Below the pieces are notes generated by a model. It ran no database searches. It saw only the letters and a list, made by a program, of their open reading frames with translations, and was not told where the DNA came from. A stretch of 64,000 nt of DNA from an uncultured Colwellia sp. (GTDB lineage: Bacteria; Pseudomonadota; Gammaproteobacteria; Enterobacterales; Alteromonadaceae), in NCBI GenBank assembly GCA_913063325.1, contig CAJXYE010000004.1:1-64000 (forward strand). Direction: 5' to 3'. How positions within the stretch are numbered: position 1 is the stretch's first letter; the number at the start of each line of letters is the position of its first letter. The position numbers and the translations under genes were made by a program. Shown one piece after another: positions 1-64,000 of this stretch.

Positions 1-40
1 CAATAACGCAGCATGTAAGCCTTTTAAACTCGCCCTTTGG

Positions 41-137
41 GAGCTTATTAGCAAACTGATAACTGCACAAAACTTATGAAATATAGAATGACTATGCTTA
101 ATCAATTTTACTTGTTATAAGCTCGCTAATACAGCTC
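41..137. repeat. 97-bp imperfect palindromic intergenic repeat, copy 1
   Basis: The outer arms GAGCTTATTAGC (41-52) and GCTAATACAGCTC (125-137) pair with one bulged base. A second copy of identical length lies at 48479-48575, where arm differences are compensated (C/G becomes T/A, T/A becomes C/G), which argues for a conserved stem. The internal block around ATAGAATGACTATG is shared by both copies and, more loosely, by the repeat at 58346-58609. The rest of 1-264 shows no gene; it lies downstream of fghA. Confidence 0.7.
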
Positions 138-264
138 TGAGTTGGGAAGAAATTTAATCAAATTGGTCTTACCTTTAGCATACAGTTAAATTAAATATCA
201 GCAAGGCCTTCATACCGTTACCCACTAAACATAATGTCTATTTTTACATAGCGAAGTCTTTCTA

Positions 265-1107
265 CTAATTTAAGTAGTTTGCATGGAAGCGTAAGTGCTC
301 TTCAATAAAACTCGAAATAAAGTAATAGCTATGGTCATAACCTTCATGAAGGTTTAACTCCAATGGATAGTTATTGACTTTAGCTGCTGCTTCTAATACT
401 TCTGGCTTTAATTGCTCCGCAAGAAAATTATCAGCTAAACCTTGGTCAACTTTAGCTGGCACAAACTGTGTTGCTCGTCGCATAAGTTCACTTGCGTCAT
501 AATTGCGCCAAGTCGATTGATCTTTGCCAAGATAAGCTGTAAATGCTTTTTGCCCCCAAGGACATTTCATTGGATTGTTGATCGGACTAAACGCTGACAT
601 TGAACGATAACGCTCAGGATTTAACATAGCGATAGTTAGCGCGCCATGTCCGCCCATTGAATGTCCAGCGATTGAGCGCTGTTGCGAAACAGGAAAAGTC
701 GCTTCAATTAGCTCAGGTAACTCATTAACAACATAGTCATACATTTGATAATGACGATTCCACGGTGCTTGCGTAGCATTGACATAAAAGCCTGCACCTT
801 GGCCTAAATCATAACCTTCATCATCAGCAACACCTTCACCACGAGGACTGGTATCTGGCGCTACAATAGCAATACCTAATTCAGCTGCAATTCGCAGTGC
901 ACCCGCTTTTTGCATGAAATTTTCATCGCTGCATGTTAGCCCTGAAAGCCAATAAAGCACAGGTACTTTCTTGCCATTTGATGCCTGTGGTGGCAGGTAG
1001 ATAGCAAACCGCATATTGCAGTTTAATACTGTAGACTGATGGCTATATTGTTTCTGCCAGCCGCCAAAGCTTTTGTTTACACTTACGTTTTCTAATAGAT
1101 AGTTCAT
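265..1107 (-). CDS. fghA: S-formylglutathione hydrolase
   Basis: This cytosolic serine esterase hydrolyses S-formylglutathione to formate and glutathione, the second step of glutathione-dependent formaldehyde detoxification. The 280-aa length is typical of the family (esterase D / FrmB type). The nucleophile is Ser150 in GHSMGGHG, with an oxyanion-region motif WLSGLTCSDENF near residues 53-64. Asp226 and His259 (HEGYDHSYYF) fit the rest of the triad. It lies 107 bp downstream of frmA on the same strand, so the two enzymes form a functional pair, with a hairpin between them that may attenuate transcription. Start is ATG with GAGG about 13 nt upstream, a slightly long spacing. Confidence 0.95.
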   Translation of the reverse strand: MNYLLENVSVNKSFGGWQKQYSHQSTVLNCNMRFAIYLPPQASNGKKVPVLYWLSGLTCSDENFMQKAGALRIAAELGIAIVAPDTSPRGEGVADDEGYDLGQGAGFYVNATQAPWNRHYQMYDYVVNELPELIEATFPVSQQRSIAGHSMGGHGALTIAMLNPERYRSMSAFSPINNPMKCPWGQKAFTAYLGKDQSTWRNYDASELMRRATQFVPAKVDQGLADNFLAEQLKPEVLEAAAKVNNYPLELNLHEGYDHSYYFISSFIEEHLRFHANYLN

Positions 1108-1129
1108 TATTATTATAAAACCTCAGAGT

Positions 1130-1163
1130 ACTGCTCAACAGCTTTACAAAACTGTTGAGCAGT
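1130..1163 (-). terminator. hairpin between frmA and fghA
   Basis: ACTGCTCAACAG (1130-1141) and CTGTTGAGCAGT (1152-1163) form a perfect 12-bp stem with a 10-nt loop. On the minus strand it is followed after some bases by TTTTATAATAA, so it may be a partial terminator, a processing site or an mRNA stabiliser inside the frmA-fghA transcript. Confidence 0.5.
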
Positions 1164-1214
1164 TGGATTACTATTTCTTGCAAAAAGTACTTTTCAAATA
1201 TTACTTTACGAAGC

Positions 1215-2345
<1,131 letters not shown>

Positions 2346-2480
2346 TTAAATTCTCACTTTTGTTTAAATATTGCTTTAAATAATAATCATGTAAATAACG
2401 TTTGAGTTACTCACTTCAATTTTTTGTAATAATTAGTGTATAACCAATTATTAGATATTCTTTTTACTCAGACATTTCAG

Positions 2481-2807
2481 TTAATGTGCATGCCCTTGCG
2501 ATAAGTTAATTAACACCACCCCAATGGCTACAAATGCCATACCAGCCCAGGTAGTTAAATCAAGGTGTTGGCGATAAACAATGGTTGATAATAAAGTCAC
2601 ACTTACAATGGCTAGTCCAGCCCATAAGGCATGAACAATACCAACTGGCATGCCTTTCATTGCTTGCGACAAAAACATAAAAGCTGCAAGGTGCCCTACC
2701 AATACTAAGGCACTCGGTATAGGACGGGTAAAGCCTTCAGTTTCTTTTAACGCAACGTGAGACAGTGTTTCAGCGATGACGCCTAATAAAAGAAATAACC
2801 AGCTCAT
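2481..2807 (-). CDS. SMR-family (EmrE/SugE-like) small multidrug resistance-type membrane protein
   Basis: The protein is about 108 aa with four predicted membrane helices, the size of the small multidrug resistance family, which exports cationic drugs or guanidinium by proton exchange. An acidic residue in helix 1 (Glu13 in LLLGVIAETLSH) sits where the family's essential Glu14 lies. An upstream in-frame ATG at 2831 exists, but AAAGGGTGAATAC directly before ATG 2807 is a good ribosome site, so the shorter form is chosen. It is divergent from the LysR gene at 2990, which may regulate it. Whether it is a drug pump or a guanidinium exporter cannot be told from the sequence. Confidence 0.85.
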   Translation of the reverse strand: MSWLFLLLGVIAETLSHVALKETEGFTRPIPSALVLVGHLAAFMFLSQAMKGMPVGIVHALWAGLAIVSVTLLSTIVYRQHLDLTTWAGMAFVAIGVVLINLSQGHAH

Positions 2808-2989
2808 GTATTCACCCTTTGTAGTATTCATAAATATAGTCGTAACCTAGCCAAACCCTTAAGTTGTTTTAATTAGGTTGCGCTTTGTTGATGGATGCTA
2901 TTATAACTATTCCATAAATAATGATAATATAGCCATTTAACAAATGACTTTTACACACAAGTAACAATCTTAATGGACTTGGTATAATT

Positions 2990-3856
2990 ATGCAGTGGGA
3001 AGGAATTAGCGAATTTGTCTACGTCGCCGAAAATGAGAGCTTTACCCAAGCCTCAAAAACAATGGCCATCTCTACCGCGCAGGTTAGCCGCCAGATAAGT
3101 GCGCTTGAAAAGCGATTAAATATAAAATTATTTTATCGCACGACTCGTAAAGTATCACTAACCGAAGAAGGTAGAGTTTTTTATCAACACTGTCGTAGTG
3201 TGCTTGATGGGCTAGAAGCGGCCGAACGCGCCATCACCAACTTACAATCTAAGCCTCAAGGTAAAATTAAACTATCAGCGCCAGTTACCTATGGCGAACA
3301 ACAGATTTTGCCACTGGTTAACAATTTCATCAAAAAATACAGCGATGTTGAAGTGACTGCCTACTTAAGTAATCAGCAAATTGATCTGGTGGAAGAAGGT
3401 TATGATTTAGCTATTCGCCTTGGCAAGTTAAGTGACTCTTCAATGATGGCAAAGAAGCTGAGTAAAAGAACCAACTATGTTTGTGCATCGCCTGCTTATT
3501 TGAATCAACATGGCATACCTCATTCCTTATCTGAACTAAGCAAGCACAGTTGTCTATTAGGCACTCTGGATTATTGGCGCTTTAGAGAGTCAGACAAAGA
3601 AAAGAGCATCCGCGTAACAGGCAGACTACGTTATAACAGTGGTCAAGGTCTTGTTGATGCGGCATTGAAAGGTTTAGGCATAGTGCAACTACCTGATTAT
3701 TATGTTGAGCATTATCTGCAAAGTGGAGAATTAGTTACCATATTAGACAATTACCAAGTGCCTGATGAAGGCATATGGGCTATTTACCCTCAAAATCGCC
3801 ATTTATCGCCCAAAATAAGACTGCTTGTTGACTATCTGGCTGAACAACTACTTTAA
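2990..3856 (+). CDS. LysR-family transcriptional regulator
   Basis: The 288-aa protein has the N-terminal winged helix-turn-helix (about residues 1-60, including TQASKTMAISTAQVSRQISALEKRL) and a C-terminal periplasmic-binding-like effector domain (about 90-288, with KIKLSAPVTYGEQQILP). It resembles the CrgA/AaeR-like branch of LysR regulators. It is transcribed away from the SMR gene at 2481-2807 with about 180 bp between starts, the usual arrangement for a LysR protein controlling a divergent neighbour. Its ligand is unknown. Cytosolic DNA-binding protein. Confidence 0.93.
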   Translation: MQWEGISEFVYVAENESFTQASKTMAISTAQVSRQISALEKRLNIKLFYRTTRKVSLTEEGRVFYQHCRSVLDGLEAAERAITNLQSKPQGKIKLSAPVTYGEQQILPLVNNFIKKYSDVEVTAYLSNQQIDLVEEGYDLAIRLGKLSDSSMMAKKLSKRTNYVCASPAYLNQHGIPHSLSELSKHSCLLGTLDYWRFRESDKEKSIRVTGRLRYNSGQGLVDAALKGLGIVQLPDYYVEHYLQSGELVTILDNYQVPDEGIWAIYPQNRHLSPKIRLLVDYLAEQLL

Positions 3857-3995
3857 TCTCATCATTTCATCAAAATGGCGCTGATGAGAAGTTATATCAA
3901 GGGAGGAAAGTGGCAAAAATAAAGTTTGTCACTAATTCCGTGTTCAAGTGCAAGGGAACGAAAAAACAATCAACTCTCATTTTACCTTTAAGTTT

Positions 3996-4463
3996 TTAGC
4001 CATTAAATTGCTCAAATCTTACTGCTAATTCTGATGCCATTTTATGTTGACCTTTAATTCTTAATACTTCGATTATACATTCGATGGTGCATAGCCCACC
4101 TTCAGGTTGGTTGGCCCTAAGTTTATATGAAGAATCATTTGAAGTTTTCAAAGTAAATTGTGGAGCCTTTTTTAAATAAGCGCTCTGGTTGAAAATTTTT
4201 TGTGCTTCCTGCCATGTGCTATCAATAATAATGATATTTTCATAGTCTTCAATGACTGCCGACGACACTGCCGATGATGATTCTCCCTTGGAATATAATA
4301 ATAACGCCTCATTATTTTCTATTAGTCTCGTAAGGGCTTTATTAGGGTTTACTCTTTCCCAAAGTATGCGTTCAACAATTGTATTAGAATCTTCTAGAGC
4401 AAGAGAACCTGTATTGGTTGCTCTATGAAATTCACGTTCATGGGTAAGCAGAAATATTTTCAT
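3996..4463 (-). CDS. DTW-domain protein, tRNA-uridine aminocarboxypropyltransferase-like
   Basis: The 155-aa protein carries the DTW signature DSTWQEA (residues 81-87) and a downstream NQPEGGLCTIEC segment matching the conserved S-T-x-E region. The family (TapT/YfiP, DTWD1/2) transfers the aminocarboxypropyl group of SAM to tRNA uridine to make acp3U. It is short and lacks the N-terminal zinc-binding cysteine cluster found in many bacterial members, so it may be a compact subfamily. The ATG lies only 24 bp from the proposed left end of the Tn7-like element, so the insertion seems to have displaced its native upstream region. Without the element it would follow yhiN on the same strand. No strong ribosome site is visible. 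Confidence 0.75.
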   Translation of the reverse strand: MKIFLLTHEREFHRATNTGSLALEDSNTIVERILWERVNPNKALTRLIENNEALLLYSKGESSSAVSSAVIEDYENIIIIDSTWQEAQKIFNQSAYLKKAPQFTLKTSNDSSYKLRANQPEGGLCTIECIIEVLRIKGQHKMASELAVRFEQFNG

Positions 4464-4486
4464 TTCTGTAATTTAGTACTCGATAT

Positions 4487-4571
4487 TGTAAACGGAGACA
4501 TTTAACACTATCTAGGCCCCTTTATTGATAGGCAATTTTCCATCAAAATTAGAATTAAAATGGAGACAAAT
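4487..4571. repeat. Tn7-like left end with two spaced TnsB-like sites
   Basis: The end begins TGTAAACGGAGACA (4487-4500). A second site, TGGAGACAAATTAAC, starts at 4561, with the GAGACA cores 68 bp apart. The layout TGT-NNN-CGGA..ACA recalls the Tn7 end TGTGGGCGGACAAAATAG, and left-end sites of Tn7 are likewise spread out. A further GAGACAAAT core sits in opposite orientation at 4686-4694 (ATTTGTCTC). The same core, inverted, recurs in the right end at 37351-37407. Confidence 0.65.
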
Positions 4572-4740
4572 TAACCCACTGAAAAATATGGCTTTTTGGT
4601 TCTGTAAGATGCTATCTATAAAGCAATAGTATTGTAATGTGGGAAATCCACACTAATGATTGCTTCACTGTTCCCACACAAAACGATTTGTCTCAGATAA
4701 CAATAATTTATGCTATTAAAAATAGGCACCTTACGGCTGG

Positions 4741-5352
4741 TTACTCATTCCCTAATTTCTCTAAGTAATGCATCATTTCAGAAAAATCTCCACCATCGGC
4801 TTTACGTAGTCCATCGATGTAGTCTGTTCTTTCCTTTGACATGTCTTCTAGCTTTACATTCGCCCACTTGAGAGGCTTTTTGTTCAGCAGAAACATTCTA
4901 ACAATATCAGTAAATATTCTTGAGTGACGACCATTTCCGTTTGGGAAAGGGTGAATTTGTACAAGTCTATGCTGAATTCTAGCGCTAAGCTCTAGATCTG
5001 AGAAGTGTTTAAACTCAACCCAACATTTCGCATCTTCTAGAAAATTATGTAGATCAACAGAAATATTCTTTGGATCGACACCGATATTTAATTCTCTTAG
5101 TCGAAACGTACCAGCCCACTCCCAAATATCTCCTAATAGGTTTTTGTGAAGAGTTACAACAAAGTCTCGACTAAAGATATCTTCTAAAGTTAGGGCTTTA
5201 AGGCCAGATATCCAATTCTGACCTTGGAGAATATTCGCAGCTTCCACTTCATTAAGCTGCGCACGGGTTTGAATATGAGGTAGCTTTAATCCTAATAAAT
5301 CATCTGAGGAGAGGGGAGTTGCTCCTTCGGGATCACCTTTTAATAAACTCAA
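4741..5352 (-). CDS. Fic-domain protein, mobile mystery protein B
   Basis: The 203-aa protein has a complete Fic active site HPFPNGNGRHSR (residues 134-145), so it probably transfers AMP or another nucleotide moiety to a protein hydroxyl. Length and partner match the mobile mystery protein B family, which is found on mobile elements beside an XRE protein. Its start overlaps the stop of the upstream XRE gene by 4 bp (ATGA), so the two are translationally coupled. It is the gene closest to the transposon's left end. The pair may act as a toxin-antitoxin-like maintenance or defence module; this is inferred from the context, and no target can be named. Confidence 0.88.
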   Translation of the reverse strand: MSLLKGDPEGATPLSSDDLLGLKLPHIQTRAQLNEVEAANILQGQNWISGLKALTLEDIFSRDFVVTLHKNLLGDIWEWAGTFRLRELNIGVDPKNISVDLHNFLEDAKCWVEFKHFSDLELSARIQHRLVQIHPFPNGNGRHSRIFTDIVRMFLLNKKPLKWANVKLEDMSKERTDYIDGLRKADGGDFSEMMHYLEKLGNE

Positions 5353-5861
5353 CTATTCACCTCTCCTTTTTTAGTTCTCCAAAGCACACGGCCTCCAGCT
5401 TTTAGAAGATCTTGCTTTAACTCATTAACAAGAAATTTTTCTTTTTTAGAGGAAATTACTTGCGCCTCAAGGAACATATTTTGTGAATTTATCGATAAAC
5501 GATCTTTCGCCAGCTTCTCTGCTCTATCTTCTATGATTAAACTCACATCTTTTTTCGGCACCAAAGCATAAGTAAACTCACAACCTAGCTTTTCAGCCAG
5601 ATCTTTTAGCTGATTAATAGTGATCTCACCTTCAACCTCTCGTCGCTCAAGGATTGAAATACGATTACGGCTTAGATTCAGTCTTTCGGCCAATTGTGCA
5701 CCAGACATGTCGAGTGCTTTTCGGATAGTTCTAACCCAGCCCTCCGCAGGTATAATAGGTGCACCTTTAAGTTTAGTCGCTGAATTTGCGATTTCTTTGT
5801 ATTGTTCTCGCACCATTGAGCGAACCATATCTTTCGGATTTCTTACTGAGAAAGTAGCCAT
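5349..5861 (-). CDS. XRE-type regulator, mobile mystery protein A
   Basis: The 170-aa protein has a helix-turn-helix in the region MSGAQLAERLNLSRNRISILE (about residues 53-73), followed by a hydrophobic and charged C-terminal half. With the downstream Fic gene it matches the mobile mystery A/B pair. A perfect 22-bp palindrome starts 36 bp upstream of its ATG, with additional half-sites beyond, so autoregulation is likely. By analogy with XRE/Fic pairs it may restrain the Fic enzyme or its transcription. It reads leftward, like the transposition genes, but has its own promoter region. Confidence 0.88.
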   Translation of the reverse strand: MATFSVRNPKDMVRSMVREQYKEIANSATKLKGAPIIPAEGWVRTIRKALDMSGAQLAERLNLSRNRISILERREVEGEITINQLKDLAEKLGCEFTYALVPKKDVSLIIEDRAEKLAKDRLSINSQNMFLEAQVISSKKEKFLVNELKQDLLKAGGRVLWRTKKGEVNS

Positions 5862-5896
5862 AATGTCACCTTAATACCTGTGTTCATTTTGATTTA

Positions 5897-5984
5897 GTGT
5901 AATCTAATTAGATTACACTGTCCAATCTCGGGTATCTGATTTAGATTACATGCAACCTAAGTTAGTATCTGTATTTGATTACAC
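5897..5984. promoter_or_regulatory. operator-like palindrome and half-sites upstream of the XRE/Fic pair
   Basis: A perfect 22-bp palindrome spans 5897-5918 (GTGTAATC, then TAATTA, then GATTACAC). Further GATTACA half-sites are at 5943-5950 (AGATTACA) and 5977-5984 (GATTACAC). The cluster sits 36 bp upstream of the XRE start, where an autoregulatory XRE operator is expected. The remaining bases up to tnsD are AT-rich and show no gene. Confidence 0.65.
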
Positions 5985-6111
5985 CTTTCATTTTAATGTA
6001 TTTCAATATAGATACAAAATTATTTTTATGTATCTATAAAGCATTACAAAAATTTAGTTTTTAGTTCTAAATAATACTAGACGAATTTTTATGAGGTTAA
6101 TTTGAATCGCT

Positions 6112-7713
6112 TTATTTTAATATTCCAAGTCTCCTTAATAATTCATAGGTTTTTGGTAGCATTCGTATCGAAGTTCGAATGTAGCTGTGATCATTTACAC
6201 GTCTCCCAATTTCAGATATTGAGAGATTTTTAATATTAGATAATTTACTTATTGTCGCGAATAAGCGGGAATCCTCTTTTGCCCAATTCTTTTGATAATG
6301 GGCTGGTGTTTGAGCCTTAGGTAAGATTGTCTCAATCAATGATTTATCATGATTGTAAAGTATGAAATAAGCTGCTTGAGCCTCTTTTCTTATTTTTGTT
6401 CTGCACCAATCAGGATGTTGCTTTCTTAATGATATAAGTAACCTAGATGCCGCTAATACATTTTTCTGAATACGAAGGTGCTTACGCCATTCGCTCATAC
6501 CAGGCTCATTGCAAATTACTTGCTCAACATAGCCTAGCCCAACACCTAGTGATTCAGCAATTTCCTGGCGATGAATGCCATAAAGAGCTTTAATCAATAC
6601 AGCCCTATGAGTTTCTTTTGAAAAAGCTTGGGAGTTGGAAAGATGAGGAATGTTATTAAGTTCAGATATTCGTCGAATATAACAATGGCTCTTTCCTGTT
6701 TTCTCATAAATTTTGTTAAAACTCAGCCCATGCTTTAATAATTTTAGCACTGTCTCTTCCATGTCATCATCTTGATAACTTTCTAGTATTGTTTCTGCAA
6801 GAGGTCTAGTTTTACTAGCTAATAAATTTCTAATATCTCCATCAGATAGCCAGCATGCTAAAAGAATATGCTTAATGGGATGTGCATGTGAGTGAGTCTT
6901 TTTTCTTAAAATTGGGCCTAAAAAATTAAAATCGCTTAATACCCTTGGAACTCCCAACCCTAAGTGGTCAGAATAAGATAAACCACACCAATATTCTTTT
7001 ATAAGAGATTGGATTCGCGACATAAATATAAAGCCGCCATTACAGCTAGTAAGTTCTTTTTGCTCAAGTAAATTCGAATAGAATAGTTTGTAATCGATAT
7101 CTTGCTTTAGAATTATATCAAAAAGTTGAGCTGCAAATTGAGCCAATAAAATTTGCGATTCACCACCTTTTTGACTGCATTGTTTTTCAAGAGAGGGTAA
7201 AAATAAAGCTCTATCCTTATTGCCGTCTCCCATTGCAATGCCTATTAATGTACACCCATGCTTAAAGCATGCTTCAACACCTGGTATTTGATGTCTAATG
7301 TGCCAATAAGCAAAACCATACAGTTCAATATCTTCTAGCGTGCATTTGGGGCAATGTTTAAGGCCATAAAATGTGGTGAATCGAGAATGACCTAATGCTG
7401 TTTTCAAAATCACTTTGTCATCAGATTGATGAATCATTGTTTGTTTAATAACATCAATATCTGATTGCTGAGCATATTTTACCAACGGAAATATGGTTCT
7501 TTTATTAATGACGTCATCAGGGCACAAATCAAAAAAATCAGAAAATTTTCCAATGAAACCAGGTAAGTATGGATGAATTCTCTTTTTAGGATTTCCGTAA
7601 ATTTGATTTAACGCTACTGGCGCTCTAAAACCTCCAATAAGAGCGTACCTTGTGACTGTACTGTAAGGCACCTCATCTTCTGGTATTTCCAAATGAAAAG
7701 GTGCCTGCTTCAT
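6112..7713 (-). CDS. tnsD: TnsD-like target-site selection protein (large TniQ family)
   Basis: The protein is about 533 aa and has the TniQ N-terminal domain with a zinc site HCPKC...CFKHGC (Cys121, Cys124, Cys149, His152) and helix-turn-helix-like repeats in the C-terminal half, for example SFNKIYEKTGKSHCYIRRISE. TnsD proteins bind the attachment gene and recruit TnsC, so this one is the candidate yhiN-recognising factor. An in-frame ATG exists at 7767, but the ATG at 7713 overlaps the tniQ stop codon as TAATG, the same junction used between tnsC and tniQ, so the shorter start is preferred. It is the last gene of the tns operon. Confidence 0.85.
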   Translation of the reverse strand: MKQAPFHLEIPEDEVPYSTVTRYALIGGFRAPVALNQIYGNPKKRIHPYLPGFIGKFSDFFDLCPDDVINKRTIFPLVKYAQQSDIDVIKQTMIHQSDDKVILKTALGHSRFTTFYGLKHCPKCTLEDIELYGFAYWHIRHQIPGVEACFKHGCTLIGIAMGDGNKDRALFLPSLEKQCSQKGGESQILLAQFAAQLFDIILKQDIDYKLFYSNLLEQKELTSCNGGFIFMSRIQSLIKEYWCGLSYSDHLGLGVPRVLSDFNFLGPILRKKTHSHAHPIKHILLACWLSDGDIRNLLASKTRPLAETILESYQDDDMEETVLKLLKHGLSFNKIYEKTGKSHCYIRRISELNNIPHLSNSQAFSKETHRAVLIKALYGIHRQEIAESLGVGLGYVEQVICNEPGMSEWRKHLRIQKNVLAASRLLISLRKQHPDWCRTKIRKEAQAAYFILYNHDKSLIETILPKAQTPAHYQKNWAKEDSRLFATISKLSNIKNLSISEIGRRVNDHSYIRTSIRMLPKTYELLRRLGILK

Positions 7714-8615
7714 TAGGCCATTTCCAGCGAAATTTTGTCTTTCAACCAATACAATATGATTAGCCAATAAACGGGGTGCTTGATTTTTGGGCGGGGAGAA
7801 TAACCTAAGGTACTTTTTAAAACGCTTTGTGGGTGTTTGTATGAATGTGAATAAAATAAAAATAAGTGGCGGAGTAACTCATGAGGCACTTCTTCATCGA
7901 ACTGCTTTTGCATAGAAGCGAAAACTAAATTCCCTTTAATAGCTTTAATTTCATCAGGTACTGATAGGTATTGCCTAACTCTGCTTCTCAGTATCTCTCC
8001 GTGTTGGCCATTCTTTTTGAGCTGTTCATAGATCTTTAGAACAAAGGTGCTCCACTCCAATAATAATGGTTCATCATTCAAAGAAGGCGCTTCAAATTCA
8101 TACCCTTCAGGTAGTGTCATTTTTCTCAAGTCGAGCAGAAGTTTAGAGTCACTCACAAGTTTACTTCGGTGTTTATAACAATGGGTGACGCTAGGTAACT
8201 GGTGTTTTACATGCCATAAACTGTGACCATAGCCTTCTATGTCTTCAGTAGAGCAAATAGGGCAATATTGCCATGTAGTGCGAAAAGCCAACTTACTGGG
8301 CTCTAGGCATTGGGGCATTAAATACTCATTATTGCGCCTCCAATGAGTAAAATCATTGTATGAAAAAGATAAAGCCCATAAAGAAAACGGCGTGTGCATG
8401 TCAAAGGCTTCAGTATTATGTGTAATACAATTATTAGAAACTGAAATGCAGTCTCTAAATGCTTCATTGTGGTTACATGCTTTTAATGGTTTGTTTGAAA
8501 TGTTTAAAACACCTGAGGTGTACTTGTATTCAGTATTTCCACTAAGTAGATGAACTCTAGACAGCCAACTAAGTAAATGCTCTTCTGGTTCGATGGGGCA
8601 ATGAAATGGCAGCAT
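7713..8615 (-). CDS. tniQ: TniQ-family protein, small (300 aa)
   Basis: The N-terminal segment PFHCPIEPEEHLLSWLSRVHLLSG is typical of TniQ, followed by a zinc motif with Cys118, Cys121, Cys146 and His149 (YCPIC...HCYKH). At 300 aa it lacks the long C-terminal DNA-binding part of TnsD. Its start overlaps the tnsC stop as TAATG, and its own stop overlaps the tnsD start in the same way. Two TniQ-family proteins in one operon suggest a division between chromosomal-site and alternative-target pathways, or a heteromeric targeting complex. No cas genes or CRISPR are present, so it is not an RNA-guided element as far as this window shows. Confidence 0.85.
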   Translation of the reverse strand: MLPFHCPIEPEEHLLSWLSRVHLLSGNTEYKYTSGVLNISNKPLKACNHNEAFRDCISVSNNCITHNTEAFDMHTPFSLWALSFSYNDFTHWRRNNEYLMPQCLEPSKLAFRTTWQYCPICSTEDIEGYGHSLWHVKHQLPSVTHCYKHRSKLVSDSKLLLDLRKMTLPEGYEFEAPSLNDEPLLLEWSTFVLKIYEQLKKNGQHGEILRSRVRQYLSVPDEIKAIKGNLVFASMQKQFDEEVPHELLRHLFLFYSHSYKHPQSVLKSTLGYSPRPKIKHPVYWLIILYWLKDKISLEMA

Positions 8616-10108
8616 TATTTCACTTCCTCGAATTCACCTTCTATCTCAAGCCCGCCTGCTATGATTGAATTGTCCAGTTTTAGTCTGGCCGTTTTGAGTA
8701 GCTCTTTTTCTTTTTTATTCAAAATGTAATTATCACTAAGTTTTTTGATAATACACCTAATATCTTTTGCTGCTTGTTTGGTTAGGTTTTGTGAATCCAG
8801 TAAGCAAGTCAAACTTCTGAGATACTGAATTTTTACAGGAGAGCTTTCTTTCTCGGCTAAGCTAATTAAATCTTTATAAGATTCAGTGTCACCATCTTTG
8901 ATAGCAATCACTGCATTTTTAATTAACTGAGAACCATGGTTGAAAGCTTTACGTAGCTGTAAAATATTAAGTATTTCTTGTCCTTGCTTATTTGGTTTCT
9001 CAATAGCCATAAATTGCGCTTGAACAAATATGAATGTCAAAATGAAAGGTATTCCCTCGGTTACTTCATATATCTCATCAAACAATGGTTGATCGATTAT
9101 CTGTTGCTTTTTATTTTCAAGCTCGGATATTTTTTTCGGAGTATTCACATACTGATAGTTCCAAAGTTTGGTGACTAATAACTTCCAGTTTGTATCTGTT
9201 TTTGAAAACCTATCTCGATGAATATCACCTCCTGAAGTTAGTCGGCGAGATGCTGTAAATGTTTCAGTTAAGACCTGTGTGCAGTCTGGAGTTCCTATAA
9301 GCACTAAAGCAACGCCCAAGTCGTCACATAAGCTACTAAAGAAGTTTAGAAATGCTTCATCTCCACCAGACTTCGCAATACTTAAGTTTTGGAGTTCATC
9401 TACGATCAATAACCCAAGCTTATAGGTTGATACAATTGTTCTAAATAAATCTTCATATTTACCAATTGAGATTCCTTTATTATCTTTTGCATATGTTGTT
9501 CCCAAGCATTTATCTACTTCTGCAAGAAATAAATCCGAAAAGCTTTTTCTTGCGGCATCAGAAGGAATCTTTACCTTTATCCAAACAAGTTGAGCTTGAT
9601 TATACTTTTGACCTTGAAATTCACTGTGGTTGACAACTTGTGGGAAAGTTTGTGCGACTCTAGTGATCAGAGTTGACTTTCCAACTCCGCTAGGCCCTGT
9701 ATACAAAAAGCTTTCTCCTGAAGTTCTTTTCCAATTTTGGTCCATCATTTGTTTATGAACAGCTAACGACCATTGGCGCATTTTAATGATTTTTTTATTT
9801 GGATTTCGGTCAGCATAAGAATTGAAAAGCATTCTTTCAATAATGGAATAAACTTCGTAATAGTGACTTGTTGGGATCACCAAATTGAAAAGCTCTGCTA
9901 CTTTTTTCATTCTATAATTTGCATTTAGTTCTCTATGCTCAATTTGTAACGGTGGCATTTGAGAAACTAGGTAAATAAAATCACTTTTAGAGTGTTTTTC
10001 CAGTAACGCTGACACTAAGGGGTTGTCTTGATATTCCTCTGGTAAATTAGAGTTATATTGAGCGTCGATACGAATAATTTTATCTTTTTCATTAATTAAT
10101 TCTTCCAC
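8615..10108 (-). CDS. tnsC: TnsC-like AAA+ ATPase, transposition regulator
   Basis: The 497-aa protein contains Walker A GPSGVGKST (about residues 138-146) and Walker B LGLLIVDELQNLS (near 235), the TnsC/TniB arrangement. TnsC polymerises on target DNA marked by TnsD/TniQ and activates the TnsAB transposase. It begins 2 bp after the tnsB stop and ends in a TAATG overlap with tniQ. Length is close to that of Tn7 TnsC (about 555 aa). The Walker motifs look intact, consistent with a functional element. Confidence 0.92.
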   Translation of the reverse strand: MEELINEKDKIIRIDAQYNSNLPEEYQDNPLVSALLEKHSKSDFIYLVSQMPPLQIEHRELNANYRMKKVAELFNLVIPTSHYYEVYSIIERMLFNSYADRNPNKKIIKMRQWSLAVHKQMMDQNWKRTSGESFLYTGPSGVGKSTLITRVAQTFPQVVNHSEFQGQKYNQAQLVWIKVKIPSDAARKSFSDLFLAEVDKCLGTTYAKDNKGISIGKYEDLFRTIVSTYKLGLLIVDELQNLSIAKSGGDEAFLNFFSSLCDDLGVALVLIGTPDCTQVLTETFTASRRLTSGGDIHRDRFSKTDTNWKLLVTKLWNYQYVNTPKKISELENKKQQIIDQPLFDEIYEVTEGIPFILTFIFVQAQFMAIEKPNKQGQEILNILQLRKAFNHGSQLIKNAVIAIKDGDTESYKDLISLAEKESSPVKIQYLRSLTCLLDSQNLTKQAAKDIRCIIKKLSDNYILNKKEKELLKTARLKLDNSIIAGGLEIEGEFEEVK

Positions 10109-10110
10109 AG

Positions 10111-12348
10111 TTACAGCTCCTCCATTAAGGCAAAAAATTCATCGTCTTCATCATCGTCATCAGGTATTTCGTTATCTATATCGGGTTGACTTTCTATTTC
10201 AACGGTTGTGTTATTGGTAGTATGAGAGAATTCAATTTCATGCATTACAGCAGTATCTAATCGCTCATTTTCTTTTTGATCATCTTCTTTAATAAGTACT
10301 TCAGAAGCCTCTTTTTTATTTGCAGGCAAAGCTTTGTTTTCTAACTTTTTGGTTTCTGATTTCTTTGTTTTAGCACCATCCACAATGTGAGCAGCGGCTA
10401 CTGAAAAGTCACTTGCAGCACCTGAATGTTCATGTTCGTGCATGCTTTTGTCTATTTTTGTATTTAGCTTCCACTGCTTAAACTCAAACACGCTCATTTT
10501 TCTACATGCTTTAAAATCAGAGTGTAAATAAGCGGGAACTAACTTTCCTCTAAACTCAATTAGGATCCTGTTAATACCTGTACGAATGTATCGACAGGAA
10601 AGTGTTTTATGAGTTCTTGACGAACCAACCAATGGTCTATCCTGATAACCAGATAAACTAATTTCTTCACAATAGTAATCAGCTCCAACTTCCTGTAGAT
10701 GGAGGTGAGTCTTATGAACTGTTAATCTACCTACTTCTAGTAAACATAAATAAAGCTGCCTTTCAGGCTTGTAGGTTAAGTAGTAATTTCGGTTCGCCAT
10801 TCCCCAATCCCAATATTCCCGGCAAACATTTTTAATACCAGACATCATTGCTGATTCTTCAAGAGGGAAATTGTCTTTCCAAATGTGATTATTGTGATAA
10901 ATGGCATATATGATCAGGATCTGTTGCATTTCATAAACGGTTAAACATGCCGTTTTTAATGGAATATTCCTATTTCTACCTAAGAGCTTTTTATATCTAA
11001 AACCGGGTATTTCTTCATTTTTTAACATTGAATGAATCATATGAAATGACGATTCAGATAACCCTTTGTCATCACCTTGGTATGCTCTTGCATACTGAAC
11101 TGTTAAATTTAGATCTTTACCAACTGACGCACTGATTTTATTTTGGAACTCTTCGTTGTCGACTAATAAATTTGCTGGTGCACCATGTTCAACCCAATCG
11201 TCTTCAGAGATATCTAAACCGTACTCTTTTGCGAATTCAACTTTGTTTCTAATGGCATGAAACAGTGCTACCCGTGCTTCTTTCCATGAAGCATTACCAT
11301 GAGCAAGATGAATTCCAACAATTGAACGTGAAAATACATCTCGAACAACGTAGATTGTTGCCCGTAAAACAGTGGTTAGTCGGTTGTAGGGGGTAACAAG
11401 TTCGAGATCTATTTCAGTTGAATCCATTTGCCAGTAATCACCTGGGCCGTCAGCCTCGAAATCCGAATGCCCGGCTCTTCCTGCAAAGTTTGCTTTTTGA
11501 TCTGAACTTTGACGACGTATGGCTCGGATTTGATTTCGCGAGAGCCCCGTTACTTGAGGGATCCAATCCCTAAATTGGTTTTCACTTATAATCTCATTTG
11601 GGCCTAAATGGATAGTTTTATTTTGAGTTCCATCTGGTGCGATTGAGCCTTTCTGTTTGTAATAATGCTTATCTTTTAATATTTGATAGCATTTCTTGAT
11701 GGAAAGAAGCTTTTTGCTTAAATAGAATTTAAGAGCAACACGTTTAATATATTTTTTATCTTGTCGTGTGACATTCTTGCCAACAATCCCTTTTACTGAA
11801 GTTGCTCTAGGCCTTCCTATCTTTCTACTGCCAGGTTCAGGTGAGCTTGAATGCCTACCCGTTGCAGGGATTAGCGAATTGATGTGCCGTCCGCCACGAT
11901 AAAAATTATTTAGGTAGCGCTGTGCGTTTGTTCTTGTGACCTTAAGTTGCTTTGCAGTTATAGCTATCACCCCTTTCCCGTGTATGGGGTAATAAAGCTC
12001 ATCGTCATAACTTAATAGTTTTTTGACAACTTCATATCGACCATTGCGCTGAATAGTCGATGGTAAAGGATCTCCATCTTTATTGTACAAATACTCATCA
12101 GGAACATCTTTAAATGCTTCAAGTTTTACTGTGTTTAATGATATTTTTTCAGCTGTTATTTGGGCGTGTATTTCGTTTAATTTATACTTTTGGGGTTTTC
12201 TATCGGGGCTTTTGGTAGCATTTTCACCGGTAGTAAAATATGGTAATAAAAATACATCTCCACGTTTTCGAAATATCGCGGCAACACACATCGTTTCTGA
12301 AATGAGTTTTGAATCTTCAGGTATTAACATTGAATTTAAGTTAAACAT
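10111..12348 (-). CDS. tnsB: TnsB-like DDE transposase
   Basis: This rve/Mu-type transposase binds the element ends and cuts and joins the 3' strands. The catalytic triad is visible: Asp309 (YWQMDST), Asp397 (LLVDNEE) and Glu432 (GLSESSF), with exactly 35 positions from the second Asp to Glu. The 745-aa length is near that of Tn7 TnsB (702). Residues about 720-745 form an acidic tail (DDDDEDDEFF...), the region that in Tn7 contacts TnsC. The gene overlaps the end of tnsA by 8 bp. Its expected binding sites are the repeats at 4487-4571 and 37351-37407. Confidence 0.94.
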   Translation of the reverse strand: MFNLNSMLIPEDSKLISETMCVAAIFRKRGDVFLLPYFTTGENATKSPDRKPQKYKLNEIHAQITAEKISLNTVKLEAFKDVPDEYLYNKDGDPLPSTIQRNGRYEVVKKLLSYDDELYYPIHGKGVIAITAKQLKVTRTNAQRYLNNFYRGGRHINSLIPATGRHSSSPEPGSRKIGRPRATSVKGIVGKNVTRQDKKYIKRVALKFYLSKKLLSIKKCYQILKDKHYYKQKGSIAPDGTQNKTIHLGPNEIISENQFRDWIPQVTGLSRNQIRAIRRQSSDQKANFAGRAGHSDFEADGPGDYWQMDSTEIDLELVTPYNRLTTVLRATIYVVRDVFSRSIVGIHLAHGNASWKEARVALFHAIRNKVEFAKEYGLDISEDDWVEHGAPANLLVDNEEFQNKISASVGKDLNLTVQYARAYQGDDKGLSESSFHMIHSMLKNEEIPGFRYKKLLGRNRNIPLKTACLTVYEMQQILIIYAIYHNNHIWKDNFPLEESAMMSGIKNVCREYWDWGMANRNYYLTYKPERQLYLCLLEVGRLTVHKTHLHLQEVGADYYCEEISLSGYQDRPLVGSSRTHKTLSCRYIRTGINRILIEFRGKLVPAYLHSDFKACRKMSVFEFKQWKLNTKIDKSMHEHEHSGAASDFSVAAAHIVDGAKTKKSETKKLENKALPANKKEASEVLIKEDDQKENERLDTAVMHEIEFSHTTNNTTVEIESQPDIDNEIPDDDDEDDEFFALMEEL

Positions 12349-13153
12349 TTGATGCTACCTCCAGTAGGTATGGAGATGATTCGGGGCGCAATGGCAACAA
12401 ATCACTAGAGATAACATGCTGTTTCCAGAAAGCGTGCTGCATTAATGTAAAGGACTGGTTATATTGAATGTGTAGTTTTTTCGCTAGTAAGGCTATAGAA
12501 AAGCTCAGCGTTTCATGTTGATGCTTCTTAATCGCTTTAACAAAGGCTTTGAACCATTTTGGGTAAAAGGCTTCAAGTTCAGAAGTGAGTTTTGCGCCTC
12601 TTTTTACTCGAAGTAAGTTTCTTGTTTTTTCAGTTCGAATGTCTTCATCGGTTGTGATTTTGTACTCATATCCCAATGAATCGGCAAGAACCTCCTCTAA
12701 TTTCATTTTTTCTTTTGTTCTTTTATCAGTAAGTAAGCTTTTTGGCTTAACACTGATGACTCTTATGCTTCCGTCTATAAGAGTGCAAAGGAAATCCCAA
12801 GTGATAATTGAATCCACTGCACTCCACATGTAACGGGGGTGACGAATCCCCATTGCATTCGCGAAGGCTCTAGATTTTTCAATATCTGTAACCGGATATT
12901 GTTCTTTAATATCGACAATTGCTGGATCACGTAACAAATCGGTTAATGTTAGCGTCTCGTTGAATGACATAGTGTGATAAACGCGTCCTTGGTCATACGG
13001 ACATGGCACTCGTGCTCTAATGCCAAAAGAGCTGACATCTTGAGTTCTCAAGAATGGTACATACTTACCAGCCGCTATTGTTTTTTCAAATTCTGCAACC
13101 CAATTATCTCTCAATGAATTAGTAATGCCGATTCGCTGCTTTCCCATACTCAT
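12341..13153 (-). CDS. tnsA: TnsA-like endonuclease of heteromeric transposase
   Basis: TnsA cuts the 5' strands at the transposon ends, which allows cut-and-paste movement. The 270-aa length equals the family norm (Tn7 TnsA 273 aa). Candidate catalytic residues fit the Tn7 pattern: Glu67 (SFNETL), Asp120 (TWDFL) and Lys136 (ISVKPK). It is the first gene of the leftward tns operon. In classical Tn7 the right end lies directly upstream of tnsA. Here the upstream region (13154-13719) has no copies of the terminal repeat family, and the recognised right end is about 24 kb away. Confidence 0.93.
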   Translation of the reverse strand: MSMGKQRIGITNSLRDNWVAEFEKTIAAGKYVPFLRTQDVSSFGIRARVPCPYDQGRVYHTMSFNETLTLTDLLRDPAIVDIKEQYPVTDIEKSRAFANAMGIRHPRYMWSAVDSIITWDFLCTLIDGSIRVISVKPKSLLTDKRTKEKMKLEEVLADSLGYEYKITTDEDIRTEKTRNLLRVKRGAKLTSELEAFYPKWFKAFVKAIKKHQHETLSFSIALLAKKLHIQYNQSFTLMQHAFWKQHVISSDLLPLRPESSPYLLEVASNV

Positions 13154-13719
13154 AATATTTACCTTTTTGATTGCTAGAGTGCTTTTCGTTTACTTAGCTT
13201 TTAAAATTTATATTTATCTTTAATAAAACTGCCTATGTATGGGTTTTTACCATGTAAAAGTATTGTTCATTTTCTGGGTTTTTTCAACTTATACACCTCT
13301 GGATCTTTCTTGTTAACCATTGAAAAGACTGAGTTATTTTTTGTTATACTATGTCGTCGTTATATCCAGCTACTTTAGTTTCCTTCGTGAAAATCACGTT
13401 TTTGACAGCTTGGATTAAATAACGTCTAATTAAGTCAAATTGATATCTTTTCGTTTCCATATGTTAGTTATCTAATTAACATCAAAAAACGGAAAATATT
13501 CTGAAATTAATTTTAAAGCGCAATGATTTAACTCATTTTTGTTTACTCTTTTTTCTGCCTACATATGAGTTATCTAATTGGAAATAAAAAACGGAAAGTT
13601 TTTGATGAAAAAGTTAAACTAAATTAATAATGGCCAGTTTTATTGTCCTGACAGTTGAAAAAATATTGACAGTTTTGCTACTCCTTTTGGTACGAAACAA
13701 CGTAAATAAGACGTAAAAA
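13154..13719. promoter_or_regulatory. divergent regulatory region between tnsA and the sigma-like gene, with a duplicated bipartite motif
   Basis: This 566-bp gene-free stretch separates two divergent genes. It contains two copies of a 30-bp bipartite motif, AGTTATCTAATT - 6 bp - AAAAAACGGAAA, at 13466-13495 and 13568-13597, same orientation and 102 bp apart, each preceded by CATATG. A partial relative (TCTAATTAA) is at 13424-13432. TGACAG recurs three times in the region. These look like binding sites for a regulator of the tns or cargo operons, but could also be TnsB-type sites of an older end; they do not match the terminal family at 37351-37407. Confidence 0.5.
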
Positions 13720-14535
13720 ATGAAGATTACTGACAAAAAAATAATTGAAATAAAGAATGAAATTGCTGTTCAATATTTAAAAATATTGCCGGGAGCTAAA
13801 AAAACAGTAAGAAATAAGCTACTTTTCTTCATTACCAAAGCATCAAATGAATATATTAAAATAGGCGAAGACTTCGTCGGTAATGCAGTTGCAAGTTTGA
13901 TTGCGGGCTTTAGTGCAGTGCCTGTACCGGAAATTGAAAAAAGTGAATTTGATAAACCCAAAAAAGTTAAAACTCAAGCGGAATTAGATGAGCGGCAACA
14001 AAGGCTTTTGAAGCGCTACAAAACGGAAAAAAATTACATCATCAAATACCTACACCGCTCGGTGATAAACCAATGTAATGTTCGCCTTAGCCGATGGAGT
14101 GATGATAAGTGGGGTGTTGGTAGTGAATTAAAAGAAGAACGAGCACATGACAACGCGAAAGAAGCCTCTGTTAGAGCTCGTCACTATAAACCAAATGATT
14201 ACCAAGCAACCCAGGAAGAATGGCTTGTTGATAGCTCATCACAATTACACGTTGAGCATTCCTCCCAGAGTGTTGTTGAAGCGGACTTGATGGTTGCTCT
14301 TGAAGAAAAACAGATAACAGACGAAGAACAAAAATTGATATTTGATTTACTTTTTGGATACACCTACGATGAAATGGCTGAGATGTATAGTGGTAAGGGT
14401 GAGCAATACAGGTACTTATTAGAGAAGGCGCTGGCTAAACTTGATTTGAAACCCAAAGATTTGAAAACGCCGAAAATCACTAAAAATAAAGTTAAAGCTG
14501 TCGAACAGCGTAAGAAAGTAGAGACATCACAATAG
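13720..14535 (+). CDS. uncharacterised protein with sigma-factor region-4-like C-terminus
   Basis: The 271-aa protein is rich in Lys and Glu. Around residues 190-235 the segment ITDEEQKLIFDLLFGYTYDEMAEMY...YRYLLEKALAKLD resembles a sigma-70 region 4 helix-turn-helix, and a central part (about 95-125, YKTEKNYIIKYLHRSVINQCN) could be a degenerate region 2. No family is firmly recognised. It is divergent from tnsA and immediately follows the duplicated bipartite motif, so it could be a regulator of transposon promoters. The functional call is inference from weak similarity; ATG start at the end of ...GACGTAAAAA with no strong ribosome site. Confidence 0.5.
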   Translation: MKITDKKIIEIKNEIAVQYLKILPGAKKTVRNKLLFFITKASNEYIKIGEDFVGNAVASLIAGFSAVPVPEIEKSEFDKPKKVKTQAELDERQQRLLKRYKTEKNYIIKYLHRSVINQCNVRLSRWSDDKWGVGSELKEERAHDNAKEASVRARHYKPNDYQATQEEWLVDSSSQLHVEHSSQSVVEADLMVALEEKQITDEEQKLIFDLLFGYTYDEMAEMYSGKGEQYRYLLEKALAKLDLKPKDLKTPKITKNKVKAVEQRKKVETSQ

Positions 14536-14599
14536 CCCACGAATGATGTTTTATAATGTACTACTTAGCATCGTCTAAGTGCTCATAAAGGATTGAACT

Positions 14600-15205
14600 A
14601 TGCGTTTAAAAGGGAAGTTAATAAAATGGAATGAGGATAAAGCGTTTGGCTTTATTGCACCCAACGGTGGTGGTGAACATGTCTTTATACACAAAACAGG
14701 ATTATCAAATCGAAAACGAACACCTAAAGTAAATGACGTAATTACATTTTCTATTGCTAAAGATAAACAAGGACGCTATTGCGCCAATGATGCGACTTTT
14801 TCGGGTGAAAAATTAAAGAAAAAAGAAGCTAAAAGCGTAAATCAGTTTTCGATTTACTTATCAGTTATTTTCCTAGGATTAATCGCTGTCGCCTTTTTCA
14901 TGGGCTACATACCGAAGAATTTAGCCTTATTTTATTTCGGTGCTAGCATCGTAACTTTTATTGCTTATGCATCAGATAAATCCAAAGCACAGCGAAATGC
15001 TTGGCGCACATCTGAAAGTACACTACATTCTCTTGCTTTAATAGGCGGGTGGGCGGGTGCTGTAATTGCGCAGCAAACACTTAGACACAAATCCCAAAAA
15101 AGAGATTTTAGAACCGTTTTTTGGCTAACCGTTATCGTTAATTGTGGCGGACTGGCTTGGCTTATGTCATCTAACGGAAATCATTTTTTGGATGTTTTTA
15201 AGTAG
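14600..15205 (+). CDS. cold-shock domain plus DUF1294 membrane protein
   Basis: Residues 1-65 form a cold-shock/S1-like nucleic-acid-binding domain (KLIKWNEDKAFGFIAP...HVFIHKTGL). This is followed by a hydrophobic DUF1294 domain (about 85-200) with three or four membrane helices and the conserved YASDKSKAQRNAWRTSE...LIGGWAGAVIAQ...RHKSQKRDFR signature. The two-domain architecture is known in many gammaproteobacteria, but its function is not established; it may couple RNA binding to the membrane. It starts at ATG 14600 after AAAGGATTGAACT, a good ribosome site. Confidence 0.9.
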   Translation: MRLKGKLIKWNEDKAFGFIAPNGGGEHVFIHKTGLSNRKRTPKVNDVITFSIAKDKQGRYCANDATFSGEKLKKKEAKSVNQFSIYLSVIFLGLIAVAFFMGYIPKNLALFYFGASIVTFIAYASDKSKAQRNAWRTSESTLHSLALIGGWAGAVIAQQTLRHKSQKRDFRTVFWLTVIVNCGGLAWLMSSNGNHFLDVFK

Positions 15206-15290
15206 CCGAAAATTCAATTCTCTAGTACTAAGGTGTTAATGGCGTTAAGAAGTGCTCGTTAGATAAATACAATTACTAAGGATAATTAAC

Positions 15291-15593
15291 ATGGATAAAC
15301 AAGATTTCATTGCTTCTTGCCATCAGCAACTCGTCATCATTTTTGAAAAAGCAAAGCTTCATCAAAAAGACGATACACAAAAACACCGTACGGAAGGTTT
15401 TATTCAAGCCGGTAAAGTGATGGGCTTGATGTCAAACGATGAAGCTCTGGAGTTAATAGAAAGGGCGCATTTTCATGTTTTTGGTGAATCTATTGAGTCC
15501 AGGAAATCGCGTAAAGTGAGTTTAAAAGAGGCTGTTGCTCGAGGGGATGATGACTTCGTTAACATCCCTGCTTATGAACGCAATAACAACTGA
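15291..15593 (+). CDS. hypothetical protein, 100 aa
   Basis: I do not recognise a family. The protein is hydrophilic and probably helical, with a C-terminal ARGDDDFVNIPAYERNNN tail. The start is supported by AAGGATAATTAAC before ATG. It stands alone between the CSD-DUF1294 gene and a convergent hypothetical gene. The region is transposon cargo. Confidence 0.6.
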   Translation: MDKQDFIASCHQQLVIIFEKAKLHQKDDTQKHRTEGFIQAGKVMGLMSNDEALELIERAHFHVFGESIESRKSRKVSLKEAVARGDDDFVNIPAYERNNN

Positions 15594-15631
15594 CTTTTAG
15601 TTATGGGCTGAGGATAACTGAGCTAAGATTA

Positions 15632-15970
15632 CTAATGCTTTTTTTTATTGTTAACCTCAGATTGTCTTACCTGAAGTATTTGCTCTGGGCTAAATCCCTT
15701 ATCCAGTAATTTCACTTCAGAAAAGTAAACAGAAAATTCATTGCCTTCGCCTTGAATTACGTACTCACTATTAGAATTGGTTACGACAAGTTTAAGTTCA
15801 AGATTAATCTCTTTTATTACCGAGCTGCTAACATAATCGCCATAATTAAAACGATTCCTCTCATCATTTACAACAATCCCCCACAGTAACTGCCCCAGAA
15901 GTGATTCATCTTTTGGGTCTAATACTTTAATGATGTACCAGTGCTTAACTATCGTCTTCACTGTATTCAC
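15632..15970 (-). CDS. hypothetical protein, 112 aa
   Basis: No family is recognised. The sequence alternates short beta-like segments (WYIIKVLDPKDE, LLWGIVVNDE, YVSSSVIKEI, LELKLVVTNSNSEYVIQGEGNEF), suggesting a small beta-rich domain, and ends in a basic NNKKKH tail. It converges with the 100-aa gene to its left and lies upstream of nothing obvious on its own strand. AAGGTGAATACAGTG precedes a likely start region. It could be an anti-restriction or accessory protein, but nothing in the sequence shows this. Confidence 0.5.
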   Translation of the reverse strand: MNTVKTIVKHWYIIKVLDPKDESLLGQLLWGIVVNDERNRFNYGDYVSSSVIKEINLELKLVVTNSNSEYVIQGEGNEFSVYFSEVKLLDKGFSPEQILQVRQSEVNNKKKH

Positions 15971-16090
15971 CTTGGTTGTTTGGTACTGCTGAGTGACAAA
16001 ATGACCTTTTTCTAATTAGCGGGGTCAGGTGTTTAATCGATGGTATATTTCTTTGATTTTAAAGGGCCGTATTAGAGCGTATTTTTGAGT

Positions 16091-16849
16091 CTAAATATCT
16101 ATAATCAGTTCTTCATTAAAGTTTTTACATAAGTCATAACCAGCGTAACCTCGTTGGTTTGTAATAACCCTTGTATTCCCTAGCATATAATCAACATTGT
16201 GATGTGTGTGCCCATGGATCCATAAATCGATAGTACTTGATCTAATAAAGTCGTCTAAGTTTGAGTTAAAGGCAGAGGATAGGTAACCCCCCTTGAATTC
16301 ATCTTGTTCAGAAAGAGGCGATGGTGCGTGGTGTGATACAACCACTATTTTTTCAGCGTCAGATTGTATAATTTCATCTTTGAAAAATTTGAGAGTTTCT
16401 TCGTGCATTTTGATTGTGTCAGATGGCTTCAATTTACGATATTTATTACCGTCAAAAAATTTAATCTTATGAAAATCGTTCATTTTAACAGCCGCTTCAA
16501 AAATACATTTATCTCTTAATTCTTTTCCTAGTAACATAAAGTCAGTCCATAAAGTGCCACCGATAAAAAGCGTGTCAGCAATCTTTACTGAACCATTGAG
16601 TAAAAAGTGAATATTGGTGTTTTTAGAGTCCTCTTTCATCATTTCATTAGTTTTATGAAACTCAGAGCCATAATACTCATGATTGCCCGCTATAAATATG
16701 ACTGGTTGACTGAACTTCTTAGCAAACCCAATACTTTTACAATTAATATGGATATCTCCTGCCAATACAACAACATCAGCTTCAACCTTGCCAGGAAACC
16801 AGTATTCAAACTCGTTATGTATATCTGAGAAAACTGCAATTTTCATCAT
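16091..16849 (-). CDS. calcineurin-like metallophosphoesterase, last gene of an uncharacterised operon
   Basis: The 252-aa protein has all metallophosphoesterase signatures in order: FSDIHNE (residues 8-14), LAGDIH, GNHEYYG, VSHHAPSP and HGHTHHN. The enzyme therefore probably hydrolyses a phosphodiester or phosphomonoester, such as a nucleotide or nucleic acid. It is the fourth gene of a tightly packed minus-strand operon, with its ATG overlapping the preceding stop (ATGA) and AGGAACAAT as ribosome site. The three partners are unrecognised, so the substrate cannot be given. Its presence in a transposon cargo region next to a Dnd locus suggests a defence role. Confidence 0.88.
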   Translation of the reverse strand: MMKIAVFSDIHNEFEYWFPGKVEADVVVLAGDIHINCKSIGFAKKFSQPVIFIAGNHEYYGSEFHKTNEMMKEDSKNTNIHFLLNGSVKIADTLFIGGTLWTDFMLLGKELRDKCIFEAAVKMNDFHKIKFFDGNKYRKLKPSDTIKMHEETLKFFKDEIIQSDAEKIVVVSHHAPSPLSEQDEFKGGYLSSAFNSNLDDFIRSSTIDLWIHGHTHHNVDYMLGNTRVITNQRGYAGYDLCKNFNEELIIDI

Positions 16850-17145
16850 ATTGTTCCTATTTTAATTAGTTTTTTAAACTCTGTTGTCCAAGATTCTAGA
16901 TAAGAATCTAGCTCTTGATTGCTGATGTTTCCTTTTATAACAAAGTGCAGCGTTGGGATATTGCTAATGGGACCGACATCTACATAGTAAACATCAATAA
17001 AAGCCGATTTTTGAGTCATCAATGCATTCAATTTCATAAGAAGCCTGTTAATAATGAATCGATATTGAGCGTCAATATCTTCATAATCAGCAGTGAAAGT
17101 GATATTGGAATAATTGAACAGAGCATTTTCAGTTGTTTTTGTCAT
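16846..17145 (-). CDS. hypothetical protein, 99 aa, third gene of the metallophosphoesterase operon
   Basis: I do not recognise this protein. It is small, with probable alternating helices and strands (FIDVYYVDVGPISNIPTLHFVIKGN). It overlaps the preceding gene by 17 bp and the metallophosphoesterase gene by 4 bp, so synthesis of the proteins is coupled. The strict coupling suggests a stable complex with its neighbours. Confidence 0.65.
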   Translation of the reverse strand: MTKTTENALFNYSNITFTADYEDIDAQYRFIINRLLMKLNALMTQKSAFIDVYYVDVGPISNIPTLHFVIKGNISNQELDSYLESWTTEFKKLIKIGTI

Positions 17146-17899
17146 GTTCGTGACTCATTGCAGTATAATCAAACAAGTATTTTTTAAAAAAAGCATCTTC
17201 TTTTTTGCCAAAGTAATGATTTGTTTCATCGCCAGGATAAGATTTATTGACCGTAATTTGATTTCCATTGATAGATAAATCGTTCACATAAATCACTTTT
17301 CTTAAATGCTGAGATAAATAATACAGCATTGATGCAGGCCCCAATAATGCTCCACCAAAATGAATAACCGCTAGTTTATCTTCAGCACTTGAATGATTAA
17401 CCGTCCATTCATTTGTATCTGGACTATTGTAGTAGCGTACTCGTTGGCGTAGCTCCTTTAGGATACTTTCTGCAAATAAACCGTATTCACTTTTAAATTC
17501 AGAAACCGAAAAATGTTTCCACTCTGCACGAGGACGTATTGTTTTGATTGATACGGTTAGCGTGTTATTCACATCCATATTATCTAACTTTAGAAATTGA
17601 ACATTTTCTAGCTTTTTTAATAAATCTTTAGCGTTTTTGATATAAGGCCGGTCAGATATTGCGAGTTCAAACCTATGTACGCTTTCAGGTAGTAAAACAA
17701 ATACTTCACCGTAGAAGGAGATGTCTATTTTGCAACCATGCGCTTTAAATTGTTTAAACAACTCTTTGAGTAGGTATAAGGCATCATTAAATTCTTCAGT
17801 CATCACATCAATGCCACTGCGCGGTGCGCGATGAAAGTCATTGAGAGGACGAAGCTTCTTAGCTTGACGAACAGATGATATAAGCTTTTGAATATTCAT
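17129..17899 (-). CDS. hypothetical protein, 256 aa, second gene of the metallophosphoesterase operon
   Basis: No known family was recognised. The N-terminus is basic (LISSVRQAKKLRPLNDFHRAPRSG), the middle alternates strands and helices, and no membrane segment, zinc cluster or nucleotide loop is visible. The start overlaps the stop of the upstream gene by 4 bp (ATGA), and the end overlaps the next start by 17 bp. It is probably a soluble partner of the metallophosphoesterase; this is inferred from operon structure only. Confidence 0.65.
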   Translation of the reverse strand: MNIQKLISSVRQAKKLRPLNDFHRAPRSGIDVMTEEFNDALYLLKELFKQFKAHGCKIDISFYGEVFVLLPESVHRFELAISDRPYIKNAKDLLKKLENVQFLKLDNMDVNNTLTVSIKTIRPRAEWKHFSVSEFKSEYGLFAESILKELRQRVRYYNSPDTNEWTVNHSSAEDKLAVIHFGGALLGPASMLYYLSQHLRKVIYVNDLSINGNQITVNKSYPGDETNHYFGKKEDAFFKKYLFDYTAMSHEHDKNN

Positions 17900-18735
17900 T
17901 TTTCTGCCCCGAATTCAATATTGATGTATTGCTCCCGTTTACCAAGTACTCCGGCCTTAGTAATACTTGGACCAATAATATTTATGGTGTCGCCGTAAAC
18001 TCGACATTGCTCAAATTGAAGTTGGGTTAAGGCGGCGTCATTTTGTGATACATAACTGAGCCAATCTCCCTTTGATAACCCAAACACCTGATATAACAGC
18101 TGCTCTGACAGGTAGTTCATTTCAGTTTCAAGTGCTGTCATTGTTGCGTAAATTTGATTTTCTTGCCTGTTTAGTAAATCGAGTTGTGAACAACGCTCTA
18201 AATGTATATCAAATGCTGTTTTTTCATCTAACTCTCTTAAATTACTGACTATTGGTTCAATATTGTAATAGACCTCTTCTTTTTCGGTAAGCTGGCGAGA
18301 TAGTTGTTTGATTTTATTAATCAGACCTTTAGCTAATGGAGTAGTTAATTGGTCTAGGTTTATTGAATTAATAGGGATTCGATTAAATTGAAGTTGGTTG
18401 ATGCTGATATTTGCGGTAGAAAAATGTGGTTGTTTGTATGCTCTAAGCATGCCCGAAAAACTAATGTTCATGGCATCGACATGCATTAAGCTTCGAATAT
18501 TATGGTGATAGCGGTTGGTTAAATTAAAGTACCAATTTACATTGGATGTATGAATCGTGATTTCATGAAGACTTTGTTCAAACAATAATTTTCTAGCGTT
18601 ATCGATTGTATCTTGTAGCGTTTGAGTAAACTCAAAAAAGCACAGAGTTGGTAGTGTTGTTGGGAGATATCGAGCTTTTTTGACTTGGTAAAGCTCGTTA
18701 ACACCTAGGCAAATTATATTGTTTTGGTTCGTCAT
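17896..18735 (-). CDS. hypothetical protein, 279 aa, first gene of the metallophosphoesterase operon
   Basis: No family is recognised. The central and C-terminal parts are predicted helical and probably coiled coil (INKIKQLSRQLTEKEEV and DLLNRQENQIYATMTALETEMN). The N-terminal half is beta-rich. A GTG precedes the ATG at 18735; the ATG is taken as start, though no clear ribosome site is visible. It leads the four-gene operon 18735-16091. About 235 bp to the right lies the stop of the sulfur permease gene on the same strand, so this operon may have its own promoter in the gap. Confidence 0.65.
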   Translation of the reverse strand: MTNQNNIICLGVNELYQVKKARYLPTTLPTLCFFEFTQTLQDTIDNARKLLFEQSLHEITIHTSNVNWYFNLTNRYHHNIRSLMHVDAMNISFSGMLRAYKQPHFSTANISINQLQFNRIPINSINLDQLTTPLAKGLINKIKQLSRQLTEKEEVYYNIEPIVSNLRELDEKTAFDIHLERCSQLDLLNRQENQIYATMTALETEMNYLSEQLLYQVFGLSKGDWLSYVSQNDAALTQLQFEQCRVYGDTINIIGPSITKAGVLGKREQYINIEFGAEK

Positions 18736-18971
18736 CACTATACGATTTTTTGGGATAAGGTATAACTAAAGGTAGTGGTTGTGTTTTCAAATGGCAATAA
18801 AAATAGATAGTGTCAAAAGCGAACTATCTTCTTTATAAACAATAGGTTGATTGTAACTAATTGAGAATCAAAAAAATTAGGGCTAAATGAGTTCGTATGC
18901 AGGAACGTTAATAAAGTTACTGATTTCTTAAATCCCTATTTTCATAAGTGATATACACAATTTATCTTATA

Positions 18972-19883
18972 TCAGGTTCGAACTAAGATCTTGTCTCTAA
19001 CAAATAACCCACCCCAAATACCAGCTAACATGCCTGTTACAGCTCCCAAACCTGCTGGCGAAAAAGCAGGAAGGGCTAACAATAATTGAGAGTCATTTCC
19101 GCCAACGGCTAACGAAGCACCTATCCCCATAAGAGTTCCCGCAAAGAGGTGCTCAACCCAACGTTTTAAATTTAAAGGAACAAACAAAAACTTATTTGTT
19201 CTCCAGGCAGCTAAAAACATACCTAAAAGTAATGCGATAAATAGCAAGTATTGCTCAATTGCAGGCCAGTTTTTTTCACTACCACTAGTCAAAGCATTGC
19301 TTAGTTGGTTTAGTAATCCACTTGGCGGCCATTTAGGCTCATAAAGAAAAATAAACCCAGCAAGTAACCCAATCCCCATCATACTAAACCACAGAGTTTG
19401 TCGTTGCTTACTACCAAGAAAAGCCCAAATAATGAGAGCTAGGGAACCAATAATTAATAGTAAATAAGTTATATTGTCTGGTAACGGGTTCTTCATTACA
19501 TCTACCTTAGGTTGCCAATGGGCTAGTATTGTCCACCCGACTAACCAGCCAACAATTGTAGCGATCATATTAGAATCACCACGAGCTAACTTTCCTAAAG
19601 TAGACACACCACAACCTTGATTAAAGGCTGTGCCTACTCCAAAAAGCACCCCTCCGAAAATAAACCAAGCACTTATTTGATAAGTTCTAAATTTAAGCGG
19701 TATATCTGTGTAATGAGCAAATAAAGAAGCAACCCAAGCTAGAATTCCACTAAAGAGGATGGCTAATAGGAATTCTTTATTGCCTGCTCTCCATTCGTTG
19801 ACTCCTCTAACCATACACAACCCAGTGGACTGCGCTAAAAAACCAAGAATACAAATTAGCATTAGAACGATTGGTAGTAACAT
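18972..19883 (-). CDS. YeeE/YedE-family sulfur-compound permease
   Basis: The 303-aa protein is almost entirely membrane-spanning (about nine helices) and has the family motif FNQGCGVSTLGKLARGDSN with a conserved cysteine. YeeE/YedE (TsuA) proteins import thiosulfate or related sulfur compounds through a path of cysteines. It is divergent from a cysteine desulfurase gene of the Dnd locus, which suggests a role in supplying sulfur for DNA phosphorothioation; this link is inference. An upstream divergent gap of about 235 bp holds the promoters. Inner membrane. Confidence 0.85.
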   Translation of the reverse strand: MLLPIVLMLICILGFLAQSTGLCMVRGVNEWRAGNKEFLLAILFSGILAWVASLFAHYTDIPLKFRTYQISAWFIFGGVLFGVGTAFNQGCGVSTLGKLARGDSNMIATIVGWLVGWTILAHWQPKVDVMKNPLPDNITYLLLIIGSLALIIWAFLGSKQRQTLWFSMMGIGLLAGFIFLYEPKWPPSGLLNQLSNALTSGSEKNWPAIEQYLLFIALLLGMFLAAWRTNKFLFVPLNLKRWVEHLFAGTLMGIGASLAVGGNDSQLLLALPAFSPAGLGAVTGMLAGIWGGLFVRDKILVRT

Positions 19884-20118
19884 TAAAACTACTCCTGTTA
19901 TTTTTCCTCTTAAAGTATGGACTATATTTACTATTTACTCGCTAATTTGTGGCCCCTATTAATTGAGATATATTTGCTGTATTAAAGCTGAAGCATGGAC
20001 ATAAAGTGTAATTCACTTCTGCACGATTAGCTGTAGTTAAAGGAAAATGCCTTTATAGAAGCTTTGATGTTAGAATAATTTTTTCTTCGTACTACAATTT
20101 TCAAGTGACTTTATTCGA

Positions 20119-21234
20119 ATGATTTATTTAGATACAGCAGCTTCCTATCCGCTCCTTCCTGAAGTAAAGGTAGTTTTATCAGATGCTTTTGAAAGCTTAT
20201 ATGCTAATTCAGCTTCTAGCCATTTGTTAGGAGAGCAAGTCTCTGATGAAATTAATAAAGTTCGAGAACAACTAGCAGATCAAATAGGTGCATACCCAAG
20301 TGAAATTATTTTTACGAGTGGTGCGACAGAATCTAATAACATTGCTTTTAAAAGTTTGCTTTTAGGTAACGAAATATCAAAAGATAAAAAGCATATTGTA
20401 ACCACACAGATTGAACATAAATGTGTATTTGCTATATGTGATTACTTAAAATCCATTGGTTACGAAATTACCTACGTGAAACCAAATAAAGATGGAATAA
20501 TTGAAGCTGATTCAGTAGCTAACGCAATCAGACCTGATACGGCTTTAGTTTCTGTGATGCATGTAAATAATGAGCTTGGTACAATTAATCCTATTGCTGA
20601 TATTGGCCAGGCTTGCTTCGATGCTGGAGTATTATTTCATAGTGATGCAGCTCAAAGTTTTCAAAAAACAAATATAGATGCAGATGATTTAAATGTTGAT
20701 GTAATGTCATTCTCCGCTCATAAAATTGGCGGGCCAAAGGGTATAGGTGCAATCTATATTCGTGATTTACGTAAAAGGCATTTAATGCCTGTGATACACG
20801 GAGCTGGTCAAGAAGATGGTTTACGAGGAGGTACTGTTGCTGCACCTTTAATAATAGGGTTTGGTGCCGCTATTAAGTACTTTGAACAATATTATTCAAC
20901 ATTTAAAAAAAAGGAAATAAAAGAATATTTTCTAAGTAAGCTGAATCAAGGAAAAATAAAATTTAGTGAGAATGGACTGAACACATTAGGTCATTGTTTA
21001 TCAATCACACTACCAGAAACTGATACTGAAACATTAGTTCGAAACAATGAAAATGTGCTTAGCTTAGCTCAAGGTTCTGCTTGCTCTTCCAAAGAAATTG
21101 AACCTTCACATGTTCTGACATCAATAGGTTTAAACAGAGAACTTGCAGATAAAACTTTCAGAATCAGTTTCCCTCTCGATATAGAATACGACTCAATCAA
21201 TGTACTAGTTAAAGAAATATTAAAACACTCATAA
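20119..21234 (+). CDS. dndA: cysteine desulfurase, DndA/IscS-type
   Basis: This PLP enzyme releases sulfur from L-cysteine as a persulfide. The PLP lysine is Lys202 in SFSAHKIGGPKG, His100 lies in QIEHK, and the active cysteine is Cys322 in AQGSACSSKE. Length is 371 aa, close to DndA. With no iscU or other Fe-S genes nearby and dndC and dndD in the same locus, its probable role is sulfur donation to DndC for phosphorothioation. It is divergent from the sulfur permease and is followed by a small Cys-rich gene. The ATG has no strong ribosome site. Confidence 0.85.
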   Translation: MIYLDTAASYPLLPEVKVVLSDAFESLYANSASSHLLGEQVSDEINKVREQLADQIGAYPSEIIFTSGATESNNIAFKSLLLGNEISKDKKHIVTTQIEHKCVFAICDYLKSIGYEITYVKPNKDGIIEADSVANAIRPDTALVSVMHVNNELGTINPIADIGQACFDAGVLFHSDAAQSFQKTNIDADDLNVDVMSFSAHKIGGPKGIGAIYIRDLRKRHLMPVIHGAGQEDGLRGGTVAAPLIIGFGAAIKYFEQYYSTFKKKEIKEYFLSKLNQGKIKFSENGLNTLGHCLSITLPETDTETLVRNNENVLSLAQGSACSSKEIEPSHVLTSIGLNRELADKTFRISFPLDIEYDSINVLVKEILKHS

Positions 21235-21406
21235 ATTGAGCCACAGTAATTTTTTAGGCTAGGGATGATAAAAAGCTATCGCCATATAGAAATATTAAAG
21301 TATTTCATCTGTTTGTATTTGCACAATCATCCTTTATGGTCTAATTAATATATCAGCCTATAAAATTAAGATGAAAGGCGTTTAATCCATAACGGAAATA
21401 TATCTA

Positions 21407-21607
21407 ATGCCTTTGTATATATGCGATGACTGCAATAGCAAATTTGAAATATCTAACAACTCGTTTTTAGGGTCGTTAATTGGAGGGGAATGCTGCACAA
21501 GTCATACCGGTATTACACAGTTATGTGAAACCTGCTACAAAACATATAGAGAAACTTCATATTTTTGTCCGAAAGATACACATTTTCAAAATAAATTTTT
21601 TGATTAA
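21407..21607 (+). CDS. small Cys-rich zinc-ribbon-like protein, 66 aa
   Basis: It contains CDDC near the N-terminus, a central CC, CETC and a final C (YICDDCNSKF, GGECCTSH, LCETCYKTY, YFCPKD), a pattern suited to binding one or two zinc ions. No named family is recognised. It lies 172 bp after the cysteine desulfurase on the same strand and converges with the GIY-YIG gene. It might be a metal- or sulfur-binding accessory of the Dnd locus, which is speculation. ATG start with GGAAATATATCTA upstream. Confidence 0.55.
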   Translation: MPLYICDDCNSKFEISNNSFLGSLIGGECCTSHTGITQLCETCYKTYRETSYFCPKDTHFQNKFFD

Positions 21608-21620
21608 CGGCTGTAATTGT

Positions 21621-22499
21621 CTACTTATCAATTTTTCTGTTAGCTAACTTGAATTCAGAAATTTTGAAAGAATTTATATCTTGTTTATTCCCTAATATGC
21701 AGGCCAAATCACGAATTAGCATTCTTTCAATTGTAAGCCTATAAGGTGTTAGGGGGTCGGGTAAAACATTATATTTATAGTGTGTCCATTGCTTAATATC
21801 AGGGTGACCTGCATTAAACCTACGAATCATATCTTTAGCTTCACCTACATAAATTAGCTTACTTACCTCATCAAGTAGCATATATATAACGTTTTGAGCA
21901 CCTAGTTCTAATTTATAATTATTTCTTTCAGACCAATCTTGCTTATGAATGCTTAGAGAGTCTTTATCAAGCACCTCTGCGCTTATTCTTTTTAAAGGTG
22001 CAGAATTGACTAAGCGATTAAAAAGATTAGGGAATTGAGGCTTCAATTGGTAATGAGCACTAAAGATAAAGGTCTTGTTGGCAACATCAAACTCAATATC
22101 AATAAATTCCCAAAAAGAAATTTCCTCTTCAATATTTCTATTCGATGAATTTTCAGAAAGTTCTGCCTCCAGGCTTCTCATAAATGACATTAAGTAAGTT
22201 TTTCTTAATTCATCAATGAGTTTCTCTTCAAAATATAATCGGTATCTAAATCCCGTAGAATGTTTGATCTTCGCAACTTGTCCTGTGAAGCTTTTTCGTT
22301 CAAAGCCCTGCCTATTGAGATTGATTTCTACTTGTGCTGATGGATCTTTTTTAGACCTTACATTTTCGAAAGTCTTTTGGATATCCCAAATAATTAATAA
22401 CCATTTAGGAATAGGTGTAGAGCCTTCTTTCAAGAAAGTGGCATCAACTTTTTTTCTCCACATAGGAAAATCGACATTTGAGCGCTCTAACAAAACCAA
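21621..22499 (-). CDS. GIY-YIG endonuclease-domain protein linked to dndC
   Basis: The C-terminal third (about residues 200-270) is a GIY-YIG nuclease domain: VIYML (GIY), IYVGEA (YIG), an Arg in DMIRRF, and a candidate catalytic Glu in IERMLIRDL. The N-terminal 200 residues are unrecognised, mixed alpha/beta, and may sense DNA or bind partners. The gene follows dndC by 8 bp on the same strand, so it belongs to the DUF4007-ATPase-dndC transcription unit. It could be the cleaving effector of this Dnd-type system or a nicking enzyme in modification. Known GIY-YIG enzymes cut DNA one strand at a time. Confidence 0.8.
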   Translation of the reverse strand: MVLLERSNVDFPMWRKKVDATFLKEGSTPIPKWLLIIWDIQKTFENVRSKKDPSAQVEINLNRQGFERKSFTGQVAKIKHSTGFRYRLYFEEKLIDELRKTYLMSFMRSLEAELSENSSNRNIEEEISFWEFIDIEFDVANKTFIFSAHYQLKPQFPNLFNRLVNSAPLKRISAEVLDKDSLSIHKQDWSERNNYKLELGAQNVIYMLLDEVSKLIYVGEAKDMIRRFNAGHPDIKQWTHYKYNVLPDPLTPYRLTIERMLIRDLACILGNKQDINSFKISEFKLANRKIDK

Positions 22500-22507
22500 A
22501 ATTCCTT

Positions 22508-23626
22508 TTATTTATAACAGGTCACACAAGCTCCACCACCTTCGGCTTCATCGTATATCTCATCCATGCTGTCGGTATCTGATACCTTAACTGTTGCTCG
22601 CAATAGGTTTGATCTTCGGTTTAATTTTTTCTCGAATCTTTTAACTCGCAGTTCGTGATTCTCGATAATTTCAATTTTTCTTGTTTCTGATTCTAGCGAA
22701 GAAAGTGGAGTTCCTTTGCCTAGCCAATAAAATGTTCCATTCCCTCGATCATCTTCTGCCTTCTTTTCATATGCTTTAGCTTCTTCGAATGCCTGAGGAT
22801 AAATCTCTTTTAACCTTAACCATTCAATTTTTTGTTGGTAGAAACAAAAGGTGCAGCCACTACGTGATCTCCAACCATAATAACCAGGCTTACCCTGATC
22901 TTTCGATTCAACAATTTTAAGTAACGTTTCTGGCGTAAGTTGGGGTGCTAAAGCAGCACCTTCAACTATCTCCTCAACATCCGTATTTCTTGTTTCAATT
23001 AATTCCTTCATTAAATCAAGCTTAGCTTCGTCAGTTGGGTCTATCGGCTCACCTGTTAAGGAATTAACGAATAACTTTCTGTAAGAAATTACTTCTTCTT
23101 CATTACCCAATAAGTCTGCTTTTCTAAGTATTTCAAAAATATCATCTCGGTCTAATCCATCCTCGCGAAAAGGCATACTGATAGTCAAGTATTCTGAAGT
23201 AACATTATTTGTTAGGAAGCCTTCTCGTGCAGGTTCATCAGCTCTAATACCTACATATGAAATTACTTTGGTATACCCTTCCTTTTCCATTTTTACTTGA
23301 ATCCATTTTTCAAATGGCACTAATTTCATTTGAATAGTACACCACCTCGCCTGAGGTGAAGGTAGGTAATTTTTATGTTGTCTTAAATGGTAATCAAAAT
23401 CCTTTTTTTCTCTATTAGAAGAAAAAACCTCTTCATAAGGGTCAACTATTTTACCAACATACCCCTCTAGTCGGTTTACAAAATCTATCACTTCAGGCAA
23501 TTCTTTACCCGTATCTGTGAAATAATATTGCATATCTAATTCTGGGTAATTATCCCTCATATACATAGCTAAAGCGGCACTATCCTTGCCTCCGGATAAA
23601 CCTAATACGTGTAGAGTCTTTTCCAT
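22508..23626 (-). CDS. dndC: DndC-like PAPS-reductase-family DNA sulfurtransferase component
   Basis: The 372-aa protein has the PP-loop SGGKDSAALA (residues 11-20) of the adenylating PAPS-reductase fold. Cysteine motifs include RWCTIQMK and SGCTFCFYQQKIEWL, plus a terminal ACVTCYK, suitable for a 4Fe-4S cluster. DndC uses ATP and sulfur from DndA to build phosphorothioate links. It is shorter than Streptomyces DndC (about 490 aa), nearer to the minimal versions. It sits 15 bp downstream of the large ATPase gene and 8 bp upstream of the GIY-YIG gene, in one operon. Confidence 0.88.
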   Translation of the reverse strand: MEKTLHVLGLSGGKDSAALAMYMRDNYPELDMQYYFTDTGKELPEVIDFVNRLEGYVGKIVDPYEEVFSSNREKKDFDYHLRQHKNYLPSPQARWCTIQMKLVPFEKWIQVKMEKEGYTKVISYVGIRADEPAREGFLTNNVTSEYLTISMPFREDGLDRDDIFEILRKADLLGNEEEVISYRKLFVNSLTGEPIDPTDEAKLDLMKELIETRNTDVEEIVEGAALAPQLTPETLLKIVESKDQGKPGYYGWRSRSGCTFCFYQQKIEWLRLKEIYPQAFEEAKAYEKKAEDDRGNGTFYWLGKGTPLSSLESETRKIEIIENHELRVKRFEKKLNRRSNLLRATVKVSDTDSMDEIYDEAEGGGACVTCYK

Positions 23627-23641
23627 TATGTCTATCTGCCC

Positions 23642-26600
23642 CTATGCTTCCATTAAATCTTCAAGCATTGTTAAAAGTACGGCTTGCTGCTCAGCTTTAT
23701 CAAGTTTTGAAATACTTTTACTTACTTCTTTTAGTTCACCCTGATATTTTTTATTAACAGCTTTGTACTCAATGTCGCCAAAATCGGATAAGAGAAGGTC
23801 TTGTTTAAACCTGGTAATAATCTCGACCAATACAGAGTTTGCTTTAGAGATAGCATTATCATCCCAGTTTCGCTCTGCTTTTCCCGATAGTAGCGAAATG
23901 ATTGCTGAAACCCATTTTCTATTACTAGAGAACTCCGATAATCGTATAGCAAAAGTTTCTACTTTAGGGTTCGTTGTAAAGCTAGCTACCTTTTTGCAGT
24001 TTTTAACTAGATTTCCTGAAAATGTTATATACCCTCTAATTCTGCTTTCAAATTTAAGGAGTTCTTCTTCATGAGCTTTTTCAAGTTGGTCTTTAATGCT
24101 ACTAATATCGGTCGATTTAATATCATCAATAGATTTATTTTTCCCAAAAATTTGGGGTAGTTCCTTCAATAAGTAATCGTTAGGATCAGACGCAACTTTT
24201 GTTATATCTTTAAACTTTAATAATTCCTTACTTAGATTTTTTGTATTACGAGTCCAAGGAGATAACTTGCTATAAAAAGAAACTAATGTTTGAGCAACAA
24301 CTAAGGGTGATATTTCATCAACGTCACATTTAAAAGGTTGTGCAATTTTATTAAGGTAGTTAATGGTTGAGTGGCCAATCTTTACGTACTGAATGCCTAT
24401 TAATTCAGGCTGCTGAAGAAGCTTCATTGCAAATTCTTCATCTGCGCCATTAATAAAAGTTGATTTACTCGTTACACCATTAAAATCATAAAATGCTAAT
24501 TGATTACTATTCGCTTGCAATAGCGCTAATAACCAGATGGGTATGACACCTTTGGCTAAACCATAGGGTTCTTTACTCCATAGTTCAACTATGTCAGAGG
24601 TTCTAATAATGCCGCTACTATCGACTATAAAATCTAATGTCTCTTCGAATAACGCTTTAAGCTTAGGGTTATCAGTTGAAGGCATAGAAAATTTATACTT
24701 GCCTTCACTATTTTGAATATGTAATCCAAAGTTTTCCAAACTTGAGTAATAAAGCCCCTTCTCCGCAGGGAAAGTCTTATCAGGTAAATTTAAGACGACT
24801 TTGTCTGCATTTTCAGCCATTGCTTTAAGTAGCTTTTTAATCCCAGAATTAGCACTCCCTGATGGTTTAGCCTTGTTTATTAATTCATTAATAATTTTGG
24901 GGGCTTTAGAAAAAATCAGATTTGCAACGAAGGAAGCAACAGAGGACAAAGGTTGTATACTTAATTCTTTACTTTGATATGACCAAATAGACGTAATAAA
25001 TACCCGATCAAGTTCATTAGATAAAGCTTGCTTAAATGAAGTTACTCTAGTGTCTAACTCTCTGATAGCTATTTTATCTCTAACAACTGTAGCTTCTTCT
25101 TTTCTAGCTTTTTCCAATGCAATTAATTCAATCGCAATGTCTTTCAATTTAATCAGTGATTGTGGTTTTCCGACAACTATGTGTTTATTTTCAGTAGTTA
25201 GCTTAGTTAACTGAGAAAAAGCTTTGTTATTTATTGGAATTACAAAATTTAGAAAAGATTTCCCGTGAACAGGCTCAATAGCTAAGTTATTGAGTAATTG
25301 GCTATCAACTGCATTAATGATGAGTTTATTAGCCCATCGCATTGTACCTGTTTTGTGATAATGAGACGTTGCTAAAATACTACTGCTAACATCACATACC
25401 GAGGTCCAATCTACACCAGACTTTAGCTTTTCCTTTTGATTTTTTATCAGACTATTAATATCAATATCACTACCTTCAAAAATAAAGTAGCCATTGTGAG
25501 CCGAGCGAAAAATAATTACAGTCCATTTTTCTAAATCAACGAGCGCACTATCTATTTCCGCTTGTTTATACCCTTTACACTCAAAGTAGTTTAGAAGAAA
25601 TTTTTTGGTGGCGTGGAAATGCTGATTAAAACCAAATAAAGTAAGTAAAGATACAATTTTTGTGATTGAACTGTGGAGATTACCTCCCCTTTTAGTTGCT
25701 CTATCGATAGCATCACAACTTTCCAACCACGCTTTACTATCAGGTGAAGTAACTATTATGTGGTATAAGTTATGATGTAGATAATCCCATAAATTATCAG
25801 TTGAATATAATTCACTTAAATCGCTACCTTGCTCATAGTTATCAGCTAAAAACTCACGGAAAGCGTATTTTTCATGAGAGGCTAAAAATCCGAACAAGCT
25901 TCTTTCATTTTGTGAAAAACTTCTTCTAGAAATGGGACCTAAAAGCAAACTAACTAAAGGGTCTAAAGGGAGGGTTTTAAATAGATCAGACGTATTTCTT
26001 GTTTTACTTTTAAAGCAATTATTAACTACTTCAACAGACTGTTGATGTTGATTGGTAAGCTGTTCATTAATTTTATCTGATGATTTACTAATTGCATCAC
26101 CTAGCAAAAATAATGATTCGTCAACAGAAGGGTTATAACCTAAATCTCTATACCTTCCTTGTACTTTTGCCCAATCTTCCTGAAGTTTTGAGTCTTTGTT
26201 TTTCGCATACTCAGTAAAGGGCTGATGCAAAAAGCTGATTAAAATAATTTGATTGTCAGATTGTTGGGCAATATCAGCTAGCTGCTGAAATATATATAAA
26301 TCTTTGTTTTCGTTAGAACAATAATCGAGAGCCTTGCCCATTTCATCAAGTAAAATTAAAACACCGTCTTCTTTAATTGATTTAGTATTTAACAGTTCTT
26401 TAATTCTATCTAAGCATTCATTGTCTGTGAAATTACATAAATCACTTTTGTTAAGTTTAACTTTTAAAGAGGAAGCAATTGATAATAAAAGAGCATGTGC
26501 AGGAGATTCCATAGCACACACATGTTTTACTACTTTCCAGCCTTTGTTAATTTTAAAACGAGTAAGGAATTCAGACTTCAATCCTTCAGCACAATCTAAA

Positions 26601-26887
26601 GAATCTTCAGCATAGTCGCGTTCATCTTTATTAGTAGAAAGCAATAAAGATAAAAATAGTGCAATTGTAGACTTACCCGATCCATAAGGCCCAGTAATAC
26701 TATATGCTCGTTGCTCGCTACCTTCGAAATCTCTGCTGATTGTTTCTAGTACATTAATTGCTGTGCCATGTAGGATAAAGTTATCAATAAATACTTTACT
26801 ATCATCTAACTGCCCATCAATACGAGTAGAGCTTTTATATCGTTGCATTACGTCTACTAGTAATTTATCCATTTGCACACTCTTCAT
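23642..26887 (-). CDS. large P-loop ATPase of the Dnd-type locus, 1081 aa
   Basis: It has Walker A GPYGSGKST (residues 66-74) and Walker B DGVLILLDEMGK (about 174-185, acidic pair Asp181-Glu182), in an ATPase domain reminiscent of BREX BrxC-like and other defence P-loop proteins. The remaining 800 residues are largely unrecognised and helical. Its start overlaps the DUF4007 gene by 23 bp and it precedes dndC. From memory, DUF4007 and ATPase genes occur with Dnd genes in the archaeal DndCDEA-PbeABCD type; I cannot assign Pbe letters with confidence. It may be the motor of target surveillance or replication block. Confidence 0.75.
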   Translation of the reverse strand: MKSVQMDKLLVDVMQRYKSSTRIDGQLDDSKVFIDNFILHGTAINVLETISRDFEGSEQRAYSITGPYGSGKSTIALFLSLLLSTNKDERDYAEDSLDCAEGLKSEFLTRFKINKGWKVVKHVCAMESPAHALLLSIASSLKVKLNKSDLCNFTDNECLDRIKELLNTKSIKEDGVLILLDEMGKALDYCSNENKDLYIFQQLADIAQQSDNQIILISFLHQPFTEYAKNKDSKLQEDWAKVQGRYRDLGYNPSVDESLFLLGDAISKSSDKINEQLTNQHQQSVEVVNNCFKSKTRNTSDLFKTLPLDPLVSLLLGPISRRSFSQNERSLFGFLASHEKYAFREFLADNYEQGSDLSELYSTDNLWDYLHHNLYHIIVTSPDSKAWLESCDAIDRATKRGGNLHSSITKIVSLLTLFGFNQHFHATKKFLLNYFECKGYKQAEIDSALVDLEKWTVIIFRSAHNGYFIFEGSDIDINSLIKNQKEKLKSGVDWTSVCDVSSSILATSHYHKTGTMRWANKLIINAVDSQLLNNLAIEPVHGKSFLNFVIPINNKAFSQLTKLTTENKHIVVGKPQSLIKLKDIAIELIALEKARKEEATVVRDKIAIRELDTRVTSFKQALSNELDRVFITSIWSYQSKELSIQPLSSVASFVANLIFSKAPKIINELINKAKPSGSANSGIKKLLKAMAENADKVVLNLPDKTFPAEKGLYYSSLENFGLHIQNSEGKYKFSMPSTDNPKLKALFEETLDFIVDSSGIIRTSDIVELWSKEPYGLAKGVIPIWLLALLQANSNQLAFYDFNGVTSKSTFINGADEEFAMKLLQQPELIGIQYVKIGHSTINYLNKIAQPFKCDVDEISPLVVAQTLVSFYSKLSPWTRNTKNLSKELLKFKDITKVASDPNDYLLKELPQIFGKNKSIDDIKSTDISSIKDQLEKAHEEELLKFESRIRGYITFSGNLVKNCKKVASFTTNPKVETFAIRLSEFSSNRKWVSAIISLLSGKAERNWDDNAISKANSVLVEIITRFKQDLLLSDFGDIEYKAVNKKYQGELKEVSKSISKLDKAEQQAVLLTMLEDLMEA

Positions 26888-27806
26888 AGTATTTATTTAA
26901 TACTGCTAACTCTGCGTCAAGGTATGAATCATCTACTGAAATCTGTCTTAAACCTAAAGAATCAAGCCATAATATCTTGTTGTTTGAATAAGTTTGAGCC
27001 GCATCTAACTTAGCTCCAAGCCCTTTTTCCGAGAGTCGAAATATTCTGCCCGGAGAATATGCATCTAATAAAAGAGATTTGAAATTTACCTTTGCCACTT
27101 TTGATATTTTTGACTCTTTCTGTACAAACTTTAATAAAGCATAAATAAACACCTCGATAGGCATTTCTTCTTTTTCATTTAAGTCACTTAGATAATAATT
27201 TTTGCCGTTATCTTGAAGTAAATTCAACTCAGATAGAGGAGAGTTAAATTGCTCTTCATCTCCTATTTTTGAATTTTGTTTTAATTTCTTACTGTATGTG
27301 TTCAAAAATGTATCTATATCTTTTTGTATAGTGCTTTCATTTAAAGAAACATCACCAGAGGTAAGCTGTTTAATGTCTGTTGACATATGAGCAAGTAGTA
27401 TTTGTTTTTCAAAATACTCACCATTAAAAATATTAAAAAAATAGCGATATGCGGTCATTTCATTTTGATTGAAACATAACCAAAAGTGAATCAACCAGAT
27501 TGATCCAATATGCTCTAAATACGGGTCTTTACCCGTTTCTTCATTAAAAAGATAATCTCCATTTTCAGAGGAGGAATAAATGGTGAAATTTTGCTCTTTA
27601 TTGCTTTGAAGAAGTCCAGCAGAGTCTGCCCAATAGCGAATAGCATTGACCATATTTTTACCCACACCGAGCTTAATTATTGCTTGTTGTGTTTCTTCTT
27701 CCTTACTTGTTTGCAATTTACCACCGGAATTCAGATGGTTAACTGCTTTATATAACCATCCATACCGTAAAGGGAAAGTGTCGTGACCGGTAAATTTAGC
27801 TTTCAT
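26865..27806 (-). CDS. DUF4007-family protein
   Basis: The N-terminus KFTGHDTFPLRYGWLYKA and the block LGVGKNMVNAIRYWADSAGLLQ are diagnostic of DUF4007, a family found in phosphorothioation-associated defence loci. The function is unproven. The reading frame extends upstream to a TTG at 27863, but the ATG at 27806 with AGAACAGG just before it and the conserved N-terminus starting right after favours the shorter, 313-aa form. It is the first gene of the leftward DUF4007-ATPase-dndC-GIY-YIG unit and is divergent from the PLD-helicase gene. The intervening 290 bp should hold both promoters. Confidence 0.82.
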   Translation of the reverse strand: MKAKFTGHDTFPLRYGWLYKAVNHLNSGGKLQTSKEEETQQAIIKLGVGKNMVNAIRYWADSAGLLQSNKEQNFTIYSSSENGDYLFNEETGKDPYLEHIGSIWLIHFWLCFNQNEMTAYRYFFNIFNGEYFEKQILLAHMSTDIKQLTSGDVSLNESTIQKDIDTFLNTYSKKLKQNSKIGDEEQFNSPLSELNLLQDNGKNYYLSDLNEKEEMPIEVFIYALLKFVQKESKISKVAKVNFKSLLLDAYSPGRIFRLSEKGLGAKLDAAQTYSNNKILWLDSLGLRQISVDDSYLDAELAVLNKYYEECANG

Positions 27807-28095
27807 TCCTGTTCTACCTCTGGAGAAATTGCCCAGAGGTAATACTATATGTTTATTCTTCAAGGTTAAAGTAAAATATTGGAATAAAACTGTACATTTA
27901 AACAGCAGGCTGCCGTTTTTACTTACACTCTGTTAACTAATTGTAATATTATGATTTTGTTTGTTTTTTCTATTGTGTTCTTTAATCTATATCAATAGAA
28001 TGAATGTAGTATTGTTGTACAATAATTTTAAACGAGTAACGGATTTTGATTTGCCATGGAAAACGGAATTATGGCAATGGTTAGCAAGGACTAAT
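27807..28095. promoter_or_regulatory. divergent promoter region of the Dnd-type locus
   Basis: This AT-rich gap separates the DUF4007 start (27806, minus) from the preferred helicase start (28096, plus) and must serve both arms. Both genes have possible upstream in-frame starts inside it (TTG 27863 and TTG 27961 or ATG 28000). I see no clear operator palindrome. Confidence 0.4.
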
Positions 28096-30288
28096 ATGAC
28101 TTTCTTAGATATAAAATTCCCCGACAACTTCGAATATAGCTCTGATTCTGACAATTTACCGTTAGAGTTTTATCTTCAAACCTTCCCTAAATCAAAAACA
28201 GTATATTTAAAACTCGGTTACTTTAGTTCATCTGCAATTAGGGTACTTGCATATGGCTTCGCCCAATTTATTTATAACGGCGGCACTATAAAAATAGTCA
28301 CAAATCATTTTTTATATGGTTCCGATAAAGAACTACTAGATTCAAATACTGCAACTGATAGTGAGGTAGATGAACAACTTATTTCAAATTTAACTTGGCT
28401 AAAGGATTCTCTAACAAGTGAGTCTGAACAGTTCTTTAATTGTATAAAGTATCTAATTAAAAATAATAGAGTGGAAATAATTCCTGTAATGTTATTTCCC
28501 AATAAAATGGCTCATTACAAGCAGGGCATTTTTATTGATAAAGATGAAAAAACAATATTCATGGATGGGAGCTGTAACTTTACAGCAAATGGCCTGCTAG
28601 AAAATGGTGAAAACATTTCTGTTTACCGTTCATGGGGCGACACATTTGAACAAAGAAAAATTGCAGATAAACGACTAGATCTTGCCAAAATATGTAATAA
28701 GGATAACGATCAATATATATACTTAGATCCTGAAAAGGTACTTGATGCTGTCTCCTCCTTAGGTAAAGAAAAGTCGGTTGAAAACTTACTTTTAGACGAG
28801 AAGGAATTACTTAAAAACTCTAAGCTCAAAACCAATACAGCAATTATTGACAAATATAAAGAAAAGCTTGATGTCCTAATTGAAAAAGAGAAATACGAGC
28901 CGAAATTTCCTTTTTCATCTTCACCCAGAGAGTATCAAATTGATGCTTATAACGCTTGGTTAGGCAATTCGAAACAAGGCATATTTGCCATGGCGACTGG
29001 CACAGGTAAAACAATTACATCATTAAATTGTCTTCTAAATGAATATAAAAAGGAAAATAAGTACCAAGCCATTATATTGGTTCCATCAAAAGACCTTCTT
29101 AATCAATGGTCTGAAGAGGTATCCTCTTTTAATTTTTCAAACATCTACCATGTTTCATCTGAATATAAGTGGAAAGCCCCTCTTAACCAATTAACAGCCC
29201 ATCTCTTATTCGATAAAGATGCCTCTTTTATTATAATAAGTACCTATCAAACTTTTTCTGATGAAAAATTTGGTAGATATAGAAAAGCATTACCTAAAAG
29301 TACAATATTAATCGCGGATGAAGCTCATAACATTGGTAGTGCTAAAATGAAATTGCTTTTACCAGAATTACCGTTTGATAAAAGATTAGCATTGTCAGCA
29401 ACTCCAAAAAGAAAATTTGATGAAGAAGGAAATAGTGTTATCGAAGAATTCTTCAATTCAAGAGAGCCATACACTTATTCTTTCTCTATGGAAAAAGCAA
29501 TTCAGAAAGGTATTTTATGCCATTACAATTATTTCCCTAAAATAGTTTCTTTAACTGATGATGAGCTAGATGAGTACATCAAAATCAGCAAAAAGCTAGC
29601 AAGGTTCTACAATAGTGATTCGGGTAAATTTATAAAGAACGACATGCTTGAGAAACTTTTATTGCAAAGAAAAAGAATAATCCACAAGGCTGAAAATAAA
29701 AAATCTGCATTTAAATCAATATTAACAAGTCAACTCAGAGAAAAAGGAAATTTAGATTATTCATTTGTATATGCTCCGGAAGGTAGCGACCAAGAAGGTC
29801 AAAATATTATGAGTGAGTACCTTTCAATACTTGAAGAAATATCTCCAGGCACAAGAGCACTTGCCTATACAGGCGAAACCAAAAATAAAAAAGAAATAAT
29901 GACCCGCTTTGAACAAGGAACAATAAACTCATTATTTTCAATGAAGTGTCTAGATGAAGGCGTAGATATTCCAAGAGCTGAATTAGCGATTTTTTGCTCG
30001 AGTACAGGTAATCCTCGTCAATTTATTCAACGTAGAGGTAGAGTACTACGTAAACATCCAGATAAAGACTTTGCGACAATATATGACTTAGTCGTAGTTC
30101 CAAACTCTGATTCTGACCCATCTACATTTCATATAGAGAAAAGCTTAATAAAAGAAGAGCTGATTAGAGTTATATATTTCGCTTCTCTTTCCGACAACTA
30201 CTACGAAGCAATGACTAAATTTGAAGATATTGCAAACTTTTATGATTTGGATTTATACGCTATTCATAACGAGCTAGGAGAACATTAA
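28096..30288 (+). CDS. PLD-like plus SF2 helicase, DNA phosphorothioation system restriction enzyme type
   Basis: The N-terminal part has a phospholipase-D-like region (NGGTIKIVTNH and HYKQGIFIDKDEKTIFMDGSCNFT, an HxK(x)4D HKD motif). This is followed by an SF2 helicase with MATGTGKT, ADEAH and a C-terminal QFIQRRGRVLR motif VI. This architecture matches the annotated Dnd-system restriction enzyme family. It probably unwinds or translocates on DNA and cleaves non-thioated invader DNA. The frame opens at TTG 27961 with an ATG at 28000, but AAGGA six bases before ATG 28096 and the family-like N-terminus favour the 730-aa form. Its stop overlaps the next ATG as TAATG. Confidence 0.82.
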   Translation: MTFLDIKFPDNFEYSSDSDNLPLEFYLQTFPKSKTVYLKLGYFSSSAIRVLAYGFAQFIYNGGTIKIVTNHFLYGSDKELLDSNTATDSEVDEQLISNLTWLKDSLTSESEQFFNCIKYLIKNNRVEIIPVMLFPNKMAHYKQGIFIDKDEKTIFMDGSCNFTANGLLENGENISVYRSWGDTFEQRKIADKRLDLAKICNKDNDQYIYLDPEKVLDAVSSLGKEKSVENLLLDEKELLKNSKLKTNTAIIDKYKEKLDVLIEKEKYEPKFPFSSSPREYQIDAYNAWLGNSKQGIFAMATGTGKTITSLNCLLNEYKKENKYQAIILVPSKDLLNQWSEEVSSFNFSNIYHVSSEYKWKAPLNQLTAHLLFDKDASFIIISTYQTFSDEKFGRYRKALPKSTILIADEAHNIGSAKMKLLLPELPFDKRLALSATPKRKFDEEGNSVIEEFFNSREPYTYSFSMEKAIQKGILCHYNYFPKIVSLTDDELDEYIKISKKLARFYNSDSGKFIKNDMLEKLLLQRKRIIHKAENKKSAFKSILTSQLREKGNLDYSFVYAPEGSDQEGQNIMSEYLSILEEISPGTRALAYTGETKNKKEIMTRFEQGTINSLFSMKCLDEGVDIPRAELAIFCSSTGNPRQFIQRRGRVLRKHPDKDFATIYDLVVVPNSDSDPSTFHIEKSLIKEELIRVIYFASLSDNYYEAMTKFEDIANFYDLDLYAIHNELGEH

Positions 30289-30521
30289 TGGCTAAAGATA
30301 GAAACGAAATGCTTAAGTATTTTTTGAAAAATAAAGAATTTATTGTATTTTTAGAAAATGAAAAAATATGTCCAACCTCTATATCTTTCTCTGAGCCTTC
30401 AAATAATTTACTTGTAGAAGCTATGAAAAAAATGATTCTTAGTTATTGCTTAGATGACAGTAATTTACAAACACAAAAAAAAATTAATGCTTTAATTTTA
30501 AGTGAGGTAAGAAACTCATGA
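30288..30521 (+). CDS. hypothetical 77-aa protein between helicase and dndD
   Basis: The protein is small, mostly helical and unrecognised. It starts in a TAATG overlap with the helicase stop and ends with a 4-bp ATGA overlap with dndD. Such strict coupling implies that it works with DndD or the helicase. It has no ribbon-helix-helix pattern of canonical DndE. It may be a small adaptor or an assembly factor. Confidence 0.7.
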   Translation: MAKDRNEMLKYFLKNKEFIVFLENEKICPTSISFSEPSNNLLVEAMKKMILSYCLDDSNLQTQKKINALILSEVRNS

Positions 30522-32623
30522 TTATTAGTTCTATTTCAATGAAAAACTTCCAATGTTATTCAGGAGAGCATGAGTCAAATACGCTTCACTTTTCTGAAGG
30601 ATTAAATCTTATTATTGGTGACAACGGTGGTGGCAAATCTAAGCTTTATGATGCATTTTATTGGGTTATTCATAACCAGGTATTTCAGTCTGATCAAAGA
30701 CAAATGATAAATACCAGAATATATAAGGATAATTTGATTTCAGATAAAGCTAAAGTTAACTGTCAAGTAGGAGAAACCATTTCAGCTGAGGTGACTTTAA
30801 TTGTAACGAGTACAGGTGATAAAAAATATAAATTAGAAAGGATCTTTAAAGCAAAAAAATTAGCTGACCGAGAATGGGAGTCAGATACAGATTCAACAAT
30901 ATTAATATCCGAATTCTTGCAAACTAAATGGAATCTACTCCCCTCAGCTAAATACAGCCATATTATAAATAGAGTTATACCTGGCCATATAAAACCTTAC
31001 ATGTGGTTTCAAGGTGAGCAAGTAGATAGTTTAATGGATTTAGCAGATAGTTCTGCATTATCCCAGGTTGTAAATCTTCTTTCTGATATATCGGATTATG
31101 ATGATCTTATATCTATCGCTAAAAACGGAGCAAGTAAAGCAGATAAAGATCTAAAGAAACATAAGAGCACGATCAGCTCAGATGAAGTAAAGAGTAAATA
31201 TTTGAATACTCAATTAGAAAAATGTGATGGCAATATTGAGACGTTTACCAGCCAAATTGATGCATGCGATCAGCAAATTGAAACGGCGAAATTAAAAATT
31301 GAAGAGCTCATAAGTAAAGTAGATGATGCTGAAGCAAAAGCCAAATACAAAGCAGAAAAAAAAGTACTAGAGGATGAATATAAGTCCTTAGAAAAGCAGT
31401 TACTAGAAGCGAATAATAATTCATCAAATGGTCTTTTTCGAAAGCATTGGGTATTAAAAAACATTTCACCTTTCTTTAAAAAATTTGATGATAAATACAA
31501 AGATTACACAATAAAACACAATGAAAAAATTAATGCAGGTAAAGCTAATGAGATTAAACTTCCTCTAAATATGCCACGACCTGTTCATGTTGAGCAAATG
31601 ATTGAAGATGAATCTTGTTATGTCTGTGGCCGTTCAGCGCCTAAAGGTAGTGAAGCTCATGAGCATATAATTAGTCTAATCAAACGGAAGCCTGCCAAAA
31701 ACATATTCGAAAATGATTTTTCAAATGAATTTGAAAATCTTTACAATAATAATTTAAGGTATGGCGTTGCTATTGATGGTATTGATGAGTCAATTAAAAG
31801 CAATTTCAATAATATAATAGCAATTAAAAATAAATTAACGAAAAAATCTAACGATATTAAAGAAATTGATAGTCAGTTTGATATCTTAATTGAAGAAGAT
31901 AAATCTGAAGATATATTAGGCTCATACAAAACACATACAAAAACTAAAGAAAAATTTGAGACTAATAAAACTAATATATCGGATAAATTAAAATTTGCCT
32001 TAAAAGAAAAGGAAGAAACTCAAAGTAAAATCAATAACTTAGTTAAAGGCAAAGTAGATAAAGTAAAAGAAGCCGCTGACTTTATTTTTTCAAATTTAGA
32101 ACAGTTAGCTAAGTCAACGAAACAGCATGTATTTGAAAGTATCATTTCTGAGTTAGAAGGGTTCTCAAATGATATATTTAAGGATATGACTGCTAAGAAT
32201 ACATCTATAAAAGGTCAAATAAAGTTTAAAAAACTAGGATATGGGGTATATATACCAGAAATTGTAGATAGCGATGGGTATATTATTAATTCTCCGAATG
32301 ACTCCAATATAATTTTAGTTAAGCTGGCTTTAATCATGGCTATATTAACAGCTCGAGCAAAATGGAGTGATAACTACACACTAATATCTGATGCACCGAC
32401 ATCAAAAATGGCTGAGAATTATACTTTTGGTTTTTACAAAACACTTAGTAATAAGTTTAAACAAAGTATCGTCACAACTTATGACTTTTTAGAAGATGAT
32501 AGGAAAGCGGTTTTGAAAAATTTTAATATTGGCAATGTTTATCAAATAGAACCATCCTCACCAGCTGGAGATAGTGATAATAGGTCTGATTTAAGTGTTA
32601 ATATTCGAGAGGTATTACTATGA
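30518..32623 (+). CDS. dndD: DndD-like SMC/Rad50-type ATPase
   Basis: The 701-aa protein has Walker A IGDNGGGKSK (residues 33-42), long coiled coils flanking a zinc hook CYVCGRSAPKG near residue 365, and a C-terminal ATPase lobe with YTLISDAPTSKMA as Walker B-like segment. DndD, an SMC-like ATPase, is thought to open or nick DNA at the modification motif for DndC. Length is close to the usual 650-700 aa. It is overlapped on both sides by small unknown genes (ATGA junctions), giving a helicase-77aa-dndD-159aa transcription unit divergent from the DUF4007 arm. Confidence 0.88.
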   Translation: MIISSISMKNFQCYSGEHESNTLHFSEGLNLIIGDNGGGKSKLYDAFYWVIHNQVFQSDQRQMINTRIYKDNLISDKAKVNCQVGETISAEVTLIVTSTGDKKYKLERIFKAKKLADREWESDTDSTILISEFLQTKWNLLPSAKYSHIINRVIPGHIKPYMWFQGEQVDSLMDLADSSALSQVVNLLSDISDYDDLISIAKNGASKADKDLKKHKSTISSDEVKSKYLNTQLEKCDGNIETFTSQIDACDQQIETAKLKIEELISKVDDAEAKAKYKAEKKVLEDEYKSLEKQLLEANNNSSNGLFRKHWVLKNISPFFKKFDDKYKDYTIKHNEKINAGKANEIKLPLNMPRPVHVEQMIEDESCYVCGRSAPKGSEAHEHIISLIKRKPAKNIFENDFSNEFENLYNNNLRYGVAIDGIDESIKSNFNNIIAIKNKLTKKSNDIKEIDSQFDILIEEDKSEDILGSYKTHTKTKEKFETNKTNISDKLKFALKEKEETQSKINNLVKGKVDKVKEAADFIFSNLEQLAKSTKQHVFESIISELEGFSNDIFKDMTAKNTSIKGQIKFKKLGYGVYIPEIVDSDGYIINSPNDSNIILVKLALIMAILTARAKWSDNYTLISDAPTSKMAENYTFGFYKTLSNKFKQSIVTTYDFLEDDRKAVLKNFNIGNVYQIEPSSPAGDSDNRSDLSVNIREVLL

Positions 32624-33099
32624 TTTCATTACAAGAAAAATTCGGAAACCTTAAACCTGGTTATATGCCAAAATATAAAGACTTTATTGATCAGGTTGCT
32701 CAGTTTGGTGGGGGAGCAGAAGGAGATAAATATACACAAGCCAAAAGTTTTTCAAATACTTACGAGTTATATATCTACGCTTTTTTTATTGGTTTGTACA
32801 ACGACAAAAGAATAGATCTTACAGATGAAGATAAATTAACTAGTTTTTGGGAAATGAAAAACTGGAAACCTGAACCATTAACGAATAGCCTCTTAACATG
32901 TGCCATTGCTGTGTCTGATTTTGATATGAATGCAATTGAAGAGAAAGATAATGACTTTATTTCTAAGCAAATCAAACTAGTGAAAAACGAGATAGAAGCA
33001 TTCGCTAATGGAGGGTTAGAGCTTATAAAAAGTGCAATAGATCAAGACCCTGAGTTATTAGAAGATGATATGTACTTTATAAAGTTATTATCTACTTAA
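32620..33099 (+). CDS. uncharacterised 159-aa protein in the DndE position
   Basis: I do not recognise the family. A conserved-looking core is KSFSNTYELYIYAFFIGLY, followed by an acidic C-terminal half. It occupies the place where dndE follows dndD in classical operons, but it is longer and lacks the DndE DNA-binding pattern, so it is not called dndE. It overlaps dndD by 4 bp (ATGA). Its TAA stop lies within a TTAA that is also the stop of the convergent methyltransferase gene, so the two transcripts overlap tail to tail. Confidence 0.7.
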   Translation: MISLQEKFGNLKPGYMPKYKDFIDQVAQFGGGAEGDKYTQAKSFSNTYELYIYAFFIGLYNDKRIDLTDEDKLTSFWEMKNWKPEPLTNSLLTCAIAVSDFDMNAIEEKDNDFISKQIKLVKNEIEAFANGGLELIKSAIDQDPELLEDDMYFIKLLST

Positions 33100-35132
33100 T
33101 CAAGTAAGTAAAACCTATATCCTTTTCTCATATAGTTTTTACTTAAAAGTATATTATTTAAGTATTCAATATTTAAACTAGAGTATTCATGCTCTAAATT
33201 AGATAGTATTTTATAAAGGCGTTTATTAAACGCCTTTTGCTTTTTATAGTCCTTAAAACTCTCATCAATATATTCAATTTTGTCTAATAGTAATGGCCTT
33301 CGACTTTCATTAATATAATCAAAAAAGTCTACATCTTGCTCTGCCATCTTTATTTTTACACGTTCTTTGAGTTGAGGTAATGGTGAGTCATCAAAACCTT
33401 CATAACCTAATAAAGTCACCTTGCCTGATGTGATATGTATCTTAATTAGTTGAATGTCATCGAGCTCACCATACAGCTGTAATGCTGAATAAACGTAAAC
33501 TCTAAGTAGAGGTGATGATTCATCAATAAAGTTTTTATGGATTGTAAGGGAGTGTGGCTGTTCGTTTTCTAGCGTTAACTTAGATGCAGGCAGTATCTCC
33601 TTAGCTTTTAAGCACTCTGTTGTGATTTGTTCAATATTAGCAATATCAAACAGAAGTTCTTTAGCTTGGTTTAATGCAATTTTATGTGTATCAAAAAAGG
33701 CTTTAATATCTCGCTTTAGGTCATCAGGGAGGTGTGTGTAAGACTTTCTTCCTTCAAACATGCCTAACGCAAAGTAGATAAGTAAATCTTCTTTTCGCAT
33801 CGCTGCTGCAAGCTCTAACTCTTCTTGGCCAAACCAATCAGTTACTAATTTAAGCGCCTTCTTATTGGACCCAATGATATCTTTAATTTCTTCGCTTTTG
33901 TTGAACTCTTCATTAGCTGGAACGCGCCCATAAGCTAAACAACTAAGCCAAAAAGATTCTAGGAGCTCTTGGTGCTTTGTGAAGAGTATTCTGGCTTGAT
34001 CTTCACTAACGGGCTTAGGTTCGGTTAGTTGTTTCCATTGATAACTTCGTTTATGTCTATTTTGAAGAAAGTGCTGCTCTAGAGCCTTATCTTTAAATAC
34101 ATAAAATATGCCTGGAGATATGGCTATAGGCTCATCATCAAGCGTTCTTTCAATATAGGACTTTAATTCAGCTTGTGAGAAGTACTTTTGGAAGGTATTT
34201 CTCGAAGTAATAACACCGTCTTTGTATGGTTTGAATTGAGCTAAGTAGCTTTCATTAGCTAGCATTGCAGAAATGACTAATAATTTACCTGTTGCTTCCC
34301 ATGCACCTAAAACAGCACTAATTCTTTCATCTTGATCTTCAATAACATTAATCACAAAGCCAATATTTACAATTTCAGAATTAACTATTTCTGAATCTGG
34401 TCGAAAATTTGGATCCCAACCAAGAACGTCTATACCATGTGCCTCTAACTCCCTAAGGTCATCTCCTCGGCCACATCCATAATCAAATATTGAATATTCA
34501 CCTGATAAGAATCCGTTTTTGGCGAGTGTCTTCATCGGGGCTGATAGTTCATGCCTTACTATGGCAGTTTTATGTCTATCTATTTCTTTCTCGTTTTCAA
34601 TATTATTGTTTACCGCTGAACTTCTAAATAAGCGACCATCAACTAGCTCATAACCATGCTTTTCAATTAATCGCTCCCATGAGCTCTTAAATCCAATCAT
34701 ACGACTATTCTCATATAGACCAGCAGCTTCACCTTCTTGTGTGAGCATAGAAAAGTGTTCATGAAATTCATGGTTCTTGGAAATCATTGTTTCTTTCCGA
34801 TGAATAATTGGAGGGTTTTCTTGTTCGGAATAGTTTGTAACCCGGTGAGATAGCTTTGTTAAATCTACATTTACACTCTGTTCTAGGGCGGGATATGAGT
34901 CTTCGAAAAATAATGGATAATTTAACAATGATAAACGAAAATCCCTTCTAAAGACTTTAATCAGATTCCAATTATCGTCATCAATTTTTAATGCTTTTGC
35001 GACAATTTTAATGAATTTAGACAGCACTTCAGGTATATCTGAAAATGTATCTTTATGAAAATAAATTGAGTCTGGTAGTTTCTTACCTACTTCAAGTGAG
35101 TTGACTAATTCTTTAAATTGTTCAGCATTCAT
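33096..35132 (-). CDS. DNA phosphorothioation-associated putative methyltransferase
   Basis: The 678-aa protein has a SAM-binding motif SIFDYGCGRGDDLRELEAHG (near residues 214-233) followed by IDVLGWDPNF, as in the Dnd-associated methyltransferase family. The flanking N- and C-terminal regions are long and unrecognised. It may modify DNA beside the thioated site or act on another substrate; no experiment is known to me for this subtype. It overlaps the upstream M15-like gene by 4 bp and converges on the 159-aa gene through a shared TTAA, placing it firmly in the locus. Confidence 0.8.
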   Translation of the reverse strand: MNAEQFKELVNSLEVGKKLPDSIYFHKDTFSDIPEVLSKFIKIVAKALKIDDDNWNLIKVFRRDFRLSLLNYPLFFEDSYPALEQSVNVDLTKLSHRVTNYSEQENPPIIHRKETMISKNHEFHEHFSMLTQEGEAAGLYENSRMIGFKSSWERLIEKHGYELVDGRLFRSSAVNNNIENEKEIDRHKTAIVRHELSAPMKTLAKNGFLSGEYSIFDYGCGRGDDLRELEAHGIDVLGWDPNFRPDSEIVNSEIVNIGFVINVIEDQDERISAVLGAWEATGKLLVISAMLANESYLAQFKPYKDGVITSRNTFQKYFSQAELKSYIERTLDDEPIAISPGIFYVFKDKALEQHFLQNRHKRSYQWKQLTEPKPVSEDQARILFTKHQELLESFWLSCLAYGRVPANEEFNKSEEIKDIIGSNKKALKLVTDWFGQEELELAAAMRKEDLLIYFALGMFEGRKSYTHLPDDLKRDIKAFFDTHKIALNQAKELLFDIANIEQITTECLKAKEILPASKLTLENEQPHSLTIHKNFIDESSPLLRVYVYSALQLYGELDDIQLIKIHITSGKVTLLGYEGFDDSPLPQLKERVKIKMAEQDVDFFDYINESRRPLLLDKIEYIDESFKDYKKQKAFNKRLYKILSNLEHEYSSLNIEYLNNILLSKNYMRKGYRFYLLD

Positions 35133-35827
35133 TGTATTAATTCTTCCGCTAGTACTTTAGCTTCATTGCCGTAGGCTTTTCTACCAGGAATTCGTCTACC
35201 TTTGTCACTGACATTCATAACTTGTAGGTGCCTTTCTGAGTCAATCCCTACGCTTACATGTAATGGTCTATCATTTCCGTAATAGTAAATTTTATCAAAA
35301 CCTAAATTATTCACTATAAATAGCATAACTTTATCCATTTTATCTTCATAACCATTAACAATGAAATCACAGGCTAAGCCGTGCCTTTTGCATATGTGAT
35401 TATTAGAATTATTTAACTCTGATGCCGCGTGTTGGTCAATTGAAGGATACGTACCTGACGAGCTGTTTTTCTGAATATATCTGTTTAGTTCAGATGAGAC
35501 AAAACCATAGGTAATCTTAATATCACCAAACTCTTTACTGATAGGTAGTAAAATTGCTTCGATAAGCATTAAAGTGGAATTGATTGATTCTACTTCTTTA
35601 GGAGAGTTATCTATTGATATAGGATGTTTTACTTGATACCAATTCAACAATTGATTCGCTATAGGATGCTTTAGTAGTAATTGCTTATCATGGAGTTTGT
35701 ATAAAAAGGCATTCCCTTCTTTTACAAACTTTAATTTACCTGAAACTCGCATGTGCATCAGTTCACAATCTGACACGCCCAATAGTTGTTTGAAATCCTT
35801 AGAGGAAAATAATAATTCTTGTGTCAT
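35129..35827 (-). CDS. peptidase M15-like protein of the Dnd-type locus
   Basis: The C-terminal two thirds resemble an M15 (D-Ala-D-Ala carboxypeptidase/Hedgehog-like) fold. KITYGFVSSELNR, an HGLACDFIV segment with the His-x6-Asp type pattern and a late LHVSVG supply the three expected metal ligands. The N-terminal 60 residues (LLFSSKDFKQLLGVSDCELMHM) look like a small helix-turn-helix. There is no signal peptide, so cell-wall hydrolysis is unlikely. It is the first gene of a two-gene minus-strand unit with the putative methyltransferase. The substrate is unknown; a non-peptidase role is possible. Confidence 0.65.
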   Translation of the reverse strand: MTQELLFSSKDFKQLLGVSDCELMHMRVSGKLKFVKEGNAFLYKLHDKQLLLKHPIANQLLNWYQVKHPISIDNSPKEVESINSTLMLIEAILLPISKEFGDIKITYGFVSSELNRYIQKNSSSGTYPSIDQHAASELNNSNNHICKRHGLACDFIVNGYEDKMDKVMLFIVNNLGFDKIYYYGNDRPLHVSVGIDSERHLQVMNVSDKGRRIPGRKAYGNEAKVLAEELIQ

Positions 35828-36066
35828 AGATTACGGATATCAGGAATTGAATAATAACTATATTACATCAAGAATAAATTGTATTGGGAATTCTGAAAAG
35901 TCTGGACTTCTCAAATTTCACTAGACTGTTTATCTGCTGACTGAAAATAAAACATTAACGATGCGTTAGTGTATTGATATTATGTTGTTTTATTCATAAT
36001 GTGATAATGTTTCTGTATTATTCATAACAACTAAATTACACACTGTAATCATACAAGGACTATTTA

Positions 36067-36579
36067 ATGATTTGCCAATATTCGGGTTTATGTCAAAACT
36101 GTGATGAGAAAGTTATAATTACAATACTTGAAGGCAAGTTATTAGAAAGTTGTCAAAACTGTGGCGGCAGACCTTTCAACCTCAAAGTCTATAAAGGGCT
36201 TGTATATGTCGTAGATAATCCTAAACAGATGGGGTTAAAAATAGGGATGAGCGAAAAAACTGTTGAACAACGAATTAAGGCTCTTAATTCTACGGGGGTT
36301 GTTGGTAGTTTTAAGCCTATTGTTACATTTCCTTCTGATAACCCCAAAAAAGATGAAAAGAAAATTCATGATAAGCTTGCCAAGTTTAATATTTCAAAAG
36401 AACATTTTAATCTTGATTCTGTTGAAGCCGCATTAAAATGTTATCGAATATTAAATAGAAGAAAGCCTATATTTTATAACAAAAACATAGAAAAAGAATT
36501 CTGGGAGCAGATTGAAAAAGATCGTCAAGAAATACAAAGATGTTTAAAAGGTAAGAGTGAAAATCCTTATGCAGTCTAG
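36067..36579 (+). CDS. GIY-YIG (T5orf172-type) nuclease-family protein
   Basis: The 170-aa protein starts with a zinc-binding pair of CxxC motifs (LCQNCDEK and SCQNCGGR) and continues with a T5orf172/Mug113-like GIY-YIG domain (VYVVDNPKQMGLKIGMSEKTVEQRIKALN, about residues 48-76). It ends with an Arg-rich helix. Phage and transposon proteins of this type are presumed DNA endonucleases. It is the last gene before the transposon's noncoding right end and is transcribed separately, with AAGGA before its ATG. Two TATTCATAA repeats (35991-35999 and 36019-36027) lie in its upstream region. Confidence 0.78.
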   Translation: MICQYSGLCQNCDEKVIITILEGKLLESCQNCGGRPFNLKVYKGLVYVVDNPKQMGLKIGMSEKTVEQRIKALNSTGVVGSFKPIVTFPSDNPKKDEKKIHDKLAKFNISKEHFNLDSVEAALKCYRILNRRKPIFYNKNIEKEFWEQIEKDRQEIQRCLKGKSENPYAV

Positions 36580-36603
36580 AAAACAAAATGGGTAGTCAAG
36601 GAG

Positions 36604-36626
36604 CCTGTAACAGATTTTGTTACAGG
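36604..36626. terminator. perfect hairpin downstream of the GIY-YIG gene
   Basis: A 9-bp stem CCTGTAACA/TGTTACAGG with a 5-nt loop lies 25 bp after the GIY-YIG stop. No T-run follows on either strand, so it may be a rho-assisted terminator or a protein-binding palindrome. Confidence 0.45.
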
Positions 36627-37350
36627 GTCTAGTCAAGGGGAGGTGTTCTTCTTCTATGGATTGAAACTGAAACGGTCGCCCTAATTAATTCTCTTTATCT
36701 CTGATTTTACATCTACAAACCAATTGTCTGTGACTAATTTCAAAATTATGAAGATTGTCCCTGACTCGATTCCTACAAAACAATTCACTGATTTTAGTTT
36801 GAACTTGAAAAGTCATTATCAGTTTTTGATATTAAAACTAAATATCTATTCATTTTTAAAACGAATACAAAGGCAGTAGTTAATATTCCCTATACATCAT
36901 GCCTTTAAGTGTTTCTTGTGATTTGTATGTATTCGTTCTAGTTTACTCTGTCTTCGTTCTAGTTTGTTATAACTAATAGTATTGCTCCTAACTTAGATCT
37001 GGGAGAAGCCATTCTTACTGAAAGTTATGAGCGCCTAACCAAATTTAAGTACGTAATCTGTTTTACACTCACAAACAGTTTCACGCTTCTGGAAAAACTC
37101 CAATGAAACTAAAACCCACACAATAGTATCTCGTAACTCAGTGGAGATTCATTTATTTCTAGCCTGTACATAGCTACAGCATAAACTCACCATTGAGAAA
37201 AAGTCCCATTATCAGTATGAGTTCCCATACAATCAGATTCACGAATTTTTAACTTGAATTAAACTACTTCATTATTGTTTTTTGGTGTCCCAAAAATATT
37301 TCACACGATTAATTGCTAATTATTGATTAAATATAAGGCTAAAGAGGGAC

Positions 37351-37407
37351 TTGTCTTCATTTTATTAAATATTTGTCCTCAATTAGTTATTTTTGTCTTC
37401 GTTTACG
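37351..37407. repeat. Tn7-like right end with three tandem TnsB-like sites
   Basis: TTGTCTTCA (37351), TTGTCCTCA (37373) and TTGTCTTCG (37393) are spaced 22 and 20 bp, matching the closely packed right-end sites of Tn7. The outermost site reads TGTCTTCGTTTACG (37394-37407), the near-reverse complement of the left end TGTAAACGGAGACA, differing at the terminal base and at one internal base. The array ends 15 bp from the yhiN stop codon. Confidence 0.7.
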
Positions 37408-37422
37408 TTCTTGAGAATCAAA

Positions 37423-38643
37423 TTAAACCGCCTGTCCACAAGCATAACCACTGGCCCAGCAAAACTGAAAGTTGTACCCTCCCAACCAACCCGTGACATC
37501 AATCACTTCACCAATAAAAAATAGCCCTGACTGTTTTTTACTTTCAAAGGTCTTACTCGACAATTCATCGGTATTAACTCCGCCTAAAGTAACTTCAGCA
37601 GTACGATAGCCTTCAGTGCCATTTGGTTTGATTGTCCACGCGTGTAAGTATTCACTTAATGCGGTAATTTCAGGGTGATTTAATTGTTTTATCGGTTTAT
37701 CTGCGATAAACCCCTCTTTTACCAGTACTTCGACAAAGCGCTTAGGTAATAAGGTCGCCAGTAGGTTTTTTACTGATTTTTGCCCTTGGTCAGATTGCCA
37801 CTGGCTTAAAGTTTCACTGAGGTTATGTTCAGGTAATAAGTTGATTGTTACCGCCTGACCTGCTCGCCAAAAAGACGATATTTGTAATATTGCTGGCCCT
37901 GATAACCCACGGTGAGTAAACAAAATATTTTCTTTAAACGTAGTGCCATCTTCGCTGGTTACTTCAGTCAACAAACTGATACCTGATAATCCATCAAAGC
38001 GTTGTTTGTCGTGTTCATGCAAAGTGAAAGGTACAAGCGCGGCAAGGGTTTCAAGTACATTTAAATCAAATTGTTCAGCAATTTTATAACCAATAGGTGT
38101 CGCACCTAATTTTGGCATAGTTAAACCACCTGAAGCGACCACTAACGATTTACATTGGTAACTTTTATCGCTCGTTGTCACTAAATAACCTTGCTCATCG
38201 CCTTCGGCATTATTACTGGTCATGTCACTTTTTATTGCAGAGATTGAAAGTACTTCGGTACGTAAATTAACTTGAACACCTGCCCATTCACATTCGGTCA
38301 TCAAAATGTCAACAAGATCTTGTGCGCTATCATCACAAAATAACTGACCTAGGGTTTTGTGATGATATTTAAGCCCGTGCCTGTCGACCAAATCAATGAA
38401 ATCTTGTGAACTGTAACGACTCAATGCTGATTTAGTAAAATGAGGGTTTTGACAAAGGTAATTTTCGGGCGTTGCATTTTCATTGGTGAAATTGGAGCGA
38501 CCGCCGCCACTGATCAATATTTTTCGAGCAGGCTTTTTGCCCATATCAACCACAACAACACTTTTACCACGATAACCTGCTTGTGCTGCGCACATTAAGC
38601 CTGCCGCACCGGCACCAATTATTAATACGTCTGTTGTGATCAC
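37423..38643 (-). CDS. yhiN: YhiN/HI0933-family FAD-dependent flavoprotein; transposon attachment gene
   Basis: The 406-aa protein has an N-terminal FAD-binding dinucleotide motif DVLIIGAGAAGLMCA (residues 5-19), the family motif KILISGGGRSNFTN, and the conserved C-terminal GEVIDVTGWLGGYNFQFCWASG that binds FAD. Its exact reaction is not established. The start is GTG at 38643 with TAAGG eight bases upstream. The strongly conserved 3' end makes it a stable TnsD target, and the Tn7-like right end lies 15 bp past its stop. Before insertion it was probably followed by the DTW gene on the same strand. Confidence 0.92.
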   Translation of the reverse strand: MITTDVLIIGAGAAGLMCAAQAGYRGKSVVVVDMGKKPARKILISGGGRSNFTNENATPENYLCQNPHFTKSALSRYSSQDFIDLVDRHGLKYHHKTLGQLFCDDSAQDLVDILMTECEWAGVQVNLRTEVLSISAIKSDMTSNNAEGDEQGYLVTTSDKSYQCKSLVVASGGLTMPKLGATPIGYKIAEQFDLNVLETLAALVPFTLHEHDKQRFDGLSGISLLTEVTSEDGTTFKENILFTHRGLSGPAILQISSFWRAGQAVTINLLPEHNLSETLSQWQSDQGQKSVKNLLATLLPKRFVEVLVKEGFIADKPIKQLNHPEITALSEYLHAWTIKPNGTEGYRTAEVTLGGVNTDELSSKTFESKKQSGLFFIGEVIDVTGWLGGYNFQFCWASGYACGQAV

Positions 38644-38896
38644 TGTAATACCTTAAGAGTAAAAGTCGACTAAGAACGTTCTGCACAGAAGACTTTGAAA
38701 ATTGCGTCGTTATTATAATCTTTATGTAAATAAAAGGCTGTAATTCATTTAAATCTGTTCAAGAGAGATGATTGCTATTCCTAAAATAAAGAAATGCAAA
38801 GATTGTGTAAAGCTAGGAACTCTTACCCCAAGTTACTATCTATTGCTGCACAACATTCGCCAACAAATTGTTGCAACCTTACATAATGGAAAACAA

Positions 38897-40411
38897 ATGA
38901 CGATACCTAACACACTTCACGCCTTAAAGATCTGCCTTGCTGCCAGTATATTATTGTTTATCTTACTGGGTTGCGATTCTAGCGACGATAATAGCTCAGA
39001 AGGCTACGTTAAACTTTATAATTTATCTAAAGACTCACCCAGTATTTATTTGACTGTAGATGAAAATCTTAGTGAAGATAACGATGATAATGATCATTTT
39101 GAAAAAACTTACACAGCCATTGCTTATGGTAATGCCAATAGTAATATCAGCTTAACAAGCCAAGACTATTTTTATCAGTTAGCTTGGCAAAATGAGGACA
39201 GCGCTACGACCGAAGACTTGTCAGTCATTTATGAAAATAGCCTCAACGTTGCTGCAGATATTATCCATATGATAGTGCTTAGCGATAGTGTTTTATCACC
39301 AGAAGTTATGGTGCACAAGATCCCCGTTATTGATGATGAAGATGATACCAGCAACGATCTTTTTAATCTTAGGGTGCTTAATATGCACTCAAACCAACAA
39401 GCCATAGATTTTTATTTTTCTAAAGAAAATGAAAGTTTTAATGAAGCAATTTTAGTAGGTCAATACAGCTATCAGCAATTATCAGATAATCATAAACTTG
39501 ACCAAGATGATTATATTTTTTATATCACCACTGCTGGTAGCGACGAGGTATTATTCAAATCAAGCAGTATTGCTTTCGCTTACAGCTCTCAAAATATAAT
39601 GATAGTAAAAGAGAATAGTGGTGCGGGTACATCGCCATATTTGTTAGATAAAATGTCTGATTCTCAAGTCATTGAATATGTAGACGCTGAAGCTGAAGCA
39701 CAATTTAGGGCTTATAATGGCGTTGCTAATCATGAAGAGTTAGAGAGCTACCAACAAACTTTTGCATTACATATTAACGGTGTGAGTGATGCCCCAGCTA
39801 TCACGTCTCTGCCTTATGGTGAAGTCAGTGATGCATTAACCTTTGCAAGTGGTGACTACAGCGTAGATCTAACATCGACTGCTGATAATATCCCTTTATT
39901 AAGCAACCATTTATTATCCTTAATGGAGAACACCAATAAAACACTCTTTTTCTACGCTGAGCAAGAATATGTTGATACCGATGACGACGGTAATATTGAT
40001 GAAAACGGTGATGGCATCATTGATGAAATTGACGTTAATCTATTTTCTTTGATCGTTGAGAATAGTTTACTGACCAGTATTTATGAACATGAAATTGAAA
40101 TAGTTAACTTAATTCAATCGGATGACTTTTCTCAAGTATCTGTGTTCTTTGTTAGACAAGATGAAACCATTGAATCAGCCACTTATCACAGTGAAATATA
40201 TTATAAAAACACCAGCTCAATGGTATTAAAAAATAACAGTTATCACGTGTTTGTTGTCGCTAACGATAATGGCAGTACGATCATCTTAAACTCATTTGAA
40301 TTAATACTAAATGAGCAATCCGATGAGCAGTTTTTAATACTTGAAACCAGTATAAATTCACCTACGGGATATAAAACAACACTGTTTTCACAGATTTCTG
40401 AGCAAGAATAA
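38897..40411 (+). CDS. predicted lipoprotein of unknown function
   Basis: From ATG 38897 the protein (504 aa) begins with a lipoprotein signal peptide ending in LFILLGCDSSDD, whose Cys would be lipidated. GGA sits about nine bases before this ATG. A longer reading from 38768 would bury the signal peptide, so it is rejected. The body is acidic with repeated beta-rich segments (VKLYNLSKDSPSIYLTVDE, FRAYNGVANHEEL...FALHINGVSDAP) that weakly recall DUF4397 domains. A DTDDDGNIDENGDGIIDE stretch may bind calcium. It is followed 4 bp later by a DNA-binding-domain gene. Confidence 0.75.
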   Translation: MTIPNTLHALKICLAASILLFILLGCDSSDDNSSEGYVKLYNLSKDSPSIYLTVDENLSEDNDDNDHFEKTYTAIAYGNANSNISLTSQDYFYQLAWQNEDSATTEDLSVIYENSLNVAADIIHMIVLSDSVLSPEVMVHKIPVIDDEDDTSNDLFNLRVLNMHSNQQAIDFYFSKENESFNEAILVGQYSYQQLSDNHKLDQDDYIFYITTAGSDEVLFKSSSIAFAYSSQNIMIVKENSGAGTSPYLLDKMSDSQVIEYVDAEAEAQFRAYNGVANHEELESYQQTFALHINGVSDAPAITSLPYGEVSDALTFASGDYSVDLTSTADNIPLLSNHLLSLMENTNKTLFFYAEQEYVDTDDDGNIDENGDGIIDEIDVNLFSLIVENSLLTSIYEHEIEIVNLIQSDDFSQVSVFFVRQDETIESATYHSEIYYKNTSSMVLKNNSYHVFVVANDNGSTIILNSFELILNEQSDEQFLILETSINSPTGYKTTLFSQISEQE

Positions 40412-40415
40412 TACA

Positions 40416-40754
40416 ATGTTAGCAAGTGAAAACATATCACCCAGCCAAGCATTTAATAAGTTAACCGTTGCTCAAGTAGAGCTGAACTTTTTGAATCGCA
40501 CCGTATTTTTCTTAGAAGAACTTGTTATTACTACAGGGCTTGAATTTAACTTGCTGGCATTGCTGATGAGTAATGCGGGAACACTTGTTACAAGAGAGCA
40601 TATTGCTGAGGAAATATTTCAACGCAAACTTATCGACTGTAATAAAAGCATTAATAGTCACATGACTAACTTGAGAAAGAAGTTATTGGTTATTTCTTCA
40701 TATCGAGTGATTAAAACAATAAAAGGACAGGGTTATATATTTTTAACATTATAA
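40416..40754 (+). CDS. orphan OmpR/PhoB-type winged-helix DNA-binding protein
   Basis: The 112-aa protein is a stand-alone trans_reg_C domain: LEFNLLALLMSNAGTLVTREHIAEEIF, then CNKSINSHMTNLRKKL and a closing wing IKTIKGQGYIFL. It closely follows the C-terminal half of CpxR/OmpR-type regulators but has no receiver domain. It may be a constitutive or protein-controlled regulator, or the remnant of a longer gene. It begins 4 bp after the lipoprotein stop, so the two are probably co-transcribed and may form a cell-surface response unit. Confidence 0.82.
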   Translation: MLASENISPSQAFNKLTVAQVELNFLNRTVFFLEELVITTGLEFNLLALLMSNAGTLVTREHIAEEIFQRKLIDCNKSINSHMTNLRKKLLVISSYRVIKTIKGQGYIFLTL

Positions 40755-40889
40755 TTTCAATACCTTATTTAATTAGAATATTACAGTAGAAACTAAAAAT
40801 GTTCCCTTCAAGGATGCGATGCACTTTGGAGCAGGAACATTTAATTAAATGGTATAATTGAACGGTATGACTGAGCAGAATAGTTAAAC

Positions 40890-40945
40890 GCCCATGCGCA
40901 GGTTCCACTTATTAATACGCCGGTAGTGATTACAATATAGCCGAA
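40890..40945 (-). pseudogene. possible remnant of a yhiN 5' end
   Basis: The stretch 40905-40933 matches the first codons of yhiN (38614-38642) at about 24 of 29 positions, and its minus-strand reading VITTGVLISG resembles MITTDVLIIG. The flank continues with CGAACTAAGAA, like CGACTAAGAA upstream of yhiN. The rest of the gene is absent. It sits in the 232-bp gap between the orphan regulator and the periplasmic binding protein gene. Confidence 0.35.
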
Positions 40946-40986
40946 CTAAGAAAGTGTCGGCCTCAGCTTATGTTCAAGTTCTGTCG

Positions 40987-41742
40987 CTATTTAGCAAAAT
41001 AATAGCTGTACGTCATCACTGCCATCGCCTCTTTTAATCTCGCATCAACTACTTGAAAGTCTTTGTGTTTCATAAAGGGTGATACCGCAATAAAAACGCC
41101 ATTTGAATAACCATGAAAATATGAGCAAGCGAGCTCTTTATAAGCTTTATTTTCTTGATGATATACTTGGGCAGGGCTTGGGTGATAAAAAGCATCAATT
41201 CGTCCTATCTGAGTCAAAGCAATGCCTCTACTTATGGCATCGTCACCTTTTATTTCAAATAAAATAGCTTCCGAATTCTTCAACGCTGCTACTATGGGTG
41301 CTCCTAACGGTACCCCAACAGTTAGCTCTTTAAATCGATGTGTCGCACTTAAAATAGGGATGAAATTTTCTTTTTTGAAACATAAGCCGGGAACTGGATG
41401 AAATAAAGGTGAGGCTAAGGTATCTATGTCCTCAGTGACATCGTCATAAGGGATTAACATATCAATATTCCCTTTTTTAAGTTCTAATACCCCACGCCCA
41501 TTAGGTAAGCGTATAATCTCAACATCATAATTTAAAGGTGATAAAACGCTATTGATATAGTCAAATAACTTGCCTGAAACCTGATTGTTTTGGAAAATTA
41601 AATGGGGGGGATATTCTACAATACCTATTTTTAGGCTTTTAGAATAGGTACTGCCTGCAAATAAAAAGAGGATACAAAATAAGAGAAAATTAAGGCTGCT
41701 TTTCAAATGATTCTCGGTATCTCTATGGGTTAAAAATATCAT
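40987..41742 (-). CDS. periplasmic solute-binding (SBP_bac_3-like) protein
   Basis: The 251-aa protein has an N-terminal signal region (LNFLLFCILFLFAGSTYSKS) followed by an amino-acid-binding-type domain (LKIGIVEYPPHLIFQNNQVSGKLFDYINSVLSPLNYDVEII). There are no ABC transporter genes nearby, so it may serve a sensory role, as in many Alteromonadales. Its start overlaps the upstream heme-protein gene by 4 bp. The ligand is unknown. An ATG inside the track of the signal peptide could also serve as start, but the first is acceptable. Confidence 0.8.
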   Translation of the reverse strand: MIFLTHRDTENHLKSSLNFLLFCILFLFAGSTYSKSLKIGIVEYPPHLIFQNNQVSGKLFDYINSVLSPLNYDVEIIRLPNGRGVLELKKGNIDMLIPYDDVTEDIDTLASPLFHPVPGLCFKKENFIPILSATHRFKELTVGVPLGAPIVAALKNSEAILFEIKGDDAISRGIALTQIGRIDAFYHPSPAQVYHQENKAYKELACSYFHGYSNGVFIAVSPFMKHKDFQVVDARLKEAMAVMTYSYYFAK

Positions 41743-42455
41743 TCTAATACTGACTTTTCGATGGATAAACTAACCCCACCGCCAAAATCACTGATAGTCC
41801 AGTTCTCCATTTCAAACCCTGTCATATCAATATTGGTCCACTGTGATTTATCCTTACCAAAATTCAAAGGGTTGTGCTCCATGGAGCCGTGACACTTCAA
41901 ACAATATGCTGCCATAGGTAACGGGGTAAATTGACGATAAGCAGGGTTACCATCTAACATACCATTGTTATCAAAATACACTGCTGGCTTATTAATTACT
42001 TTTTGCATAACCATCTCTTCCCATTCATCGGGAAGATTCATAACATTTCTGATATCATCTTTTGTACGGGTAAACTTAATTTTTAAACCAACACCTTTGG
42101 TCGATAATTTGGCTGCAAGTTGAGCGGCAAAGATGGCAGGGATAATTCCCTTAAAGCCTATTTCGTCATCATTAAATAAGACACGGTTATCTTCCATCAC
42201 CTCCACCATCGCTTGCAGCAACATTTTTTTAAGAAAGTGACTTAGTTCTGGAAATTCTTCACCGTACTTTGCACGGTAGGTCACTTTAATATTATTAATA
42301 AAATCATCGCCAAAGAGGACTGCCTTATCTCCTCCTCGCTGATTAATTAATGGCTGGCTTTTAAAAATGAAAGTCATCGATGCCATATACATTTTTGTTA
42401 TGTCATTAAGTATGTACTGGTTTTCATCACCCTGCCCATAACTTAGCGTAGACAA
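41739..42455 (-). CDS. Tll0287-like (DUF3365) heme-binding protein with probable 5' frameshift
   Basis: The C-terminal part holds a c-type heme motif CLKCHG inside a Tll0287-like domain (AAYCLKCHGSMEH ... WTISDFGGGVSLSIEKS). As found, the frame opens only at TTG 42455 without a signal peptide, although CxxCH heme attachment needs export. In a different frame just upstream, an ATG at 42508 encodes MHIVIKSIVVAVFLIF, a good signal start that runs out at TAA. Adding one base in the A7 run at 42468-42474 joins the two. So the gene is either frameshifted, phase variable or affected by a sequencing error. It is coupled with the downstream binding protein. Confidence 0.7.
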   Translation of the reverse strand: MSTLSYGQGDENQYILNDITKMYMASMTFIFKSQPLINQRGGDKAVLFGDDFINNIKVTYRAKYGEEFPELSHFLKKMLLQAMVEVMEDNRVLFNDDEIGFKGIIPAIFAAQLAAKLSTKGVGLKIKFTRTKDDIRNVMNLPDEWEEMVMQKVINKPAVYFDNNGMLDGNPAYRQFTPLPMAAYCLKCHGSMEHNPLNFGKDKSQWTNIDMTGFEMENWTISDFGGGVSLSIEKSVLE

Positions 42456-42875
42456 AAATGAAAAATTAAAAAAACAGCTACAACAATAGACTTAATAACG
42501 ATATGCATACATGACGACACCATAAAAAGAGTTGTATAAAGATATTCTCACACCTAAACCCTTAACTACAAGGGCAATCGTAAATCACTGATTTAACGTG
42601 ACTTTATTGATACACCTTAAGGGATGAAATAGTGCCTAAGAAACGGAAATCTATTCATTGCATCAAGACTGTATGTATTATTAAGCGTAGATGGCTGGCA
42701 GTAATAATCAAAGATTATTTTAAGAAGTAAGGTACTTGTTATTTATTAATACCTCGTTATTAAACGATTAGGAAACAAAGGTATTTATTTAGAATGTCTA
42801 ATGCCTAAAAACATGCATTAAATATTTCCCTTCAAAGGTATTACACATTTCTGAAGGGAATATTTAATCAGAAAC
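42456..42875. other. intergenic region upstream of the heme protein and downstream of ferritin
   Basis: It includes the out-of-frame signal-peptide start (42508, minus), the ferritin terminator (42817-42868) and a possible 32-codon basic ORF on the plus strand (GTG 42632 to TAA 42730, with AGGGA upstream). Nothing else is apparent. Confidence 0.4.
42817..42868 (-). terminator. long inverted repeat after ftnA
   Basis: ATTAAATATTTCCCTTCA (42817-42834) pairs with TGAAGGGAATATTTAAT (42852-42868) with one bulged base. On the minus strand, right after the ferritin stop, it forms a stable hairpin with A/T-rich flanks. Confidence 0.7.
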
Positions 42876-43403
42876 TTATGCGCTTGCTTCTGTCATTATG
42901 CTAGTGCTGCCAGTTTTGGCTAGTTCAGCTAAATCTTTATCAACGAAGAATAACGCATGACCATCGTTACCCACTAGGTTGATTTTATCTACAATGCCTT
43001 TGAATAAAGTCTCTTCTTCGTGTTGCTCAGAAACATACCATTGCAAGAAGTTAAAAGTTGAATAGTCTTGATTAGTAAAGGCTTCATGAGCAAGTGAGTT
43101 AATGCGCTCAGTGATTAAACACTCATGATCATAAGTCATTTGAAATAACTGACCTAACGATTCAAATTCATATGGCGGCGCATCAATAGAACCAATAATA
43201 GGCAATGCACCTGTTTCACTTACGTAGGTAAATAAACGGTTCATGTGCTGAATTTCTTCATTAGCATGTTTACGTAAAAATTCTGCCGCGCCAGCAAAAC
43301 CTTTTTCTTCACACCATGCGCTCATTTGTAAGTACAAGTTTGAAGAGTAAAACTCTAAATTAAGTTGTTGGTTTAACTTTGATACCATTTCAGCTTTTAA
43401 CAT
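42876..43403 (-). CDS. ftnA: non-heme ferritin
   Basis: The 175-aa protein is an FtnA-type ferritin that stores iron as ferric mineral. The four-helix bundle has the ferroxidase ligands visible: Glu17 in NLEFYSS, Glu50 and His53 in [10 protein letters not shown], Glu94 in DHECLITE and EEETLF near 130. Length matches E. coli FtnA (165). It stands alone with its own terminator. A role in oxidative protection fits the adjacent peroxiredoxin gene on the same strand. No Fur box was identified with confidence. Confidence 0.94.
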
Positions 43404-43496
43404 GATTTTACCTTAAATATTTTAATTGGGTGAATTCTGCCTTTTTATTGATATTGATTCAAGCAATTTATTGTATATTTTAACTATTTAATATAT

Positions 43497-43530
43497 AAAA
43501 AAACCTTATTAACCAATTAGTTAATAAGGT
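43497..43530 (-). terminator. intrinsic terminator downstream of the peroxiredoxin gene
   Basis: ACCTTATTAAC (43503-43513) and GTTAATAAGGT (43520-43530) form a perfect 11-bp stem with a CAATTA loop. The minus strand continues with seven T residues (43497-43503), the classic form. Confidence 0.85.
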
Positions 43531-43642
43531 ATATCATTCTTATTCGTGTTCTTGTCTTAATTGCTTTTTGTATCAGCTTTAATGAACGATTTTAATACCT
43601 TAACACCCAGTATTGCCATAGCTAGCTTATACCCTTTGGTAA

Positions 43643-44116
43643 TTAAAGCTGCTCTAGAATCACTTCAGCTTTACTTACCTCAAATGATTTAGGCTCTTCT
43701 ATGTTCAAGCTAGTTACTACACCATTATCAATAATCATGGCATAGCGCTGTGAACGTACGCCACCAAAACCAGCGGTATCCATGCTCAAACCTAATGCTT
43801 TGGTATAACTACCATCGCCATCTGCTAACATCATAAGATTCTCAGCGTTTTGTGATTCACCCCATGCAGCCATAACAAAAGCATCGTTAACTGATAAACA
43901 AATTATTGCATCAACACCTTTCGCCTTCAGTTCATCGGCAGAAACTACATAACCAGGTAAGTGAGAAACTGAACAAGTAGGCGTAAATGCACCCGGTACA
44001 GCAAACAGTACAATTTTTTTGGTCGCAAAAAGTTCTGCGGTATTATGGGTGACCATTTCACCATTTTTTAATTCTTGTAGCTGACCTACTGGCATAACAT
44101 TGTGTAACTGAATCAT
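43643..44116 (-). CDS. peroxiredoxin of the Prx5/redoxin family
   Basis: This thiol peroxidase reduces peroxides through the peroxidatic Cys in VPGAFTPTCSVSHLP (Cys48). The 157-aa length and the PGAFTPTC motif place it with the Prx5 type (glutaredoxin- or thioredoxin-reduced). The second cysteine CLSVND near 73 could be resolving or structural. A conserved Arg in FGGVRSQRYAMIID is present. A cytosolic antioxidant enzyme, next to ferritin, so the two may belong to one stress response. AGGTG precedes its ATG. Confidence 0.93.
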   Translation of the reverse strand: MIQLHNVMPVGQLQELKNGEMVTHNTAELFATKKIVLFAVPGAFTPTCSVSHLPGYVVSADELKAKGVDAIICLSVNDAFVMAAWGESQNAENLMMLADGDGSYTKALGLSMDTAGFGGVRSQRYAMIIDNGVVTSLNIEEPKSFEVSKAEVILEQL

Positions 44117-44197
44117 AAGACACCTTTGACGTTGGTTTAAATTAGTTTTGACGAGTACTTAGGCTTTTACTCTAGCCGTTTGCTTAGACTTACTATA

Positions 44198-45211
44198 TTA
44201 ACTTATGAATCCCTTTTTTATTTTTTCTTTTATTAAATTTGAAATATTAGCCGAATCATCACCTAAAATACCCCAACGATCTTCCGGAATATGACTATTC
44301 ATGCCTTCTTCATTTGAAAATACATAATGATTAAACAGAGCTTGCCAGCCTTCTTTTTTACCTTTGGGTAAATGTCGAATACTCATCAAGCCATGTAATA
44401 GACAGTCAAATCCTGAGCCATAATGTTTGGGAGTGGCATCATGGAAGTAAGTTAGCAGTACATTAAATTTCTCTAACGATTCAACATTATGCCACCATAA
44501 TGAAGGAATATAGATTGCATCACCGAGCTCTAATTCAGCAACTTGTGCATGTTTTAGTGCCTCTTTAAACTTAGGGTATTTATGGTAATCCGGGTTATTA
44601 ATATCGACTAAACTTATCGGTGGTCCTGCAGGCGTAAAATCTAACGGACCCACATATAGGTTTGATATTTGTTCTGGAGGAAAAAGCGTAAACCTACGCT
44701 TGCCAGTAATGCAGCAAGCAATATTATCAGGGACATCAAAATGTGGTGCTATTGTTACCTGATTGCCTATCCATAAACTTGCCTTATTATCAGCGCTCAA
44801 AAAATCATTTTGATTATCTTTCAAAATATCAGGGGTAAACTGCTTTACTGATGCATTGCCTATATAAAAAGCAGAATCATTCTTTTGTTTACTTGTCGCT
44901 AAAATTTTATGAACTGTATCAACGAAGCCGGCTTTTTGCGGATGGAAATTCATGCCATTGAAAGCATCATTATAAAATAACCGACCATTTTGCTTTTCGC
45001 TACAGATAAAGTTAATTGGCTTATTCATTGAGCCTTTAGTTAAATACTCACATAAAGCTGCCGGGGAGTTTTTCGCGTGTTTTACTATTGGCCAATCTTT
45101 TAAAAGTCCCTTGAGAATTGCAGGGCGATGTAATGGGGCTATTTCATTTTCAATGATCGATGAATCAACATCATGCCATTCAGCAATTTTCGGTAAAGCG
45201 TGCACAGTCAT
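44198..45211 (-). CDS. cupin-like JmjC-domain protein (cupin_8)
   Basis: The 337-aa protein belongs to the cupin_8/JmjC group of Fe(II), 2-oxoglutarate oxygenases. The metal site HFD is in IAPHFDVPDNIACCITGKRRFTLFPP (HxD), with the distal His in YIPSLWWHNVESLE and the N-terminal RPAILKGLLKDWP motif. Many family members hydroxylate proteins or act in natural-product pathways; in marine bacteria they are often near TonB receptors, which are not seen here. Its substrate is unknown. It stands alone, facing away from the chemotaxis gene region. Confidence 0.88.
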   Translation of the reverse strand: MTVHALPKIAEWHDVDSSIIENEIAPLHRPAILKGLLKDWPIVKHAKNSPAALCEYLTKGSMNKPINFICSEKQNGRLFYNDAFNGMNFHPQKAGFVDTVHKILATSKQKNDSAFYIGNASVKQFTPDILKDNQNDFLSADNKASLWIGNQVTIAPHFDVPDNIACCITGKRRFTLFPPEQISNLYVGPLDFTPAGPPISLVDINNPDYHKYPKFKEALKHAQVAELELGDAIYIPSLWWHNVESLEKFNVLLTYFHDATPKHYGSGFDCLLHGLMSIRHLPKGKKEGWQALFNHYVFSNEEGMNSHIPEDRWGILGDDSANISNLIKEKIKKGFIS

Positions 45212-45438
45212 CCCTAAGGCGCAAAGCCATTATTATTTTAAGAAAAATCCATTTTTATCACTATTTCCCAGTGACGAACGTCCTTAGCAATATTCCTTTA
45301 ATACCACTGAATAATCAACATCGAAATTTACAATTTTGTTACAAATAATATATATGCAATATTTTATTTGTATAAGACCAAGGTATATTGCTCTGGAGAT
45401 ACATTATTGTGTATTTAAAGTCTGGACCTGTTTGATTG

Positions 45439-47382
45439 TTAAGAAGCTTTCTTGAGTGTCAGCTCGATATCACTTACCTGGTTACTCACATCGACCGAAA
45501 TTACATTTGATAATTGCTGTGAGCCACTGACTTCTTTATCGACATTGGCCATTGCTTGTTCAAAGGCGATGAAATGGCTACGTTGTCGAGTAATTTGCTC
45601 AAGGGTATTTTGAGCTACCGTGGCTGAGACTTGTGCTTGCCCTGAAACCGCTAAGGTAGTTTCTTGCAACTCGTCAGCAACAACACGCTGATTATTTGAT
45701 GCTTTTTCAATATCGTTAATAATGCTTTCAATCGAGTTACTAGCACCTTGTAACAAGTTTAAGCGTTGAGATATTTGTTTAAGTGATTCTTGGGTTTTAC
45801 CCGCCAATTGACGTACCTCATCAGCCACTACCGAGAAGCCTCGTCCATGTTCACCCGCCCTAGCAGCTTCAATGGCTGCATTAAGGGCAAGCAAGTTTGT
45901 TTGATCTGCGATAGCACTAATAACATCAACGATTGATGTTACCGACTCCACAGATTGAAATAGTGAGGTTATCGCTTTTTTACTCTGTTGTGCAGCCAGA
46001 TTAGTCGACTCACTTGCCGCGAGAACTTGTGATACATGATGTTGACTAACAACCATGGCTTCCTTAGTAGCTTCGGCATTATCAACCACTTGTCCTGATA
46101 GGGTATTTACCGTGTCGGTGGCCTCGCCTAGCGCTTCCATTATCTCTCTGGCACTTTGTACATGTTCACTTGTGCTATTTGAAGATTGATATATACGCTT
46201 TACTTGGCTTTCCATCGTGGTTAATGCTTTGGCTACTAGATCAAGTTGCTGGGCCTTATCTTTATCATCTTGAGCTAGTCGATTAACCATATAGTTAAAA
46301 CTGGCAGAAATTTCACCAAACTCCGTTCTCTTATCAATATTGAGTATATTATCGACCTTTCCTTGTTCCATTAATTGCACAAAACTATCACGTAGATTAC
46401 GCAGTGGACTTAGAATAACACTGCGCTGTAACCAATAATTACAGACTAAAAACAGTACTAAAAACACCAATAAACCGATAACAATGATATATAGCTGAGT
46501 ATTAATCTGGGCTTGCTCACGTGAAATATCGGCCTCACCTTCCATAATAGCTTTTTCAATATTACCCACTTGTTGTGCTAGTAATGCTAATCCCAAATGT
46601 CGCTGCTGCTGTTGGTTAATAGTATTTTCTAATTCACCTTGGTATCTATTAATCAGGGAATTAAGTTCATTCACAGCCTCAAGACTTAAGTCTTCCAAAT
46701 CATCACTATCTCCAAGCAAATCTTCGCCATCATCCTCATCGCTTTGCACAAAAATATCTAACGCTGGCTGATTAATAAAAAAATATTTTTCTTTCTGCAG
46801 CTCATTTATAATAGGGATTATTGATTGTTTATTTAGGAGCTTCTGACTAAATAGAGCCTCTCGAGCACTGACTAAGTCAGCAAGCAATTTACTCATAGTT
46901 TGCGTTTTAATTAAGTAGGTGAATTGTGCTGATGTTGATAAAACAAGCGTCTTTTGTGCATATTTCGCCAAGTCATTATTAATGGCAATCATATCCTGCT
47001 CACCATTACGCAATAAGGCTAATGGATCACCACTTAATTTACCCATAGCACGAAATTTTGTTTCAATATTATTGGCTAATTCTTTAGCTTGAACATCGAT
47101 TTTCGAAGAGAGTGTTTTAATATTTAAATGACGTGTTTTGGTGGTAATGCTAGCCAATTGTTGCTGCGCTTTATTTAATAAAGCGGCATCGCCTGTTTGC
47201 AAATATTTCACTATGGTGCGGTTAAACTGAATGGTCGTTAGCGAAATAAGCTCTTGATACCCCTCATATTGCAAACGACTTTTACTTAAAGATTCACCGA
47301 CGTGATACATGGTCGCTAAAAATATTGCCGCAAAAATACTGATAGCAGCAACGGACAAACGAGAGAAGCTCGAGACACGCAT
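45439..47382 (-). CDS. methyl-accepting chemotaxis protein
   Basis: The 647-aa receptor has a membrane helix near residues 9-27, a long periplasmic helical sensor (about 30-290), a second helix ([21 protein letters not shown], about 297-317), a HAMP region, and the cytoplasmic signalling hairpin with the highly conserved [23 protein letters not shown]. It transmits a signal to CheA/CheW. The sensor has an acidic patch [22 protein letters not shown] (in two parts) of unknown role. No che genes are nearby. The ligand is not predictable. Confidence 0.95.
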
Positions 47383-47493
47383 GAAGTAAGGCCTTTAAGT
47401 TAAGATTGATAACATAAAGGCAATAATTACGCATTAGCATGACAGTAAGGTTACATAAATGTGACAGTTTTATGTAACCTCTGAAAGATAATA

Positions 47494-48351
47494 CTAGCTG
47501 ATTGGTTTGGGAATGGCTTTTTTAACATAAACATCGAAGCGATTTTTCTTCATATTAATGCTCATCGATGGTTTTTTATCGGCCAGTGGTGGAGCATAGC
47601 TTGGTCGCTTAACTACAACACGATACTTAGCCAGCGCGAGCGCAGGGGCTAGTAAACCATCGGCATCAAGGTCTTCTCCAACAAGCGATTGAAAAATTCG
47701 CATTTCTTTTTTTACCGCAGCAGATTTTTCACGGTGTGGATACATAGGATCTAAATAGACAACATCGGGAGCATCAGCTAAATCCATTTCTGCTAATGAT
47801 GAACCGTGAATTAACTGCATGTTATTAGCAATATCAGCAACTTCATGATTTAATTTAGCACGCTCAATACCGTCATCTAAAAGCGCAGCAACAACAGGCA
47901 TTCGCTCTAATAAGGTAAGCCTACAACCAAGACCTGCCAACACAAAGGCATCTCTGCCAAGCCCTGCAGTGGCGTCTAATACGTGTGGAGTAAAACCGTG
48001 CTTTAATCCCACTGCTTTAGCAATATCTTGACCGCGGCCTCCGCCAAACTTACGCCGATGGGCGACGGCCCCCTCAACGAAGTCAACTTTGATAGCCCCT
48101 AACTTAGGTTCATCTAACTTGCAAAGCTCTAACGCGTGGTGATGCATTTGCAAAACGAATTCAAGTTGTGGCTGTTTATTAGCAGCGGCAACATCCCCTA
48201 AATAGTGAAACTGCCATTTTTTCGCAAGTCGTTTAGCATATTCACTATCAACACTATCTACATAACCAAGGGCGATGTTGTTTAAGTCTTCGCTGACAAT
48301 AGTTGGGCTCATTAGCTTCCTATATGCTTGTCTAATACCAATCGGACTCAT
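47494..48351 (-). CDS. rsmJ: 16S rRNA (guanine1516-N2)-methyltransferase RsmJ
   Basis: The protein methylates G1516 of 16S rRNA with SAM. Motifs include [36 protein letters not shown] (in parts: [11 protein letters not shown] then LLERMPV) and the target motif [15 protein letters not shown]. With the first ATG it is 285 aa, and with the internal ATG at 48312 (again MSP) 272 aa, closer to the E. coli 250. The start is therefore uncertain. The gene faces a degraded gene and repeat upstream. rsmJ is a known attachment gene for some Tn7-like elements, but none lies here. Confidence 0.93.
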
Positions 48352-48478
48352 TAATTGATCACTGAGCGAGAATTAAAAGGTTTAGAGGCAAGCCATTGAT
48401 TGAAGAGAATGGTATTTCCTTTTCAAAATCAATAACTCTGTATAAGCCTTTGCCTTTTATTAGGTACTCGCCCTTCTG

Positions 48479-48575
48479 GAGTTCATTAGCAAATTGATAA
48501 CTGCACAAAATGAATGAAATATAGAATAACTATGTTTAACTCATTTTGTTTGTTCTAAGCTCGCTAATGTAACTC
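48479..48575. repeat. 97-bp imperfect palindromic intergenic repeat, copy 2
   Basis: Outer arms GAGTTCATTAGC (48479-48490) and GCTAATGTAACTC (48563-48575) pair as in copy 1 (41-137), with the two changed positions in each arm compensating. The middle shares TGATAACTGCACAAAA and ATGAAATATAGAAT with copy 1. Confidence 0.7.
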
Positions 48576-48591
48576 TAAGTTGGTCAATTAA

Positions 48592-48764
48592 TTAATCCGT
48601 TTGGTATAATAAAGACAAGGTTTTGTGATTTGACTTTAAAATATTGTCTTCATTATAAAAGCCATGGCCTTCTTTGTCTTTCACTAACCACTCAAATGGG
48701 TAGTTAATTTCTTCTAAAGAGACTTTTAACGCTTCTGCGTGTTTAATAGGGCACGTTCATCATC
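48592..48764 (-). pseudogene. C-terminal remnant of an S9-family (prolyl oligopeptidase-like) peptidase
   Basis: On the minus strand the fragment reads DDER, then after a one-base loss HAEALKVSLEEINYPFEWLVKDKEGHGFYNE and ends QTD-stop at 48592. The H in EGHGFYNE corresponds to the catalytic His region of dipeptidyl/acylaminoacyl peptidases. The rest of the gene is missing and the frame is broken between 48741 and 48753, so this is a decayed end of a lost gene. Confidence 0.7.
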
Positions 48765-48874
48765 TTAATAACGTTATCGCACTCTCATAAAATATAAACA
48801 CTTGCTCCATTGATAGTGCAAAGAGATAATAGAAAAATCATCATTAAGTAAAATTTTCGCTCATAGGAAAAGCC

Positions 48875-49573
48875 TTGTCATTATCAGATACCGTGAATAA
48901 ACACCTAAAGATATCGAGTCCACAACTTTGTGCCGTGACTTTATTAGGTAATTTAGTAGCAACGCCAGATATTCGTTACCGTGCTAATCCTGCAACAGCG
49001 GTCACTGAAATTGTTTTGGCTACGTCTAATAAATGGTTAGATAAAAAAACTAATCAATATAAAGAGTGGACTAGCTACCATCATGTGAAAGTAGAAGGGG
49101 AATTAGTCGAGCAAGCCTTGTTGCATGCCAACAAAGGAGATATTATTTTACTGCATGGTTACCTAAGTAATATTAAACCGAAAGCAACTGATAAGAATAC
49201 TAACCACCCTGGCATTGTTCACGCCAACTTCGTACAAAAATTTAGTAAAGGTTATACTCAAGCAATTAACCAAATTCATTGTAGTGCTCAATTAACATCA
49301 AAACCAAAGCTGATGTTAACCGAACACAATAAGCATATTACTCAAGCCAATATACTTATTAATCAGCATATTTATAATACCGACAAACAAGCATGGCAAA
49401 CAATTACAGTAGAACGCGCTATCCATGTTTGGGGGAAACAAGCGCAATCTTTAGCTGAAGATGGTGATATTGGCGATGAACTGATGTTAGAAGGAAAATT
49501 AAGCTACACCAGTGGAGCTAACAAAGATCAATTTATCGAAGCAAAAAACGTACATTTATTTAAAGCTTCTTGA
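48875..49573 (+). CDS. SSB-like protein with two OB-fold domains
   Basis: The 232-aa protein starts at TTG 48875 with AGGA seven bases upstream. Residues about 15-120 form a PriB/SSB-type OB domain (VTLLGNLVATPDIRYRA...TSYHHVKVEGELVEQA), and residues about 130-230 form a second, diverged one (NQIHCSAQLTSKPK...AIHVWGKQAQSLAEDG). There is no acidic DDDIPF-type C-terminal tail, so it does not look like the housekeeping SSB. It may be a lineage-specific paralog acting in replication restart, recombination or DNA uptake. It is followed by the propeller-membrane protein gene after about 50 bp. Confidence 0.8.
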   Translation: MSLSDTVNKHLKISSPQLCAVTLLGNLVATPDIRYRANPATAVTEIVLATSNKWLDKKTNQYKEWTSYHHVKVEGELVEQALLHANKGDIILLHGYLSNIKPKATDKNTNHPGIVHANFVQKFSKGYTQAINQIHCSAQLTSKPKLMLTEHNKHITQANILINQHIYNTDKQAWQTITVERAIHVWGKQAQSLAEDGDIGDELMLEGKLSYTSGANKDQFIEAKNVHLFKAS

Positions 49574-49620
49574 GAATAAATAACAGATAGAAAACACTGA
49601 ACTATGAATGGCTCAATTTA

Positions 49621-51774
49621 ATGCTTACCGTAAAAAACACGCTTTTTTTTATTCTTTCCTTATGTTTGCTGGTCACCAGTAGCGTTAGTAGTGCCAGTAA
49701 AGAAAGTCAATATATATTGCAAAAAATAGCACAAGCTCCGCAACAGGCAATTGGAAAAAGTCAGTGGCTACTATTACGCGAGCAGCCAGGTAATAGTCAG
49801 TATTATTACCTGGCAAATAAAGCAGGAAAAATTTATCAGCTGGAACAAGATAGACCCGATAACACCACACTGTTAGTAGATTTACAGCAGGTATTTACTG
49901 AAAATCCACTCTTACAGCTCACGGCATTCACATTACACCCTAGCTTCTCAATACGTGATCAGGTGGGTTTTGGCACCTTTTATACTGCGCATATTGAAAA
50001 ACCGACTAACAATAACCAAACAAAGCGTTTAGAAGATTTAACCGTCACAATACCGCTTGATTTTGATGCTGTATTGACCGAATGGCAGTTAAACCCCAAT
50101 AAAGAAATTGATTTATCAAGCCAACGAGAAGTGCTAAGGGTAGCGACTCCCTCGGCTCAAAGTGGCATTCGCCAATTATCCTTTAATCCTTACAGTAAAT
50201 CATGGCATGAGAACTTTGCACAATTATATATCTCACTATCCCAGAGTCCAAAACTGAAAAAACATCCGTTATATTCAGGTGCTATCTTACGCATTCACCC
50301 ACAGCAAAAGGCCAAGCAAAGCTATACCGTGCCTCATGAAAACCCGTATTACGCCAATAGAGAAATTGAACAAACACTTTATCTATTTGGCGCAGGACAA
50401 ATAGAACAATTTATTTGGCCCAATAAGTACTCCACTAAGTTATTGATATCACACCAGTACGGCTTTAACACCTCATTAAAGCATTGGTTATCTTTTAGTG
50501 TTGGCGGTGAAGATTGGCGACAGCATGAGCCGAAAGAATATTTATATCAGCACACCTCAGCAGCCAATAGTTTATTAGTGTATAGGGGGCAAAATGCACC
50601 TAATTTACGTAACAAGTTATTAATGTTGATGCAAAAGAATCAGCAATGGCAGCTCAACTCTTTATCTAGTGAGATTAGTTTTGATACGACAGATGTTTCT
50701 CAGCAACAGGCACTTTCGTCACCCGTAATTGAATGGCCATTAAGTCAACCCGTATTACAGGCAAAACACTTAACCCTCTACCGTGATAATCGTGGAGAAT
50801 TGTTGTTTTTCAATGAAGATAGCGGCGCTATATATCAGTTATTTCAGCAAGACGTTACTCTTGGTTCACAAGCAAGTGAAAATAGTAGCTTAATCGACAT
50901 CAATTCACTCATCATTATGCTGCTTTTTTTACTTGGTTTTTATATTGTCTATCGCATTTTAATTTATCAAAATTCAGCTAAATCCATAGTACGTAGAGAG
51001 TTTTCTAACTTAACCTTAACTAAGGATAAATTATCGATAAACCTATTTAGACGCCACCAGCATGAAGCAGAAAAAGTTATTGCGCTGGCTGATGTTAAGC
51101 AATGTCAAATCATGCTTGGTGATTTAGTCATTACGACAATTAATACGACGTTAGGCCATGGTTTTAACGAACAGCAAGAGCAATCGTTACGCGAAATATG
51201 CCGCGTCGAAAAAATTGAAAAAATGATTGATAGAAAGGTTCGTCGTATTAATTTAGTACTCAACACTAAAGATAAAGCAAAACATATTGTTTGTTTATAT
51301 TTTCGAAAAGGCAGCGATAGAATAACCAAAAAGAGTTACTTTGAAGTGGTCGATGATATTATCGATTGGTGCTGGTTTATTGCCCAAGAAATAAATATTA
51401 ACCAAACGGGTGAGCGCCCATTAAAGCCTAAAGTAACGGCAGGTGACATTGTATTAACTGGAAAAAATTACCTTGATGATACACCGCTTCATGCTCAAGC
51501 GGCGAGTATTCGACCCGCAACTCACCTTTCGAAAATAAGTGATGTTATCGAACCTAATAAAGAAGAAGAAATTCCCTTGACAGGGAAAACGAATAATAAG
51601 GGCACATCACTTACCCCAGATAACACAGCGACTATAACGTCAGTTAAAGTCGAAACGGAGCTAGTGAATGCATTAGAAAAATTAGTTGAGCTACAGCAAC
51701 AAGGCTTCTTAACTACTGATGAATTTGAGTTGGCAAAAGCCAAGTTATTAACTAGTTTAAATCAAATAGAGTAA
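49621..51774 (+). CDS. propeller-like exported domain plus membrane anchor and SHOCT tail
   Basis: The 717-aa protein begins with a signal peptide (NTLFFILSLCLLVTSSVSSAS). A large external domain (about 25-420) resembles the glucose/sorbosone dehydrogenase beta-propeller (LTAFTLHPSFS, GIRQLSFNPYSK, YSGAILRIHP). Then comes a membrane helix (SLIIMLLFLLGFYIVYRI, about 433-450), a cytoplasmic part, and a SHOCT-like end LVELQQQGFLTTDEFELAKAKLL. Catalytic residues of sugar dehydrogenases are not obvious. The role is unknown. It starts a unit with the VTT protein gene, 2 bp downstream. Confidence 0.72.
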   Translation: MLTVKNTLFFILSLCLLVTSSVSSASKESQYILQKIAQAPQQAIGKSQWLLLREQPGNSQYYYLANKAGKIYQLEQDRPDNTTLLVDLQQVFTENPLLQLTAFTLHPSFSIRDQVGFGTFYTAHIEKPTNNNQTKRLEDLTVTIPLDFDAVLTEWQLNPNKEIDLSSQREVLRVATPSAQSGIRQLSFNPYSKSWHENFAQLYISLSQSPKLKKHPLYSGAILRIHPQQKAKQSYTVPHENPYYANREIEQTLYLFGAGQIEQFIWPNKYSTKLLISHQYGFNTSLKHWLSFSVGGEDWRQHEPKEYLYQHTSAANSLLVYRGQNAPNLRNKLLMLMQKNQQWQLNSLSSEISFDTTDVSQQQALSSPVIEWPLSQPVLQAKHLTLYRDNRGELLFFNEDSGAIYQLFQQDVTLGSQASENSSLIDINSLIIMLLFLLGFYIVYRILIYQNSAKSIVRREFSNLTLTKDKLSINLFRRHQHEAEKVIALADVKQCQIMLGDLVITTINTTLGHGFNEQQEQSLREICRVEKIEKMIDRKVRRINLVLNTKDKAKHIVCLYFRKGSDRITKKSYFEVVDDIIDWCWFIAQEININQTGERPLKPKVTAGDIVLTGKNYLDDTPLHAQAASIRPATHLSKISDVIEPNKEEEIPLTGKTNNKGTSLTPDNTATITSVKVETELVNALEKLVELQQQGFLTTDEFELAKAKLLTSLNQIE

Positions 51775-51776
51775 TC

Positions 51777-52511
51777 ATGATTTCATCATTTTTATCCCAC
51801 GCAAGTACGATTAGACTGCTGGCGAGTATGATCATTATGGTTCTGCTCGCAACGGGACTATATCAATGGTTAATGCATACGCCAACACCTGTTGCAACAT
51901 TGACAATAACAACAGAAGCAGGCTTTAGTTTAAGTGACTGGACAATTGGCTTAGTTGAAAAACTTGATTGGCAAGCAAAAGGAAGCTCGCAGACTTTTAA
52001 TACGCTATTACTGTTCATTTTTTTATCGCTAGCCACCAGTATTGGCTTACCCAGACAAATTGCCGCTTTAGTGGCAGGTATTAACTTAGGTGCTTTTATC
52101 GGCGTGATGGTTGCCACATTAGCAGCAACACTCGGTTGTTTAATTACCTTTAGTGTTGCTCGTTATTTTTTAAGCGCTAAAATCACCAGAAAATATCCAA
52201 ATCAACTAACAAAACTATCCGAATTTCTTGGCGAACGAACATTCTTAAAAGCTATCGTTATCCGAATATTACCGCTGGGCAGTAATTTTATAACCAATAT
52301 TATTGCTGGCGTTAGTAAGGTATCAATGCCGGCTTATGTTGGCGGATCTTTTGTCGGTTTTATCCCACAAATGATCATCTTTTCACTTGCTGGCAGTGGC
52401 ATACGTTTAGGCGCGAAAAATGAATTAATGGCTAGCGCAATTTTATTTGTCATCGCCCTTTTACTTACTATTTACTTAGTAAAAAAACACAGAACAACAA
52501 TAAGAGAATAG
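51777..52511 (+). CDS. VTT-domain (TVP38/TMEM64, DedA-like) membrane protein
   Basis: The 244-aa protein has a first helix (LLASMIIMVLLATGLYQWL) and a VTT domain with SLATSIGLPRQIAALVAGINLGAFIGVMVATLAATLGC (in parts), LPLGSNFITNIIAGVSKVSMPAYVGGSFVGFIPQM and further helices. The family is proposed to move lipids or act as scramblase-like transporters in the inner membrane. It lies 2 bp after the propeller gene, so both are probably one transcript. Substrate not known. Confidence 0.85.
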   Translation: MISSFLSHASTIRLLASMIIMVLLATGLYQWLMHTPTPVATLTITTEAGFSLSDWTIGLVEKLDWQAKGSSQTFNTLLLFIFLSLATSIGLPRQIAALVAGINLGAFIGVMVATLAATLGCLITFSVARYFLSAKITRKYPNQLTKLSEFLGERTFLKAIVIRILPLGSNFITNIIAGVSKVSMPAYVGGSFVGFIPQMIIFSLAGSGIRLGAKNELMASAILFVIALLLTIYLVKKHRTTIRE

Positions 52512-52539
52512 TAAAATATTACCTAACGATTATTGAGTA

Positions 52540-53013
52540 TTATAAAAGTAAGCTTTGCGCAATTTTATGGTAAACATCCGCAGCTTCAACTAGGGATTTA
52601 GCCGTAAGATTTTCAACACTATAAACTTCAGTAGTCACGCCATATTTTTCGCGAACTTTTCGCAACAATAAATCAAAGTCACCATCGCCTGAAAGCAATA
52701 TCACCGTATCAACCTCAGCAGCCGCTTCCATGATATCGATAGTGATACCAACATCCCAATCGCCTTTAGCCGAACCATCTCGTCGTTGAATATACGGCTT
52801 TAACTTAACGTCAAAACCGATATGTCTCAGTGCTTTTTGAAATTTATGTTGTTGATCATCGCTACGCTGTATAGCGTAAGCATTAGCAAATACGATATCA
52901 CCTTGTGCCATCAATTCTTGCCATAATAAGCGGTAGTTAAATTGCTTGGCAAAAGTATCTCTCGTGGTGTAATAAATATTTTGTACATCAACAAACACAG
53001 CTATCTTTTTCAA
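52540..53013 (-). CDS. NYN-domain (LabA-like) putative RNase
   Basis: The 157-aa protein has the PIN-like NYN signature: FVDVQNIYYTTRD with Asp9 near the N-terminus, DWDVGITIDIMEAA and LLSGDGDFDLLLRKVRE, giving the acidic metal-binding site of a nuclease. Related LabA/YacP proteins cut RNA. Length is typical. It stands alone between the VTT gene and plsB, on the opposite strand from both. Confidence 0.9.
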   Translation of the reverse strand: MKKIAVFVDVQNIYYTTRDTFAKQFNYRLLWQELMAQGDIVFANAYAIQRSDDQQHKFQKALRHIGFDVKLKPYIQRRDGSAKGDWDVGITIDIMEAAAEVDTVILLSGDGDFDLLLRKVREKYGVTTEVYSVENLTAKSLVEAADVYHKIAQSLLL

Positions 53014-53152
53014 TGTGAACTCCTGATATTAAAAGCATTTAATGTACTGCCTTCAGTGTGCTACCAGTTTACCTACAAACCAAGACAATTTTAACTAATG
53101 ATGCTAAAATCCATTTTTTATAGCTGTTTATGACTAATCCGAGCGATACAAC

Positions 53153-55588
53153 ATGTTGGCTTTACGTTCTTTTTTCTATTTATTATTAAAATTTCCCCTT
53201 AAGTTACTGGTCCGTTGTAAAATCATCACAGACAGCCAGAGCATAACTGAACAGCCAAGCAAGCCAATTTTTTACATTGTTCGTCATCAATCGGCATCTG
53301 ATCTTTTAACTTTGCAAAGTGCCTGTAAAAAACAGAACCTACCAGACCCCCTTGGACAAGTGACCATTAACGGTGAAAGCTTTAATCGCACCTTATGCTT
53401 GTCAAAATCAACACCACTTTTTACCTGGCGAAAAGCCAGTAATACCACAGCCACAGCCCAAGGTGTTGAGTTATTAAAGCAACATGCTATTGATGAAAAT
53501 CTGGATGCTAAATTAATTCCAGCTAATTTGATTTGGGGCAGAACGCCAACTAAAGAACGTAAAAACCTCAATATAGGTACCTTGTTAGCAGATCAAGAAT
53601 CACCTAATTGGTTACGTAAATTCTTCATTGTATTATTTTTAGGTCGCGATACCTTAGTGCGTTTTAGCGAAGCTTTTTCTTTTCGTGATATATCAGACAA
53701 CCATGGTAATGATGAAGTCGCAGCCCATAAATTTTTACGGGTTGCTCGCTTTCATTTTCATCGCCAAACCATTGCAGCGAAAGGCCCTAGGTTAATGCAT
53801 CGTAAGCAAATGTTTACCGCTTTATTTGCCAATCCTTCAATCAAGCGAATGATCAGCGATGAAGCAAAAAGTAAAAAAGTTTCCGAAGCTGAAATAAAGA
53901 AACAAGCACTCGCTATCATGAATGAAGTTGCGGGTGACTACAGCGTTTCTTGGGTTCGTTTTGGTGAAATTATTTTGCACTGGTTATGGAAGCGATTATA
54001 CAGCGCTATTAATGTCAGTAACGCCAAGGTAATGCGAAAATTAGCACAAGATGGCCATGAGATCATTTATGTACCTTGTCATCGTAGCCATATGGATTAC
54101 TTGCTACTTTCTTATGTTCTTTTACAAGAAGGTTTAGTAATGCCACGCATTGCGGCGGGCATTAATTTAAATTTTTGGCCTGCTGGCACTGTTTTTAGAA
54201 AAGGTGGAGCATTCTTCATTCGTCGTAGCTTTGGTGGTAATCGTTTATATTCCACCATTTTCCGTGAATATCTAGGGCTATTATTTGAACGTGGTTATAG
54301 CGTTAAATACTACACCGAGGGTGGCCGTAGCCGTACTGGTAGAGTGCTATCGCCTAAAACAGGCATGTTAGCAATGACCATTCAAAGCTTACTTCGCGGT
54401 ATTGATAGACCACTCACCTTAGTACCCGTGTATATGGGCTATGAGCACGTAATGGAAGTAGGTACTTACCATAAAGAATTAAGTGGTAGCGAGAAAAAAA
54501 GTGAATCAATGTTTGGCGTATTAAAAGCCATTAAGAGTTTACGTAACTATGGTAATGGTTATGTAAACTTTGGTGAGCCAATGAACATTAATGAATTTTT
54601 AAATAAACAAGTACCTGATTGGAAAGACTCAATAGACCCTATTGATCCACAAAAGCCCTCTTGGTTGACCCCTACGGTTAATGTGCTTGCTGGACAAGTA
54701 ATGGAGAACATTAACAAAAGCGCTGCGTTAAACGGTGTTGCGCTAATCGCACTGATCTTGCATGCAAGTAAAAATAAAGCCTTGTCTAAACGTGAGTTAG
54801 AAGCACAGCTCGATTTCTTTTTAAACTTACAACGCCAAGCACCGTTTAGTGAACAACTCACTATTCCAGAAGAGACAGGTGCAGAGTTATTAACACATGT
54901 AATTTCGCTCAATAAGGTCACGATCACAGAAGATAGCTTTGGCAGCCTAGTATCACTGTCTGAAACTGCTAATTTGGAAATGCGCTATTACCGCAATAAT
55001 ATTTTACACACCTATGTTGTACCTGCCTTAATTTGTCGGATACTTGATAAGCACAGTAAAATTAATCAAGACGAGTTAGTGTCCAAAGTTTATCAGTTAA
55101 CGGCATTATTAAAAGAAGACTTATACCTATATCAAAATAGCGAACAAGTTCAGCAACAAACTATACAGATACTTAGCGTACTGCAAACAATGGATATTGC
55201 TAAACAAAGTAAAGCCGGCTTTTGGTCACTCACAGATGATGGCGAGCTACTTAGCCAAGTTCACGCTATGGCAGAGTGCATTGATGAGAGTTTGCAACGA
55301 CTTGCCATCATTACGTCATTAACAAGCCGCTTAGAGCCTTTAAGTAAACGTGATTTAGAAACCAAGGTAGTCGCGATTGCTAAACGTTTATCCGTTTTAA
55401 ACAATATTAACGCCCCTGAATTTATCGACAAACGTGCTCAATCGACGTTAATCGCTACTATTCGTGAGCAAGGCTATATTGAAATGAATGATGATGGTTT
55501 GCTTGTTACCAGTGACAGCATGGCAGACATAAAAGCTACCGTTATTAATTTGGTTGATATTGAAGTGCTGCAAAGCATCGCTCGTTAA
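53153..55588 (+). CDS. plsB: glycerol-3-phosphate 1-O-acyltransferase
   Basis: PlsB acylates sn-glycerol-3-phosphate with acyl-ACP or acyl-CoA, the first step of phospholipid synthesis, at the inner membrane. The four acyltransferase blocks are clear: HRSHMDYLLLSY (HX4D), GAFFIRRSFGGNRLYS, YYTEGGRSRTGR and LVPVYMGYEHVME. At 811 aa it equals the E. coli protein (807). It is divergent from the NYN gene. No strong ribosome site precedes the ATG. Confidence 0.97.
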   Translation: MLALRSFFYLLLKFPLKLLVRCKIITDSQSITEQPSKPIFYIVRHQSASDLLTLQSACKKQNLPDPLGQVTINGESFNRTLCLSKSTPLFTWRKASNTTATAQGVELLKQHAIDENLDAKLIPANLIWGRTPTKERKNLNIGTLLADQESPNWLRKFFIVLFLGRDTLVRFSEAFSFRDISDNHGNDEVAAHKFLRVARFHFHRQTIAAKGPRLMHRKQMFTALFANPSIKRMISDEAKSKKVSEAEIKKQALAIMNEVAGDYSVSWVRFGEIILHWLWKRLYSAINVSNAKVMRKLAQDGHEIIYVPCHRSHMDYLLLSYVLLQEGLVMPRIAAGINLNFWPAGTVFRKGGAFFIRRSFGGNRLYSTIFREYLGLLFERGYSVKYYTEGGRSRTGRVLSPKTGMLAMTIQSLLRGIDRPLTLVPVYMGYEHVMEVGTYHKELSGSEKKSESMFGVLKAIKSLRNYGNGYVNFGEPMNINEFLNKQVPDWKDSIDPIDPQKPSWLTPTVNVLAGQVMENINKSAALNGVALIALILHASKNKALSKRELEAQLDFFLNLQRQAPFSEQLTIPEETGAELLTHVISLNKVTITEDSFGSLVSLSETANLEMRYYRNNILHTYVVPALICRILDKHSKINQDELVSKVYQLTALLKEDLYLYQNSEQVQQQTIQILSVLQTMDIAKQSKAGFWSLTDDGELLSQVHAMAECIDESLQRLAIITSLTSRLEPLSKRDLETKVVAIAKRLSVLNNINAPEFIDKRAQSTLIATIREQGYIEMNDDGLLVTSDSMADIKATVINLVDIEVLQSIAR

Positions 55589-55682
55589 AAGCTTGACAAC
55601 TTTAACCACTAATGTATTGAACCCATGATGTTTTTCTTGGTCTATAGCTTTACTTATTGAAGTTAAAAGAACTGAATATACC

Positions 55683-56447
55683 GTGTTAAAGGGACCTTAC
55701 ACTGCCATTATTGTATCTGTACTAGTGCATTTATTACTCTTAATTGCACTAGTCTACAGCTCAAAAAATCCGCCGACGGTGATCAAAAAAGAGAAGGTCA
55801 AAAGCACCGCAATTAAGAGTTTCTTGTACACTGCACCCAAAAAGATAGCAGCGAAGAAAGTTGAGCTAAAAAAAACGCCACCTAAAAAAATAATAGAAAA
55901 AAAAATCGTCAAGAGTTCTCAATCTCAAAGTATCGCCAAAACAATACCGGTTAAGCCAGTCGTTAAACTCACACCAACAGTCAATCCTGCAACTAAAGCA
56001 AAATCTAGTCAGGTTACTAATGCGGTAAAAAGTGAAACCGTGACAACTAAAAATAAAGTGTCAGGAGAAAGTAGAGGTGGATTTTCCAGCTATGATCGCT
56101 TATCACGCCTTAGAAACAAGCTCAAAAACCAGCAACGCGATCAAGCTTTTGAAGAGCTAACCCAACAGCGATCGGTTTCAATAATGGATGGGGATCCCTT
56201 GCCAGTGCCAAAAGCCATAATCGGACTTACCAGAGAGCAAGAATATAAAAAAAATACCAGTAAATCACATGTCGGCTCTATCACTAAAAATGATAACGGC
56301 ACTTGTACTATTCATCGTGAACAAATACTAGGTAGCCCTGTAGAAGCAACCACATCATCTTTTGCTTGTGGGGAAAGTAAATTTGATAAGAGCTTTAGAG
56401 AACATATGCAGAAAGTTCAGGCTAAGTTAAACGTCCCCAAGAAGTAG
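55683..56447 (+). CDS. TonB-like, Lys/Pro-rich envelope protein
   Basis: The 254-aa protein starts at GTG 55683. One N-terminal membrane helix (TAIIVSVLVHLLLLIALVYSS) is followed by a Lys/Pro-rich stretch (KKIAAKKVELKKTPPKKIIEKKIVK), as in TonB and TolA-like proteins, and by a C-terminal globular part with two cysteines (CTIHRE and FACGESKFD) that may pair in the periplasm. It lacks the classical TonB YP motif. Partners and role are unknown. It ends in a perfect hairpin containing its own stop codon. Confidence 0.65.
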   Translation: MLKGPYTAIIVSVLVHLLLLIALVYSSKNPPTVIKKEKVKSTAIKSFLYTAPKKIAAKKVELKKTPPKKIIEKKIVKSSQSQSIAKTIPVKPVVKLTPTVNPATKAKSSQVTNAVKSETVTTKNKVSGESRGGFSSYDRLSRLRNKLKNQQRDQAFEELTQQRSVSIMDGDPLPVPKAIIGLTREQEYKKNTSKSHVGSITKNDNGTCTIHREQILGSPVEATTSSFACGESKFDKSFREHMQKVQAKLNVPKK

Positions 56448-56482
56448 GGGTATATACACATTTTCATTAGCATATACCCCTA
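56445..56482. terminator. bidirectional terminator between the TonB-like gene and dctM
   Basis: TAGGGGTATAT (56445-56455) and ATATACCCCTA (56472-56482) form a perfect 11-bp stem with a 16-nt loop. The first three bases are the stop codon of the TonB-like gene. It lies just past the dctM stop on the other strand. Confidence 0.65.
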
Positions 56483-56499
56483 TCAAATTGATAACTAAT

Positions 56500-57780
56500 C
56501 TATGAGATTATCAAATGCTCTGGGAACAAGATCACTAATAACAAGACAACTATTTGCATCAAAATAAAGGGGATTACTCCTTTATAAATCGTGGTGGTTT
56601 TCATCCATTTTGGCGCAACACCTTTGAGATAAAATAAGCTAAAACCAAAGGGTGGTGTTAAGAATGAAGTTTGTAAATTCATCGAGATTAAAATAGCAAA
56701 CCACACTAGGTTAATATCAAGCGCTATCGCCACGGGCAGTAAAATAGGTACCACCAAAAAAGCAATCTCAATAAAGTCGATAAAGAAGCCTAAAACAAGG
56801 ATTGCTAACATAGCTAAAATGATGAAAGTCCATTTTCCGCCAGGCAACTCCATAAAGAAATCTTCAATTAAATATTCGCTGCCCGAATAACTAAACACCA
56901 TAGCAAAGGCGGTTGCGCCAATTAATACCGCAAAAACCATTGAGGTGACTTTAACAGTTTCTTTTGATACTTCATGTATTTTACCAAACGAAAAGGTGCC
57001 ATAAAAAATTGATAAGATGACTGCACCTACTGCGCCAATAGCGGCAGATTCAGTAGGTGTTGCTATACCAGCAAAGATTGATCCCAATACCGCAAAAATC
57101 AATACTAACGGCGGCACTATGTCTTTTAGTGCTTGAACGAGTAATTCACGCTTGCTTTCAGTAACAACCAACGGAGGCATAAAATCAGGTTTTATTTTTC
57201 CTAAAATCAAAATATACACGGTATAAAATACTACCAATAACATACCTGGCACTACCGCGGCTCGGAATAAATCTCCAACGGGCACCCCCATAACATCACC
57301 TAAAATGATTAATATTATTGATGGAGGTATTATTTGACCCAATGTACCCGATGCACAAATAACACCGGTAGCAGTTGGCTCATGATAATTATTTTTAAGC
57401 ATAACTGGCAGGGAGATGACGCCCATAGCGACTACGCTTGCACCCACCACACCCGTTGATGCCGCTAATAAAGCACCTACAATAATGGTGGAAACGGCAA
57501 CACCACCAGCAATACCACCAAAAAGCTTAGCGGAAGACTCTAACAGTCGCTCAGCCAAGCCTGTTTTTTGTAAAACCACGCCCATAAAAATAAACATAGG
57601 CACAGCCATTAAAATAGTATTTTCCATTATTGCCATGATGCGGTAAGGCATAAAGGCAAATAAATCAGCCCCTAAAACAATGGTGCCAACAATTAAAGAA
57701 ACACCAGCAAAGGTAAAGGCAACTGAATAACCGAGAAACAAACAAACAAGCGCGATGGAAAAAAGTACTATACCTGTCAT
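56500..57780 (-). CDS. dctM: TRAP transporter large permease
   Basis: The 426-aa protein has about twelve membrane segments and the DctM-family pattern MAVPMFIFMGVVLQKTGLAERLLE and the C-terminal QTSFLTPPFGFSLFYLKGVAP. It carries the sodium-coupled transport path of a tripartite ATP-independent transporter. The ATG overlaps the dctQ stop as TAATG. With the dctP and dctQ genes it forms a dctPQM set, although a MITE-like repeat separates dctP from dctQ. The substrate is probably an organic acid or similar; it cannot be read from the permease. Confidence 0.95.
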   Translation of the reverse strand: MTGIVLFSIALVCLFLGYSVAFTFAGVSLIVGTIVLGADLFAFMPYRIMAIMENTILMAVPMFIFMGVVLQKTGLAERLLESSAKLFGGIAGGVAVSTIIVGALLAASTGVVGASVVAMGVISLPVMLKNNYHEPTATGVICASGTLGQIIPPSIILIILGDVMGVPVGDLFRAAVVPGMLLVVFYTVYILILGKIKPDFMPPLVVTESKRELLVQALKDIVPPLVLIFAVLGSIFAGIATPTESAAIGAVGAVILSIFYGTFSFGKIHEVSKETVKVTSMVFAVLIGATAFAMVFSYSGSEYLIEDFFMELPGGKWTFIILAMLAILVLGFFIDFIEIAFLVVPILLPVAIALDINLVWFAILISMNLQTSFLTPPFGFSLFYLKGVAPKWMKTTTIYKGVIPFILMQIVVLLLVILFPEHLIIS

Positions 57781-58319
57781 TATTTCGCCCCTTCGTTATC
57801 TACTTGTCCAGTATTATCTGTACTAATACCGCGAAGTTTTTGAATGTTATTTAACAGCGTGTGAAAAATAGCTAAAATCAGAAAAATAGAAGAGAGTGGA
57901 ATAACGCTACGTACAATCCAACGATGTGGTAAGCCACCTGGATCGCCACTGCCCTCACCCATTTGATAAGCCTCAAAAGTATAATCCCAGCTGTAATACA
58001 AAATGACTAAGGTGATAGGTAACGCAAAAACCAAAGAACCAAAAATATTAATGAACGCTTGTTTTTTTACTGACATAACATCGTAAAAAATATCCACTCG
58101 TACATGCGCATCTTCTTTAAGCGTATAAGCAATACCAAACATAAACATGGCAGCAAATAAATGCCATTCAAGCTCCTGCATACCAATACTGACATCATTA
58201 AAGAAGTAACGCATGATAACGTCATAAAAGACATTGATAATCATGAGTATCATTAACAAGCTACAAAAATTACCTAAACCATCGATAATTTTTCCCGTTA
58301 TTTTCAACACTGAATCCAT
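57780..58319 (-). CDS. dctQ: TRAP transporter small permease
   Basis: The 179-aa protein has four membrane helices and DctQ features such as YDVIMRYFFNDVSIGMQELEWHLF and GIAYTLKEDAHVRVDIFYD. It forms a complex with DctM in the inner membrane and contacts the binding protein. It overlaps dctM by one base in a TAATG junction. Its start is about 380 bp from the dctP gene, a gap that contains the repeat at 58346-58609 and the dctP terminator. Confidence 0.93.
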   Translation of the reverse strand: MDSVLKITGKIIDGLGNFCSLLMILMIINVFYDVIMRYFFNDVSIGMQELEWHLFAAMFMFGIAYTLKEDAHVRVDIFYDVMSVKKQAFINIFGSLVFALPITLVILYYSWDYTFEAYQMGEGSGDPGGLPHRWIVRSVIPLSSIFLILAIFHTLLNNIQKLRGISTDNTGQVDNEGAK

Positions 58320-58345
58320 TGGGTTCTCATTTTAGTAAAGCAATA

Positions 58346-58609
58346 TATACCCGTTGCCATTCAAGATGCATGTTTCAGAGTGTTTGAGCAATTTCAATTC
58401 AAGGCACCTCAATATAGCCATGGTTATTCCATTACAAATTGATGTAACGATGAAGTGATGTTGCTCAAGCGCTTCTGCGATGGGTTTTAAATGACTTTAT
58501 GCTGCGTTAAAGAACAAAAATATAGAGTGACTATGTTTGTGCTCTTCTCCTTGCCTAAAGTCATTTAAATTCCCACTGAAATCGAGCACTTTGAATGGTA
58601 ACGGGTATA
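58346..58609. mobile_element. 264-bp MITE-like repeat with 19-bp terminal inverted repeats
   Basis: The ends TATACCCGTTGCCATTCAA (58346-58364) and TTGAATGGTAACGGGTATA (58591-58609) match at 18 of 19 positions as inverted repeats. Internal pairs TTGAGCAA/TTGCTCAA (58384-58391, 58461-58468) and AAATGACTTTA/TAAAGTCATTT (58489-58499, 58556-58566) give a nested hairpin structure. There is no coding content. It separates dctP from dctQ in the TRAP operon. A block ATATAGAGTGACTATG inside resembles the centre of the 97-bp repeats. Confidence 0.72.
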
Positions 58610-58629
58610 GCCATTCAATTAATACACAA

Positions 58630-58660
58630 AAACCAGTGGGGTTACTTACCTCACTGGTTT
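58630..58660 (-). terminator. hairpin terminator downstream of dctP
   Basis: AAACCAGTG (58630-58638) and CACTGGTTT (58652-58660) form a 9-bp stem. T-rich tracts follow on both strands. It lies 37 bp after the dctP stop codon, so dctP may be transcribed mostly on its own and in higher amount than dctQM. Confidence 0.7.
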
Positions 58661-58696
58661 GTTTTTTATAGAAAAAATTTCATCCGTAATTAAGGA

Positions 58697-59788
58697 TTAT
58701 TTTTTCGCATCAAAATTATCAAGATAAGCTCTATCCGATAAATTAGTCCAAGCACGCACCTGCTGTTTATAATCATTTAATGACTTAAGAATTTCTGCCG
58801 TCATAGGATCTTTAGCTGCAAACTCTTTTAATAACTCGTCATTTGCCACCATAATTGCATTCATTACGGGTTTAGGAAATGAGCGCATTTGCACATTCGG
58901 GTAATCTTTCTTAAGCGATGCTAAGTTCACGCCACTGGCATGCATAGATTGAGAATACATATCATAAGCAGATACTTTCATCGCAACAGTCAGTATTTTC
59001 TGTAAATCTTTAGGCAGTGAATTGTAAGCTTTTTCATTTACCATAAACTGCAATTCAGTACCTGGCTCATGCCAACCAGTATAATAATATGGTGCTATTT
59101 TATGAAAGCCCATACGTAAATCTAGCGATGGACCAACCCATTCGAGCGCATCAATTGTATTTCGCTCTAAGGCCGTATAAAGCTCTCCTGATGGAATATT
59201 GGTAGGCTTTGCCCCTAACTTTGCTAACACTTCACCAGCAAAACCCGGAATACGCATTTTCAAGCCTTTAAAGTCTTCTACGCTGTTAATTTCTTTTTTA
59301 AACCAGCCTCCCATTTGGTTACCAGTATTACCACCAGGGAATGACAAAATGCCATATTGGTCATAAACTTTTTTCATTAACTCCATACCGCCGCCATAAT
59401 AGAACCAAGCATGCTGCTCAGGCGCGATCATGCCAAAAGGCACTGTGGTGAAAAACATGGTATTAAAGTTTTTGCCTTTCCAGTAATAAGAAGCAGAGTG
59501 CCCCATCTGATATTGACCACTTTTTACAAAATCAAAAATACCCAGTGCCGATTTATGTTTATTGGAAGAGTCAATGCGAATGGTTAAGCGGCCATTTGAC
59601 ATTTCTTTTACCATTTTGGCCATATTTTTAGTGGTATCACCAAAAATAGGAAAGTTAGGCCCCCAGGTTTCAGCTAATTTCCAACGATATTTTTTATCGT
59701 CATCTGCGTGGGCTAAAGCAGAGAGCCCTAGCGAGGATAAACCAAGCGATACGACAAGCGCAGCTTTTACAAACATTGACTTTTTCAT
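58697..59788 (-). CDS. dctP: TRAP transporter periplasmic solute-binding protein
   Basis: The 363-aa protein starts with a signal peptide (FVKAALVVSLGLSSLGLSALAHA) followed by the DctP-family body with KYRWKLAETWGPNFPIFGD, EDFKGLKMRIPGFAGEVLAKLGAKP and ERNTIDALEWVGPSLDLR. This subgroup, with the Trp-rich motif and conserved EW, resembles 2-oxo-acid or mannonate type binding proteins, but the ligand is not certain. It is first in the TRAP transcription unit and has its own terminator before the repeat and dctQM. Confidence 0.95.
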   Translation of the reverse strand: MKKSMFVKAALVVSLGLSSLGLSALAHADDDKKYRWKLAETWGPNFPIFGDTTKNMAKMVKEMSNGRLTIRIDSSNKHKSALGIFDFVKSGQYQMGHSASYYWKGKNFNTMFFTTVPFGMIAPEQHAWFYYGGGMELMKKVYDQYGILSFPGGNTGNQMGGWFKKEINSVEDFKGLKMRIPGFAGEVLAKLGAKPTNIPSGELYTALERNTIDALEWVGPSLDLRMGFHKIAPYYYTGWHEPGTELQFMVNEKAYNSLPKDLQKILTVAMKVSAYDMYSQSMHASGVNLASLKKDYPNVQMRSFPKPVMNAIMVANDELLKEFAAKDPMTAEILKSLNDYKQQVRAWTNLSDRAYLDNFDAKK

Positions 59789-60048
59789 CTATTCCTTCCT
59801 TTAACTTATTGTCATTAATTATTTTTATATAAGATTCAAGCTTACTAGTTGTACTGTGCTTTTATTAAGCAGCGCAACTAGACATAAGTAGTAGCTGCAT
59901 ATCCATCAACTAGCCTAACGATAATTAACCAATAGAGCAGCATCTAGAGTAAAACACAATAATTAACACTAGTTTTCTATTAATAACTTAGGCATTATGC
60001 TAAAGGAAGCGATAATATAATAACAAAAAAACCAAGAGATACAAGAAG

Positions 60049-61188
60049 ATGGACACTGAGCTATTCACTTGGAAAACACATAGCAATGCATTACGTGACT
60101 TACAGCACGGCATAAGCATTGCCCAAAATAGCGGCGTAAAAAGCTTACTGGTGTTAACTTGTAGCCAAAATGCTTACCCCGAACAACCACTCAATTTTAT
60201 TTTAAAGAATTGTTCAATACCTATTTTTGGTGGCATCTATCCGATGATCAGCCATCAAGAGACCCTAATTAAACAAGGCGCTTTAATTATTGGTTTTAAA
60301 GAAAACTATGACGTCACTATTTTTTCAGATCTACAGCACCTCAAAAATGAAGATACGCTAGAATCGTTAATTAATACGACATTAGAAGCAAAAAAGAACA
60401 TATCTGGTCAAGATGATTTTTTAATGTTTTATGATGCTTTGATCAACAACGTTGAAGATTTCATTGATTGTCTTTTTGAATGTTTAGACCACAGCATTAC
60501 CATTGCTGGTGGTGGTGCAGGTAATCTAGACTTCATTCAACGTCCTTGTTTGTTTACCAATAATGGTTTACTTGCTAATGCCGTATTGTTAGTTAACTTG
60601 CCCAGCAAGCTAACCACTAGCGTAGCTCATGGCTGGACAAAAATTGAAGGGCCTTTGTTAGTTTCTGAAGCACATGGGCAAATCGTTCAAAGTCTAAATT
60701 ATCGGCCCGCCTTTGAGGTTTATTCTCAAATAATAGAAAGCACCTGTGGTCATGAATTCCAAGACGGTAATTTTTTCGATATAGCCAAAAACTTCCCATT
60801 GGGCATTGAAGATATTAATAATAACCTGATTGTGCGAGACCCCATATTAACCACCGATAACCACTTACAACTCATTGGCAATATTCCGGTAAATTCAATG
60901 GTGTACATCCTGGGTGGTGATATTAACAGCCTTATTTCATCTTCAGAACAAGCCGCTATTAGTTTATTTTCAACTCCAACAAAAAGCGCCACGCAAATTT
61001 CGATGGTATTTGATTGCATTAGCAGAGTTGCCTTTATGGAAGATGAATTTGATAAAGAATTACAAATTATTAATAAGTACGCTCCCTCACCCCATTTATT
61101 TGGGGTACTTTCAATAGGAGAAATAGCGAATAGCGAGAGTAGTGCTATTCGTCTTCTGAACAAATCAACTGTAATCTGCTCTTGGTAG
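60049..61188 (+). CDS. FIST-domain sensory protein
   Basis: The 379-aa protein carries an N-terminal FIST domain (SLLVLTCSQNAYPEQPLNFIL...IPIFGGIYPMI, then SITIAGGGAGNLDF) and a C-terminal FIST_C domain (RPAFEVYSQII...FPLGIED). FIST proteins are predicted to sense small molecules such as amino acids and to work with signal-output domains. It has no membrane segment. A gene for a GGDEF-EAL protein follows after 14 bp, so it probably controls cyclic-di-GMP turnover. Confidence 0.87.
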   Translation: MDTELFTWKTHSNALRDLQHGISIAQNSGVKSLLVLTCSQNAYPEQPLNFILKNCSIPIFGGIYPMISHQETLIKQGALIIGFKENYDVTIFSDLQHLKNEDTLESLINTTLEAKKNISGQDDFLMFYDALINNVEDFIDCLFECLDHSITIAGGGAGNLDFIQRPCLFTNNGLLANAVLLVNLPSKLTTSVAHGWTKIEGPLLVSEAHGQIVQSLNYRPAFEVYSQIIESTCGHEFQDGNFFDIAKNFPLGIEDINNNLIVRDPILTTDNHLQLIGNIPVNSMVYILGGDINSLISSSEQAAISLFSTPTKSATQISMVFDCISRVAFMEDEFDKELQIINKYAPSPHLFGVLSIGEIANSESSAIRLLNKSTVICSW

Positions 61189-61202
61189 CAAGTAGGAAAA
61201 CG

Positions 61203-63014
61203 ATGACTAAAGCACTGTTTATTATTTCACTACAACACGAGCTTGCCATGGCTATTGGCAATAAACTTGACCTAAAAGCCATGTTAAAAGTTTTTTTAAA
61301 AGTCTGCTTTAATCGCCTTGATTTAACCAGTGCTCATATTTATGTTCATTGTAACCACAGTGGTGTGCCTTGTAAGTTATTGCCTTTAGAGAATATGACT
61401 CACCAGCACCTATTAAGTATTCCTAAGAAAAAACGGGGTCAACCTTGGCCACAAAACACTATACTTACTCGTTTTGCTCAACAGCTTAATAACAGTAAAA
61501 CGAATAAATCTTTTCAATGCGATAATGGTCAATATTTATTTGGCTTTATCATCCCTAATCATGGATTGCTTATTTTTGAAACTCACTACTCCATAGAAAG
61601 TGAAGTACAGAAATCACTGCAACCAATCTTGCAGAAATTAGCAACAAGTTGCTATACCTCAATAGTCCATGACACCCTCGTTAAAGAGGTTCATTCTAGG
61701 CAACTCATTGAAGACAAAGTAGCTTATCAAGCAAAACATGATGGCTTAACCGGCCTGTTTAATCGCCAACATATAAATTACCTACTAGGTAATCAAATAG
61801 AAGATGCTCACCTAAATAAAAAAATTGGCAGCGTACTTTTTATTGACCTTAATCGCTTTAAACCGATAAATGATTCTATGGGTCATGCTGTAGGTGATAA
61901 AATATTACTGACTTTATCTAATAGGTTACATTCATTAAGCAGCAAACAGATAGACATTGGTCGATTTGGTGGCGATGAATTTATTATTTTGCTGAAAAAC
62001 CTTAAGACAGATTATCAAGACACTGTTAAACAACTTATTGAGAAGATTAATCAATTACTTGCCATTCCCTTTGTCATCGATGCTCATTCCTACAAACTTA
62101 CTTGCAGTATTGGTTATGTTTATTATCCCTTGCAAAGTAGTACGGTTAATAACCTGATTAAATTTGCCGATATTGCCATGTACGAAGCCAAGCGCGCAAA
62201 AAATCAACTTGGTATAAAGTACCAACCGGCAATGTCAGATAAAATTAAGAGACGCTTGGACTATGTTACTGATATGAAACAAGGATTAGAACAAGACGAT
62301 TTTAAATTATATTATCAAGCGCAATTTAACCATTATGGTGACATTATTGGTGCAGAAGCTTTGTTACGTTGGCAGCATCCCGTGCATGGCATGGAGTCTC
62401 CCGCAGTTTATATTCCAATTGCGGAAGAAAGCGATCTTATTCTCGCCATTGGACAGTGGGTATTAGAGCAAGCATGCCGCGATATTAAAAAATTAGAGCA
62501 ACTGTCTTTACCAGAGAGTTTTAATAAAATTTCAATTAACATCAGCGCGAAGCAATTAATGCAGCATGATTTTCAAGATAAAATACTCAATGCTATCAAG
62601 CAAAATGGTATTGCTGCTGAGCGATTAGGGTTAGAGTTAACCGAAAACCTCTTGGTAGAAAACATTGAAGATTCAATCAAATTAATTGCCTCCCTAAAAG
62701 AAAAATCTATTGATTGCGCTATAGATGATTTTGGCACTGGCTACTCTTCTCTCACCTATTTAAAGCGTATCCCAGCGAGTGTATTAAAAATAGATCGTTC
62801 ATTTGTCGCTAACATAGCACAAAGTAAAGATAGTGCTGCTATCGCCAGTATGATTATCAGTTTAGGAAAGACGCTAAATATGAACGTACTGGCTGAAGGC
62901 GTTGAAACACAGGATGAGCTTAACTGCCTAAAAGAACTTGGTTGTTATCATTATCAAGGTTTCTTTTTGAGCCACCCTCTTCCTTTTGATCAGTTTTTAC
63001 AACTACTAAACTGA
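61203..63014 (+). CDS. GGDEF-EAL cyclic-di-GMP enzyme
   Basis: From ATG 61203 (with AGGA upstream) the protein has 603 aa. An N-terminal region (about 1-150) may be GAF-like. The GGDEF domain follows (DGLTGLFNRQHINYLL, IGRFGGDEFIILL) and then the EAL domain (GAEALLRWQHP, ENLLVENIEDS, DDFGTGYSSLTYLKR, AEGVETQDE). Both signature motifs are intact, so it could make and degrade c-di-GMP. A TTG at 61182 would add seven residues but lacks a ribosome site. It is co-transcribed with the FIST gene, which probably senses the input. Confidence 0.94.
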   Translation: MTKALFIISLQHELAMAIGNKLDLKAMLKVFLKVCFNRLDLTSAHIYVHCNHSGVPCKLLPLENMTHQHLLSIPKKKRGQPWPQNTILTRFAQQLNNSKTNKSFQCDNGQYLFGFIIPNHGLLIFETHYSIESEVQKSLQPILQKLATSCYTSIVHDTLVKEVHSRQLIEDKVAYQAKHDGLTGLFNRQHINYLLGNQIEDAHLNKKIGSVLFIDLNRFKPINDSMGHAVGDKILLTLSNRLHSLSSKQIDIGRFGGDEFIILLKNLKTDYQDTVKQLIEKINQLLAIPFVIDAHSYKLTCSIGYVYYPLQSSTVNNLIKFADIAMYEAKRAKNQLGIKYQPAMSDKIKRRLDYVTDMKQGLEQDDFKLYYQAQFNHYGDIIGAEALLRWQHPVHGMESPAVYIPIAEESDLILAIGQWVLEQACRDIKKLEQLSLPESFNKISINISAKQLMQHDFQDKILNAIKQNGIAAERLGLELTENLLVENIEDSIKLIASLKEKSIDCAIDDFGTGYSSLTYLKRIPASVLKIDRSFVANIAQSKDSAAIASMIISLGKTLNMNVLAEGVETQDELNCLKELGCYHYQGFFLSHPLPFDQFLQLLN

Positions 63015-63041
63015 CACACTATTCACTAAGAGCAAATAGGG

Positions 63042-63905
63042 CTATAAATACTCAATTGCAATGCCAATAAATACAATTAAACCGACCCAGTGATTGTGTA
63101 AAAAGGCTTGAAAGCAAGCATCTCGCTTTCGATTAACAATCAATAACTGTTGATAACTAAATAGACCCGCTGCGACAATGAGGCAGAGCTGATAAGGCCA
63201 GCCAAACGCTAAAATATCACCGACTGTCCATAACAATGCCAAGGTTATTAACTGTAAAAAGCCAATAATACGTTTGTCATTATCGCCAAATAAAATCGCT
63301 GTAGATTTTACGCCTATTTTTACATCATCATCTCTATCAACCATGGCGTACATGCTATCGTAAGCAACGGTCCAGCATAGGTTAGCTGCAAAAAGTAACC
63401 AAGCAACGACAGGGATCTCTCCCTGTACTTCTGAGAACGCCATGATCATGCCCCAACTAAAGGCTGCACCAAGAAATATTTGTGGTAACTGCGTATAACG
63501 CTTCATAAACGGGTAAAGTGCAGCTAACAATACAGCAACAACAGATAGATAAATAGTTGACCAACTAAGCATTAGCACCAAACCAAGTGCCATACCAATT
63601 AAGATGCCAAACAAATTAATCGCTTCAGTCGGAGTCATCATGCCATTAACTAAAGGTCGGTTTTTAGTGCGTTCAACTTTGCCATCTATTTTTCTGTCGG
63701 CATAATCATTTATCACACAACCAGCACTTCGCATAATCAAAACACCTAAACTAAAAATTAATAATAGCTGTAAATTAGGCCAACCGTCGCTAGCAATCCA
63801 TAGAGCCCAGTAAGTTGGCCATAACAATAGATAGGTACCAATAGGCTTATCAATACGCGTAATTAACTTAATCGCCAGCCACTTCTTTTGAATTTTTTTC
63901 AGCAT
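63042..63905 (-). CDS. ubiA: 4-hydroxybenzoate polyprenyltransferase
   Basis: UbiA attaches the octaprenyl chain to 4-hydroxybenzoate in ubiquinone synthesis, in the inner membrane. The two magnesium-prenyl-pyrophosphate motifs are visible: NDYADRKIDGKVERTKNRPL (ND..D) and DSMYAMVDRDDD. The 287-aa length and about eight membrane helices match the family. The upstream 95 bp show no gene; ubiC often precedes it and may lie beyond the window. Confidence 0.96.
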   Translation of the reverse strand: MLKKIQKKWLAIKLITRIDKPIGTYLLLWPTYWALWIASDGWPNLQLLLIFSLGVLIMRSAGCVINDYADRKIDGKVERTKNRPLVNGMMTPTEAINLFGILIGMALGLVLMLSWSTIYLSVVAVLLAALYPFMKRYTQLPQIFLGAAFSWGMIMAFSEVQGEIPVVAWLLFAANLCWTVAYDSMYAMVDRDDDVKIGVKSTAILFGDNDKRIIGFLQLITLALLWTVGDILAFGWPYQLCLIVAAGLFSYQQLLIVNRKRDACFQAFLHNHWVGLIVFIGIAIEYL

Positions 63906-64000
63906 TTATTAGGTTTCTTTTATCGTTATTTTTAGATGTTTTGTGTAAGTCTAACGGTGTTTTAGCTTCGGTCTATTGATTGTTGATTATTGATAAGCAA

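Follow-up and report, generated by a model that had tools for sequence, protein, structure and literature searches.

In characterised systems, SspABCD is a module for single-strand phosphorothioate (PT) modification. An SspABCD-SspE system was reportedly described by Xiong in 2020; it has the same four modification genes as the locus studied here, which carries Pbe genes in place of SspE. The modification module of the SspABCD-SspFGH system is also the same, as given in part of the source (PMC8092258). The haloarchaeal DndCDEA-PbeABCD system, as covered by the portion of the publication used here (PMC6459918), shares with our locus the order PbeA-B-C-D and the set of a PLD-helicase, an ABC ATPase and two small proteins, but its modification genes are DndCDEA instead of SspABCD. 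In excerpts of a further study, PbeA is an HKD-SF2 protein, PbeB a small protein, PbeC a CxC ABC ATPase and PbeD a relative of DndE (PMC10853773). The CxC-ABC/DndE systems in these excerpts are paired with DndD systems or cytosine methylases and have a CxC hook (PMC10853773), whereas our locus pairs Pbe with Ssp and the hook of its PbeC is CxxC. In the literature consulted, the partners of Ssp in PT defence are SspE or SspFGH, while Pbe goes together with Dnd or with base methylases, and no paper was found that describes a combination of Ssp and Pbe.

The analysed stretch of DNA, 64,000 nucleotides from an uncultured Colwellia sp. (the window), contains a locus which is quite probably a PT defence system composed of SspABCD and PbeABCD. 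New here is the joining of these two modules, both of which were already known separately. The following genes were assigned:

18972 to 19883, minus strand: YeeE/YedE-type sulfur transporter, divergent from sspA (PF04143, 1.9e-18)
20119 to 21234, plus strand: sspA, cysteine desulfurase (PADLOC SspA 414.9 bits, DndA 384.5 bits)
21621 to 22499, minus strand: GIY-YIG-domain protein, end of the sspBCD operon (PF01541, 22.8 bits, cut-off 22.6)
22508 to 23626, minus strand: sspD, PP-loop sulfurtransferase (PADLOC SspD, 1.6e-105)
23642 to 26887, minus strand: sspC, AAA+ ATPase (PADLOC SspC 1440 bits, BrxC 215 bits)
26865 to 27863, minus strand: sspB, DUF4007 (PF13182, 8.7e-78; PADLOC SspB, 1.1e-86)
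27961 to 30288, plus strand: pbeA, one-motif PLD (HKD) domain and SF2 helicase (PADLOC PbeA 910.9 bits)
30288 to 30521, plus strand: pbeB, small protein of 77 aa, read from the sequence, overlapping pbeA and pbeC
30518 to 32623, plus strand: pbeC, coiled-coil ABC ATPase (PADLOC PbeC 97.4 bits)
32620 to 33099, plus strand: pbeD, TIGR04062-like small protein of 159 aa (E 0.0046, 17.1 bits, cut-off 74.25)
33096 to 35132, minus strand: TIGR04096 phosphorothioation-associated putative methyltransferase (674 bits, cut-off 150)
35129 to 35827, minus strand: 232-aa partner protein of the methyltransferase, weakly Hedgehog/M15-like (profile search, fusions in relatives)
36067 to 36579, plus strand: T5orf172-domain protein, possible accessory (PF10544, 2e-10)

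The genes sspB and pbeA are divergent, with the PbeABCD set beside sspB, and pbeD and the methyltransferase gene are convergent with a 4-base overlap. Checking of the ORFs confirmed the open frames, the strands and the layout in two divergent arms plus a convergent pair that an earlier note on this DNA had given. The same note had missed pbeB and the fact that the gene at 32620 to 33099 occupies the PbeD position. No Rfam match was obtained in the 11-41 kb region of the window, and a promoter scan was uninformative (49 sites, 80.7 expected in shuffles).

The window contains SspB, SspC, SspD and a desulfurase together, and thus the full SspABCD modification module. The earlier note had described a Dnd-based hybrid. 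A hybrid PT-type locus of a combination undescribed in the literature found is indeed present, but its Dnd basis has to be given up. The proposed DndA is SspA by its PADLOC scores and stays below the cut-off of the DndA model TIGR03235 (352 bits, cut-off 480). It carries the motifs SAHK and SACSS, which we take to be the PLP-lysine and the catalytic cysteine. The proposed DndC is SspD (PADLOC 350.8 bits, DndC 25.6 bits; TIGR03183 19.6 bits, cut-off 290.4) with SGGKDS and two CxxC motifs. DUF4007 and the giant ATPase, which had been said to recall the archaeal DndCDEA-PbeABCD type, are SspB (289 bits) and SspC (1440 bits; Walker A GPYGSGKS and LLDE) and lie outside the archaeal Pbe set. The start of sspB is probably near 27806; the SspB relative in the locus L002, from a Colwellia MAG, has 313 aa and its alignment begins at residue 18.

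The PLD-helicase noted earlier is PbeA. A PLD (HKD) motif is fused to the SF2 helicase, and the motifs HxKxGIFxD, GSxN, GTGKT, DEAH and QRRGR are present; all 22 sequences of the alignment, that of the window among them, retain the PLD motifs. Its start is probably the ATG at 28096. PbeA matches TIGR04095 with 6e-123 and 411 bits, under the cut-off of 600, as does every match surveyed (0/295, 0/398 and 0/23 above the curated cut-off). The pbeB gene is identified by its position and size; relatives have ORFs of 74-88 aa directly 5' of pbeC. The supposed DndD is nearest to PbeC (97 bits; LmuB 69, DndD 55) and has the Walker A motif GDNGGGKS and CYVC at the hook. Among 18 aligned PbeC proteins the hook is CxC in 15, and CxxC is found in the window, G219 and Aurantiacibacter. 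For the PbeD position, a TIGR04062 match was obtained in 9 of 14 aligned proteins. A DndE identity of PbeD gained no support from a profile comparison, in which the match was not significant (E 0.029, probability 1.7%). Searching PDB profiles with the PbeD alignment gave nothing useful.

Effectors of the other described systems were also searched. At E 0.001 the window's genome (87.6% complete) has no match to DUF262, the domain of SspE. In locus L003 the SspFGH trio lies divergently upstream of sspB, in the slot taken by pbe in the window. SspF, SspG and SspH queries from L003 gave no match at all among the window ORFs tested and none at 40 bits within 15 kb of the window sspB, a search that very divergent copies could escape. 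No PglZ or BrxL model of type 4 BREX was among the PADLOC matches listed for ten locus proteins (for PbeC, the best 25 of 37).

The comparative search for the same gene set, named beforehand as a check, showed that Ssp and Pbe are joined in eight different loci: the window, L002, G101, G453, L103, L104, L157 and L170. They span Gammaproteobacteria, Alphaproteobacteria and IMG/VR contigs and include plasmids of Rhizobium indigoferae (L103) and a member of the Sphingomonadaceae (L104). All four Pbe positions are filled in each of the seven loci long enough to judge, with a PbeB-sized ORF directly 5' of pbeC and a match to the PbeD profile in 7/7; four of the seven are in this profile by construction, L157, L170 and G453 are outside it, and the PbeD of G453 is a near relative of a profile member. 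In L104, sspABCD and pbeABCD all lie on one strand with ends touching or overlapping. TIGR04095 exceeds 300 bits in 4 of 23 SspB-positive genomes, in each case within about 6 kb of sspB, and the next best match has 99 bits. Since TIGR04095 matches all 14 control genomes at E 0.001 and none at 1e-50, only strong matches were counted. A close-match scan confirmed no viral relatives of the window PbeA; the SspB scan later found L170, which carries such a relative. Ssp was also found paired with a trio of helicase, GHKL ATPase and PLD nuclease, a pairing for which no description was found.

In L002, genes on both sides of the cassette show 80-94% protein identity to the window and the divergent sspB-pbeA layout is shared, whereas the PbeA proteins are only about 31% identical. 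DNA identity of 88.8% extends over 5.5 kb and ends at position 27997 of the window. Two contigs share the L002 locus between them; the one with the cassette ends in pbeC, which leaves the right cassette seam outside the sequence. On the second contig the methyltransferase, the 232-aa gene and an HI0933 gene are 92%, 84% and 80% identical to the window, and we infer that both contigs represent one locus. The cassette difference observed here between close relatives is a single one.

On the PbeA tree, the Ssp label requires 2 changes compared to 6.4 in shuffles (0/500 as low), although two of the Ssp rows are almost identical copies and two further rows, unassigned as to context, stand among them. 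The window PbeA is closer to Ssp-linked than to Dnd-linked PbeA and groups with L170 (support 100/100). A single origin of Ssp-linked PbeA is not rejected (AU p 0.238 with 24 rows, 0.362 with 22 rows), and the tree gives no choice between one and two origins. The label clusters less on the PbeC tree (60/500 shuffles as low). At genome level, Ssp and Pbe do not co-occur significantly once the window's own genome is left out (Fisher test, p 0.080 for the order set and 0.120 for the phylum set). As the pairing recurs in unrelated bacteria, in eight loci with clustering of Ssp-linked PbeA, Ssp-Pbe appears to be a distinct antiviral subtype, in line with the undescribed bacterial subtype that the earlier note had considered.

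A relative of the sulfur transporter adjoins SspA in L002, L005 and L006 and none was found in L003 and L004, which gives 4 of 6 loci with the window. The GIY-YIG call, also made earlier, is just at the Pfam cut-off. The methyltransferase has a DYGCGRG motif, terminal domains resembling each other (3e-04) and the class I SAM methyltransferase fold (Foldseek). A role as DNA base methylase is unsupported, as the Foldseek matches listed are by their descriptions mostly small-molecule or tRNA class I methyltransferases. Its gene accompanies dndBCD in 14 of 15 methyltransferase loci without DUF4007, loci that were chosen by methyltransferase match, and also occurs with Ssp loci without Pbe. In G328, G382, G521, G625 and L133 the 232-aa domain forms the C-terminal part of a fusion with the methyltransferase, a fusion shared with Dnd-linked genes. 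The earlier M15-like label belongs to a real gene with a weak sequence signal (Hedgehog in 19 of 21 PDB profile matches up to E 10, best E 0.054), which the fold search did not confirm. The AlphaFold model (mean pLDDT 73.5, five sequences) had no Foldseek match at E 0.001, with no Hedgehog or M15 chain among the best 50 of 373 matches, and a Pfam scan of 12 aligned family members found no M15. The T5orf172 protein, a member of the GIY-YIG superfamily, may be an accessory of the Ssp-Pbe system.

A canonical or atypical Dnd system is hardly credible as an explanation of the locus. SspA is closely related to DndA (415 bits to SspA, 385 to DndA) and PbeC also matches DndD models (55 bits), but SspD scores 351 bits against 26 for DndC, and DUF4007 and SspC are hallmarks of Ssp. 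In the window's genome (87.6% complete) TIGR03183 DndC has no match at E 0.001. Pontibrevibacter queries reached only 17 bits (DndC) and 20 bits (DndD) in the window and gave no DndB or DndE match, and the DndE profile had no match among the tested ORFs (picked, at least 50 aa, 10-45 kb). The lack of DndB and DndE noted earlier is expected for a locus whose modification genes form a full SspABCD. Canonical Dnd (DndC, DndD, DndE) was rejected on these profile scores.

Ssp and Pbe could also be two independent neighbours in a defence island, with Pbe using another mark such as base methylation or acting alone. In the part of PMC6459918 used, 320 of 553 PbeAC have no dndCD in their vicinity, and 155 of these 320 are close to methyltransferase genes; here, three PbeA on plasmids were found together with DNA methylases, the methyltransferase gene adjoins pbeD, and the genome-level co-occurrence alone is not significant. 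We nevertheless regard independence as unlikely: L104 and L170 are same-strand operons with touching ends, window and L002 share the divergent layout, and PbeA proteins linked to Ssp group together in the phylogeny. The TIGR04096 gene, found with dndBCD loci and with Ssp loci lacking Pbe, is therefore not a Pbe-specific mark. Still less probable is a vestigial or inactive Pbe set, with the GIY-YIG protein as the true effector. Its gene begins 8 bases after sspD in the same direction, and PbeC and PbeD are divergent proteins. However, all four Pbe frames are open, the PbeA motifs are intact as described above, and the GIY-YIG protein has no match in L002, which keeps the Pbe cassette, or in the further loci compared.

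For the favoured SspABCD-PbeABCD locus we infer an anti-phage function with the following biochemistry. SspA would draw sulfur from cysteine and SspD would activate and transfer it, while SspC and SspB may choose the site, open it and introduce the PT. By analogy with the characterised members of the Ssp family, probably only one strand would be modified. PbeA, PbeB, PbeC and PbeD would form the restriction half. The ABC ATPase PbeC and PbeD could scan the DNA and read its PT status, and PbeA, which combines an SF2 helicase with a single PLD nuclease motif and is probably a dimer, would then act on unmarked DNA by a replication block, whether or not the DNA is also cut. The Pbe genes probably form a cassette that is swapped at the sspB-pbeA intergenic seam. 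A more far-reaching and rather doubtful proposal is an old heritable Ssp-Pbe subtype, in which an ABC-ATPase/PbeD reader would be specialised for asymmetric single-strand PT, and the conserved methyltransferase and its Hedgehog/M15-like partner would add a second mark on or beside the PT, self being recognised by both.

The loci further reveal the methyltransferase-partner fusion shared with Dnd-linked genes and the association of Ssp with the helicase, GHKL ATPase and PLD nuclease trio. The window and L002 are a ready pair for asking how far a restriction module depends on the modification genes it is paired with. If Ssp-Pbe is a recurrent subtype, a single restriction family would be able to read PT on two strands (Dnd) as well as on one (Ssp), or would be split into readers of each.

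The locus at 18972-36579 was described in an earlier note as an atypical Dnd-type system with DndA, DndC and DndD. The strands given there were borne out, and the genes are open. In profile scans the presumed DndC proved to be SspD, whose profile scores far above DndC, and the presumed DndD was reassigned to PbeC. The genes of SspABCD (phosphorothioate modification) and PbeABCD (putative restriction half) are:

20119-21234, + strand, SspA (profile scan; scores near both SspA and DndA)
22508-23626, - strand, SspD (profile scan)
23642-26887, - strand, SspC (profile scan)
26865-27863, - strand, SspB/DUF4007 (profile scan)
27961-30288, + strand (opposite to sspDCB), PbeA, probable start 28096
30288-30521, + strand, PbeB, 77 aa
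30518-32623, + strand, PbeC
32620-33099, + strand, PbeD

Family motifs were seen in SspA, SspC, SspD, PbeA and PbeC. Neither TIGR03183 (DndC) nor DUF262 (SspE) was matched at E 0.001 in the genome of the window, which is 87.6% complete. The chemistry and roles of Ssp are taken from the available portions of PMC8092258, PMC10853773 and PMC12707154. Ssp paired with Pbe was not found described in the literature searched, including the accessible text of PMC10853773, PMC12707154, PMC11676413, PMC8053081, PMC7461809 and PMC12839542; most subscription papers and all preprints were outside the scope of this comparison, as were the genomic contexts of the source sequences of the PADLOC models.

The survey comprised an order set of 295 genomes (DUF4007 in 9), a phylum set of 398 genomes (DUF4007 in 11, two of these common to the order set) and five further loci picked for likeness to the SspC of the window, in total 23 distinct genomes. 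TIGR04095 exceeded 300 bits in 4 of the 23, each time about 6 kb or less from sspB, and in 2 of 17 (G101 and G453) without the window and the five likeness-picked loci. At 1e-50 it was found in 4/295 order genomes (G000, G101, G219, G257) and 6/398 phylum genomes (G000, G323, G381, G453, G525, G606). Among those lacking DUF4007, Dnd genes lie close by in G219, G257 and G606; in the remaining three neither Dnd nor Ssp was detected in the stretches examined, some of them short. Ssp-Pbe loci are also located on plasmids of Rhizobium indigoferae (NZ_CP140639.1) and of a member of the Sphingomonadaceae (CP099618.1), the latter with sspABCD and pbeABCD consecutive on one strand. An SspB-alignment scan of viral contigs gave 25 loci, several ending before sspD. 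Four of them carry Ssp-Pbe and represent two distinct sequences (L156 repeats part of L157 exactly, and the same holds for L171 with respect to L170). Altogether, eight distinct Ssp-Pbe loci were found. The contig of the Colwellia MAG locus L002 ends inside pbeC, and the seven others are long enough to judge PbeB and PbeD. All seven have an ORF of 74-88 aa directly before pbeC; in R. indigoferae the annotated ORF is shorter. The PbeD profile, whose members include the window, G101 and the two plasmid loci, is matched in 7/7, including the non-members L157, L170 and G453, the G453 protein being a near relative of the Sphingomonadaceae one.

The evidence for more than a chance pairing comes from adjacency, operon structure and the tree. 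Genome-level co-occurrence falls short of significance once the window is left out (p 0.080 and p 0.120); both families are rare. On the PbeA tree, made from the 24 sequences retrieved, which are an uneven sample, the Ssp label changes twice against a shuffled mean of 6.4, a value as low being reached in 0/500 shuffles; two Ssp rows are near-copies, which favours clustering, and the G525 and Lactiplantibacillus rows, of unassigned context, adjoin the Ssp rows. PbeA of the window pairs with that of viral contig L170 at 100/100 support, and a single Ssp-linked PbeA clade is not rejected (p 0.238). The PbeC tree (18 rows, predating L157 and L170) is less clear, with 3 changes and a value as low in 60/500 shuffles.

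Between the window and L002, sspD-sspC-sspB share 88.8% DNA identity across 5.5 kb. The likeness ends at 27997, ahead of the probable pbeA start, and the PbeA proteins are about 31% identical. A second contig of the same MAG begins inside the methyltransferase (92%), followed by the 232-aa gene (84%) and HI0933 (80%), and the GIY-YIG region of the window has no match in L002. We infer that both loci occupy the same place and differ in the Pbe cassette, the GIY-YIG region and the stretch adjoining HI0933. In more distant relatives, the same position upstream of sspB holds SspFGH (L003, models confirmed) or a helicase-GHKL-PLD trio (L004, L006).

The five relatives from the SspC search are records of Colwellia, Catenovulum and Thalassotalea, and HI0933, adjoining the locus, shows 93% identity to Colwellia sp. 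12G3. A sulfur transporter (18972-19883), divergent from sspA and having relatives in the corresponding position of L002, L005 and L006, possibly supplies the modification with sulfur. To the left of the locus, three genes of unknown function (16846-18738) are retained in L002 at 77-82%, two of them weakly matched in L006; the phosphoesterase at 16091-16849 found no match there.

Restriction modules lying up to 15 kb from sspB were counted across the 23 genomes (phmmer, at least 40 bits). The counts are lower bounds, since likeness to the window had guided the choice of 5/23 and the queries came from few loci. Pbe was found in at least 4 (window, L002, G101, G453), SspFGH in at least 6, SspE-like genes in at least 6 (L004, G101, G212, G225, G232, G302) and the trio in at least 7. 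Three loci combine two kinds; in G161, G167 and G521 none was detected within these limits, and G521 has FGH-like genes farther from sspB. The trio, a third recurrent Ssp-side module, consists of an SF2 helicase (~550 aa) and a GHKL ATPase (~600 aa), completed by a PLD nuclease (~305-320 aa) in 6 of the 7 genomes (L004, L006, G208 with locus L068, G302, G328, G350, G509). Among viral contigs, L155, L168 and L176 carry helicase and GHKL, L173 and L175 the helicase only and L158 GHKL only. GHKL ATPases with HKD nucleases were mentioned in restriction-modification operons in 2008 (PMC2292703, available text); a description of the trio with phosphorothioation was not found in the literature searched. 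On IMG/VR contig 3300045135_003095 (L134/L137/L168), classed as viral, SspABCD occurs together with the methyltransferase and its small partner as well as the helicase and the GHKL ATPase. In G167 (L064:14620-19748) a normal SspBCD set is followed by another DUF4007 match, a weak one of 290 aa, and by an SspC-like ATPase of 1258 aa.

The TIGR04096 methyltransferase (33096-35132, -) and its small partner of 232 aa (35129-35827, -) are a conserved pair. The methyltransferase lies within 15 kb of sspB in at least 9/23 genomes, and DndB, DndC and DndD were matched in 14 of 15 loci without DUF4007, selected by methyltransferase match (the fifteenth is an 8-kb contig), which links it to canonical dnd. 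As a stand-alone gene the partner domain was found in 11 genomes, each of them represented in its profile; it is fused to the methyltransferase C-terminus in the non-members G328, G382, G521 and G625 and in viral contig L133 (L133:234-2858), giving proteins of ~856-874 aa. A fold search with the predicted methyltransferase model (mean pLDDT 78, pTM 0.42) gave class I methyltransferases of the small-molecule and tRNA kinds among the matches listed (best E 3e-04), and the label of DNA methyltransferase is therefore unproven. Against the PDB, the partner profile reached Hedgehog proteins at E 0.054 and weaker, and a fold search of its model was negative for this link among the best 50 of 373 matches. 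Invariant residues in the alignment include Cys146, Asp154 and His190, a putative metal site.

According to the available text of PMC6459918, archaeal Pbe blocks replication without DNA cleavage, while PMC10853773 takes the HKD motif as an argument for cleavage. This motif is present in 22/22 aligned PbeA, including that of the window, so that Pbe may cleave DNA.
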